Shown here piece by piece: positions 1 to 64,000 of a stretch of DNA of 64,000 nucleotides (positions are counted from its first letter, which is position 1; every line of letters starts with the position of its first letter). The notes below the pieces were generated by a model. It searched no databases. It saw only the letters and a program-made list of their open reading frames with translations, and was not told the origin of the DNA. The stretch is from Haematococcus lacustris (lineage: Eukaryota > Chlorophyta > Chlorophyceae > Chlamydomonadales > Haematococcaceae), in NCBI GenBank assembly GCA_030144725.1, contig JASKMD010000025.1, forward strand, positions 3,515,716 through 3,579,715. Reading direction: 5' to 3'. The translations under genes were made by a program, and so were the position numbers.

Positions 1-201
1 TCATAGCCAGCTCCTCCTACACAGCCAGGCTGCACACTCTAGGAGGGCAGCCGACCATGATCAGTGATGACACACATTCGCTGTCAGGCTCCCACACCGC
101 CCTGACCCACCCATCCAACTGCTACCCCAGATTCGCAGGTTTAGCCAGTTGAGCGGGCCTGATGAGGGACCCCACCACGTTAGAACCCTGCCCTCACTCA
201 C

Positions 202-1768
202 CACTCTGACTGCTCCAGGTCAAAGGTGGGGTCAGCGGACTCTGTGACGCGCTTGATGTCGTCAAACCGGCTCTCAATTGCACGTCTCAGCGGCTTGGTG
301 TCACCTTGCAGCTGGTTCAGACATTGCTGCAGCAGGCACGTCAGCGCAGACGCAAGCGATCAGAAGAGCTCAACAGACCAGCACCAAACCTGGCAGAATG
401 GCTGGCTAGTCAGCACCCACAGGTCACACTCTAGCCCGTGTGCCACTTGGCAGGGTAGGGGCAGGGCTAGAGGCAGGGCTCAGGGTAGAGCTAGGGGCAG
501 GGCTAGGGGCAGGTCTGGGCAAGGTGTGGTATTGAAATCTGCCAGAACTGCCTGTTTGCGGGAGCCACTGCCCTCTGACTGGTGTTACAGTGCTCGGTCC
601 ACAGCTGACCCTGACCACTGCCATGGCCTCCTGCCGCAGCCATGCTGTACCCGGTCAGCTGGACCTGCCACTCCCTGTGCCCAGCACTGCACTGCTGCGT
701 CACAGTGCTTGCCGTCGTGTTGTATGGGCTGCAGCTCACACTGTAGGCAGTGATCACACTCGCACGCATACGCACCACGCTGGGCTGCTTGTGGGGCACC
801 TGCTAGGGTCTGTACTCACATACAGCAAGGCCATCTGGTGCGCCATGTACTTGTGATGCTGAGGGTTACAGGCGTCGTGGTACATCTGAGTGCTCATCAG
901 CACTAGCTGGTTCAGCAGGCTGACGTAGGACAGGTAGGAGGAGCCTGGAAAGCAGTAACAATCATTACACTGAGCACTTGCACTTGTGTGTTTGTGTGTT
1001 TGTGTGTTTGTGCGCACTAGCGGGGTTGGTAGTTGTGTGTTTGTGTGTGCTAGCAGGGTTGGTAGGCTGATATCCCGCTGGCACTAGCACCCGCAGCCTG
1101 CGCACCCTGAGAGCTGGCAACCACCTCCAGGCGCCCTGACACTAGACCCTGCTCCAGGTAGGGGAACATCTCCAGTAGGTTCAGGGCCTCAAGGGTTTCC
1201 TGCACCATGCAAGGGAGTTGCGTACCAGACACCAAGTGAGCACAGCCATACTTCTAGCAAGACACAGCATAAGCATATTTAACGCACTGCGGCTGTCATA
1301 TCCATCAAGGCAAGCCGAATGAGCCAATACCTGTGCGGAGCGTTCAGGGTACAACTCCTTGCAAGCAGCCTCAGTTTCTTGAAGGATTTGCACATCGTAG
1401 GGCCTTACGTCCTCCAATCGGGAAGCGCGCTCCACTAGGGCGTCCGCAATTGCGCACAATGCCACAAGTTTACGTAGGTCGGGTCGTGCAAGGATGGGCT
1501 CGTCTAAGAAAGTGCGGACTGCATACACACCGCCAGACCACTGGTGACAACGCTTAACACTGGCTGACTGGAGCTTAAGCAGGCGCAGCGTGGTCCTGTG
1601 ATGGGGTTGTGGAGTGTGCTTGCCTTGTGTCTGTTTGCTGAATGCCAGCTCTGGAGTAATGAGAGGCGGGCTGTTGAAGGCGGAGCACACAGCGGGGTTC
1701 CGAGTTCCGAGCAACATTGTGAGAACGCAAGCTGAACCAAGGTTGTAAAAATGCTCAAGGCCAAGCAA
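202..1768 (-). CDS. Unidentified helical-protein gene, several exons, continues past left edge
   Basis: A minus-strand gene is supported by protein-like exons with matching splice sites. In transcription order the pieces are about 1768-1333 (contains FLDEPILARPDLRKLVALCA and LEDVRPYDVQILQETEAACK), 1199-1125 (ETLEALNLLEMFPYLEQG), 944-820 (SYLSYVSLLNQLVLMSTQMY) and 326-202 (LNQLQGDTKPLRRAIESRFD). The 944-820 exon has a CAG acceptor and a GTGAGTA donor; the 326-202 exon has a CAG acceptor and a GTGAGTG donor; both are 125 nt. The protein is rich in Leu, Glu and Arg and looks alpha-helical. I do not recognise the family. The start codon is uncertain: the first exon is open back to an ATG at 1768, but an intron could lie inside it. 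The gene is not finished at 202, so the C-terminus lies beyond position 1. It is divergent from the PEPCK gene. Confidence 0.5.
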
Positions 1769-2454
1769 ATACGAAGGTGAGCAGAGTTCGGGACACTACA
1801 AGGTGCAAATTGTTGCGATATCAAGGGGCGGCAAGTAGCGAAGCGGTTGGCCAAGATTCTTCACTAAGTTATCTGTAGAAAACGGACGCTTACGCAGAAA
1901 ACGCAGATATTGGAAGTTTTGGAGGTTAGTCGTTAAATAACCAAGGTTGAACCAAGGTTGAACCAAGGTTGAAGGCTAAAAACACAATTGACACATGTTG
2001 AACCACGTATGACTTACTGCTACCACCAGTAATGCATGTAAGTAGAGCACACTGGGTGGTGGTGTGGCCATTTTCTATCCCAAGTAGTTCGTGCAAGGAT
2101 TGCAGCCTTTGGCTGATTCATAAACCTCTCGCGCCCAGGTAGCTAGAAGCTTTGCATGCTTTTCAGCCTGCAACTCGCTCTTGACATAAAGTAACTACAT
2201 ATGTAAGCACGAAATATGTCATTCATGGTCGGTCATGGCCGTTGTCTGCTGACTTGGCACTCGCCACACCAGAACGTCATTTGGGGTGCAGCGCAGCTCA
2301 TTTGCAGCCAAGCACTGATACCTGCACTTCAGTCTTCTTCATCTGACTCGGAACGGTGCGCTGCGATGGAGTTATCGCGAGTCTGTGCTGTGCCAATCCA
2401 AGGCGTGTCGTGTCTCACCTTGCCCTCATAACCAGCACTACGTTTTCCACGCAG
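1769..2454. promoter_or_regulatory. Divergent intergenic region between unidentified gene and PEPCK
   Basis: This roughly 0.7-kb stretch separates a minus-strand gene from the plus-strand PEPCK gene, so it should hold both promoters; that is inferred from position only. The one visible structure is a tandem array of an 11-12 bp unit (AACCAAGGTTG, itself a near-palindrome) at about 1939-1973. PEPCK may have an untranslated or additional upstream exon here. I saw no clear TATA box. Confidence 0.3.
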
Positions 2455-2467
2455 GCACTTTTACAAA

Positions 2468-7933
<5,466 letters not shown>

Positions 7934-8601
7934 GCAGATGTGTGACGCAAGGGTGTGACCTTTATGCAAGCATGCTTGAAAGCCAAGCAAGAGGGTGTGT
8001 CACTGCAGTTGCGAGTGTATGTTCACAGTGGAAGGGAAGGGTGTGGCAGCTGTGCATGGCGCGGCTCCATGTGTGTCCATGCGGGTGGGAAGGGGGTGAG
8101 GGGGGGCGCATGTGCATGGAAATGACGTAGGTGTAGGTGTTGTGACGGGCCTCCTGAGTGAGGTGTTAAGCTCAGCTCTCAGCTTGTGTACATCTCAGTT
8201 TTGACACTGCATGACTTGTTGACGTTGCTCAGGCTGGCCCCCGAGCGTCGTGTTGTACTGTGGTGAGGTCTGGCTTAGTTTGGTTACACCCTTGCCGCTA
8301 GCTCTGTTGCTGCACGGACATAGAGGGTCGTCAGCCTGCTGCTGGTCGCTGGCGGCAGGCTGCTTGAGCTGGCAGCAGCAGGTGGCTGCACTGGCGCAGT
8401 GGACCATCAGTGAGGATCATCAGTGTGCTTGTGTGGCCATGGTGGTGAGGAGGCTGCAGCCTACAGCGGGGCTGTGATCTATGCTAAGGGCAGTGGCTGC
8501 ATGTAGGTAGCCAGGGGTCAGGCTTGGAACCCCCCTGCGTATGTTTGTACGCCCACAAACGAGGGCAGCGGCTGTGTTTGCTTTTCCTGCCTTCTCTTGC
8601 T

Positions 8602-8606
8602 TGTAA
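8602..8606 (+). terminator. TGTAA polyadenylation signal, probable end of PEPCK transcript
   Basis: TGTAA lies about 670 nt after the PEPCK stop codon, within CTTGCTTGTAAATTAACTCG. TGTAA is the usual poly(A) signal in volvocine and related green algae. The 7934-8600 stretch is then the 3' UTR; I see no coding signal in it. Confidence 0.5.
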
Positions 8607-8755
8607 ATTAACTCGACGCGGTTCGTGCAGGACTACGTTTTGTTGCAGAGATGCGTACTCGGGATAGCAAGATCTTACGGGAGACGTGCCCTACCATCTT
8701 ATAGTCTGCTGACACAAGTTGTTCCTGGCCTTGTCTGAGCCCGTTTCTCTACAGG

Positions 8756-9460
8756 GCACTAGGTGGCTTGAGCGTGGGTGGCGTTGGGGCAGGCTCTGGC
8801 TCAGGATCAGGATCAGGCTCCGGATCCCAGTCCATAGCCACGGTGGCTGGCTGGGCAGGGACACGAAGGGGGAGTGGGGGTAGGGGGCCAGCATCCAGTG
8901 CACGGGGAGGCTGCACGGCTGGAGGTGTGGGGGCGCTGCGGAACCTCGGGGTGGAGTAGCCCACTAGGCATGTCAGCAAGATTCTGAGCACATACAACGA
9001 GGCGATGACGCGGAGCTGGCTGTGCACCCCAGCCCTCAGCTGGAAGTGCGCCTTTAGCTTCCGCTTCGTCTTCTTCCAACCGCGCAGCACAGCGCCCTCC
9101 GGGACCTTGATGACCTGCGGCGACCAAGCACAATCAACATTTTGACAGGCCGGCACACAATGCGGGGACACATTGCGGGGACACTAACAATGCGGGGGCA
9201 TACAAGGCGGGGGGGGGGGGGGGGGTCGCGCACCTGTCGTCGCTGGGTTTTCCATTCAGCCCTTCGCTCCTCGCGTTGTTTGCCTGGAGGGGTGCTAGGA
9301 CCTGCGCTGGCATGAACAGTAGCGATGTGAGCAGCGCGGAGCTCGCTGGACTGCACAGTTGGAGCGGACCACACAACGACGACGACGAACTTTGTTTTCG
9401 CGGGCTTTCAATAGGATGCGGATCTTGCTCCGCACTACTGGGCCGCTTCGTCGGAGGCAT
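8756..9460 (-). pseudogene. 5' part of a Fanzor-family gene, truncated
   Basis: This minus-strand fragment matches the first two exons of the copy at 28 kb. Exon 1 is 9460-9234 (ATG at 9460; begins MPPTKRPSSAEQDPHPIESP) and exon 2 runs from 9114 to about 8756 (VIKVPEGAVLRGWKKTKRKL, then an acidic PEPDPDPEPEP stretch). Exon 1 is 227 nt in both copies and the intron sits at the same place, so the intron is real. The ATG frame and the frame that reads into exon 2 differ within exon 1 in both copies, so either the start is misplaced or both share a frameshift. The homology stops at about 8755, leaving no nuclease domain. A 5' leader containing GTGCCCTTTG and GAGTGAGTGACATCGCC lies at about 9490-9540. 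A poly-G run at about 9211-9225 lies in the intron. Confidence 0.75.
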
Positions 9461-9923
9461 TGCGCCACTAGGCTCATACCCGGTAACACCAGGCGATGTC
9501 ACTCACTCTCGCACCACTCTCGCAAAGGGCACCAGTGCTCCCAGCCTGCTGCTAGGGCGCTGCTGCTGGAGCGTGTAGGCTTACAGCACAGCCTTTGCTT
9601 TCCTTTTTCCTCGTGCATTCAGCCTGAGCGTCTCACTGCGAGACTGGCCAGGATACCATGTAAAATACGAGCACCTCTCTGGCCCAATGCATGCACCACC
9701 ATCAGGCCAGACACTGAGCTGCACACCCTGGCAGCATGCCTGAGAACCGTGTTTGCATTGGGTGGGACAACTCGTGGCCATGCGACAGGCAGGCGGTGCC
9801 CCACACCTGGCTGCCTTGTTGCACATGCATGCATGCAAACGTAATGCAGCTTGTCGCACTGGCATGCCTGCCCCATTGCTACTAATAGTCGCCCGCATCT
9901 CAGTTTTCTGCGCCATGACATTC

Positions 9924-10005
9924 CAGCACCTTGGCCCTCAACCTTGAGCCTTAATTGCAGTCGAACACAATAATTGTGGACCACTACAAAACAGTGTTTC
10001 CATGA
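9924..10005 (-). mobile_element. 82-bp solo 3' tail of the Fanzor element with target-site duplication
   Basis: In minus orientation this is only the last ~80 bp of the Fanzor element (type-B tail): from the GTTTTGTAGTGGTCC segment through the CACAATTATTGTG hairpin to the terminal GGCCAAGGTGCTG. It is flanked by a direct repeat CATGACATTC at 9914-9923 and 10006-10015; the match extends to 14 bp if the following CAGC is included. This shows that the tail alone was inserted as a unit. Confidence 0.8.
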
Positions 10006-10148
10006 CATGACATTCCAGCAGTGCATGTCCATCACATCAATGACTCGAAAGGCCACAATGCCAACTACCCTGTGCATGAGCATGTCAGCAGTGCATGTCT
10101 GTCACATCCATTACTTAGAGGCTCATCAGTTACCCAGCCACCCAGCCA
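10006..10148. other. Short intergenic stretch
   Basis: About 140 bp between the solo tail insertion and the stop codon of the large minus-strand gene. I see no gene or signal beyond the target-site duplication at its left end. Confidence 0.4.
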
Positions 10149-13100
10149 TCAGCATCGACGTCGTCGTGAGGCTCGCACGACGCTTGGTTCCGCTGGCTCG
10201 TCTACTGCCATTGGACCGCGTCGTCTGCTGCCCTCCGCCGCTTGTTGCGCAGCGCACGGCGGCTCTTGGCGCGCAGCATCTGCGCCGGGCTGAGACCGCC
10301 GCGCCTTTGCGGCCGCCCCGTCACCGCGCGACGGTTGGCTGTGGGATGCGGGTAATGTGGGCTCTTGCTGCTCTGCCTTGGCCTTGCCGCACCGCCGCGT
10401 GCCAAGCGCATGACGAGCAGCAGGCGAGCCAGTCGCTGGTTCTTCCCGCTCCAGCATTGCCTTGGCGAACCCTGCCGTGCATGCCAGCTTCCGACTAGGA
10501 GCCTCAGCTGCCTGTGCAACTAGACTGGCTTGCACCGCCCTCAACTTTCTGCCCAATGCACCGAGAGGAACAGGAACCAGCACATCTGCCACCCTAATCT
10601 CAGCCAGTGCCACTGGCAGCGAGGTGGAGTTAGCAGCCACTGGCCTGGCAACTTTAGCCACAGCGGGTGCCGCCACTTGCTGGGTGGCTGACTTGCTGCT
10701 GGCCTGCTTGCTGCGCCTGGTGGCAGCAGACCCGGCAAGAGCAAGGGGGTCAGCAAGCAGCTGAGTGGCTGGCTGGACCTGTGGACTGGGAGCATTGGTC
10801 AGTGACCCAGGCTTGGCTGAATCCGCAGTGGTAGTGGCGATGGGCATGCTGGCTGCAGACACTCTGTCAGGCTGCAGGGGAGCAGTGCCCCGTCTGCCCT
10901 TCCTGGTAGGCCCCATGGGTCTTGGGCCAGCTGCTGCTTCACTGCCCGCCTGCCCTGACGCTACCTTGGAATCCTCCAGCGTGTCGTGAGCGTTGGGGAG
11001 GGGTGGGGTGCCAGTCTGCTTGCTGGCCGCTGACGGCTTGCCCCTGCGGCTGCCCCTTGCTATCCCTGCAGCAGTAAGCTGTTCTGCCTCCTGTTGGGGT
11101 GCCACAGCTGTGGAAGGTCTGGGTTGGACAGGGGCTCCAGGACCCGGCTGTGGCTGCTGCAGCTGTGGGGGCTGCTGCTGCTCCTGGTGTAGGGGTTGCT
11201 GCCGTGGCGGGGAGTCAGCTACAGCTCTGCCGCGTGCCTTGCTGCGGGTTGGCCTGGGTGCAGGGCCTGAGGCAGCGCAAGGCGGGGCCTCTGCTGCCTG
11301 GCTGACTGCTGCCACGAGGGTTGCTGCCCGGTCAGTAGCTGCTGCTGCTGCCTTCTTTTGGGTAACCGCAATTGATGCGGTGAGGGGTGGTTCCAGGGCA
11401 GCCTGCACGCCATGAATTGCCTCTGGGGCAGCCGGGTCACAGCTTGGCTGGCGGCCCCGTTTGGGCCTAGTAAGCTTGGCAGCTCCCGGCTCCTTTGGCC
11501 CTGCTCTGCTCCGCCTCCCCTGCCCTGCTTCCTGGACTTGTTCCGTCTCAGGCAGCGCGGTTGGGGCTGTGGCAAGGTGCTCGGCAGCACTTGGTGTGCC
11601 TGCAGGTTTGGTTCGAGTCCGGCTGGGCTGGGGATCCGAGCCTGTGCCTGCCTTGGGCAGCAGTGCTGTTGGTATAGCGGCCACCGCTGCAGCTGCTGCC
11701 AGTGGCTGAGGGACCGCTGCAGCTGTGGCAACTTGGGCTGGAGCAGTGTCTGTTGCCTGCGTTGCCGCTGAGTCGCTGCCAAGCTGCTGCTGGAGGCGCT
11801 GAGCTGGCTTGCGGCGCTGCTTGACAGCTGCTGGGGCCAGATCGAGTGCAGGTGGCTCAGACACTGCCAGCTCCTCTTCTGCTGTTGCAGCTGTGGGGGC
11901 GTCTATTGCTGAAGCAGCTGCTGCCTTGGCTGCTCTTGCTAGGCGCTTGGCTGCCTTAGCAGTGACCAGCCTGTCCTGCTGCTTGGCTAACTCATCCCCT
12001 GCCTCTGGGCCACTGGGTGCAACAGGCATCGCTACCGATACCTCATCTACAGGCACCTTGGCAGTAGCCAGCTTGCCTGAGCTGCTCTGCTTCCCCTGCT
12101 GCCTAGGCCCTGCCTCAGCATGGACAAGAACCACGGGCTCCTCATCTACAGGCAGCTCATTCTCAGCCGTCTTCACCACCACTGCCTTGCGCCGCCTCTT
12201 GCTAGGCTGTGCATGAGCTGTGTCGCTGGGTGCAGCGGACGCGTCTGCCTTGGTCGCAGGCTGCGCAGCCACTGCCTTACTTCCCACTGGCTCATCCGCC
12301 ACTCTGCCTTTAGCAACAGCGGTGGAGGCACCCTGCAGGACCTCCTGATCTGTCCCCAGCTGCGCCAACCCAACCTCCTCTTGCTGTACTGCCAGGGGCT
12401 TCCGCATAGGGAGTTCCGTGGAGGTGGCTGCGGCGACGGCAGAGCTGGTAGGTGGTGGCTGGAGGGAGGCAGGCAGGCCCCGCCCTCTCTTGGCAGCCTT
12501 GCTAGGCTTCTTGGCTGCGACCCTTCGGGGTGCAGGCGCACCTGGTCCTGCGGCTGCGGGCTGCTCATCCTGTGGCCAGCCAGAGTGTGTGCGATTTAAG
12601 GCGTGGGCGGCTGCCAGCTCCTCTGTCATGGCGGGGCAGCCGCTTACCAGCATGGCTTGAGCAGTTCGGTCTGGCCCTGGCTGCTGCGGTAGCGGCGGCT
12701 CTGCCTGGTATGCTGGCGGTGGGCTGGGGATGCCAGGCCGGTCATCAGGCGCAGCTGGAGTGCCGGCAGCGCCCTCGTCTGCACAGGGATGGGTTGCTGG
12801 CTGCAGGGCTGCTGCACAGGGATTGGCCAGGGACAGGCGGTCGTGGCACAAGGCTGGTGAGGGGGCTGAGGGACCTGCCTTGGCGCTGTCTTGGCTGGGT
12901 GTGGGAGAGGGCTGTAAAGCCTTGGTCGCACCAGGTGATGGTTTAGAAGGAGAGGGGTGTGGCACCGGCTCTCTGGCAAGCATGGGTAGTGGGAGGGTGA
13001 CTGCTGGCTTCACGTCTCTGGTGCTACAGCCTGGCACGGCCTCCTCACAAGTTGTGGGGCAGGTGTCTGGCTCCTGGGCAGCGGGTGTGGGAGGCTGCCC

Positions 13101-16100
13101 CTGGCCCTGCTGCCCCTGCCCTGCCTGGTCAAGCTGTGGCTGCTTCTGGGGCCCTGTCTGCTGCAGCTGTGGCTGCTCATGTTCCCTGCCCTGACCAGCC
13201 AGCTCCTGTGGCCCTGCTGTCTCATGGAGTGACCCATCTGGCATCACTGGGGTCTCGTCACCAGCTTTCCCGGCGGTGGTTGCCTCGCTGGCAGGAGTCG
13301 CATCGGGCGCTGCCATGGAGACGACCACTGTGTCAGCCGCCAGGGGGTGGTTGGGCTGCACTTCTGCCATGGCAGTGAGGGCAGGACAGCAGGGGCTGCT
13401 GGGGGCGGCTGCAGCAGGCTGAACTTGGCAAGCACCAGCAGCTCCTACTGCAGCAGCTGGGAGTGGTGTGGTGGCGGCAGTGGCACTGGGTGTGCTGACA
13501 GGAGCGCGGTCAGGGGTTGCTCGGCTACACACACGGCTGGGCGTGGCAGCAGCTGCACGAGCAGCAGCTCGGCTGGGCGTGGCAGCAGCAGCAGCAGCGC
13601 GGCTAGGCTTGGCAGCAGAAGCTGCCCGTCTGAGCGTAGCAGCAGCAGCAGCAGCCCGGCTGGGCTTGGCAGCAGCAACAGCCTGACCAGGTGTGGCAGT
13701 GACCACCCATGCTGCCGCAGTGGTGGCGAGGCTGTGTGTGGCCACATCTGCCTCCACTGCAGCAACGGCTGCAGTACCGGGTGAGGTGGGCTCTGGAGCA
13801 GGAGCAGCCAGGGTGAAGGTAGATGGTGCTGCTACATATGCTGCCGCTGCCATTGTGTCCGGTCTGCACTGCTGTGCCGGGGATCTGGGAGTGAGAGGTA
13901 CGTTGCTGGGTGTGACAAGTTGGGAGCCAGTGAGAGGCTGCATCTGGGGCGCATCTGCACTTGGGGAGGAGCTGGCAGCAGGTGGACTGGGCAGGGGGAC
14001 GGGCACTTTATCAACTTCCGGGCCAGCCAGGGTGATGGTGCCCTCACACGCTGCTAGGCTGTCATGTGGCTGACATGGCTGCAAATGCTCTGGCAGCATC
14101 CTCGGGCTGCCAGCTGGTAGGGCAGTGTGTGCAGCGAGGCTCAGGCTGCCTGCACCTGCCGTACCACTCTCACTATCCTTAACCACATCGAGCTTCAGGC
14201 TTTCTGCACCAGCACCGGGCTCTGCTGGGGAGGTGGGCGGCAGCTGCTGCTGCACAGACTGAAAGTTTGAGGGTGCCGTAGACGCAGGGCTGAAGAGGTT
14301 GGGAGGGGCAAGGCAGATGGGGGAGGCGGTGGGTTGTGCGCAGACTGTCACTAGGGGCTCATCTGGCTGGGCAAAAGAGGCCTGGGGTCCAGGGCTAGGC
14401 ACCGAGTCCAGCATTGAGGCTTGGCGTGGCGTGGGAGGGCAGTTGAATGGGGCTGGGAAAGGTGACAGCTGGGTTGTGGCGGCTGGGAACGCTGGGTCTA
14501 CCGGACCTAAGGCGCCCTGCAGCTTGCAGGCCTGGTCCAGGCAGGTCTGATGTCCAGCAGGGGGGCTGTGTGGTGCAGCACCTAGGTGTGAGCAGGGGGG
14601 CAAGGGGCTAGGCAGGGCAGGGGCTGGGCTGCGTGGCTGCCCTCCCCCAGCAGTTGCTGTGGGGAGCGGGGCTGGCGAGGATCCCTGGGGTGGCTGTGAT
14701 GTAGGGGGAGGAGTAGGAGTAGGGGGTGCTGTGCCAGCTGGGGTCGTGTCAGTGGTCAGTGGGGGAGCTGCAGGTGGGGAGGTGTAGGGGGATGGGCTAG
14801 GGTTCAGAGCAGGGCTGAAGGGGCTGCTCAGCGGCAAAGGTGAAGGGGAGGCAGCGCTGCTGGGCTGGGCAGCGGGTGTGTGGCGTTTGGGGGTCCGGCT
14901 GCGGGGCATCAACACGACCTGGGAGATGTGTGAGAAGGGTGAGGAGCAGGTGCCAGCTGCAGCATCCTCGGGCTGGGCAGCAGTGGTGGTGGTGGTGGCA
15001 GGTGGTGGGGTAGCATCTGAGGCTGAGGCCTTGGGCTGGGTGGCAGAAGCGGTGGGGGTAGAGCAGGGGATGGCAGCCAGAGCCGGAGAGCAGGGATGAG
15101 CCAGAGCCAGGGAAACGGGTGAGGTGGGAAGGATGGCGGGCTCTGAGCTCAGGGGCTGGTCAGCAGGCGCTGGGTGCAAACGGGGAGAGGGGGTGTGTTG
15201 TCGGTCACTTTGTTGGTGTGCTGCCAAAGGGCTGTCGTTGCCCGGGACAGGCTCAGAGCTCTCTGGTGGCGCACACAGGGAGGGGGCAGCAGGGGGCAGT
15301 AGGGAGGGGGCATCAGGGGGCAGTAGGGAGGGGGCAGCAGGGGAGGCGCACGGTGAAGGGAGAAGGGAGGTAGAGAGCTTGCCGTCCAGGAGAGTCTGTG
15401 GCTGAGCTGGGGGGTCTGCAGCTGGCTGTTGCAGCTCAGGCCATTGCATCACTGGGGTGGGCTCTGTGACAAACTGCTGGTCCTCACTGGGCAGCTGTGG
15501 CACAGCAGGAGGCTGAGACACCTCAAACACTGCCTCTGCTGGCTGTGCCTCTGTCCAAATGGCAGATGTGTCATGGAGCGTTGGTATCGTGACATGGCTG
15601 AACTCCTGCAGCATTTCTGCATTGCTCGGGGTGCCAGCAGCAGCAGCTGGCCGGCTGGGGGTGGCAGCAGCAGCAGCACGGCTGGGGGTGGCAGCAGCAG
15701 CAGCAGCAGTACGGCTGGGGGTGGTAGCAGCAGCACGGCTGGGGGTGGTAGCAGCAGCACGGCTGGGGGTGGTAGCAGTAGCACGGCTGGGGGTGATAGC
15801 AGCAGCACGGCTGGGGGTGGTAGCAGCAGCAGCAGTACGGCTGGGGGTGGTAGCAGCAGCACGGCTGGGGGTGGTAGCAGCAGCACGGCTGGGGGTGGTA
15901 GCAGCAGCACGGCTGGGGGTGGCAGCAGCAGCTGGATGGCTGGGGGTGGTAGCAGCAGCACGGCTGGGGGTGGTAGCAGCAGCACGGCTGGGGGTGATAG
16001 CAGCAGCACGGCTGGGGGTGGTAGCAGCAGCAGCAGTACGGCTGGGGGTGGTAGCAGCAGCACGGCTGGGGGTGGTAGCAGCAGCACGGCTGGGGGTGGT

Positions 16101-16827
16101 AGCAGTAGCACGGCTGGGGGTGATAGCAGCAGCACGGCTGGGGGTGGTAGCAGCAGCACGGCTGGGGGTGGTAGCAGCAGGTGGATGGCTGGGGGTGGCA
16201 GCAGCAGCAGCAGCACGGCTGGGGGTGGTGGCAGCAGCTGGCCGGCTGGGGGTGGTGGCAGTAGCACGGCTGGGGGTGGCAGCAGCAGCACGGCTGGGGG
16301 TGGCAGCAGCAGCTGGATGGCTGGGGGTGGTAGCAGCAGCACGGCTGGGGGTGGTAGCAGCAGCACGGCTGGGGGTGATAGCAGCAGCACGGCTGGGGGT
16401 GGTAGCAGCAGCAGCAGTACGGCTGGGGGTGGTAGCAGCAGCACGGCTGGGGGTGGTAGCAGCAGCACGGCTGGGGGTGGTAGCAGCAGCACGGCTGGGG
16501 GTGGTAGCAGCCGCACGGCTGGGGGTGGTAGCAGTAGCACGTCTGGGGGTGATAGCAGCAGCACGGCTGGGGGTGGTAGCAGCAGCAGCAGTACGGCTGG
16601 GGGTGGTAGCAGCAGCACGGCTGGGGGTGGTAGCAGCCGCACGGCTGGGGGTGGTAGCAGTAGCACGTCTGGGGGTGATAGCAGCAGCACGGCTGGGGGT
16701 GGTAGCAGCAGCAGCAGTACGGCTGGGGGTGGTAGCAGCAGCACGGCTGGGGGTGGTAGCAGCAGCACGGCTGGGGGTGGTAGCAGTAGCACGTCTGGGG
16801 GTGGTAGCAGCAGCACGGCTGGGGGTA
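10149..16827 (-). CDS. Giant Ala/Pro-rich protein with basic patches and a TPSR array (N-terminus in gap)
   Basis: A single minus-strand frame stays open for 6.7 kb from the gap edge to a stop at 10149. Reading N to C, it has more than 50 units of an 8-residue repeat (TPSRAAAT and variants TPRRATAT, TPSRTAAAAT, TPSHPAAAA), then about 600 residues of Pro/Ser/Ala/Gln-rich sequence, a second short TPSR cluster, then about 900 residues in which basic patches recur every 40-80 residues (KPSKAAKRGRG, QPSKRRRKAVV, RPKRGRQP, ARGSRRGKPS, PTRKGRRGT, RASRRRRC at the end). The basic patches look like AT-hooks or nuclear localisation signals, and TPSR fits the S/T-P-x-R/K kinase consensus, so a nuclear, cell-cycle-phosphorylated protein is a reasonable inference. 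No folded domain is recognisable. The frame continues on the far side of the gap only as antisense of WD40 exons, so the true start is in or near the gap. Confidence 0.55.
15640..16827. repeat. 24-bp-class minisatellite coding the TPSR array
   Basis: Tandem units of about 24 bp (core AGCAGCAGCACGGCTGGGGG on the plus strand) with 30-33 bp variants. They form a higher-order pattern: runs of 24-bp units are periodically interrupted by a CAGCAGCAGCAGTACGG unit and by GATAG/GGTAG variants. The array runs straight into the assembly gap, so its full length is unknown. On the minus strand it encodes TPSRAAAT repeats; the Gly/Ser frames on the plus strand are shadows. Confidence 0.9.
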
Positions 16828-17327
16828 NNNNNNNNNNNNNNNNNNNNNNNNNNNNNNNNNNNNNNNNNNNNNNNNNNNNNNNNNNNNNNNNNNNNNNNNN
16901 NNNNNNNNNNNNNNNNNNNNNNNNNNNNNNNNNNNNNNNNNNNNNNNNNNNNNNNNNNNNNNNNNNNNNNNNNNNNNNNNNNNNNNNNNNNNNNNNNNNN
17001 NNNNNNNNNNNNNNNNNNNNNNNNNNNNNNNNNNNNNNNNNNNNNNNNNNNNNNNNNNNNNNNNNNNNNNNNNNNNNNNNNNNNNNNNNNNNNNNNNNNN
17101 NNNNNNNNNNNNNNNNNNNNNNNNNNNNNNNNNNNNNNNNNNNNNNNNNNNNNNNNNNNNNNNNNNNNNNNNNNNNNNNNNNNNNNNNNNNNNNNNNNNN
17201 NNNNNNNNNNNNNNNNNNNNNNNNNNNNNNNNNNNNNNNNNNNNNNNNNNNNNNNNNNNNNNNNNNNNNNNNNNNNNNNNNNNNNNNNNNNNNNNNNNNN
17301 NNNNNNNNNNNNNNNNNNNNNNNNNNN
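16828..17327. other. Assembly gap of exactly 500 N
   Basis: 500 undetermined bases at the edge of the TPSR minisatellite. The round number suggests a placeholder. The 5' exons of the WDR76-like gene and the N-terminus of the giant minus-strand protein are both missing and should be in or beside this gap. Confidence 0.95.
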
Positions 17328-17330
17328 CAG

Positions 17331-19432
17331 GCTGTCACCAGCTGCTGGCAGCGGCCTGCTCCAGCGGCAGCGTGGCCGTATGGGACGTGCGGCGCCTGAA
17401 CCAGGCGGGGCAGGGCACGGGAACTGGCGGCAGTGCAGGGCGGGGCGAGCCGCTGTGCCTGGTGCAGCACCCCAACAGCTGCCAGTCAGCCTACTGGGCC
17501 CCTGACGGCTCCAAGGTGGGGGGGCGGGCCAGTCTGTGGGGGGAGGGGGGGGGAGGGCCAGGGAAGGGAAGGGAAGGGACACACAACAGCGACGATGTTG
17601 TCATGGGCAGCAGCAGCAGCGGTGGCAGTGGCGGTGACGGCAGCAGCAGCAGCAGCAGCAGCAGGCTACTCCAGTGGCGAAGTGTGAAGATGTGAGATGA
17701 GGGTTGAGGAGGGCAGGGAGTGCAGTGGGCCTCAGCAGCAGACCCTGTAGAATAGGGCAGGTCAGAGACTGGCGCAGGTGACGGGTCAGTGAGGGGGTGC
17801 AGTGGGCCAAGCAGGGGCCAGGGGTCAGGGGCAGGCCTTGGTGCTTGGTGCCACTGCACACCAGGCTTGGACCCATCAGCGGTGGCGGTGACGGCAGCAG
17901 CAGCAGCGGCAGCTTGGCGGGGGAGGGGGAGGGGGGAGGGGGAGGGGGAGGGGGAGGGGGAGGGGGAGGGTGCTCCACTGCACACCAGGCTTGGAGCCGT
18001 CAGCCGGGGCGTGCCCTTGACCCACCAGCCACCAAGCTGGGCCAGTCAGGGGGCTGCTGTTGTGGGGGGTGGGGGGTCAGCAGGGGCCCCCTGGTGCTGG
18101 TTCAGGGGGCAAGCGCTGGTGCTTAGTGTAACAACCACCTCTCTAATACGCACCATCCACCATTTCAGTGTAACAACTACTACCCACCAGCCACCAAGCT
18201 GGACCAGTCAGGGGCAAGCGCTGGTGCAGGGCTAGTCATGAGTAGGCGCCGGGGCCGGGGTAAGCGCTGGGTAAGAGCTGAGGCGGGCCAGGGTAGGATA
18301 GGTAAGGGCGCAGCCTGTGACATGGTGCTGACGGTCAGGGTCAGCCTGCCAGGGTCAGGGCCAGGACCCCTTTTCAACCCTGCCACGGTCAGACGCAGCT
18401 CGTTCTACCCTTTTCAACCCAACCCAACAACCCAGCAACGGTCAGGGTCAGGCGCAGCTCGTCCCGCCCTACTCAACCCAACCCAACCTCCCTGCTTCCA
18501 ACCCCTGGCGCCCCCTCGACCACCTCTACTACACTTGCCGCACCCCCCACCTGCTAAGCCTACCCCGCTCCCCACCCTACCCTGCCCCTGCATGCCTATG
18601 CCCGCCCCCCCTGCCCCTGCAGCGCCTGCTGAGCACCAGCTTTGACAACACACTCAGGGTGTGGGTGCCTGCCGCCCCCCCACCCCCCGCACACCCCCCT
18701 GCAGCCGCCACCCCAGACAGCCCGGCACTCAGCCTGACCCAGGCCCAGGTCCTCCCGCATGACAACCAGACAGGGAGGTGAGGCCCACACCCCTGAGGCA
18801 ACCTGCCACTGCTCCCAACGACCACTGCCCTGACCCCCCCCGTGCCCTGACCCCCCCCTGCCCTGACCACCCACCCCCCTCAGCCTGCCCCCCCTGCCCT
18901 GCCCTGCCCACCCACGCACCCACCCCCCTCTGCCGCCCCCCTGCCCCTGTGCAGGTGGCTGGTGCCGTTCCGGGCCGTGTGGGGCCCTGCAGCCGACTGC
19001 GTGGCAGTGGGCAGCATGAGCCGCGGCGTGGACCTGTTCACCCCTGACTGCGCATACAAGGTCAGGACAGGGGGGGCGGCAGGCGGTGGGGTAAAGGGGG
19101 GGGGCGGCAGGCGGTGGGGTAAAGGTGGGGGGCGGCAGGCGGTGGGGTAAAGGGGGGGGGGCGGCAGGCGGTGGGACAAGGAGCCTGATGCCGCCTGAAC
19201 CATGACGCTATGGATACCACGGCTGCAGTGCCTTGTGCAAAACATGCAGCCAGCCTCACCTGAACTGTGAGCACCACGGCTGTAGAGTGGCTCCCCCTCA
19301 TGCTCCATGCAGGTGGGCAGCCTGGTCGAGGGCGAGCTCATGAAGTCCATCGTGTCCCGCCTAGCCTTCCACCCGCACTGCCATGCCCTGGCAGCAGCCA
19401 ACGGCAGCGGCCGGCTGCACGTATGGCGGTGA
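17331..19432 (+). CDS. WDR76/CMR1-type WD40 protein, C-terminal half (5' part in gap)
   Basis: WDR76 (yeast CMR1) proteins are nuclear WD40 proteins that bind DNA or nucleosomes and act in genome maintenance. Four exons are visible: 17331-17515 (SSGSVAVWDVRRL), 18623-18777 (LLSTSFDNTLRVW), 18955-19060 (WLVPFRAVWGPAAD) and 19313-19432 (LAAANGSGRLHVWR, then stop). The spliced peptide HDNQTGRWLVPFRAVWGP and the ending closely match the last blades of WDR76/CMR1, and the frame is continuous across all three introns. The first visible exon begins right after a CAG acceptor at the gap edge, so the N-terminal half is missing from the assembly rather than from the gene. Introns are C-rich and contain GGGGGA and CAGCAG repeats. 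Confidence 0.85.
17921..17969. repeat. GGGGGA hexamer repeat in WD40-gene intron
   Basis: About eight tandem GGGGGA units inside the intron at 17516-18622. Nearby is a CAG/GGCAGC stretch at about 17605-17665. Confidence 0.85.
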
Positions 19433-21657
19433 GCAGCAGGCAGGATGAATCCAGCTTGTCATGTGGGCTGCATAGGAGTGAGCCACGCTGTCCAATGGCA
19501 GGTGTGAAATTCAGTGGCATAACACAAGTGTGACATAGTACCCTAAGTGTGTTGAGGACTAGGACCAGGAGCATCACACAATCAGTGCCTCACACAATCT
19601 GACCTGCATTCCATTGAATGTTGAGTGACAGCGTTTTGTGGGGGGGTGAGAAATGCTGTGTAGTGTGAGGGAGGAAGTGTGGGGTGGGGTGTGTGAGAGT
19701 GAGAGAGAGGGTGACCTGACTCTGATGGCGATCTGGGTTAATCATATAGCCAGTCAGTTACAAGACTGCTGACCGCCATGTGCAAAGTCTGTTGGTGGCA
19801 GCCGGCCCTAGTAACCACCCATTGCCCCTCACTCTTCATATGCCACTTTTCTCACTCTCAACAATGACACTACAGTGATGAAGTGGTTGCTAAGTGAAGC
19901 TAACCCCATGTTATGTAGGGGAGTTCCTCTGAATTACTCTCATGTTGGCTCTCATGAGGGGCTGTTGGCAGCAGTACAGCCAGCAGTACAGCCAGCAGTA
20001 CAGCCAGCTGTGGGTTGGCCTGCATGGAACGGTTAGGTGATCCCTCCTCTCATCACAGGCTACCCAGCAGCTGTCACTATGCGAAGTGATTCCTTTCACG
20101 GCAAAGGACATGTGTATGGTGATGGGTAGGGGCTGCCGGGTTTGCAATGTCGTGTGATGTGTGAGACCTATCATTGCATAACAGCTTTGACCAGGTTGCT
20201 TGGGGCAGCTGTTGCATTGGTGGAGCATGTCGAGGCATGGACATCAGTGGTTTTTAGCTCGTTATGTAGCTTACGCTATGAAATACGATGCCAGGCGAGG
20301 ACAACCTGCTATTACCAGAGCGGGTCACACCTGTCAGGGTAAGCAATGCAGGCATGCCAGAAGGGTGTTAGGAGGATGCTGTTTCCAAGGGAGGGCTGTG
20401 GAGAGCATGGCAAGTCGAGGAGGTCAGGCAGGTCAGGGGGCTCAATGCCAGGTGTACCCCGGCCTTGTGTGGTGGTGAGCAGAGCTGTGAACCTCATACA
20501 CTATGCTAGTAGTGATGGCAGCGTTTCATGGTGGTAAACCAACAGCAGGCGCTTGCACGCCAGAGCCCACGTGACAAGTTGCAGAGAGCAACCATGACAA
20601 TCGTGACACTCGTCACGATGCAGCACCTGGGTTGTTGCGTCTCTCTCAAGGGATGTCACGCTGCGTGAAGAAAACGTGTGTCAAGGACGATGCTGGCATG
20701 ATTGACATCATGAAGTCGGGTCAGGTCAGGCTCATGCATCAGGGTCAGGTCTCACATCAGGTCAGATCATACGTTGTTGCGAGAAGGTGCGATGCCCCAT
20801 TCTGAGCATGGTACAACTATGTGTTGAGGATGTTGCTGGCATAATTGACTGGCTAGGCATGCAGTGGTGGCTAGCTCAGCTGTGTATGGTCACTAGAACC
20901 ACGGTGCTCAGGTTTACAACGCTTCAGCCGTCCGCCATCTGGCTCGCTGCTTGGCTGCCGTCACTCTTTAAGGGGGATCGGGGAATTCATGTGAGGCCAC
21001 GGCAGGTATGACATAGTGCATAGTGGTGACGGCCGTGTAGTAAATGTTGTGCAGCACGACTGAAGAGCAGCAGCAAGAGGCGAAGAAGAAGATGGCCTAC
21101 AACACTTCACCATCTATGTGTAGCGGAGGCGTTTGTTGCCAAACAGCTGGCAGCTGAGCTTCAGTACCCTTGCATTCCCAAAGGCCAATCGCTAGCAGCT
21201 AGCCTAGGTCACCATGTCACTCATTGTGGCAAATTGAGCTTTTATACTGTCCGCTGTCACACTGTGCGCTGTCCGTCCTTTGACAGCCGTTTGACGTCCT
21301 TTGACACGTCCTCAGCTACTAGTTAGGTACTTGTGCTGGTACCTTGTGCAGTCCGCACAAAGAACCGCACAAAGAACCAGCACCTGACCTGCTGATTGGT
21401 GTAGTAAGATTACATTCTGCTGATTACATGGCTTCCAATTGCCCCTCCAAGCCCCATGTGCATCGTCAGGCTCTGCATGAGTCGGATGCTCATGAAAGGC
21501 CCATGACATCACAACCCCCTGTCAGTGTCCAGGTGTCGGTATGCTACACTCCCCACCCCCCCACTACCCCTCCCTCCCTCTCAGCACCATCAGCCTCTCA
21601 GCCCCCTCCCAACCCCGACCTCTCAGCCCCATCCCACCACAAGACCACCCTCACTGA
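19433..21657. other. 2.2-kb intergenic region, no gene seen
   Basis: I find no convincing exon here. There is a threefold 15-bp tandem repeat (CAGTACAGCCAGCAG phase) at about 19975-20011, several GTCAGGTCAGG-type runs at about 20710-20770, and an imperfect hairpin at about 21329-21384 whose arms include TTGTGCTGGT and ACCAGCAC. Two TTACA sites (TGTAA on the minus strand) at 21410-21414 and 21424-21428 probably end the ZNRD2-like transcript. Confidence 0.5.
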
Positions 21658-23435
21658 CTACTCGGCTTGCATGGACCTGCAGTCCTTCAGCAGCGCTAGA
21701 GCCTCCCTCATCACCGCCATCACCTGCAAGCTGTCTGCTGCCGCCTCCCTCAACCCCTCCACCCTTCTCACTCCCTTCGGAACCCCCCCCAACCGCTGGG
21801 CAACCGGCGGCGGCAGTGAGGCTGAGGGATCACGGGGGGCTGGGCAGCCTGTATCCTGGTCGAGCCGGCAGTGGTCCAGAGCCAGCGCTGCGGCCTCCAG
21901 ATGCCTCAGCAGGGCCCCCTCCACCACTGTCAGGGTCGACCCCTGATGGCTGAACAGGGCAGGGTGGTTGAGGTGGTTGCTGTGTGTGGGAGGAGTGATG
22001 CCCACCCCTCCCAAGGCCAGCCCCCCCTCTGCCCCCCGCCCCCAAGCCGTCTCCCCCCCCACCCCTGCCGCCCTGCTGCTGTGAGGCTGTGGGTCACCCC
22101 TGCATGCCCCCTGCCCTGCCCCTGCTCCTGCCCCTGCCCTGCCAGCCGCCTCAGGTGCTGCCCGAGGCTCCAGCAGCCGTAATGTGGTGGTGGGGCTGGG
22201 GGCGTGGGTAGGGGAAGCGGGGGGTGGGGTGGGCGGAGCCGGGGCGGGGGCGGAGGCGGCAACCTGGGCTGCCTCAGCCTCGGTCATCACCCACATGCTG
22301 CAGGCCACACAGAACATGCGGCGGGGGGTGCGTGATCGCACCAGCGGGGTGGAGCACCTGCGGGGCCAGGCAGGGGTAGGGGTGAGGGGATGGGGGTGGG
22401 AGTAGGCAGGGGGGGCAGGGGCAGGGGCAGGGGCAGGGGCAAGGGCAGGGGCAGGGGCAGGGGCAGGGGCAGGGGCAGGGGCAAGGGCAGGGGCAGGGGC
22501 AGGGGCAGGGGCAGGGGCAGGGGCAGGGGCAGGGGCAGGGGCAGGGGCAGGGGCAGGGGCAGGGGCAGGGGCAGGGGCAGGGGCAGGGGCAGGGGCAGGG
22601 GCAGGGGCAGGGGCAGGGGCAGGGGCAGGGGGGGCAGGGGCAGGGGCAGGGGCAGGGGCGGGGGCAGGGGCAGGGGCAGGGGCAGGGGCAGGGGCAGGGG
22701 CAGGGGCAGGGGCAGGGGCAGGGGCAGGGGCAGGGGCAGGGGCAGGGGCAGGGGCAGGGGCAGGGGCAGGGGCAGGGGCAGGGGCAGGGGCAGGGGCAGG
22801 GGCAGGGGCAGGGGCAGGGGCAGGGGCAGGGGCAGGGGCAGGGGCAGGGGCAGGGGCAGGGGCAGGGGCAGGGGCAGGGGCAGGGGCAGGGGCAGGGGCA
22901 GGGGCAGGGGCAGGGGCAGGGGCAGGACGGCAGGGTAGGTACCTGTGAAGCTGTGAAGCCAGCTGTATGAGTAGTATGGCAGTGAGACGTGTCTACTACT
23001 GTCAAGAGCCTCTCACCTAGGGCAGCAAGTGTCCAGCAGCGCCCATCCCTGCAGCAGCTTTTCCGCAATGAGTGACGCGGTCTGATCACTCCTCTCGCGA
23101 GCGGCTGAAGCCGCTGCCGCGATGTCACTCGCAGGTGCAGGCGGTGATTGTCGTGCGGGACCGGCTGCCCTGCCAGGCGGCCCATCGCTGTCGACCGCCG
23201 TCCTCGTATCGTTTTCTCCGTTTACTGCATGCATATCGTCTGCTCCCTCCTCCTCCTCCTCCTCCTCCTCCTCCTCCTCCTCCTCTTCCTCCTCCGGTGT
23301 CGGTGCATGTCCCGGCCGCCTGTCCCGTGCGAACGGGCCTAAAACCGCTGTGTCGTACGCGGGGTCCTGGTCACTCTCCGTGGCGTCATGGTCTGCAAGC
23401 CTTGCCAGCACATAAGGCTGGGGCCAGTGCACCAC
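21658..23435 (-). CDS. ZNRD2/SSSCA1-like zinc-ribbon protein
   Basis: The family (autoantigen p27, ZNRD2/SSSCA1) is small zinc-ribbon proteins of poorly defined role, linked to microtubules and mitosis in animals. Exon 1 is 23435-23017: an N-terminal extension with a run of about 17 Glu (GAG/GAA repeat), then SLIAEKLLQGWALLDTCCP. Exon 2 is 22357-21658. The zinc ribbon spans the junction: CPRCSTPLVRS then RRMFCVAC, giving two CxxC pairs as in the family. The C-terminal helix (LLRHLEAAALALDHC and LQVMAVMREALALLKDC) also matches. The two exons give 1119 nt, a closed frame of 372 aa, longer than the ~200-aa human protein because of low-complexity linkers; an extra intron within exon 2 is possible. 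The single intron (22358-23016) is largely a GGGGCA minisatellite. Confidence 0.85.
22405..22927. repeat. GGGGCA minisatellite filling the ZNRD2-like intron
   Basis: About 520 bp of almost pure GGGGCA repeat, with rare AAGGGCA, GGGGCG and one GGGGGGGCA unit. It lies inside the only intron of the ZNRD2-like gene and has strong quadruplex potential on the plus strand. Confidence 0.95.
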
Positions 23436-24540
23436 TGAGGCACATGAGGGCAGAAGATCCCAGCTCGCTTACTTGCCTGCCTGCTCATCTTCTTCCTTGT
23501 CTGCCCGCCTGCCCTCCTTTCCTGCCCGCCTGCCCTCCATACAGTCTGCGACCAGGCCCAGTCTGGCACTGCATGAGCTATCTCCTCCCTTTAGCAGCGG
23601 GTCAGGTCCCTCGCGGATCAGCCACTCGCGACCAGGAGCTTACTCAGTCTACCCAGGGCCTGGAAATGGACAAGTGGGCAGGCTATGTTGCTGACTGTTG
23701 TCACACCTGTCTGCAGGGGCTGTGTGCATGAGTGGACAGGCTGTAGGGCTCATGATGCACGCCTGGCTGCCTGTCTGCATGAGCACCTTCAATGAGCTGC
23801 TGCCTTCAATGTTCACCCATTCGCATGGACTGCAGCATGGGCTCAGTGCAGCTGGCACTCACTGCCCCATGCGTGTCACCATCTCCCAATGCCCCTCCCA
23901 CTCCACCTCCTCCTCCTCCTCCCAATGCCCCTCCACCTGCGTCTTCCATGCGGCCCCAAATACCCGCCCCTTCCTGCTGCCCCGTCACTGACCTCGTGCC
24001 CGCTGGGTTGTTGGTGATGCCCCTGACCCGCTGCACAGTGCAGGGAGCAGGGGCTGGCCCGGCTGGAAGGTGGTGCTGCAGTTGACGCACAGCCTAGCCA
24101 AGGTGCCTGGGTGCCTCATCAGCGGCACCTGGGGCACATCACAGCACCCAACCGGTGCAGCTAGTCAGGAGCAGCAGGTGGTGGGCGCTGGCAAACGGCA
24201 CCCCAGGTGCTTAAGGGGCAGCAGGTAGCGAGGAGGCACTCCTGACTAGCTGGCAGTAGCAAGCTGCAGGGGAGGTTACAGCTTAGGGGTGGTAGGGCTG
24301 GGTTGGGTAAGCCTTCTAAGTGGCTGCCTCAGCTGCCAAGGCAGGGACTGCAAAAAAACTGGCACTTGCATAGAGATGTTTGTCCTCCTGGCAGTGCTCC
24401 TGTGGAGACAACAGGTGCTAACTAGCTAGCTTGTTTAGATTGCTAATTGTGTGGTAGAGTAAAACAGCACCAGGTCAGGCCACTTGCTACATCTAAACAT
24501 GAGCTGCTAATGGTCTATGCGACCAGGCACATTAGACTTA
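23436..24540. other. Intergenic region upstream of ZNRD2-like gene
   Basis: No exon is convincing. The left end should hold the ZNRD2-like promoter. A pair of interleaved inverted repeats at 24125-24252 is described separately. Confidence 0.4.
24125..24252. repeat. Interleaved inverted repeats (A-B-A'-B' order)
   Basis: Arm A, GCACCTGGGG (24125-24134), pairs with CCCCAGGTGC (24201-24210). Arm B, CAGCTAGTCAGGAG (24158-24171), pairs perfectly over 14 bp with CTCCTGACTAGCTG (24239-24252). The arms interleave instead of nesting. Confidence 0.7.
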
Positions 24541-24597
24541 CGGTCTGGGACCGCAGTCTCAAGGGCACTATTGTAGCCACCGTGACTAATTGCATCC
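24541..24597. repeat. Interspersed repeat, second copy at 38540-38592
   Basis: The stretch with GGGACCGCAGTCTCAAGGGC and CACTATTGTAGCCACCGTGA is closely similar to a stretch in the GATA-gene intron at about 38540-38592. It looks like a tail fragment of another dispersed repeat. A Lys/Arg-rich open frame follows (VMTKKKRKGTDKKRRARLRN at about 24724-24785) before the Fanzor fragment begins; I cannot assign it. Confidence 0.5.
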
Positions 24598-24797
24598 CTG
24601 CAACTTCCTTGCTTGCTGGCTTGCTTCATTGTCAAAACTGTGCATATGTGACATCACTCCATGGATCTCCCGGGAGAGCGAAGTTGCTTGAAAAGGCCAC
24701 CGCCCGTTTCAAAGCCCATCGCGTGATGACTAAGAAGAAGCGGAAGGGCACTGACAAGAAAAGAAGGGCCCGGCTAAGAAATCGAGAGGTGCGTGTC

Positions 24798-25723
24798 CCT
24801 AGCCTGCTGCAAGGTGGTGTGAAGGCCCAGGGGCACAGACCAGCTGCGGGGCAGGGTGGTGCTTGTGGATGAGCACCGCACCACCCGGGTCAGCTCAGCA
24901 GTGAATGGCCAGCAGCCCTGTGAAGAGGAGCTGGACCATGAGCAGCCGACCAGGCGTGCAGGCTGGAAACCCCCAGCAGGGCAGGTGGAACGCCGCCTAG
25001 TGCGCCCAGCCTGGAACCAGCAGCGTGACCAGCCTGTGCGGGGCCTGATGAGGTGCCCGGTAGTGGCCCCCCGCAAGCCCTCACAGGCCCCATGCAACAG
25101 CCAGGCAGACACACAGCCAGCAACCTCGAAGCCTGGGCCAGCACTCCCCCGCCAGCCAAGCGCAGCAAGCGCACCAAGGCTGAGCAGGCAGCTGAGCCTA
25201 CCCAGCCCACAAAGAGCACAGGCAAGGCCCAGGGCAAGCCAAAGCCACGCCAGCGCCACAGCCAGGCAGGTGGCTGGACAGGGACTGCAACGCAGTGCTC
25301 AACATGCAGCGCATTGGGGAGAGCAGGTGGCGCCCGCTGGAGCTATGCTGGTGGCTAGAGCAGGGAGCTCTGCCAGCCAGGGGCATGGAGGACCCTGGCT
25401 TTGCTTACAAGCGGCTGCAAGACAAGCCTCTCAAGGCCCAGCGGCAGCAGCAGCAGCAGCCTGCTGAGGCACAGTAGTGTGTGCCCCCCTTTGTTGAGCT
25501 GCCATCAGCTTACATTTAGCGCATGTTTGTCATGCCAACTCTACACTATAGCCCTTGCGGTCAGGCAATACTGTAGGTGGTAGGCACTCATGCACCATGT
25601 CCATGTGCATTGGGTTTACTCCACACAGCCCATCAACACCATTTGAGTAGACCCGCTAGTGGTCTCTAGTTGCTGCTAGTGGTACGGCTCAAATGGAGGC
25701 CCTAGTGAGGGACAAGGGGGCTG
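24798..25723 (+). pseudogene. Fanzor-family fragment (RuvC-II to 3' end, type-A tail)
   Basis: Homology to the long copies starts abruptly at about 24798, inside the segment leading to RuvC-II, and continues to the 3' end. The RuvC-II region VVLVDEHRTTRVSSA (catalytic Glu codon 24871-24873) and RuvC-III ([18 protein letters not shown]) are present; everything before is missing. The frame is broken between them. The reading ends at the TAG around 25475, followed by a type-A tail ending in CCCTAGTGAGGGACAAGGGG then GCTG at 25723. No clear target-site duplication was found for this copy. Confidence 0.8.
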
Positions 25724-26890
25724 ACGGTCGAATGTCCAGCCATGATAAGTGCTTGCACCAAAGTCTTGCAGCGCAAGCTGCACTGCGCAACGCACCATAC
25801 AAGTCGGGCAATTCTCCGCAGTCATGCAATGCCCGCGGAGAAGCAGGCTGCCGATCTCCGCGGATACACTTGATTTGATTGTTACAGGCATCACGGACGC
25901 ACCTTCTTCTAATGTTTTCTAAGCAGGAGCACTGTTCACAAATCCATTGCCTTGGCATCCATGGCATGTCATGCAAGCAAGCATGATTGCTTCTCCCGCT
26001 GCCGCCCCCAGTTTCTGCTGCTCCCACTGCCGCCCCCAGTTGAGGCAGAAACAACACCGCTAGCTGCTGCACCCGCTCTAGCTTGCCGGTCTGTGTCGTG
26101 TTATGTCTTTCTTGATTTTGTTGATTTGTACTAGCCAATGGCGGCCTCGTAAAGTGTCGTCCTCCGTAACGCTGGAGAGGTGAAAATACATGCTATCTCT
26201 GCATGCCTATGTCTCATGTCGAGGTGAATGTGCACTATCTCCTGCACCTGCAGCTCCCACGTATGCTGTGGCAGTAGCAGCCGGCCAATTGCTGATCACA
26301 GAGGCCTGTGAGCCCTGTGACATGATCGTGAGTCAAGCTGCAGGCCAAGAAGATCACGGCAACACCGAGTCTTAACCCCTGTGCTTCTTCACTTGCATGA
26401 TATGATTTTCACGCAAAACTGAAAGAATGAAAGACCAGAAACACACAGTCTATAAGCCTGTTTCTGCCACCAAGTTCACCGTAAAGTTGCCGTTGACACA
26501 ACTGCGTGGGGCATCTTGTCCTGAGCTGTGAGCGGCTGTGAAACCGACCTCTACACCAAGCATCCGTCAGACCAAGGTCAGCAGCATATGCCACAATAAT
26601 GAACACCATGTCTATCCTGTACCAATGCATGTCCACCTGGCTAGCAGCGCCTAAGGGGGTCAGGCAGCAACACAGGGGTAAGCACCGGCAGCCTCAGGGA
26701 CACTGGTGTGGGCGTCATGGCCTGGCTGACCTGCTGCCTTGCTCATTGCACAGTTGAGTGGAGTGGCATTGGGTGTGCACTCGTGAAGAGGTGAGGGAGG
26801 CAGGGATTGAACACGCGGCCTCATAGGTGAACTACCTTACCCAACATGGGGCCCTGCTGAAGGCATTGGACCCTGCAGCCCCCGGGCCCT
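25724..26890. other. 1.2-kb intergenic region with one degraded tail
   Basis: No convincing gene. A degraded piece resembling the Fanzor-element tail (GGGGGTCAGGCAGCAACACA, then a GTAAGCACC-like segment) is visible at about 26650-26710. The rest is unremarkable. Confidence 0.4.
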
Positions 26891-29800
26891 TCACGACCCC
26901 GCCGCCAGCCGCCTTCTCAATGCCATGATGTCCACGTCCACCGCCTGCGTCTGAACTGCGCCAAAGTCCAGCTGCGCGCCCGCCTTGAGCTTGGCGCTGA
27001 TGACCTTGGAGGTGGCCGCCTCTGCGGCGCGGGAGGTGGCTAGACTGGACAGCCCCAAGGGGGCGGTGTCGAAGCCTGAGGGGAAAGAGGGCGCCGTGAC
27101 CTGCTGCACCCTGCACAGGGCAGGCAGGTGGGGAGGGGGCGGGCAGAGAGTCAGGGGGGCCAGCAAGGGGTCAGGGGGCAGGCAGTGCAAGGGGGCAGGC
27201 AGGGAGTCAGGGGAGAAGGCAGTGCAAGGGGGGCAGCAGGTGCGGAGCCAGTGGGCGAGGGGCCTACTGGTGTTCATGACGTGCATGGAGGGTGGCAGGT
27301 GAGGTGGAGAGGGAGGGAGCGAGGGAGGGTGGTGGCAGCGCTGCGGATGCCAAAGCTGGTGATTTTTGCATTGCTACCTGTTGCCAACTGGGTTCATGAG
27401 GAGTGGTTGCTCACAGCAATGCCCATGGGGAACTGGCCCTGGTTGTGAGCAGCAGTGGTGACCAGCAGCCAGCAGCCCCACAGCCAGTCTTGCCGCGCCA
27501 TGCCACCACCCACCCTCTGGCATGGTGGCACTAGGTCTGCTTACCTGCTCACCCTGCCCTCTACAAAAGCTGCCCCACCCTGCAGTTCCCTTCAGCTGTT
27601 CAGTTGTCCAGCCATATAGCCAACACTGCCAGCCACCTGCAAAGCTCTTCATCTGGCCTGGCCCTGCCCTGCTCACACATCTGATCAGTTCTGTTTAGGC
27701 AGAGCCCTTCACTACCAAAACCTGTGTTTGTTGGACACATGCAAAGCAGGGCACATGCCCAGGTAGGTCATGGGCTCAAACCCTGCGCGGCTCACTTCTT
27801 GCCCGTGAAGAGCTGATATAGGTGCTCCAGCAGCGCACAGCCAGCGCCATGGAGCCCTGCCGCTGTGCCCTCCACTAGCTCAGCTGGCAGCAGCATGCCC
27901 TGCAGGTTTAAACCGTGAGGTGCAGGTGCCGACACCAGCCAGGCACGAAGGCACTGCGCTATGCCACCCTGTCGAAATTGGCTGTGGCGACTGAGATGCC
28001 ATGAAGTCCAGGCTAGTGCTAGTGCAGGCTTTGGTCGGAGTGCCCTTTGCCCTTTGGTCGGAGTGCCCTTTGGGCATATGAGAACGAGTGACATCGCCCC
28101 CTGGGTATAATTAGGAGCTCAGCAGGTGTTAGCTGATATGAGCCTAGTGGCGCAATGCCTCCGAGGAAGCGGCCCAGTGCCGCGGAGCAAGATCCGCTTC
28201 CGATTGAAAGCCCGCGAAAACGAGGTTCGTCGTAGTCGTGGTGTGGTCCGCTACAACTGTGCAGTCCGTCGACATCCGCGCTGCTCACATCGCTTCTGTT
28301 TATGCCAGCGCAGGTCCTAGCGTCCCTCCAGCCAAACAACGCGAGGAGCGAAGGGCTGCATGGAATACCCAGCGCCGACAGGTGCGCACCCCCGCCTTGT
28401 ACGCCCCAGCACTGCTCGTGTATTGGTGTCCCCGCATTGCCGGCCTGTCAAAACATTGATTGTGCTTGGTCGCCGCAGGTCATCAAAGTCCCGGGTGGCG
28501 CCGTGCTGCGGGGCTGCAAGAAGACGAAGCGAAAGCTAATGGCCCATTTCCAGCTCATGGCCGGCATCCATTCTCAGCTCCGAGTGATCGCGTCGCTGTT
28601 TGTGCTCAGGATCTTCCTGACCTGCCTTGTGGGATACTCCACCCCTGGGTACCCCAACGCCTCTACACCTCCAGCCGTGCAGCCTCCTCGTGCACTGGAT
28701 GCTGCCCCCTTGCCCCCACTCCCCCTGCGTGTCCCTGCCCAGCCAGCAACCCTGGCTATGGATTGGGAGCCAGAGCCTGATCCTGAGCCAGAGCCTGAGC
28801 CTGAGCCGGAACCTGAGCCTGCCCCAGCGCCACCCACACTGCGCCCACCCAGCGCCCGCATTGCTGCCCGCCACCCCCCACCAGCAGCTCCCACTGGGCC
28901 ACCCATGCCCCTTGACTGCGAAGACCCAGTCCTGCTGCAGCAGCTCAAGGTGTTTTGCTTGTACTTTGCTAACTCCAACTTCCTCACCCCCTACAACCAG
29001 CTGCAGCGGCGGCTTGGCCGGCCTGGGCAGAACAAGCACTTCAGCCTAAAGCCAGCCTTTGACGACCCCAGCAACCAGGAGCTACTGGCCAAGCTTCAGC
29101 AACTGGGCAGCACCAACTTCACCGGTGACCACAACACCGTCAGCCACCACTCCATGCAGCTGGCGGTCGCCATGCAGCAGCACTACTCCAACCCAGGCAA
29201 GTGGTGGTGGCGAATAGACTCTGGACCTGGACCTTGACATAGACCTGACCTGACCTAGACCTAACCTAACCTGACCTGACCTTAAACCTGACCTGACCTG
29301 ACCTTAAACCTGACCTGACCTTAAACCTGACCTGACCTTACCTTACCTGACCAGGGCCCGGCTTGGCTGGAGCGGGGAGGAGGCTCAGCTCTTCACCAAG
29401 CTGACGTGTGGGTACAGCCTCAACAGTGACAGCCCTGAGCTGCAGGCGCCCAACCTTGACAAGGCGCATGTCAACGACCTGATGGAGGAGGCAGCCAAGC
29501 AGCGGAGACTGCTGGCCCTGGAGGAGGGAGACTCCTTGCAGGACACCGTACCCCTGCCCTGCCGCATGCGCCATGCGGTGCATGTGTGCAGGTGCCTGGA
29601 GCAGTGGCAGCAGCCCCCCCCCCCCCCCCCTGCCAGGCAAGCCAAAGCGTGGCGGGCGTAGTGTGGGGCCCCGGGTCCTGACCTGCCCACCCCCCTTCAC
29701 CCTCACCCCCCTGGCCAGGGCAGGGGTGCACTTCATCAAGGTGGACAGCAGGGTACTGCGAGGGGTGTGCAAGCAGCTGGGGCTCACAAGGGAGACAGAA

Positions 29801-31498
29801 GAGGTGTTCTGCGCAGTGACATGCCGGTGTCATGCCAACCATGTCAGCCACCATGTTAGCCACCATGTGTGTGCCTTGTGTGCATGGCTGCAGTTGGAGG
29901 AGAACATGGCGGAGGTGTCCATGGAGCGTCATGGGCATGCCAAACAGCTGGTGGTGTTCTTTGGAGCAGCTAGCATTGGCACCAGGGGTGGCTGGGGTGC
30001 TGATGCGGTGCTGCGGGCCTGCCGCAAGGTGGTGTGCAGGCCCAGGGGCACAGACCAGCGGCGGGGCAGGGTGGTGCTTGTGGATGAGCACCGCACCACC
30101 CGGGTCAGCTCAGCAATGAATGGCCAGCAGCCCTGTGAGAGGCAGCTGAACAAGCGCAGGGCCACCAGGCCTGCAAACTGGAAGCCACCAGCAGGGCAGG
30201 TGGAACAGCGCCTGCTGCGTCCAGCCTGGAGCCAGCAGCGTAACCTGCCAGTGCGGGGCATGATGTGGTGCCCAGTGGTGGCCCCCTGCAAGCCCCCACA
30301 GGCCCCACGCAGCAGCCAGGCAGCCACACAGGCAGCAGCCTCAGAGCCAGGACCCAGCACTCCCCTGCCAGCCAAGCGCAGCAAGCGCACCAAGGCTGAG
30401 CCAGAGGCAGCTGAGCCCACCAAGGGCAAGGGCAAGGCTGCCAAAGCCAAGCCAGCACCACAGCCAGGCAGGTGGCTGGACAGGGACTGCAATGCAGCAT
30501 TGAACATGCAGCGCATTGGAGAGAGCAAGTGGCGTCCGCTGGAGCTGTGCTTCTGGCCAGACCAGGGAGCGCTGCCAGCCAAGGGCAAGGAGTACCCTGG
30601 CCTGGGCTACAAGCGAGTGCGAGACAAGCCACCCAAGGCCCAGCAGCAGCAGCAGCCTGCTGAGGCACAGTAGTGTGTGCCCCCCCTCTTGAGCTGTCAT
30701 CAGCTTTCAATTAGTGCATGTATTGTCATGCCAACTCTACGTCATAGCCCTCGTGGTCAGGCAATGCTGTAGGTGGTAGGCGACCGTGACCATGTGTATG
30801 CCATGTTTAGGCCATGTGCATGCCATGTGATGGGAACACCACACAGGAAAAACACTGTTTTGTAGTGGTCCACAACTAGTGTGTTCGACTGCAATGAAGG
30901 CTCAAGGGTTGAGGGCCAAGGTGCTGAGATGCCATAAGGCGGGAGCCTGCTCCAATGTCTGCACTAAGCTGCTGCTGGCATTTCGTTGGCAAGGGTGAGT
31001 CTGGCAGCACCCAGGGATTAGTACCTGTTTTTCACAAAAGCGCTGCACCTGCTGCCAGTTGTCACGCTTGTATCGGCTGGATGTCGCATTGGCAAAGCCA
31101 TGCATCTGGATGTCATGCTGCAGCCACATGCAAAGCAATGCCAGTATCAACCGTGCTGTCAACGAGGTCCTCCAAGCTGCTTTCGGTGCTCACAGGGTAG
31201 TATCTGCTGAAAATCTCAGCTACGATGAATCCATTGGCGATATCCCTGCACAGCACATGTTGTAGCCTGCATGTTGTACTACTAGCCTTCGAGGAACGGG
31301 CGTTCTTCCCGTCCTATACACACACCTTCGAACATTCTTTAGGGAGTGCGACAAGTCGAGGCTCTGTACCCATTTGTAAACCTCTCGCGTCAAGGCCGGG
31401 GTGTCCGGCGGGGCTTGGTAGCCATACACGGTGCTATCAGGCGGCCTCTGCCGTCTGCCAGGGGACACGTGCGCAGTGTTTGCCATTGGTGAAGTCAT
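26891..31498 (-). CDS. SPATA4-like calponin-homology (CH_2) domain protein
   Basis: SPATA4/SPEF1-type CH proteins are associated with cilia and flagella and with microtubules. Five exons in transcription order: 31498-31326, 31245-31194, 31117-31025, 27899-27796 and 27110-26891. They total 642 nt, a closed frame of 213 aa. The CH domain reads through the junctions: VYKWVQSLDLSHSLKNVRRD, then NGFIVAEIFSRYYP, HDIQMHGFANATSSRYKRDN, WQQVQRFCEKQ, and GMLLPAELVEGTAAGL ending LLEHLYQLFTGKK. This follows the order seen in SPATA4. The final exon (ATSRAAEAATSKVISAKLKA) is the usual short tail. Intron 3 (27900-31024) is unusually long because a 2.9-kb Fanzor element is inserted in it in the opposite orientation. 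A second ATG 12 nt downstream could also be the start. Confidence 0.85.
28155..30673 (+). pseudogene. Fanzor (TnpB-like predicted RNA-guided nuclease), N-terminal half plus RuvC-II/III
   Basis: Exon-like blocks: 28155-28381 (MPPRKRPSAAEQDP...), 28479-29200 (VIKVPGGAVLRGCKKTKRKL; acidic PEPEP stretch; LKVFCLYFANSNFLTPYNQL), 29355 to about 29815 ([39 protein letters not shown]) and 29893-30673. Compared with the copy at 54 kb, the segment from after [10 protein letters not shown] to the intron before LEEDMAEV is deleted, removing the RuvC-I Asp. RuvC-II VDEHRTT (Glu codon 30086-30088) and Ruv[13 protein letters not shown] (Asp codon 30485-30487) remain. Further damage: a TAG at 28233-28235 (codon 27) and a 17-C run at 29614-29630 that shifts frame. 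Between the Cys-poor zinc-ribbon region and RuvC-III sits a long Lys-rich insert ([11 protein letters not shown]) resembling a nuclear localisation signal. Inactive as it stands. Confidence 0.8.
29230..29350. repeat. CTGACC/CTTAAAC satellite-like run inside the Fanzor intron
   Basis: Irregular tandem units of ACCTGACCTGACC with CTTAAACCTGACC variants fill the intron between 29201 and 29354 in the Fanzor copy. Confidence 0.7.
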
Positions 31499-32624
31499 TT
31501 AGCTGTGTTTAGATACACAGGGTATTGATTGTGCGTAGAAACACAAATGTGGACAATGCAACACAAGGGGAAAACTGCAATTTGATTGCCAATCATGATG
31601 TGTGTCATGCCATCAATTAACCAAACAATCAAATTGCCCTTTACAAAGAGGATGTGTGTGCTCTAGGGCTCTAGGGAATCGGTTAGGGACACGTAGGGTA
31701 GGTCCCGACTCCTAGGTTAGGGACACACACCGGTCTCTCACTGCTGTGGGGAAGTGGAGGGGCTCCACAGGAGGATAGGGATACAGGGATGTAGGTACAT
31801 CCATTCAGATGTATCTACTGTCGTACAGGTAGTTGTGTGGCAGGCCTGAGTCAGGCGCTCCCAACATTCAAAAAATGGCAGTAAACCGACCCCTGGTAGT
31901 AGGACGGCTGTAACTCTGTACTCGCTGCGCCAAAATTTATGCTAGCTGGCTCAGAATGTAGCCAACCCAGTCAGCTACCTTTCACCCATCCAGAATAATT
32001 ATCCAGTTAGTAGGCCGTGCAGTGCAAAGCATCAAAGTTAGTAATTTGAATTTGAGCCGGTTCGGGGCATGCAGTCATCGCTGCGACCGCCCGCGCCGCT
32101 TCGGTTGCTCTACACGAGCATGCGCATCGGCAGAAGCAGTCGGATTGGAAAACGGTTGCGGGAATGTGGCACGAAGGCGGTTGGCAGGTGGTTGGGGGAG
32201 GTGGCCGGTACAGCCTTTGTTGCGCACTTTACAACCTGAGTTGGCGCTGGGGGGCTGTCTAACTGAGTCTCAGGCCTGGGATAGAAGTCCTGGCATAGAA
32301 GTTTGGAAATATATTGCATGCAGGCCTTACGTGTCGAAGTCGGGGTCCTCCGGCACTGCTCTAGGCCCACCCACACCAGTTCGTCTCTTCTTCCTCGCCA
32401 TAAACAATAGCAACGCGAGGCAGCAACACGTACTAAGGATTTTCGTGCTTGTCACACACATGTCCCATGTCCCATGTTGCTGCTACTACTTTCACTAGTA
32501 GAAACTGAAAGTCGTGTAAAACAAAGGTAGCTTACCCAATTGTTGCTGCTAGTACTCACTATCACTACTGAACGACCCCAGTCACGAGCCCGGCGCAGAG
32601 TAGTTTCGATCACTTAGCACCGCG
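31499..32624. promoter_or_regulatory. Divergent promoter region, SPATA4-like / proteasome alpha-4
   Basis: This 1.1-kb region lies between the two start codons and should contain both promoters. It includes a 12-bp perfect inverted repeat GCAATTTGATTG (31577-31588) / CAATCAAATTGC (31626-31637). A dispersed repeat (ACCCCTGGTAGTAGGACGGC at about 31890) has a second copy near 36300. No other gene seen. Confidence 0.4.
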
Positions 32625-35476
<2,852 letters not shown>

Positions 35477-35823
35477 GGATGGCACCAGAGCTGGCTGCTT
35501 GGGTGCTTACTCGTAAGATGCGCGCACCCTGCGCTCGACGTCGTCGAGGTGTGCCAGTTTCGATGTCGACGAGCGCATACATGAAGGGACGTCGCGCACG
35601 TCGTTCAGGTCTTTGCATCATTATGCACATGTTGGTGGTGCCATCGTGGCGACAACATGGAACCGCCATTGGGTCGGACATCCTACAGAAGGACCAGGTG
35701 CCTCGGTGCCTTGAGCCTGACTACTGGTTTGCCTCCTTTCTGAGTCAACGAGGCTTTGTTGCGGCTGGGCCACTGTCGGAATGAGTTGTGGCGTCGTTGG
35801 GCCTAGTGGGCCCTGTGAGGATC

Positions 35824-35828
35824 TGTAA
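35824..35828 (+). terminator. TGTAA polyadenylation signal after PAC1
   Basis: TGTAA lies about 350 nt after the PAC1 stop (GATCTGTAAAGCCC). No gene is visible between the stop and this site. Confidence 0.5.
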
Positions 35829-35924
35829 AGCCCGCCTGCAGCCCAAACTCGCGCTGTGGCCATTCATGTTGTGCAGCAGACGAAGCTAATGACGATGCAG
35901 TGATGCCGGCTGGCAGGTGATCCG

Positions 35925-36275
35925 GGCTGCCAAGGGCAAGGAGCACCCTGCGCATGGGTACAAGAGGCTGCGAGACTAGCCACGCAAGGCCAGCAGCAGC
36001 AGCAGCCTGCTGAGGAACAGTAGTGTGTATCCCCATTTGAGCTGTCATCAGCTTACATTTAGCGCATATTAGTCATGCCAACTCGACGCTATAGCCCTCG
36101 CGATCAGGCAATACTGTAGGTGGTAGGCACTCGTGCACCATGTCCATGTGCGTTGGGTATGCTCTACTCAGTCCACTTACACCATTGGAGTAGTCCCGCT
36201 ATTGATTCCTAATGGCCCCTAGTGGTACGGCTGAAATGGAGGCCCTAGTGAGGGACAAAGGGGCTGGTCAGACGT
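35925..36275 (+). mobile_element. Fanzor element 3' fragment (type-A tail)
   Basis: Starts within the last coding segment (GCTGCCAAGGGCAAGGAGCA; TACAAGAGGCTGCGAGAC), passes the CAG-rich end and the TAG at about 36021, and continues through a type-A tail that ends in CCTAGTGAGGGACAAAGGGG then GCTG. Only the final ~100 coding bases and the tail are present: a strongly 5'-truncated copy. No convincing target-site duplication. Confidence 0.8.
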
Positions 36276-36859
36276 GCACCTCTAATTGATAAGGAACCCA
36301 CCCCTGGTAGCAGGACGACTGTAACTCTGCACTCACTGCGCTGAATGTGCCTATTACACTATGATGCAGGCAACCCAGCCGACTAAACCGAGTGTGTCCA
36401 GGAGGTCGTTTGGCTTTATTGTTACACTGAGCACGATGACAAACCACAAGTGCTGTAAGCTTAAGCATGGGTGGCACGGCTGGCTGCCCATTGGCTAGCT
36501 GGGCGGCGATGAGGGTGCGGCAGCGAGGCACCTATTAGCACGAATCACATGTGGCTGGCCTAGCTGGCTGCTGGCTGGGTCAGGGGAGTTGAGCGGTGCA
36601 CCTGCCCAGATGGGCCACTAGCATGTATGACATAGGTTGCCATGAATGCCATGGCCCTGTAACGACTGTCACTGCTTGGCTGGCATGCTTGTACATGCTT
36701 TGTACATGCTTTGTACTTGTAGTGGCTAGGATTGTCTAAGTTCAAAAGGCGAATGCATGGCATGCTCGCATCTGCTCGGTGTGTGCTCAAGCTGCGTTCG
36801 TCCGGTCAGACAAGGGCCACTGGTCCTGCGTGGCATGGGTAGCACCGGCAGCGCCGCCT
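36276..36859. other. Intergenic region between PAC1 and the GATA gene
   Basis: No gene. It contains the second copy of the dispersed repeat (ACCCCTGGTAGCAGGACGAC at about 36300, cf. 31890) and TTACA at 36422-36426, a possible minus-strand poly(A) signal for the GATA gene. Confidence 0.4.
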
Positions 36860-39800
36860 TTACCGGGTTCCCGGTGCGGAGGCCGCGAGTGGCATCTGCT
36901 TTCGCAACAGGTGGCGTTCCCGCCCTGCTTTCAGCGCTCCCATCTTGCTCGCACGGGTGTGCCGACGGACAGCGGCCATGCGGTGTGTCAAGTCGCTGCA
37001 GCTGTCTTGGCTCGCACCCGCGTCAACCTCCGTGGCTTGCCCGGTGACAACCTTAGCACGCTTAGGAGAGGGGTCTGCAGTTCCGGAGGGATGGACTGCA
37101 TGCCTGGTTTTGCCCACTGCGAGTGTGCCGCCGCTGCTGCCAGCGAAGCAAGGGGCAGCCTGCACCCCTGCTGAGTCGCCTGGCAAGGGGCTAGTAGAGA
37201 ACGAGGTACAGCTATTGGCAGGGGAGCAAGCAGAGGCAGAGGATGGAGAGGGGGCAGGCTGTGGTGAATGCTTTTGAGCGCGGCACCGTTTCTGGTACCG
37301 TAGTCCACACCTGCAGCCACCGCAACAGCGCCCCTGAGGCACCAAGTTTCTTGTGAGCGTGTGCTGAGTACCTACACAGCTCCGAATGCTGCTAGCTACC
37401 TGATGAGCTACTCACACCTGCCAGGTGCCACTTCATCCTCACGATTCTTGCTGCACGTTGGCGTTGTTTGCCTCCTGTCCTACGACTCTGCCTTTGCGTT
37501 TGATTGCGATTCTTGCCTGCTACTACTTGTAGCACATACCACTAGCTGCAGCACACATGCGACTTACGTGTTGCACAGGTTTGCAAATACTGGGGTGGCG
37601 GGCCCCAGAATGGGCACCTGCTTCATTGGCAACAGCGCCACCAGCCCCCCTTGCCTCAGCTGGCCACACTGCTGCTTGCCGTCCTTTGCGTGGGTACTTG
37701 TTGCCCACTGGGCTGATGAGGGAGGTGCTGTCCTTGGCCCTGGCAGCTGCCCTCCAATGCCAACGACTGGGCTGGTGCACGCCAGTGCTGGCTCTGCTGC
37801 TGCATGCAGCAGGTTGACTGTGGCCCGCCGCTGCACTTGGTGACGCTGCAGCATCACCGGCCCACTGCCCTGGCTGACCCCACTGCTCACCCCTGCTGCT
37901 CCCAGCCGCTGCTGATGGTAGCCCAGCGCAGAGGTGGTGGAGGCATCAACCACTGCTCCAGCAGGCGCTGCTGCCTCAAAGCTGCCTTCACCTGGCAGCC
38001 CTGCTCCGCTTGCAGCTGGGGTGCCATGTGCAGGGGCTGGGTCCGAGGCTGGGCTGGGTGCGGCCGTGCTTGGCAGCGGTGGGCCCCGCCGCCACACAGG
38101 GCTGACCAGCGTGCCGCACTCCCAGCACTGCACTGACCAGCGTGCCAGCGCCCCCCTGCCAGTCGCCTGCGACTTGACGAACAGAGTAGCTGGGATCTGG
38201 ACGTGGAGCGGGACTCCCTGTCGGGCTGCAGCCGCATGGACTGCAGCCCAAGCCTTTGACAGCTCTGTGCGACTGTCTTTGTAGGCCTGCAGGTGGAGGG
38301 CAGGTGGAGAGCAGGATGCATGTCAGTGATGGCTGCCTTGGTGGGATGGAAGGCAGTGCCTAGCGTGCTGCAGCTTCCAGTTGCTTCCAGTCCAGCCAGG
38401 CAGCCCAGCCAGAAGGCTCACTTACCAGATCAGCTTGCCACAACCTGAACCGCGTGCAAGCCTGCCTAGCCTGCTAATCATGCATGTGTGTCATGCCAAG
38501 ATGGCTAGAAGGTTTGTAAGGGGTCAGGCGACATTGCAAGGGGTCTGGGCCCGCAGTTTCAGGGGCACTATTGCACACGTCGTGACTGACTGCACTCTTT
38601 AATAACGTGCCACTGGGTGCATTGGTGCAGCTTGACTAGAGGCAGAGGTGGAGCATGAAGCCTGTGTGGCCTGTGCAGGCCAGAGAGGCCCTGTGTGGCC
38701 CTGTTGCCTATTGTGTGGGCCAGCTGTTGTCATGCTGCAGTGGAGGGCAATCCTACTAACTGCATGTAGCTTGCAGCTGTGCATCCTTACCTGTATGTTA
38801 GGCGCCACACCAGTTGTGTGGAGGTTGTCAGTCGCAGCTATTGGCTGTCTGCAGGCACCCAGACGTCCCCGGACAGATGCTGTGGGCGTACCTATAGAGC
38901 TGCCAGCTCCTTGCCAAGCAGCTTCTGGGCTTACTGGAGCTGAGCTGCTGACCACGCGACCAGCTGCTTGACCCCAAGTACTCGCTTGCTGGTTTCCTTG
39001 GACCAATGGACCCAGTGACGGTGTGGGGGATGGCAGGGTGGTGGGGGGGAGCAGGAAGGGCCTTGGGGACTGGGCCTGTCGAGCCAGGGTGAGGGGCTGA
39101 GTGTGTGACTGCCCGGGCTGCACATCAGGCTGAGCAGCGGCAGGGGGCAGGACAGCTGACTGGAGGCGGGTGGCTGCAGCTTGCATCAGCTGCAGGGCAC
39201 GGAGCCTGATGGAAGGCCATGCAGAATGTGCTACTTGCTGCACAGGCTGCAGGCTTGGAGTGTGGCCTGGCTTGAGGTGTTGTGCAGCAGGAGGAGCAGG
39301 AGGAGCAGCGTTGGTTGACTGGCCGGAACTTAAGCCTTGTGCCGCAGCTTGCAGCATGGAGCTTGGTGGCAGAGGTGGTGGATGGGCACCGCCAAATGAC
39401 AAGAACGAGGTGTTGGGCCACTGACATGTGGGTGAGGGCAGTAGGGTAGGGGGCACCCCCACCCCTGGTCCTGGCGGTTGATGGTGTGGTGTCTGCCCTG
39501 AGACGAGGCATGAGAGACATGCTGCTGCTGGGCTGTGCTGGAACATGGGCATTGGGAGGTGTAGCTGATCTGGCACACACAGCTCTGACGGTGCTTTTGT
39601 CAAATGCATGGGCACAGCCACACCTGGTTGCGCTGTACTTGCTGCAATTGGGTGCGCTAGTGGGGCACTGGCAACAGGTTGCTGGGGACAGGCTGTGGGC
39701 AAGAGGGTTGGCATATCAGCGGCGGCATTCTCTGGCATCGTTGCTGGGGCCAACCCATACTCAGATGCTGCCGTGTTTGTAGCTTGAAGGAGACCTTTGC

Positions 39801-41374
39801 TGCCAGCCAGCTGGTTTGGCAGAGAGTCAGGGACGAGGCATGACTGCATCGCAGGGGCTTGGCTTTGCACATCAGCCCAACTTGCTAGGTAGCTGGCTGC
39901 CACTGACGCTGCTGTTGGGCCTGCCTCTGGCTCATGGTGAACATCCGGCGGACAGTCAGCAGTGGGCTGGTCGGCACCACGCTGCGAACGACAGGAGCAG
40001 TAGCGATATCAGTGGTAGGAAGCAGTGATGGAAGGACAGAGCACACGCAAACAGCCTCTAAAACCCCTCCCAGCCTGCTTCAGTGCTGGTGGCTCATTAC
40101 CTGCTTGAAGCTGAACCCACACCTGATTGCCATTGCCAGAAGCTAGCAACTTCTCATCAGCCCAACAGGCAATAAGAACAGTCTGTGTTGAGCAAACCTC
40201 ACACACATGGCATGGGTGCCTTCCAGCTACACTATTGCTCTGTCGCACTCACCGACTCAGCGCTGAGGTGTGACGTAGGACCACAAGCAGCGCCCACAGC
40301 TGCATCTGGCTTTTGACAGCTGAGTTGTGGCCAGGGTCCAGGCGAGTGCAGCGACGGCTGTTGAAGCGGAGTGGCAGTTGGGTGGTTATAAGGTGAGGGG
40401 GAAGACTGGGCATATGGCTGCAGCCCAGGGGCTCGGTTGCGGGCATTGCTAGGGGAAAGAGGTGCATTGGCCAGGTGTGAGTGCATGCTTGCCCGTGCAG
40501 ACTGCTCACGCTGCAGCTGAGACGGCGCCCCTGCATGCCAGTCACGGCTGGCCGTTGCCTGGCAGCTGTCTGACTTGCCAGCCAGCCTAGCCTGGTCCCA
40601 TAGCATGTGGGAAGGGAGCAGGTGTGGCAGCTGTGGGGCACTGGGTGGCCAGGCTTGCGGCTCAGCGTTGTCTGGAGGGCTGGAGGCGGTGAGGTACACA
40701 GACCAGTCGTGGTTGCCAGGGTCAGCTTCGTTGACTGGATGGGTGGAGAACAGACCATCCAGCCAGTCTTGACTCTGAGGCAAGAGGAAGCTGCCCAGGC
40801 TGCGTGCGGGGTGCTGTTGCTGTTGAAGCGTATGGGATGGCTGGGATGCAAGACCTGCACAAGGACAGAGCCATGGTGGTGAGCTGCTGCAAGGATGGAG
40901 GGAATGCATTACTCTCACCTGTAAGCAAGTGCGCACGGTTAAAGCTGTTTGATCCTTGGTCACCAAACAAAGCACGGCGCATCTGCAGTTGCAGGTTTGG
41001 AGTCAGACTCTTCACAGCAGCTGGGTGACAAAACCACAAAGCTACAGTGAATTGAACCTACACCTAAGTGCCAGTGCCAGGTGCATCACTAAAGGGTAAT
41101 CACTTACCGTCCCTGAATGTCGTGACGCAAAGCTGGGACCGCGCAACGGCTGAAGGGCAGGGGGTGAGTACGATGCCCCCTCTTTGGTTGGTGATACACG
41201 GAGCAAAGAGAGGATGGGAGAGTCACCAGTGTACTGAGCATGGCCGGAGGTGCGGGGCATGGAGGGGCTGGATTGTGCCAGCCAGGACGTTATGCTGGGA
41301 AGCGATGCCGCAAACATTTCTCTTCCCTGGTCTAGCGTAGGGATACAAGCTGCAGGCATAGGAGGGGGCATCAT
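36860..41374 (-). CDS. GATA-type zinc-finger transcription factor with an extended finger loop
   Basis: Seven exons in transcription order: 41374-41108, 40982-40919, 40854-40253, 39981-38791, 38286-37992, 37589-37568 (22 nt) and 37310-36860. The total of 2892 nt closes as 963 aa. The first ~700 residues are Gln/Pro/Ser/Ala-rich, as in activation domains. The GATA finger is spread over three exons: CWECGTLVSPVWRRGP, then VFANLCNT from the microexon, then CGLRYQKRC. This gives two CxxC pairs with conserved WRRGP and LCN.CG.RYQK. In this splice model the loop between the CxxC pairs is 46 residues instead of the usual 17-20; a shorter isoform is possible but no nearer donor was seen. The C-terminal tail has an NLS-like SPKRAKVV. 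The ATG at 41374 begins MMPPPMPAACIP; an upstream exon cannot be excluded. It presumably binds GATA-like DNA in the nucleus. Confidence 0.8.
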
Positions 41375-41908
41375 ACCAACACTTGCAATGCCATGCCAGA
41401 CTTCGGCGGCCGCTCGTGCAGCTTCGCCAACTGACTAATGATCGGGGGCCACCGCCGGCATCACCCATCGCTGGCTCCGTTACTATATTCAACAGCAGTC
41501 AACTGCCAGCACTTCGGTCGACTCGACTTACCGACAGGAAACCTTCGGCGACACGGCCTCGGAATCAGCGTGTAGCAGGCCTCGGCAGTTTGCGATGCTC
41601 AATTGGCATAACGTCGGAAGGTAGCGGCTATAGAGATTACCTAGGCCCTGGACTACTTGGGTCCGGCATTTCTGGTGTACATAAGCTCGTCGACAAGCCG
41701 CATTGGCAAGCAGGTAAGTCACGGCAAGCAGCTACACCAGCAAGTTAGCAATGAGCTCACGGGTTGCAAGTCGTGCAAGCTGGCCAGACAAACAAATTGT
41801 TTTGGCAAGGGACCACAGATGCTTCACTGGCACCTGTGTAATATGCAGTTATGTGCTGGGGTGACTTGTGCACAACCAACACTCGAAACTACACCCCCCA
41901 CTTGCGGC

Positions 41909-42580
41909 TAGGGTGCGGTTCCTCCGCTTAATATTAACTTAATAGCTTAATTAAATTAAGGCCGGTCGTATTAAGTTCCTTAAGTGTATTAAGTGGCTTC
42001 CTTTTGACCCACACTGCTATGAGTGCAGCTGTGCGACCCCAGCGCACGGGTCGCAACCGCAATCGCCTCACATTGGCACTTTCAGCCGGGAGGCACGCGG
42101 GCAGGCAGCAACATATGCCAACAAGCCGTAGTGGCTTCGGAACAGCTGTATTACAGCAAAACGGCTATGACTGGGTCGCTGGGGCCCGGCCCCGCAGTGG
42201 ACCGCGACCAAATTGCACAAAGACGCGATTTGATCGGTGTTGCATCTGCGTACCCAGCAAAGGCCAATGGTGTGGTTCTTAAGCACAAACGATGCGAGAT
42301 GAGCAAAGTTGCTCTCTAGTAGTGCACAAATGGTAATACCGCGAGCAAACACTAAACGGCTGTGTGGTCACTAAAGGGGTCGATGCACTTTTTAGGCAGG
42401 ACCACGCCGCGGGCCCGCAGTGGGGCTACATCAAGCAAGGGGTAGAGCCACGAAGGGTAGAGCGAGAGGGCTAGAAAAAGAGAGTTACCAGCGCTTAATA
42501 TTAAGTGGTTAAGTGGTTAAGTAAGCGACCTAATACTTAATATGACGCTTAATTAAACTTAATTAAGAAACCGCTCCCTA
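41909..42580. mobile_element. hAT-like non-autonomous DNA transposon, 672 bp
   Basis: The ends are TAGGGTGCGGTTCCT on the left and, reading inward on the other strand, TAGGGAGCGGTTTCT on the right (13/15 identical). An 8-bp direct repeat CTTGCGGC flanks the element at 41901-41908 and 42581-42588. An 8-bp duplication with TAGGG-type ends is typical of the hAT superfamily. Both subterminal regions are AT-rich with many TTAAT/CTTAATTAA units. No transposase frame is visible inside. Confidence 0.8.
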
Positions 42581-42588
42581 CTTGCGGC

Positions 42589-43160
42589 CCATAGCTCAGG
42601 AGGCCCCAAAATGAGGTTGGTATCAGTGATGCAGAATCATATGTAATAATACAACATTTCATGTGATAATATGTAGTTTTATGTATTATAACTTTGAAAC
42701 TCTGTAATCTACATATATATTTACATATAGAAATAATAAGGGGGCAAGATGAAAAATGTGATCGGAATGGCCTGCGATTCTCCGTGCAACCTCTTCTAAC
42801 TTCGATACTGCATAGTACATCGAGGAAACCGAGCGCGACTCACTGTACGGTAAGATCGAAAGTCGTTCTGAAATCTGGAGGCAGTAAAATTAGAGATGAT
42901 TAGTGAATCGGGTTATGTACACGCCAGCGCGTCCACTCGCGGTGTTTCATTTTGAAATGTCTGGCCGGCCCGTCAACCGACAGTCCGGTCAAACAAGGAC
43001 CCCCAACCAAAAGTACAGCACCGGCCCTAGATGAACATGACACATGTTGGTCCATCATTTAGAACTGACAGCCGCAGTCCAGGGCCGAGACTGGGCTGCA
43101 CCTCACGGATGCGGCGTGGCGTGCGTGGCGTGCATGTCAACCTTGCGCACAGCCTATGCG
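42589..43160. other. AT-rich intergenic stretch
   Basis: Locally AT-rich (around 42640-42750), unlike its surroundings. I see no convincing coding sequence or terminal repeats. Confidence 0.4.
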
Positions 43161-43247
43161 GTAAAATATGTTCCGCCTCTGCTTCAGCGCAAGGGAGCCT
43201 CACGTCCCCAATGCACCTGATGGCAGGTGTCTAGCCCCGAAGAGCAG

Positions 43248-43545
43248 GCAGGCTAGCAGCAGGGGCAGCAGCAGCAGTAGCAGCAGCAGCAGTAGCAGCA
43301 GCAGCAGCAGTAGCAGCAGCAGCAGCAGGGGCAGCAGCAGCAGCGGCAGGAGCAGCAGGGGCAACAGTAGCAGCAGCAGCAGGGGCAGCAGCAGCAGCGG
43401 CAGCAGCAGCAGCAGCAGCAGCAACAGGGGCAGCGGCGGCGGCGGCAGCAGCAGGGGCAGCAGCAGCGGCATCAGCAACAGCAGCAACAGGGGCAGCAGC
43501 AGCAGGGGCAGCAGCAGTAGCAGCAGCGGCAGCAATGGCAGCAGT
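43248..43545. repeat. CAG/GGGGCAGCAG trinucleotide-rich repeat
   Basis: Irregular AGC repeats broken by AGGGGC units. It is open in several frames; the poly-Ser, poly-Ala and poly-Leu readings are low-complexity shadows unless the adjacent exon is real. Confidence 0.9.
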
Positions 43546-43609
43546 GCCAGCATCAGACTTGACAGGCTTCATCAGGTGGGTTGTACCATATACATGTGTT
43601 GTTTGTGCA

Positions 43610-43726
43610 GTAGCAGCGGCAGCAGTGGCAGGGGCAGGGGCTGCCGCAGTGTACACTGAGAATGTGGTTTACACCGACGTGTTTGATGCCTTGCCACCTG
43701 GCCCCGACGACTATGAGGGCTGGTGA
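43610..43726 (+). CDS. Possible terminal exon of an unidentified small gene
   Basis: After a good acceptor (TTGTTTGTGCAG) the plus strand reads an Ala-rich segment and then VYTENVVYTDVFDALPPGPD followed by DYEGW and a stop at 43724-43726. The acidic, low-bias ending looks protein-like, but I cannot identify the family. Upstream exons may include the CAG-rich region or an ATG at 43031 (MNMTHVGPSFRTDS). Confidence 0.25.
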   Translation, partial: VAAAAVAGAGAAAVYTENVVYTDVFDALPPGPDDYEGW

Positions 43727-44053
43727 CAGGCCATGCCAATTTGCATTCACCTGGCACTGAGCTGGCACCATTGCTGCTGCCACTGTGACTGCAGCCGCCA
43801 TTGCAATTGCTCTTGCCACAAACTGTTGCTGCACCCACACACACCGCACACTGCAGAAGTGATAAGTGGACATCATGCTCACACACATTTCAGAGATGCC
43901 GAGGGATGCAATCAGGATGTCCCAACATGGGGTTGGTAATCTTCATGCAAGTACTCTCTCAATACTGCACTGTTTTCATTAGCGTTTATCGCATTGGCAG
44001 CTGCGAATTACTGCGCGTCTCCTGGCAAGCGGCGCGTTACCTCTTGCGAGTAA

Positions 44054-44162
44054 GGCCATGCCGGCGCGAGCGATCGCGGACACACCTCAGCTGCTCACAA
44101 TCGATTGTTCTAGTGGTGAGTAGCGGCACCAATGACTGAGCTGCGCCTGCTATCGAGCAGGA
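44054..44162. repeat. Dispersed repeat, second copy at about 46922-47030
   Basis: Both copies share GGCCATGCC, ACACCTCAGCTGCTC, GTAGCGGCA and GCTGCGCC/ACTGCGCC blocks in the same order and orientation over about 105 bp. It probably marks two copies of one transposable element or a segmental duplication. Confidence 0.6.
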
Positions 44163-44545
44163 AGTACAATCAATGTTCAGCCCGCCAGGCTTGCTCGACG
44201 AGCCTTTCATTGGTGCAGGCGTTGTCGGAGGACCGTCGTTGGGCAAGTTGACACGCGACATTGCAGCGAGGTGCGAAAATGTTCGTTTCTCTCTAGCCGG
44301 CCATACAGAAAAAGGGACCCCCTTGCACAAACCGGCGTATTGTGAACCGACCACTGTGACTTTCCAGAATTTGCCGTGTCAACATTGTTCCTAACCCAAC
44401 GAAGCAGCTGTTGGAGAAGAAAGCAAAGCATTCCATCAACCAGGCTACTGGAGTTGGCGTGACCTAACTTTGCTGACTAGCCTACCCGGAACCCTTGCAG
44501 CCCGCCCCACCCCATCCCAGCCCCTCCCACCCCCTCCCAGCCCCA

Positions 44546-45497
44546 GGTCACCCCCGCCATTGGCTGCACCCCCGTGGCTCAAGAGATAAAAACTTTCTCA
44601 TTTCAGCACGGATGAGGCCGCCGATTGGTGCGATGGGCTGCTTATGGCCTAACTAGAGTGCAGCCAGCCCCAACGATTTGCCGGGTGGCTGGCCCCAACC
44701 CGCGACGGACAATTCAAATTTTCAGGTCAGCACGCGACAGTGCTGCTGCGTCCCAGCACGCATCGAAACCATCTCCCAAGCTGGGGGCGTGACCGCCACG
44801 GCGGATTGCTGATGAACCTGTGCCATGTGCAAGCTGCTGCCAAGTTGCAAATTGCAGGATGCTCTGATCATTGATGCCTGCGACTTCCGAGCAACCACGC
44901 GCAGCAAGAATTGGTCAAAAACATGTAGAAACTGAGCTGGGAAAAAGTTGACCGCCCACTCATGAAATGGCCCAAACATGATGACATCGCGCTTCTGTCC
45001 TGATTAGACGTTAGAAGCCCACACAAGGAGCAGGACAGAACTGGCAGTTTATCATTTGACGTCCTGGTTGGACAGTTATGGCGGCCGGAAAAAGTGCCCA
45101 TTTATGAAAATTTGACGGGGGGTGACGTGACACGAGTTGCACGCTGTTGTGGTGTAAGGACAGCCACAATACATAAAAGCACTCTCAAGCATATCAACAG
45201 CACTAAAACACATGTCAGGGGGGGTACTGCGCCCGACAAGAAATTCAAACATTTGAAAAACTAGGCCGCTGAGCGCGATAGCTGTTCTCTGACCACAGCC
45301 CCACTAAGCAGGCCATTCCCGGCACAATGCGACCAGAATTCTCAACACCCCCGCCCGCCCCGGCACAGGTGCACATCACCCCGAGCAGCCCGCTGGCTTC
45401 GCTTTGATGAGCTGCACCGCTCTGCGCAGGAATCGCTGTAAAACTCGTAAAGACTAGTAAGATTTTATCAGGGGTGCAGCCAATGGCGGGGGTGACC
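44546..45497. mobile_element. 0.95-kb element with perfect 27-bp terminal inverted repeats
   Basis: The sequence at 44546-44572 (starting GGTCACCCCCGCCATTGG) is the exact reverse complement of 45471-45497 (ending CCAATGGCGGGGGTGACC). Both ends sit in C-rich minisatellite of CCCCTCCCA units on the same strand, so the element appears inserted into that minisatellite. A direct repeat CCCAGCCCC next to each end may be the target-site duplication, but the flanking repeat makes this ambiguous. Inside, a short minus-strand frame (45101-44868) is not recognisable. It is probably a non-autonomous DNA transposon. Confidence 0.7.
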
Positions 45498-45712
45498 CCC
45501 AGCCCCGCCCTCCCACCCCCTCCCACCCCTAGCCCCACCCCTCCCACCCCCTCCCAGCCCCAGTCCCGCCCTCCCAGCCCCTCCCACCCCCAGCCCCACC
45601 CCTCTCACCCCCTCCCAGCCCCTCGCAGCCACAGCCCCGCCCTTCCACCCTTTCCCAGCCCCAGCCCCGCCCCTCCCACCCCCTCCCAGCCCCTCCCAAC
45701 ACCAGCCTAGAA
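45498..45712. repeat. CCCCTCCCA C-rich minisatellite
   Basis: Irregular units of CCCCTCCCACC and CCTCCCAGCCCC over about 215 bp. A shorter stretch of the same sequence lies at about 44500-44545, on the other side of the TIR element. Confidence 0.85.
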
Positions 45713-45737
45713 GCACAGCTGCGCAAGTGCCTCCCCT

Positions 45738-46223
45738 ATGGTTCGCAGCCGGCGGCGTGCTAAATACGTAGCCCAAATAGTATCACCAAGGGCTGCTCAT
45801 TTGCACAGTCCCAGTGGCTTGACAGCCACAGCAAGGAAGGCTGAGGCTATCGCTGAGGAGGTGCAGGCCGAGCAGCAGGCGGCTGGTGCTGGTGCCGCCC
45901 CTGGGCTGCCCACCCCTCCTGCAGCCCCCCCCTGGCAGCAGGTGGCAGCTGGTGCTAGTGCCTCCCTATCTCCTCCATCTGAGCAGCAGGGGGCCAAAGC
46001 GGAGCTGGACACGAGCTCGACACGCAAGCGGCGGGCAGGCGGGAGGGATCGGACCCAACATGTCGAGCAAGGTAACATAGCAATGGCTACACACCTTGTG
46101 ATGCATTACAGAGTGGCCAGGCCAACAGTACTGCTCACGAAGGGGTCAAGCATCGCAGCAGCCTTGCATGTTTCCGAGCATGGGTGGAGGGGCGTCTTTA
46201 CATCGCTTTGGCGTGCCATGTGA
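45738..46223 (+). CDS. Hypothetical basic protein, 161 aa
   Basis: Begins MVRSRRRAKYVAQIVSPRAA, then an Ala/Pro/Gln-rich middle and a basic patch TSSTRKRRAGGRDRTQHVEQ. A good donor (GAGCAAG/GTAACA at 46071) suggests the real coding part stops there and splices onward; I could not follow it. It may be host, or the start of a transposon gene. Family unknown. Confidence 0.25.
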   Translation: MVRSRRRAKYVAQIVSPRAAHLHSPSGLTATARKAEAIAEEVQAEQQAAGAGAAPGLPTPPAAPPWQQVAAGASASLSPPSEQQGAKAELDTSSTRKRRAGGRDRTQHVEQGNIAMATHLVMHYRVARPTVLLTKGSSIAAALHVSEHGWRGVFTSLWRAM

Positions 46224-47527
46224 ATCATTTTGACTGCGGCGGTTGTTCCTCACTGTGTGCAGGTGCTCCTGGGCCACGTCGGTCGCGGCGATCTCTCGCG
46301 ACGAGGCCCGCATGAGCAAAACTGGCATGAGTTTGAATGCCAAGATTTGAGCCGCCATAGCACTCAGCACAGTGCACAGTATTTAATGATACAAGCTGCA
46401 CCGCATAGCTGGCGGAGTCCTCTATCCAGTGATGAGCTAAACATAAATAGAATCCACGTGGCTGAGACGCGGCGTCGTTTTGATTACCAGGGGTCGGTTT
46501 CCTGCCATTTTCTGTTAGTTGGGGTCGGCTGAGATGCAAAGCGGACATCATGCAAGCATGCGTACATCATTAGTACACACATTGCAAGTGGACTTGGACG
46601 TGCATTGTTTTGTTTGGCGGCATGCGGGCTTGCTTGACTGGCTGTCTATCGGGCTGGATTTTGAAAGAAATGTGGTGTGGCCGGAGGCCGCACATACATA
46701 TGTTGCCTGCTGCCCGTCCGATGGGGGACGGGCCCACTGCCCTAGTGACATGCAACTTTGTAACAACGTAATCACAAGCCAATTCTCTTGTAATTACGTG
46801 CAACATACATATGCATACACACGTAAATACATAACCACACGGCGTAAGTAACTCTGTAACATTGAAATTCTGAATCATCTGCGTCTTTGGGCCATTTGTA
46901 ACTCTGCATCACCTGCGTTTAAAGGCCATGCCAGTGCAAGCTATCACGGATACACCTCAGCTGCTCCCTGCGCACTAATGGTAGGTAGCGGCATTATCAA
47001 GCGAACTGCGCCCGGCATCGACCCGGAAGTCTCTGCTCCGTGAGCTCCATCGCTGCAAGTAAGCTCCATCGCTCCAGAAATTTGCAGTGATGTGCATTTC
47101 TCTAAACAATGATCATACTTTGAATTGGCTCATTCATCAAAAACAAAAGTGATGGGGTTGATGTACGCAAACTTGCAAGCGCATTCATGCTTATGGTGTG
47201 AATGATCGGCATGAATGCTTCACCACCCGCAGCTGCCTGCAACATGCGGCTCATGTACACAACCGATGCAGCGCTGGGTGGAGCATGGGGTTGGTCTAGA
47301 AGGTGGTGGTGGTCGGTGGGTGAAGGCACAGCAGGTTGGAGAGGCTATGGGAGACCATGCGAGTTATGCCACAAGCACCAAACATTCCCTATATCTCCCT
47401 GTGACCGAGATCCCTATTCGTCGAATTGGCAGCGTTTGGATTTTCCATGGCCTGTGGGGGCAGTTGTGAGTGCGGCGAATGGGAGGAGGCATCTCAGGAC
47501 GCATGCTTGCCCGTGCAAGTTGCTTAG
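46224..47527. other. Intergenic, no gene seen
   Basis: Contains the second copy of the 44.05-kb repeat at about 46922-47030 and an AT-richer patch around 46750-46850. No convincing exon. Confidence 0.4.
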
Positions 47528-47548
47528 GCTGTAGCTGAGGTAAGCGGA

Positions 47549-47908
47549 GTGTGCCAGCCGAAAGCAAGTGTGCACAAGGAGTACCCTGAGCATGAGTATT
47601 AGCGGGTGCGAGGCAAGCCACCCAAGGCCCAGAAGCAGCAGCAGCAGCAGCCTGTTGAGGAACAGTAGTGTGTGCCCTCCATTGAGCTGTCATCAGCTTA
47701 CATTTAGCGCATGTTTGTCATGCCAACTCTACACTATAGCCCTCAGGGGTCAGGCAATACTATAGGTGGTAGGCACTCATGCACCATGTTCATGTGCATT
47801 GGGTTCAGTCCACACAGTCCCTGAACACCGTTTGAGTAGTCTCGCTAGTGGTCTCTAGTGGTCCCTAGTGGTTTGGCTCAAATGGAGGCCCTAGTGAGGG
47901 ACAAGGGG
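47549..47908 (+). mobile_element. Fanzor element 3' fragment (type-A tail) with probable TSD
   Basis: Starts inside the last coding segment (GTGCCAGCC; AAGGAGTACCCTGAGCATG), passes TAG at about 47667 and ends with the type-A tail CCTAGTGAGGGACAAGGGG. The flanks GCTGTAGCTGAGGTAA (47528-47543) and GCTGTTGCTGAGGCAA (47909-47924) match at 14 of 16 positions, a probable aged target-site duplication. The copy is therefore a 5'-truncated insertion of about 360 bp. Confidence 0.75.
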
Positions 47909-47924
47909 GCTGTTGCTGAGGCAA

Positions 47925-48530
47925 ATATACACCATGGATCGCATGGCAAGCACATTGACAGAGCACAAGAAACAAACTAATACTGATCTGATCACTGTCC
48001 AACCCCCCAAGGTAACAGCCTCATACTACCGTGATAACCTGTGACCTTCGATTGATGATCTTTCTCTGCCGAGTGGGGCCAGTGGCAGCAACCAGGTCAG
48101 GCCGTCGGTACTCAAGCTCGGACTGCAGCCACATGTCATGCGCCATGCACAAGCAACTGTGGTCACTGCAGTGAGGTGAAGCTACCTGCAAATACAGCTT
48201 GTGTGAACCCACAACCAACAGCAAGCAGGAATGTTGTGGGTTTGAGCTCACGCAACTGTGTCAGGAGGCATGTACACCTCAGCTATGTGTGTGCCTACAC
48301 GCCGACACTGGCACGCTAACCCTGGTGTTGGTCACAATAACTAGTGCGGGATCAATGGGAGGTGCAGTAGCAGAGAGGGGTGCAGAGTCATCAACACGGT
48401 AAGGATGGTCAGCTGTGACAGGTCACCAGGCCTACAAAAGCGGCAGTCCTGTGCTGCCGGACCAGCCCCAGGTCCTTCTCACTCTCCTGACTCAATACAT
48501 GCTGGAGCTGTGATTGTGGCACATGCAGCT
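47925..48530. other. Intergenic, no gene seen
   Basis: No convincing coding or repeat structure. Confidence 0.4.
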
Positions 48531-49620
48531 ACCTGTGCCAGACTCTGACTTTGGCTCTCAGTCAAACTCACATTCTGATTGTGAGCCCATGAAAACTCAC
48601 AACCTCATTCTGAGCCAGAGTCTGTGTCAGGACCAGCCTGCCAGCCCACCCTCAGGCCACCCAGCGACCCATGATGCGGCCCTCTGCCCCCAGCACCAGC
48701 TGGGCCACCCCTGCCCCTTGACAGTGAAGACCACCTGATGCTGTGGCAGCTGAAGGACTTTTGCAGGTGATTACCAAAACCGATTATATGAAAGTCTACA
48801 GCCAGCTGCAGTGCGCGAGGGGCAGGCGCAAGGGGCAGCACCCCAATCCTATCCTCAAGCCTATTGTTGACGACCCCAGCAACCAGGCCCTGCTGGCCGA
48901 GCTGCAGTAGTCGGGCAGCACCACGCTTACGGGGGACCACACCACCATTAGGCGGTCAGCATGTTGCAACACTTCTCTGATGCAGGCAAGCAGTGATGCT
49001 GTGTGGATGAGGCCGACATGGCCTGGCCTGCCCTAACCTCCTGACCATGTGCAAGGTCAGGCAATAGTGCAGGTGCAAGGCACCCTTGCTATGTGCGTGG
49101 GAACACATCTCCATACAGACAAATACTAACCATAGTGGGTGGTGACTCATGACTCAGCCTTTGCGTCAGTACTTGCTGCCCTCCAGGCAGATGAGGGAGG
49201 TGCTGATACCAAGGCTGGTTAGACTGGTTAGGCAACAATCATTGCTCCTGGCCAAGGCAAGGGCAAGGCCGCCGAAACCTTGCAGCCAGGCAGGTTGGTA
49301 GACAAGGTCTACAAAGCAGCCCTGAACATGAAACGCATTGGGGAAAGCTAGTGGCGCCCACTGGAGCTGTGGTCCTGGCAGGACCTGAGTAAGCTGCACT
49401 TATGAGCAAGGGGTGCCCGGAGCTGGGCTACAAGCGGCTGTGAGGCCGCCCACCCAAGGCCTAGCAGCAGCAGACTGTGGCACAACATTGTAGCCCCACC
49501 CTAGAGCTGTTTTAGGGGAAGTTGGCGCATGTTTGTCATGCCAATCTGCCTGGCTGCCTCCTAAGGGGCTAGGCAGCAACACAGGGTGTAGGCACCTGCA
49601 TTCTCAGGGACTGGAACTGA
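48531..49620 (+). pseudogene. Old, degenerate Fanzor-family copy
   Basis: Scattered blocks match copy 1 in the same order: GGGCCACCC(C/A)TGCCCCTTGAC at about 48700, the N-terminal block GACGACCCCAGCAACCAGG at about 48870, the GCAGCACCACGCTTACGGGG block at about 48915, and near the end CTGAACATGAAACGCATTGG (RuvC-III downstream) at about 49321. The sequence has many stops and frameshifts and lacks the central nuclease part. Its tail differs from types A and B (GGGGCTAGGCAGCAACACAG), suggesting an older subfamily. Confidence 0.65.
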
Positions 49621-50394
49621 TCAAGGCATGGCTCCCCAGCCTGCAGTGCCTCCGCGCCTCACCCCCCCTCACGGCTTGAGCGATGCAAGCTAAGTGCGAA
49701 GAGTGCCAGCAGAATCCGAAGCTAGTGCATGATTTGCCTGCCTGTAGCCTTGCAGCAAGAGGCACTGAGCAGGAGGAGTCAGTAAGAGCGTCCATGGCCT
49801 TGCCCACAAAGCAACACATGCGGGCTTCTGAAGAGCTTGAACATGTCAAGCAGCCTGTTGCCTGCTGCGCAGTGAACATGCAGTGAGAAGGAAGAGCAAG
49901 TAGCAACCGTTTGAGCTGTGCTTGTTGCACATGCAGCTACCTATTATTCACTAGTGGTGACCCTGCACTGGATTGCGCACATGCAGCGTTTGTAACGCAG
50001 GTAAACATTGTACAGGCAAACCAAAAACCGCCAGTATAGGGACCATGTGTAGAGCACCTGTTGCCCACTGGGATGATAGGACTGCTTGCTGTTACACGTG
50101 CTGTTAGCTTGGTTGTGCCTTGCTTGCTGTCGTTAGTGAGAATGGATACAGTCGCGAAGTACCATCTACTACAGAGCGAGACAAAGGGCAAGAAGCGCAA
50201 GGGCGCGGATGAGCCCAAACAGCCCAAACCCAAGGTCCCCAAGCCAAAGCCCAAGGGCTATGTTTGGCGGGGTAGGACCCACATGCCTTGGTGCTTAAGG
50301 GCAGCAGTTAGGGGTGTGTTGGTGAAGTGGGTGAACATGGTCCCGCATGACAGTTGCAAGACAAGCGCAAGGAATGTTCTAGCAAGCAGCTCAC
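49621..50394. other. Downstream of prolyl 4-hydroxylase; unassigned frames
   Basis: A short plus-strand frame (49683-49886, KCEECQQNPKLVHD) and a Lys-rich one (50142-50266, SETKGKKRKGADEPKQPKPK) are visible but match nothing I know. The remaining 3' exon or UTR of the prolyl 4-hydroxylase gene should lie here. Confidence 0.3.
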
Positions 50395-52497
50395 CTGGTT
50401 GAAGGCAAGATAGCCTACTGCCTGCCGGTTGCGCATGTAGCAGGTAGTGTCGCCAGGAGTGGAACATTCGGTGCACACCCGGCAAGATTTCATGCAGTTG
50501 CCAACCTGGAAGCAGGCAGGCAGTTGATCCATTGGAAAGAAAGCAGATCAGGTTGCTATTGCTCTTGGCTATGGCTTGCTGCTGCCTGGTGCCCACCTGA
50601 GCTGCACTAAAGGGCCCTTAGTGCTGTCAGCACTACATCGCTGATCATGGACCTTGCTCAGCTCAGATCATACCAGCGACTGTGCCCTTTGGGAGTGCCC
50701 TTTGGAGGTGCGAGAATGAGTGACATTGACATGTGCATGGGAACTCCACACAGGAAAAAACACCGCTTTGTAGTGGTTCACAATTATTGTGTTCGACTGC
50801 AATGAAGGCTCAAGGTTGAGGGCCAAGGTGCTGCCTGGTGTCCACAAACTAAGATCTCTCTTTTCCCGATCCCGTCTCACCACTAGTGGTCCGCCTTTCT
50901 GCACAAGAAGCAGCAGGGTGCAATTGAGGGGTTGGTCAGCAAGCATGGGGAAGAGAGTAGCATGGCGATGCAGGTACTGCTCACACCTACCATGAATACT
51001 GAGTTCCTCTCGCACTCTCCAGCCGCTGCCCACTTTGGACACTGATCTGAGCCGTCTGTGCAAAAGCCAGGGTCTTGAAACGGAGGGTTGACACGGAACT
51101 TGTTACTGCTTGGGTTGTACTCCTCCTGCAAGGCACCACATTCCACATCATGCAGCCAATGTGCCCGCAAATGCCTATGTGAACAGGGCCAGAGCCCACA
51201 AGCATCCAAGTTACCTGCCCGCTGTGGGAGCAGAGCATATCACTGGGGTGGGCGGGTGGGTATCACGTAGCTGGGCTGCAAGGGATGGGCAAACTCTAAC
51301 CATGCAGCCAAATTATTTAATTATTGATGGAGTGGGAGCCACTGGCACTCACTGGGCGGAAGGGCTTGGTGTGGATCCTGTGAGCACACAGGAGCAAAGC
51401 AGTCCAATGAGTCAGCAGTCAGCAGTGTGGTCGACGGCCACAGGGCTGCAACCAGCGCTACTGTGGTAATGCCTGCGACCCTTACACCTGACTGTTGCTC
51501 GTCATGTAAGCCGCCCTAGAGCCTCCAATGCGACAGAGGCATGGTGTCATGGCCATGGTGTCATGGTGTCATGCCATGCCATAGCAGCAATGCCAAAGGG
51601 TGGATCTGGCTGTAGCTTGTATCCACAGCTGGCAGTGCTGGCACATCAGCCCAGGCTCACAGGGGTGCTTTGACTGCGCTGTCAGCTAAAAGCTGCATAT
51701 GGGCTTGCAGCCCTGGCTTACAGTCCTATAGCCCTGTCACAGGGTCCAGGCAGTAGTGTAGGTGGGAGACACCCATGCCATGTGCAAAGGAGTAGAGATC
51801 CTCCATACAGACAATACCCCTTCTCCAGCGAGAGTTCCCAATAAACGCAGGCTTTGTGTTGGCCCTTGTTGCCCGCTGGGCTGCTGAGGGGGTTGCTGAT
51901 GGGTGGATGATGGTCATGACAGCTGCAACGTGAGGAACGCGTGCAGGTGCTCACCATGTGGTGGTGGTCCACTTAGAGCCCACCAGCACAGGGCAGCCCT
52001 CATGTGTGGATGCAGGGTCCATGGTGCTCCCATCTGGGTGGGTTGACCAGAACAGCAGGCCATCGCCACGCCGCGGCTTGACAGCCACATGCCCCTGTGC
52101 AGGCAGGTAAGCTGTAGCCTGTCGAAACATCACGTCGGAGCAGCATATCAGTTTGGCCGTCCACCCACAGAGACGTGCAAAGCTATATCACAAGTACACA
52201 CACACACCCATGAAGCTGCAGGGCCACATTGCAGCAAGTTGGAGAGCGCTCCTTCCATGTAGGGGTGGCACTTTGCAGGTGGTTTTTGTGCTTGGCAGGC
52301 TGTTGTGCAAGGCAGCAGAGGGCAGATCTCAGGGGTGAGCCAGGGTGGATAAAAGGCCTCATGCTGCCATAATTTGCAGAGGACAGCAACAAGCAAGCTT
52401 GCCTTGGCACACGAGGAAAACTCGGCGCCATACGTCTGTTCCAATTGTGGATGCGCCCACTGCAATCACCAGCACAAACGCGGTTCAGTTTCCTTTG

Positions 52498-52539
<42 letters not shown>

Positions 52540-55500
52540 TGCTTGACATTCGTGGATATGGGGTCTTATCTACCAGTTCAGGCTTGCTTCATGGGGGCAC
52601 GCTAGGCCTTACAGCTTTGGCACAACTCATACCACTCGTTGCCTGCCAGGCCAGCAGCCTACACTGGCGCCTGGGCCACACAGTTGAAGGTCGAGGGCAC
52701 ACCACCCAAGGGCCTGCGTGGTACCGCGTCTGCCTGCCCTGCCCAGCCAGCCATGCTGGGCCCCGTGGCAAGCAGAAGCTGCTTCACAATGCCAGAGCTG
52801 GGCATGCGGTCAACATAGCCCAGCCAATGCAGCCTGCGCTCTTATAGTAGTGTATGTCATAGGTGTACTGCACTGCAATGCAGTTGTATGCTATAGGCTG
52901 AGGCAGATGCACCGAGCTTGGCACAATCCATTGGCATAAGCTTTGCCTCGCATGGCACCTGCCTGGGAGCGCTCAGGGAAAGCTGTCTCACCGCCCTCCG
53001 TTGCATCTGCAAGAGATAAAGGAGCAGCGGCAATCTCGACTGCTCCCCTGTGCTTACTGCAGCAGGAGACTGTGTGGAGCCATTGCTGACCCCTGCCAGC
53101 GTGTCCCAGGAGAGCTGTATGCTGCTTCCTGCTGCAATGCCCACCGCTCAAGTACAACAGCAGCGTTGCCATCCGCGGAGAGTCTTCTGACAATGAATCT
53201 TGGTGGCGGTGGTAGTACTGCATGGCAAGTAGGGGGTTCGCTGAAGCCAGGCATGGAAAGTTACAACAGGAGAGGACCATGCATGTTGAGGTGTGCAGCA
53301 CCATGCAGTGAGCTGCTTCCGTGCAATGAGGTACATCTGTCCATGCACAGCAAGGCATGGGCCATGCCCCAAGCAGCTGAGCAGCCCCTGCTAGACTATT
53401 GAGGATCATGGGGGTGGGAAAGGGAAGCAAGTGGAGATCCTTGAGCGCATGCATCACCATAAGGGGGCCAGAGACAGGAGCAGCAGAAGCCTGTCGAGCA
53501 GTTGAGAAGCCTCTCAACCTGATGCATGAGCGCACCTGCCCAACACCATACCGCAGCACTTGCATATCTTCTTGGTGCAGCACAGGGGCGTGTGTGTACA
53601 GGGCAATGCGGTCTTGAATGGCTTGCATGATGCTGTCCTGATACCTGCATGCAGGAAGGCAGCAGGTACGCAAGGGTGATTGAGAAGCGAACGCGTCAGT
53701 ACAGTTATGTGAGCATGGTAGGCATGCATCAGCTGCCTTTGGCCAGCCTGGAGCTAGCGATATGTCATGTCAGTGCGGGGAAGGGTGCAGTCACCCAGGA
53801 ACCCCCATGCAGACACATTTCCACCAGGCAACCGCACAGCCAGCACTCAGCAAACCCCTGCCGACCATAGCTGCCATTGTACATGGAGCGCATTGGGGAC
53901 GGCATGTGGCACCCATTGGGGCTGAGCTGGTGACCAGAGCAGCTGGAGTTGTTTGCCAAGGGCAGGGAGTACCCTGGGCTGGTGTGCAAGCGAGCACGTA
54001 AGCACCCAAGGCCTAGCAGGAGGTGTAGCATGGCAGTGGCACGAGTAAGGCTCACGCAACATATCATCAATGGTTAAAAAAGCCTATTTGTTACAGCCCC
54101 ACCTTCAGCACCTTGGCCCTCAACCATGAGCCTTCATTGCAGTCGAACACACTAAGTGTGGACCACTACAAGGCCCCACCTTCAGCACCTGGCAGCGGCC
54201 AGCTTAGCCGGCTCCTCCTTGATGGCCTACCTCAAGCACATCGCCAACACCCTGATCAATTGGGATGCAATGTGGGAGGGATTAACTGGACCCTAAGAGG
54301 GCTTGACAGCGGTCCGCTGTGTACAGGAGCAAACAGCGGGCATCAAAGAAGTTCTTGAGGCAGTGGATGTAGGCATCCCTGCTGTTGGGAAGTGGTGGCA
54401 CTACAAAACCTGAGCTGCTGTTCCATGCCTAAACGATCATACCAGCGACTGTGCCCATGCGGTGCATGTGTGCAGGCACCTGGAGCAGTGGCAGCAGCCC
54501 CCCACCACACCCGTGGCAGGGCAGCCAAAGCGTGACAGGCGTAGGGTAGGCCCTAGGGTCCTGACCTGCCCACCCCCCTTCACCCTCACCCCCTTGGCCA
54601 GGGCAGGGCTGCACTTCATCAAGGTGGACAGCAGGGTGTTGCACGGGGTGTGCAAGCAGCTGGGGCTCAGGCGGGAGACAGTGCCGGTGTTCACTTCAGA
54701 GCCAGCCCGTAGCCAGCATTGGAACAGGTGGTTTAGCACGAAGCAGCTGGCCAACCAGGGGTTTGAGTTCGAGAGGACGGTGGAGACTGATGGTGTCAGT
54801 GTGTGTGTGCACTACACCCGCCCCCTCCCAACCCCTCCTGCGCCACCCTCAGCAGCAGGCCCCTCCAGCAGCAACAGCAGCCCAGTGGCAGCCCCAGGTG
54901 CAGCAGCTGTAGCGGCTCATGAGTTGGGACTGCCCCACATTGGCAAGGGCCTAGCCGAGCAGCGTGAGTTTGTGTTCAATCCAGCCACTCAGATTGGGGT
55001 GGGCATCGACCCCGGCGTCACCCAGGCAGTCAGCGCAGCCTCAGGGGTGCGAGAATGAGTGACAAGCCAGCTGCTGGCAGACCAGCTGCGCCGGTGGAAG
55101 CTGACCAAGGGCCAGGTCAAGCATGGCAGTGGCCTGAACAATGCCCGTCGTGACACTGAGCGGTGGCTCGCACCGATCAAGCCCCACCTCCAGCACCTGG
55201 CAGCAGCCAGCTCAGCCGGCACCTCCCTGGTGGCCAACCTGAAGCACATCACCGTCACCCTGGCCACCTGGGATGCGGTGTGGGAGGTGTACCTGGACCC
55301 CAAGTGGGCAGAGCAGCGGCTGGGGCTGTACGGAGCTCAGGACCGGACACTGGAGCAGTTCTTCAAGAAGGTGAGGGTGGGTAGGTGTGAGGGAGGGAGG
55401 GTAAGGGACTGGGAGGTGGTGGGTTGGTCAAGAAATAAGAGAGAACTTGACTGTGTCATGCCTAACCTGGTGCCACCATGTCAGCCACCATGTGTGTGCC

Positions 55501-57800
55501 TTGTGTGCATGGCTGCAGTTAGAGGAGGACATGGCGGAGGTGTCCATGGAGCGCTATGGGCGTGCCAAGCAGCTGGTGGTGTTCTTTGGAGCAGCTAGCA
55601 TTGGCACCAGGGGTGGCTGGGGTGCTGATGCAGTGCTGCGGGCCTGCTGCATGGTGGTGTGCAGGCCCAGGGGCACAGACCAGCGGCGGGGCAGGGTGGT
55701 GCTTGTAAATGAGCACCGCACCAGCCGGGTCAGCTCAGCAGTGAATGGCCAGCAGCCCTGTGAGAGGCAGCTGAACAAGCGCAGGGCCACCAGGCCTGCA
55801 GGCTGGAAGCCCCCAGCAGGGCAGGTGGAACCCCGCCTGCTGCGCCCAGCCTGGAGCCAGCAGCGTGACCAACCGGTGCGGGGCATGATGTGGTGCCCGG
55901 TGGTGCCCCCCCGCAAGCCCCCACAGGCCCCATGCAACAGCCAGGCAGACACACAGCCTGCAGCCTCAGAGCCTGGGCCCAGCACTCCCCTGCCAGCCAA
56001 GCGCAGCAAGCGCACCAAGGCTGAGCCGGCAGCTGAGCCCACCAAGGGCAAGGGCAAGGCTGCCAAAGCAAAGCCAGCACCACATCCAGGCAGGTGGCTG
56101 GACAGGGACTGCAATGCAGCGCTGAACATGCAGCGCATTGGAGAGAGCAAGTGGCGTCCACTGGAGCTGTGCTACTGGCCAGGTCAGGGAGCTCTGCCAG
56201 CCAAGGGCAAGGAGTACCCTGGCCTGGGCTACAAGCGAGTGCGAGACAAGCCACCCAAGGCCCAGCAGCAGCAGCCTGCTGAGGCACAGTAGTGTGTGCC
56301 CCCCCTTTGAGCTGTCATCAGCTTTCAATTAGTGCATGTTCTGTCATGCCAACTCTACGTCATAGCCCTGTCACAGGGGTCAGGCAATGCTATAGGTGGT
56401 AGGCGACCATGACCATGTGTATACCATGTGCAAGCCATGTGTATGCCATGTGTATGCCATGTGCATGGGAACTCCACACAGAAAAATCCACCGCTTTGTA
56501 GTGGTTCACAATTATTGTGTTCGACTGCAATGAAGGCTCAAGGTTGAGGGCCAAGGTGCTGTTCCATGCCTATCCAATATGTGTGCCCCGCAGCTGGAGT
56601 GTAGGCGACAAACAGTTACGGAAGCGCAAGGGCAGACGCAAGCAGCTGGTGATCTTTCTTCGTGAAGCTGGGCTGGGCTTGTGGGGTAGGATGCAGCAGA
56701 GTGCTCCTGGCCTTCCGCGCAGTGTTGAAGAGGCCCAGCAGGCGCAAGCAACGGACTGCCCGGCTTGGTCATGCTAATGGACGAGCACCGCACCCAAGCC
56801 CTGTAAGACCTGTAAGCACCGCACCCAAGCCCTGTAAGACACGGCTGAAATACTGGAGGCTACTGGGACTGAGGGCTACAAGCAGATCAGGTGAAGCTCC
56901 ATCTGGTGCACCCGGCCTGGAGCCAGCAGCACGTCTCAGGTGGCCCCATGCCAGCTCCCACAGCTCCCCAAGCAGCCAGGCAGCTACACAGTCAGTGACG
57001 TCAGAGCCAGGGCCCGGTGCACCCATGCCAGCCAAGCGAAGCAAGCGCAGCAAGGCTGAGCAGGTACACGAGCCCACCCCGCCCACCAAGGCACAGGCCA
57101 AGGCACAGGCCAAGTCTGCCATGGCCAAAGCAGTATCACAGCCAGGCAGGTAGGTACACCGGGACTACACTGCTGCGCTGAACGTGCAGCTCATTGGGGA
57201 AAGCTAGTGGCGCACGCTATAGCTGTGTTGGTGGCCAGAGCAGCCACCCCTGCCAGCCACACTATCTAGTCGTCCCTCATGGGGGTCAGGCAGTAGTGCA
57301 GGGAGTAGGCTTTGGCAATCTCGGGGACACTGCTGTAGACTTGGGCTGCTGGAGGAGGAAGAAGGCAAGGCAAGGCACAGGATCAGGCATTGCCCAGCGG
57401 GCCACATCATACTGACCTGTTCACAAATGTGCCATAGCTTGTACGATAGTCGTCCAAGACAGAGGAACCGTTTGCCCCAACAACTGTGCTGCGTTGCCTG
57501 CAAGTCACATGGAGACAAATTGACCTTGTGCTGTCTGTTGCCTTTGCAGCATCTACCTGTCATTTTGTCTCACATCTGTGGCCAGGAGATGTTCACAATG
57601 TGTTGAGCCTCCTCATCGGTGAGGAAGTTGTGGAAGTAGAAAGCGCGGGGTCGCCACGCTATGGTCTCAACCCAGGGCAGGCGCTGCGGTGCCTGGGGTT
57701 TGTAACTCTCCCCGCGCCATCCAATGAGTTGCTCGTCTAGCTCCCGGCCTAGGGCCATGGAAAGCATGAATACCAGTGTCACAGCTATGTACATTGACAT
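50395..57800 (-). CDS. Prolyl 4-hydroxylase alpha-subunit type, with C-terminal ShK domain
   Basis: An Fe(II)/2-oxoglutarate dioxygenase that hydroxylates proline in secretory or cell-wall proteins, in the ER/Golgi. Exons I can place, in transcription order: 57800-57574 (membrane anchor [32 protein letters not shown]), 57497-57417 ([20 protein letters not shown]), 53644-53536 ([10 protein letters not shown]), 53217-53145 ([10 protein letters not shown] with the HxD iron ligands), 53006 to about 52970 ([12 protein letters not shown]), 52094-51955 ([30 protein letters not shown] with the distal His and the 2-oxoglutarate Lys), 51125-50991 and 50505-50395 (ShK domain: [13 protein letters not shown], then NCMKSCRVC). 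The first four junctions are in frame; those around 52.9 and 51.9-51.2 kb are unresolved and may hide small exons. An earlier ATG at 57962 is possible. Intron 2 (53645-57416) is swollen by nested Fanzor elements. Confidence 0.85.
50597..50833 (+). mobile_element. Short internally deleted Fanzor-element derivative (MITE-like, ~240 bp)
   Basis: The element's 5' leader (ATCATACCAGCGACTGTGCC, GGAGTGCCCTTTGGAGGTGC, GAGAATGAGTGACATTGAC) is joined at about 50728 directly to the type-B tail (GTGCATGGGAACTCCACACA to GGCCAAGGTGCTG). All coding sequence is missing. A flanking direct repeat GCTGCCTGGTGCCCAC (50581-50596) / GCTGCCTGGTGTCCAC (50830-50845) matches at 15 of 16. It lies in the 3' part of the prolyl 4-hydroxylase gene, between the two ShK exons. 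Confidence 0.7.
52499..52540. repeat. Short (ATC)n microsatellite
   Basis: About 14 ATC units, in an intron of the prolyl 4-hydroxylase gene. Same motif as the long array at 34.6 kb. Confidence 0.9.
53860..54030 (+). pseudogene. Degenerate Fanzor 3' coding fragment
   Basis: Blocks matching the RuvC-III-downstream region: ATGGAGCGCATTGGGGACGG, GGGCTGAGCTGGTGACCAGA and CAGGGAGTACCCTGGGCTGG, ending in a remnant CCCAAGGCCTAGCAGG. Heavily mutated. Inside prolyl 4-hydroxylase intron 2. Confidence 0.6.
54114..54172 (-). mobile_element. Solo Fanzor-element tail inserted into an older Fanzor fragment
   Basis: In minus orientation, the last part of the type-B tail: CTTGTAGTGGTCCAC, the hairpin CACACTTAGTGTG, then to the terminal GGCCAAGGTGCTG. 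It is flanked by an 18-bp perfect direct repeat GCCCCACCTTCAGCACCT at 54096-54113 and 54173-54190. The net insertion is 77 bp. The repeat sequence itself belongs to an older Fanzor coding fragment, so this is nested. Confidence 0.8.
54173..54305 (+). pseudogene. Degenerate Fanzor central-domain fragment
   Basis: CCTGGCAGCGGCCAGC through GGGATGCAATGTGGGAGG resembles the segment of copy 2 at about 55180-55290 (the part encoding [18 protein letters not shown] to WDAVWEVY), with frameshifts. It was interrupted by the solo tail at 54114-54172. Confidence 0.6.
54432..56561 (+). mobile_element. Fanzor element copy 2 (2.1 kb, type-B tail), inside prolyl 4-hydroxylase intron 2
   Basis: Flanked by a direct repeat TTCCATGCCTA at 54421-54431 and 56562-56572; 15 bp match if the GCTG shared with the element end is counted. 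The left end begins AACGATCATACCAGCGACTG, like the leader of the 50.6-kb derivative, then jumps into the middle of the gene, so the N-terminal exons are deleted. The right end is the type-B tail ending GGCCAAGGTGCTG. It is antisense to the host gene. Confidence 0.85.
54454..56292 (+). pseudogene. Fanzor (TnpB-like predicted RNA-guided nuclease), nuclease half with RuvC-I, II, III
   Basis: Exon 54454-55370 encodes [51 protein letters not shown] and Ruv[18 protein letters not shown] (Asp codon 55008-55010), then [20 protein letters not shown] and FFKK. A GT-AG intron (55371-55518) precedes [40 protein letters not shown], Ruv[16 protein letters not shown] (Glu codon 55711-55713), the Lys-rich insert, and Ruv[22 protein letters not shown] (Asp codon 56107-56109), ending at TAG 56290-56292. 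All three catalytic acidic residues of the D-E-D set are present. Defects: the N-terminal ~400 residues are missing, and an in-frame TGA at 55056-55058 follows RuvC-I. The zinc-ribbon Cys pairs are largely lost (only NGQQPC and MMWCPVV remain). Family assignment rests on motif order and the TDGVSV / GIDPG / DExxT / RDxNAA signatures. Confidence 0.85.
56590..57290 (+). pseudogene. Degenerate Fanzor-family copy
   Basis: Follows copy 2 directly. It has recognisable blocks: CGCAAGCAGCTGGTGATCTT (cf. KQLVVFF), GGACGAGCACCGCACC at about 56780 (RuvC-II), the insert ([12 protein letters not shown] at about 57030-57065), and AACGTGCAGCTCATTGGGGA near 57181 (RuvC-III downstream). Many stops and gaps. 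The tail at about 57270-57320 has the GGGGGTCAGGCAGTAGTGCA block. Confidence 0.65.
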
Positions 57801-58188
57801 GATGATGCGATGAAGCGTGGGTCTTTGTATCTGCGTGCAAGTTATTGTACTTGCACCGCAACTTGCATGCATGCGCTTAGTGCCATACCGTTGCAATAAA
57901 AATGGAATGTTAATGCGCTGCCAAGGGTCGTGACCCGAACATAGAGACCAAGCACACACCAAGCACCAAAATCAAGCAAAGGTCAAGCCAGGGATAAGCG
58001 GCCATGTCCAGATGCATCCATTTACGCTATTGCTGAGTCTACGATTTCGATACGATACTTCCTTACGATACTTCCTTTATCAGCGCAACGGGCTGTAAGT
58101 GCTTTACATAGGAACCCTCACCGTATCACACCCACACCGGTTTGTCTTTTCGTTTTGAAGGTAGTGAATTGATCCCAACGCCAAGCAA

Positions 58189-58193
58189 TTACA
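58189..58193 (-). terminator. TGTAA polyadenylation signal after the cyclophilin gene
   Basis: TTACA on the plus strand, about 145 nt downstream of the cyclophilin stop in transcription direction. Confidence 0.5.
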
Positions 58194-58335
58194 AGCAGTC
58201 GGGAACACTTAGAACACACTGTCACACATGCTTACACATGCTTGCACATGCGGCCAACTTTCAACGCTTCGCACGAGACCCACAAAGAGCTTATACTGCG
58301 TGGACAAGCGCAAACACCAGGAACATAAGAATGCA

Positions 58336-61302
58336 TTAAACCAACCCGCCCCCTGACACAATTACGCGTTTGAGAGGCCGATTAAACCCTTTCTCTGCCG
58401 TGGTGGCGCGCTTGTCTCCCATGGCCTTGGCCGCCTGCACACCGCAACAGCAGCAGGAGCTCGAGCTTAGTGACACTGGTCTACGCAAAGCAGCGAGTGG
58501 TTATGCTGGCGGCTGCTGCAGGTCTGCAAGTATCAGTCGCAAGTCTGCAAGTATCAGTCGCGAGTCGCAAGTCGCAAGTCTGCAGTCTGCAAGTATCAGT
58601 ATGCGCGATGTGAGGAGTAACACACTCCCGCAGATTTCAAATGAATGCAAGCGTGAGCGCCATTGTGAGGGTACCTCACCGCAAAGAAAGGGCCATCAAA
58701 ATAGCTGTCTCTGGGCCGAGCAAAGGGCAGAGCACCAATTGCGTCCACCACATCTTGCCCCTCTACCACCTGGAATACAGTGGCAGCGCCAGTGGCAGCA
58801 GCAGATGCACTTGTCAGCAGTGATGCAGCAGATGCACGTGTCAGACAAAGTGTTGAGAGAGCATTATAGTGTGCACCACGGTAGCTCCCTCACAGCTTCG
58901 CTATGGCGCCACTCTACTGCATGGCTACACATCAAACCAACAGCCTCATGACCACACCCTTATAGAAATCTTGCACAACACCTTTCCCCTGGCAGGACTG
59001 TTCTGCAGCACCTGGCCACCTGCCTGGCCCACAATGAGGTTGGTGCGGTCCAGGCTGCTTTCCGGCATGCGAGTGATGGTGAAGGTGGTACCGTTGGCTG
59101 CCAGCCCCCCGGCCTCAATCACCATGGTGACCAGCTGGCCATTCCGGGCCACCAGCTTCTCTTGGGTGGGTCTGCGGTCAGCAGGCATTGCAGGGAGGCA
59201 GACGAGCCAGCCAGCTTTCCCAAACCCCTTCTCAGCCCTCCCACCTCATCATTCCCAGCCCTTCCACATCTCCCGTTCTAGCCCTTTCATTTAATCCCTC
59301 CCAGCACTTCCACCTCCACATTGACCAAGCAAACAGATCCATGAATAGTTTTGCATGCTAACCCTGCCCTTTCCTCACTACATCTCCCTGCCCTCCTCCA
59401 CTCCAGCCCCCTCACTGTCCCCCAGCTCCCCACCCACCCTCTGCCCACCTCTCCACAGGGTCCCGCACTACTAGGGACACAAGGCCAGGGCCTTGGTGGC
59501 TGCGGCTCTGCACCTCCAGCTCCCTCTCCAGCGCCTCCAGGCTAGCACCACCAGCAATGGGCGAGTCCCCGGTGGCGCTGTAGCTCAGGGTGGTGGCGCC
59601 TTCACACCGGATGTAGGTCTGAGAGCAGGGGAGGGGGAGGGTGGTAAGGAGCCAAGACATGCCCGCAACTACCCTGACACAGGGAGTGACATCTCAAATC
59701 AGGCCAGATGATGTCTCACATCAAGCTGTGCTGGAGTGTGGCCAAGCCTGCAAACACAGAACCCTAAACCTAACCCTAGTCTGGGGCGTGAGGTAAGCTA
59801 GGTCAGCTGTATGGGTTGATGTCTGGCAAGAAGAGTAAGACCCAGACGTGCACATCGTGGTCAGAGTAGATGAGGTTCCTTGACAAGGGCAGAGAGTGCT
59901 CTTGGCTGGCATGCAAGTGATTGCAAAACTGAGCACCCAAGACCCAGCAGCAGCAGCAAGAGCCTGCAGCACAGTAGAGTGTGCCATGTCTACAGCTGTG
60001 CCAGCTTGCATTAGAGCATGCCTGTCATGCCAAACTGGCTTGTCGCCCCTTTGAGGTCAGGCAACAGTGCAGGGGTAAGGCAACCGCAGGCTCATCAACA
60101 CTGTTGTGGACGTGATTGGTCTGAGGCTATTGTGAAAGATATCTATCCTGCCACCCTGGACACCTCATGGTGCATGGGGGGCATGGCTAACTCCATAACA
60201 AGCTGGGCAGGTTGCTGGACTTGGGCAGGTGCCAGCGCATAACAAGCTGGGCAGGGGTGGGTGCCAGCGCTACCTTGGCCCTCAACCTTGAGCCTTAATT
60301 GCAGTCGAACACTCATTGTGGACCACTACAAAACGGTGTTTTGTCTGTGTGGAGTTCCCTTGCACATGGCATACACATGGCCTACACATGGCATACACAT
60401 GGTCATGGTCGCCTACGCATGACTGGGACTGGGGCGCAAGTGGTAGCAGCAGCGCCCAGGCCAACGCCCGAGAACATCTGTATGGGGTGGAGGGGAAACC
60501 GACAGTGGCCAATCGTGTGTGTGGATATGCACGAGGGCGGCGCTGGTCGCAGGGAGCATGCATTTGAGTTTTGATGTAGGCCCCCCAGGACGTCCATCCA
60601 CACCTACTGCACGCAGCGATGTTGCAATGGTGGTCGCATGCCAGGAGCCACGAGGGCAGGACGGAATGCATGTCCATACACCGCTTTGTTCACACAGGGC
60701 GTAGAGTTCACTCACTTACTGGGAAGATACCGTCAAAGCGTGCCAGCCGGTAGCCCACCCCCTCCTTGCCTATTGACAGGTCTCTGAACCGAGCGCTGCC
60801 CACCGTCACATCTGGGAAGAGCTGGACAACAATGCGGCCCAGCGCCTTGCCCTCCAGTTTGACATCTAGGTACACCTGCAGGAGTCCATGCAAGACCGCC
60901 AGCCTCTCTAATGTTGTCAGCAGAAGCATTGGCAAACCTGACAGAAGGGGTGTGCCTGGCATGGGTTTACTTCAGGCTAGGCTGGGGCTGGGCGAGGTGG
61001 AGCAACTGAAACTGAAGTGACGAGTGTGTTGGCGTGGAGATGGAATTGATAAACTGGCATCGAACCTTGTCACTGGCTCTATTGGCCTCAAGCGTAGGCA
61101 TGGACGCTTCGTCCGCCCTGGTCACGGATGGGTGTACTACCCTTCCAGCAGCAAGAAAACTGACGCCAGCAAGCAATTGTCGCCGTCCTGGTTCCGGGAG
61201 CGCAGCTGCAGCGCATCGCAGTGCTTGACTGCGTCCAGCTCCTAAACCGGGATGTATTGGTGCTAGTGTGCCCTTCACCACTACACTTGTTGCGCTAAGC
61301 AT
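58336..61302 (-). CDS. Thylakoid-lumen cyclophilin-type PPIase (CYP26-2/CYP28-like)
   Basis: A peptidyl-prolyl cis-trans isomerase fold protein of the chloroplast. Six exons in transcription order: 61302-61066, 60875-60720, 59618-59449, 59171-59024, 58769-58680, 58434-58336; total 900 nt, 299 aa, closed frame. Exon 1 holds a transit peptide and then a twin-arginine lumen signal (PGRRQLLAGVSFLAAG). Exon 2 begins the cyclophilin fold: VYLDVKLEGKALGRIVVQLF. The rest follows the divergent plant CYP26-2/CYP28 group: LVSLVVRDPVERPTQEKLVA, NGTTFTITRMPESSLDRTNL, VVEGQDVVDAIGALPFARPR, AMGDKRATTAEKGFNRPLKR, with the stop after SGGGLV. Canonical PPIase active-site residues are poorly conserved in this group, so catalysis is uncertain. 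The intron after 59024 appears to use a GC donor (CAG/GCAGGT). Confidence 0.85.
59850..60110 (+). pseudogene. Degenerate Fanzor 3' fragment with old-type tail
   Basis: AAGGGCAGAGAGTGCTCTTG and CAAAACTGAGCACCCAAGACC then CAGCAGCAGC and a TAG resemble the last coding bases. The tail follows with GAGCATGCCTGTCATGCCAA and GAGGTCAGGCAACAGTGCAG. It lies inside a cyclophilin-gene intron. Confidence 0.6.
60271..60425 (-). mobile_element. Fanzor-element tail fragment, ~150 bp
   Basis: In minus orientation it starts within the tail (TAGGCGACCATGACCATGTG, then repeated CATGTGTATGCC units) and ends GAGGGCCAAGGTAGCG; the last bases differ from the usual AAGGTGCTG. Present in a cyclophilin-gene intron. 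No clear flanking duplication. Confidence 0.7.
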
Positions 61303-62016
61303 TGAGCGGGGCGATGGCAGTTCACACTCCCCTCCCCGCCAGTGGCTGTGAAAATGCCCAGCCCGATATGGCGTCGTTTTGTACAGTATATCCCCGGCAC
61401 AATCTCCCAATCGCACATCACTTATCACTTCTTTTGCAAAAGAGCGTCCAGTTACGGCAGATGACCTACCCAGCCACATACGGCAATGTATGTTGCATTG
61501 GTTGCTTGCTAATTCACGGTATGCTATGAAGATGCGACCCAAACGCTGTCCTGGTCAGCGGCAGGCACATCCGCTGTCACTGTTGACTATAGGGGGGAGC
61601 CCTTCTGCCAACGAGCAGGAATATAACTTGTAGCAAAGTACCGGAAATTGTGGGTATGATAGTGGGCTACCCCTCCCATTGAACCACCAACCCCCCTAAC
61701 GATAAGGGACAACGGCTTTTCCGGACTCATTTCTGCACCGATTCACACGCGGATTGAAGCGTCGGAGAGCGGCTGCGCTGAGGCACACGCTGAGCCGGTA
61801 GGGCATGTTGCCGGGTATCCGACCCTACCGAGCCTGCGGACTTGATGTACGTTGACCCAGTAGCAGTAAGTCCCTTTTTAACGCGATGGATAGTGCGCGA
61901 TGTGTTAGGAGCCCGACCCCATGTCCAACATGATAACCAACATGCGCTGGCTCAGGGGCTCTGAAACTTGGAGGAGACCACAGTAGGAGCACAGCAGTGG
62001 CAGCTGCATCAATCCC
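61303..62016. promoter_or_regulatory. Upstream region of the cyclophilin gene
   Basis: Lies between the cyclophilin start (minus) and the next plus-strand frame, so it should hold the cyclophilin promoter. I see no further gene or repeat of note. Confidence 0.3.
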
Positions 62017-63240
62017 TTGTGGATTAGGCTCCAAAAGGTGGGCAAACCCTCCTCCATGCTGCCCACTCTGCTGATGCTGGTCTCACGACCATCGAACTCA
62101 ATCGAACTCTCCAGCCTTGCGTCACTGGTTAGGGAACGCACTGTGGACCCCCTGCTAAGTTCTCATCTATTGTTGACAATTATCAAGAGGGGTTTTAGGA
62201 GCTGGCGTGTGCACATGCCTGCAGGCATGGGCTTGTCCTCCAAATCCCACCCCTACAGACAGAAGGGGGGCCATGCTGCCCGCTGTGCATGTTGTGCAAC
62301 GTGTACGCCAGCTGGCAGCACAGGCTGGGTGGAGATCCATGTGGAGGGGGAGGCAGCTTTCTACAGCTCCGGACGCAGCCACACAGCCATTGGCCAGGTC
62401 ACAGCCATGATGTATGAACTCATCAGGGCCTGCAGCAACCTGGAGCCTCAACAGGTTCCACTGGCCCACAGAGCATGTGCTGAGGCTGCTGCAGCTGAGC
62501 ATGCTGTGTGCCAGCGGCTGCGGGGGCAGGAGCCAGCCAGCCAGCTCCAGCCCATGCCCCGTCTCAGCTCCACACCCACGCAAGCACCTGCACAGCCTGG
62601 GCCAGCCCATGCGCCCTGCCCCCACCATCTCCCAGACCAGCCACCCTCGCACCCATCACAGCTGCAGGTGTCCAGCCAGCACCACCCGGCCCTGCCGGCA
62701 CTGCTGCACCTACCGGGGCTCTCCATCCTCACTAGGCCTGCCACCAACCCTGTGACCTCACCTGCCGTGGAGCAGCAGCCCATCATGTGAGTGCCCCTGG
62801 TGGATGATGGGCTGACATGACATGCACAACATCAGTTGCACACTCAGGTTGCAGCCTGTTTCCACCCATTCCACCTAGCACCCTTGTGAAAGCACCACTC
62901 GTCACACTCGTCACACTCCACACCACTGAGGAGCAGGACGAGCAGACCATGCCAGTGTGGGTCATCACAAGTGTGGGTCATCACAAAGCCCTTTGTAGCC
63001 ATGCCCATGTTCGATCAGAAGAGGGATGACAAGCATTGGGACGATGAGTGCCTCACCCTTCTGTGCTCATTTGCACCAGACAGCGTGATGCAGTTGTGCA
63101 CCTTGGGCAAGAAGCTGAGCGTGAAGATGTTAAACGAGTATTGCAAGGCAGTGGGGTTGTGTGTGCCAGTCGGCACCTTGCGTGCTGACCTACGATACAT
63201 GGTGCTGCAGCATTTAAATGAGCAGGCAGAGTGCGACTGA
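62017..63240 (+). CDS. Hypothetical two-exon gene with a SAP-like C-terminus and a 16-bp frameshifting duplication
   Basis: Exon A runs to 62786 (WVEIHVEGEAAFYSSGRSHT; MMYELIRACSNLEPQQVP; a Pro/Ser/Gln-rich tail ending AVEQQPI) with a GTGAGTG donor. Exon B is 62879-63240, starting LVKAPLVTLVTLHTTEEQDE. In exon B a 16-bp tandem duplication (GTGTGGGTCATCACAA at 62955-62970 and 62971-62986) breaks the frame. Ignoring one copy, the protein continues KPFVAMPMFDQKRDDKHWDD and KKLSVKMLNEYCKAVGLCVP, GTLRADLRYMVLQHL, which resembles a SAP DNA-binding motif. The start of exon A is uncertain. Family unknown; it could be a transposon remnant. Confidence 0.4.
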
Positions 63241-64000
63241 GCTGGCTGTAATGTGGCTGTGATGACGTTGAGAAAATTGGGCTCCATGCGTAAAGTGTAC
63301 CGCAGTGTACCGCAGCGAAGAACTCTGCATCCTGCGTTGTGGGTGTTGTGAAGCAGCATTACAAAGGCCCATTGCGCAGAGCGAAACCGTTCGCGTGCCT
63401 GGCAGACTGCCGGTCACCGTAGGGTGCCAGCAGCTCGGGCGCGCAGGCGCAAGCGCAACGCAAAGGTAAGTCGTTCCGCGTAAAAATGACAAGTCAACTC
63501 TCACCAGGCACGCCGCAAAGTCAAATGTCCCTTACGTGGTAGCCAGTGGAGGGGTAGCCAGTGTATGTAAAGTCCACGTGTGCTAGACTCGAGCATTGAG
63601 ATGCAAGATATGTGCGACCACTATATGTTGCGCTTCTATACATATACATTTACACATGCATACATGGCATGAACATGTGGACACCTCTCCTGCCCTCCCA
63701 CAAACATGCCACTCCCCTGCTTGCCATCCACCTGCCTCCCATCAACACTCCCATGTGCATCCCTCCTGCCTGACCACCTGACTGCAGGTGCAACCATTGT
63801 TGTTGATGATGAGGCAAGGCCATGGGGGGAGATAGTAGAGGTAACTGCATAGGGTGCAGTCACCGTAGCAGGTTGGGAATGCCTGACTGGCTTGCAGTGT
63901 TGCTGAGCTGCGTTGCGTATTTGGCCCGCATCCGTGAAGCCTGGATTGGCACCTTTCCAACTGCCAGCATGTGCTTGGTCCTGCCCACCCCGCCCCGCCC
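63241..64000. other. Right-edge region, no gene seen
   Basis: No convincing exon or repeat structure on either strand. Confidence 0.4.

Follow-up and report, generated by a model that had tools for sequence, protein, structure and literature searches.

A mobile element family of Haematococcus lacustris encoding a putative Fanzor1-type RuvC nuclease without zinc-knuckle cysteines

Introduction

TnpB of the IS607 and IS605 elements is a RuvC nuclease guided by RNA of the element's right end. Fanzor1 genes have been reported from green algae. CRe-1, CRe-2 and CRe-3 are Fanzor1 elements of Chlamydomonas reinhardtii, with ends that match verified Helitrons (Bao and Jurka 2013, PMC3627910). In Auxenochlorella an uncharacterised Fanzor-coding element is the most abundant repeat (PMC12633428). 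The genome of Haematococcus lacustris, in another assembly than the one used here, consists of 47.3% repeats, mostly short and in tandem clusters (PMC7617258). In openly licensed literature, one work was found that mentions both Fanzor and Haematococcus, each in a different place.

Here we describe a family of mobile elements in H. lacustris in which the one gene recognised encodes a Fanzor1-type RuvC nuclease; the family is probably non-autonomous and would give a name to one of the repeat families of this alga. The kind of element, an abundant Fanzor1-type family, is known; new are the loss of the zinc knuckle, the scale and the terminus-matched targets. For these elements we infer RNA guidance, DNA cleavage and the mobilising enzyme.

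Results

The window is a stretch of 64,000 nucleotides of contig C136 (assembly of 307.9 Mb in 597 contigs). A preliminary description had proposed a multi-copy Fanzor family in an algal genome with related sequence at no fewer than ten sites. Self-BLASTN and tblastn recovered all ten, at 8.7–9.5 (minus strand), 24.8–25.7, 28.0–30.9, 35.9–36.3, 47.6–47.9, 48.6–49.5, 50.6–50.8, 53.9–54.3, 54.4–56.6 and 56.9–57.3 kb, together with three more at 9.92–10.0 (minus), 59.9–60.1 and 60.27–60.42 kb (minus). Pairwise identities are 69–96% (self-BLASTN E-values down to 0.0), far beyond chance, and a multi-copy family in an algal genome is supported.

Copy B (54432–56561, plus; located by BLASTN, tails and translation) is a Fanzor1-type element with a complete 3′ end and most of its 5′ part absent. 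The exon at 54456–55370 (plus) encodes the middle of the protein including RuvC-I, with TDGVSV at 54786–54803 (plus), GIDPG and its catalytic aspartate at 55002–55016 (plus) and an in-frame TGA at 55056–55058. A retained GT–AG intron (55371–55518, plus) separates it from the last exon (55519–56292, plus, stop codon TAG), which carries NEHRT (RuvC-II, 55708–55722) and RDCNAALNM (RuvC-III, 56104–56130). With this intron removed, the translation is one protein with a single in-frame stop. The 3′ tail (56489–56561, plus), with terminus ..GTGCTG, is predicted to form a multi-stem RNA and is a candidate omega-RNA scaffold. The left target-site duplication, TGCTG-TTCCATGCCTA (54416–54431, plus; the hyphen here and below follows the terminus-like bases), recurs on the right at 56557–56572.

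Copy A (28003–30926, plus) consists of the 5′ leader, N-terminal exons, C-terminal exon (DEHRT at 30083–30097) and tail; it is flanked by CTG-AGATGCCAT at 27991–28002 (plus) and 30924–30935. In the short copy C (50597–50833, plus) the 5′ leader is fused to the 3′ tail, with the duplication TGCTG-CCTGGTG(c/t)CCAC containing one mismatch. Copies D (9924–10005, minus, 82 bp, duplication TGCTG-GAATGTCATG) and E (54106–54172, minus, 67 bp, duplication AGGTGCTG-AAGGTGGGGC) are 5′-truncated, and E lies within an older copy. Copy F (60272–60416, minus) is a 3′ part with a damaged terminus, at which no convincing duplication was found. Copy G (24774–25723, plus) comprises the C-terminal exon and a type 2 tail (..GGGCTG); H (47575–47912, plus) and I (35929–36266, plus) are 3′ parts with the same type of tail. 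The middle is thus missing from A, the N-terminal part from B and G, and nearly everything from C, D and E. Copy J (8750–9550, minus, limits approximate) is contrary to a simple 5′-truncation rule, being a 5′ leader with N-terminal exons only; its 3′ end was not seen. We note that a similar short leader follows GTGCTG immediately after an element end (L007:6600, minus) and upstream of copy J (window 9600, minus), which suggests insertion behind a pre-existing 3′ end. Old degenerate fragments, all on the plus strand, lie at 48597–49544, at 53875–54047 with 54171–54302 (the host of copy E) and at 56882–57276 (C-terminal), each found by BLASTN and tblastn, and at 59884–60086 (self-BLASTN).

Neither translation reading nor tblastn revealed an undamaged copy covering the whole protein in the window, and all window copies are defective. 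Three near-complete copies of about 3.7–4.1 kb (F1, F2 and F3, with 3′ ends at C136 3642383, 3651351 and 3657772) are located 60–85 kb outside it; they begin with the common 5′ leader and extend to the tail, with Fanzor exons distributed along their length. The intron acceptor ahead of the last exon is present in four of five copies inspected (A, B, F2 and F3), thus the last intron was not removed while copying. The window and 200 kb of adjoining sequence (264 kb together) hold 22 tails, 13 of type 1 and 9 of type 2. If this density, taken from one region around the window only, held throughout, the genome would contain about 25,000.

The window has other features besides. Exons of an ATP-dependent phosphoenolpyruvate carboxykinase are found at 3823–4786 (PF01293, E 3.7e-46 and 2.8e-20), and long tandem arrays with units of 6, 24 and 3 bases occupy 6091–6541, 15652–16826, 22412–22926 and 34566–34828. 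The array at 15.7–16.8 kb lies within a 2483-residue open frame, which also runs across 500 consecutive N (16828–17327).

Of 7999 candidates scored against the spliced copy B protein, 884 qualify as relatives (E ≤ 1e-3); the best 120 of these are all from H. lacustris, with 53–92% identity. A second, distant Fanzor-type family is present at C136:3504000–3507000 (L012/L011), reading GCDPGKTNMATVAH, HEFRTSRVSS and YDRDVSAALNI, and has 256 relatives at the same threshold. In a joint alignment the window family is 31–33% identical to its member P0141. Near this second family, at 3506700–3508500, a look for four short exact words from the two tails gave no match. Relatives from other algae may exist outside the best 120 of the 884 and the best 120 of the 256. 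A scan of IMG/VR with A2 gave 16 stretches that fitted a pattern, none of which was confirmed. Several annotated H. lacustris gene models (P0106, P0034, P0056, P0180 and others) combine Fanzor exons with host domains, identified as acyl-CoA-binding protein in P0106 and by precomputed Pfam annotation in the other models. Such mixed models may be artefacts of annotation where an element lies within or close to a gene.

The signatures noticed at the outset are all present, spread over three copies: TDGVSV and GIDPG in B, DEHRT in A and G, and RDCNAALNM in A and B. The NEHRT of copy B retains the catalytic glutamate. Conservation was assessed in 240 relatives (the best 120 of 884 and the best 120 of 256) with motif patterns that fix neighbouring residues, so that badly decayed copies are uncounted. 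In the two listings of pattern occurrences the RuvC-I aspartate is found in 91/95 and 88/91, the RuvC-II glutamate in 129/130 and 98/102, and the RuvC-III aspartate in 131/135 and 94/95. Judged from these motifs, the RuvC D-E-D triad is conserved in the Haematococcus family. RuvC-I reads GIDPG, GCDPG or GVDPG, and the glutamate occupies the alternative position, in DE[FH]RTS. In P0011, D256, E441 and R443-T444-S445 fit the Fanzor1 spacing D-X(125,275)-[TS]-[TS]-X-X. In eight pairings of a last exon with that of copy B, a common reference which makes them non-independent, identities were 87–95% and differences were in every case most frequent at third codon positions.

Published Fanzor/TnpB motifs require CxxC at the first knuckle position (PMC3627910; PMC10711439), and the finger itself is present in many, not all, of these proteins (PMC10711439). 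Six residues separate the glutamate from the knuckle position in our sequences, agreeing with the pattern in the latter source. The first cysteine position is serine in 227 of 232 occurrences from the 240 relatives (126/130 and 101/102) and cysteine in none. No cysteine stands at E+7 or E+10 in the 130 and 102 occurrences, which mostly read S..V, S..R, S..Y or S..D. P0011 has 74 residues from the WCP cysteine to RD, compared with X(5,50) in the motif of Bao and Jurka. No C4 zinc finger was found between RuvC-II and RuvC-III in the Haematococcus family, and the loss extends to other subfamilies and to the second, more distant family. The preliminary description had missed this feature. A group with the catalytic site intact but the zinc knuckle gone would reveal what the nuclease lobe can do without.

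Profile searches gave weak signals in the expected place. PF07282 (Cas12f1-like_TNB) matched window open reading frames at E = 0.1 and 0.12, both sub-threshold. Its cut-off of 26.3 was passed by two of seven sequences scanned, P0032 (27.6) and P0079 (26.5), each of them a fused gene model. In the joint alignment 10 of 27 members matched at E ≤ 0.1 (best 0.0066), P0141 over positions 5–60 of 60 (E 0.029), and a genome search with the profile returned no match at E ≤ 0.001. No TnpB-named NCBIfam profile scored above its cut-off. Matches to PHROGs were weak, the best being phrog_506 ‘transposase’ over RuvC-III of P0079 (E 3.2e-6). Sequence searches of solved structures did not reach any Fanzor and mostly gave nothing at E ≤ 10; the remaining matches were three unrelated chains at E > 1, the acyl-CoA-binding part of a fused model and an unrelated chain at E 1.7. 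The structure model of the window family itself failed (pLDDT 30.7, unusable). A weak model of the sister family (mean pLDDT 53, pTM 0.43), built from a gene model without the RuvC-I segment, found as its best structural matches five Fanzor1 entries including SpuFz1 and GtFz1, at 9–14% identity. Motif conservation over the 240 relatives and this comparison of a weak model together support a Fanzor1-type protein with RuvC D, E and D in order.

Nine window copies (A to I) have a common 3′ end. Type 1 copies A to E finish exactly at ..GAGGGCCAAGGTGCTG and F is damaged at the last bases; type 2 copies G, H and I finish at ..GAGGGACAA(G/A)GGGGCTG. Copies A to E are flanked by exact duplications, the exact part for C being TGCTG-CCTGGTG, and at several copies the duplications are 9–12 bp long. 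All 22 tails were scanned for duplications; for each, the flanks of the remaining 21 served as controls, of which the best three were considered. Seven copies scored at least 12, six of them above the controls; the duplication of copy C is not above its controls, whose flanks reach 29 and 14. Nor did F1, F2 and F3 show a duplication above controls, the imperfect one of F3 merely equalling them. A flank score of at least 9, counted on flank score alone at the site already chosen, was reached by 11 of the 22 tails and not by the other 11. Seven of these 11 match the element terminus over 3–8 nt, a figure biased towards such matches since the site for each tail was picked by flank and terminus match together. 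The other four (C136 3416758, 3430435, 3575983 and 3642383) match over 0–1 nt. The fifth matched base tracks the copy's own tail type: T in five of six type 1 tails (the sixth matches only CTG) and G in the single type 2 tail. We considered GCTG as a target-adjacent motif and doubt it, because the right end of every copy would then be exposed; the terminal GCTG is better explained by the start of insertion.

Both tail types are predicted to form a stem enclosing an inner hairpin, with a short hairpin 9 nt (type 1) or 12 nt (type 2) from the 3′ end. Single-sequence fold z-scores are weak (−0.01 to −2.16) and no pair covaries within either type (0 of 30 and 0 of 16). In a hand alignment of the two types CTCA/TGAG corresponds to CCCT/AGGG, two of the four pairs being changed on both sides. 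The support that this lends the stem is slight, because the type 1 pairing is an alternative to the predicted GGCUC/GGGCC. Three-stem RNAs have been described at Fanzor1 ends (PMC10711439), and the likeness of the modelled tails to them is only suggestive. A 3′-end guide RNA is likely by analogy, because of the published work on TnpB and Fanzor. By eye, copies C, F1 and F3 have palindromes close to their 5′ ends.

Discussion

We favour, with a probability of about 0.7, a Fanzor1-type family mobilised in trans, in which an omega-RNA tail, guided cutting with repair, and insertion from the 3′ end act together. The 3′ tail would be the omega-RNA scaffold of a transcript that crosses the terminus into flanking DNA; the guide would be the first flanking bases, beginning at the duplication, and the target the empty homologous site. 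The nuclease would cut that site and the element would be copied in by repair, a scheme already put forward for TnpB. Each new insertion would begin at the 3′ end, the terminal GCTG being matched to a GCTG-like target, and copying would often stop early to leave 5′-truncated copies. The enzyme acting in trans would most likely be a Helitron2-type rolling-circle replicase, as has been argued for CRe-1/2/3, with LINE reverse transcription next best. The retained intron, the hairpin close to the 3′ end and the CRe-1/2/3 parallel are our reasons for ranking Helitron2-type copying first. What the copies display is a 3′ end that stays constant and a 5′ end that varies, with internal deletions, retained introns, a conserved D-E-D, loss of the first zinc knuckle, and duplications at several truncated copies that start with 3–8 nt identical to the element terminus. 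Against this explanation we count that no Fanzor was reached by sequence among solved structures, that PF07282 passed its cut-off in two fused gene models of seven sequences, the weak structure model, the lack of within-type covariation and of a C4 finger, the four of 11 tails with 0–1 nt matches, and the tailless copy J.

Retrotransposition competes seriously with this, given how small the truncated copies are and how much the target match resembles pairing; we regard it as possible, if doubtful. A LINE reverse transcriptase would act in trans, the 3′ terminus of the RNA annealing to a nicked GCTG target (target-primed), with the Fanzor gene a passenger or the source of the nick. Truncation to 52–82 bp, 9–12 bp duplications, the constant 3′ end and microhomology of 3–8 nt whose fifth base follows the copy's own tail type all suit this explanation. 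Two LINE-type open frames also lie at a distance of about 25–55 kb from the window; one combines an endonuclease domain with reverse transcriptase and RNase H, and the other carries just the latter pair. They emerged from an incomplete look at 264 kb, using open reading frames of at least 200 residues with [FYW][AVGL]DD and dropping low-complexity ones. We note a 3814-residue open frame (L016:5137–9999 with L015:3–6578; C136:3460852–3472293) which, scanned in two pieces, contains Josephin and endonuclease domains followed by reverse transcriptase and RNase H. Against retrotransposition stand the introns retained in copy B and, by their acceptor, in four of five copies, and the near-complete copies without a duplication above controls, where a LINE would give one. 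Three 3′ ends related to this 3814-residue frame are a hairpin followed by (TTC)n, unlike the Fanzor tail, and for this one LINE family no 3′ end common to both was found in the 264 kb.

A degenerate repeat, its Fanzor gene long dead and spread by segmental duplication only, is improbable. Every window copy is broken, and F1 and F3 have common flanking sequence, as this would predict; the exact 3′ ends, target duplications and 87–95% identity of the last exon argue against it, as do the retained catalytic residues and third-position excess. We give slightly less weight still to a Fanzor1 clade that remains an active RNA-guided nuclease without its zinc knuckle and is itself the insertion enzyme of a homology-primed element; its own cut would give the primer, with the terminal GCTG annealing to the cut target and the element copied in from that point. 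Least likely is a different RNase H-fold protein with convergent motifs, for which the missing sequence match to solved Fanzors, the lost zinc finger and the window family's long low-complexity insertion before RuvC-III might be cited, but which the glutamate position, the RTS and RD-N-A-L-N motifs, the correctly placed if weak PF07282 matches and the five Fanzor1 entries leading the structural comparison all oppose.

The many natural insertions with readable ends would allow us to learn from sequence what the target motif is, where the boundary of the guide lies and how the nuclease contributes to spread. The proposal of an insertion pattern departing from that of the usual carriers fails for algae, because the 2013 Chlamydomonas precedent is close (PMC3627910). 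CRe-1/2/3 and the Haematococcus elements alike occur in a green alga and have a Fanzor1 gene of several exons; in both, copies are often truncated at the 5′ end and internally deleted, whereas the 3′ end stays intact. Both show variable-length duplications (about 7–19 bp in CRe), and their absence in CRe where insertion reaches the full 5′ end parallels F1 to F3. The targets differ: duplications follow TTTT or T-rich tetranucleotides in CRe (PMC3627910), whereas here, in seven of 11 cases, they follow GCTG-like bases that match the terminus of the element itself. The Auxenochlorella element (PMC12633428) resembles ours as a Fanzor-coding repeat that is plentiful in the genome of a green alga. 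The solved Fanzor1 nucleases SpuFz1 and GtFz1 (PMC10432273, PMC11423790) have the same D, E, D order; the Haematococcus proteins differ in lacking the zinc-knuckle cysteines and, in the window family, in the long insertion before RuvC-III. IS607/IS605 TnpB is a RuvC nuclease whose guide RNA comes from the right end of the element (PMC10711439); the Haematococcus proteins depart from it in DPG and a displaced glutamate, both Fanzor traits, and the elements in having target duplications and no TnpA that we could see.
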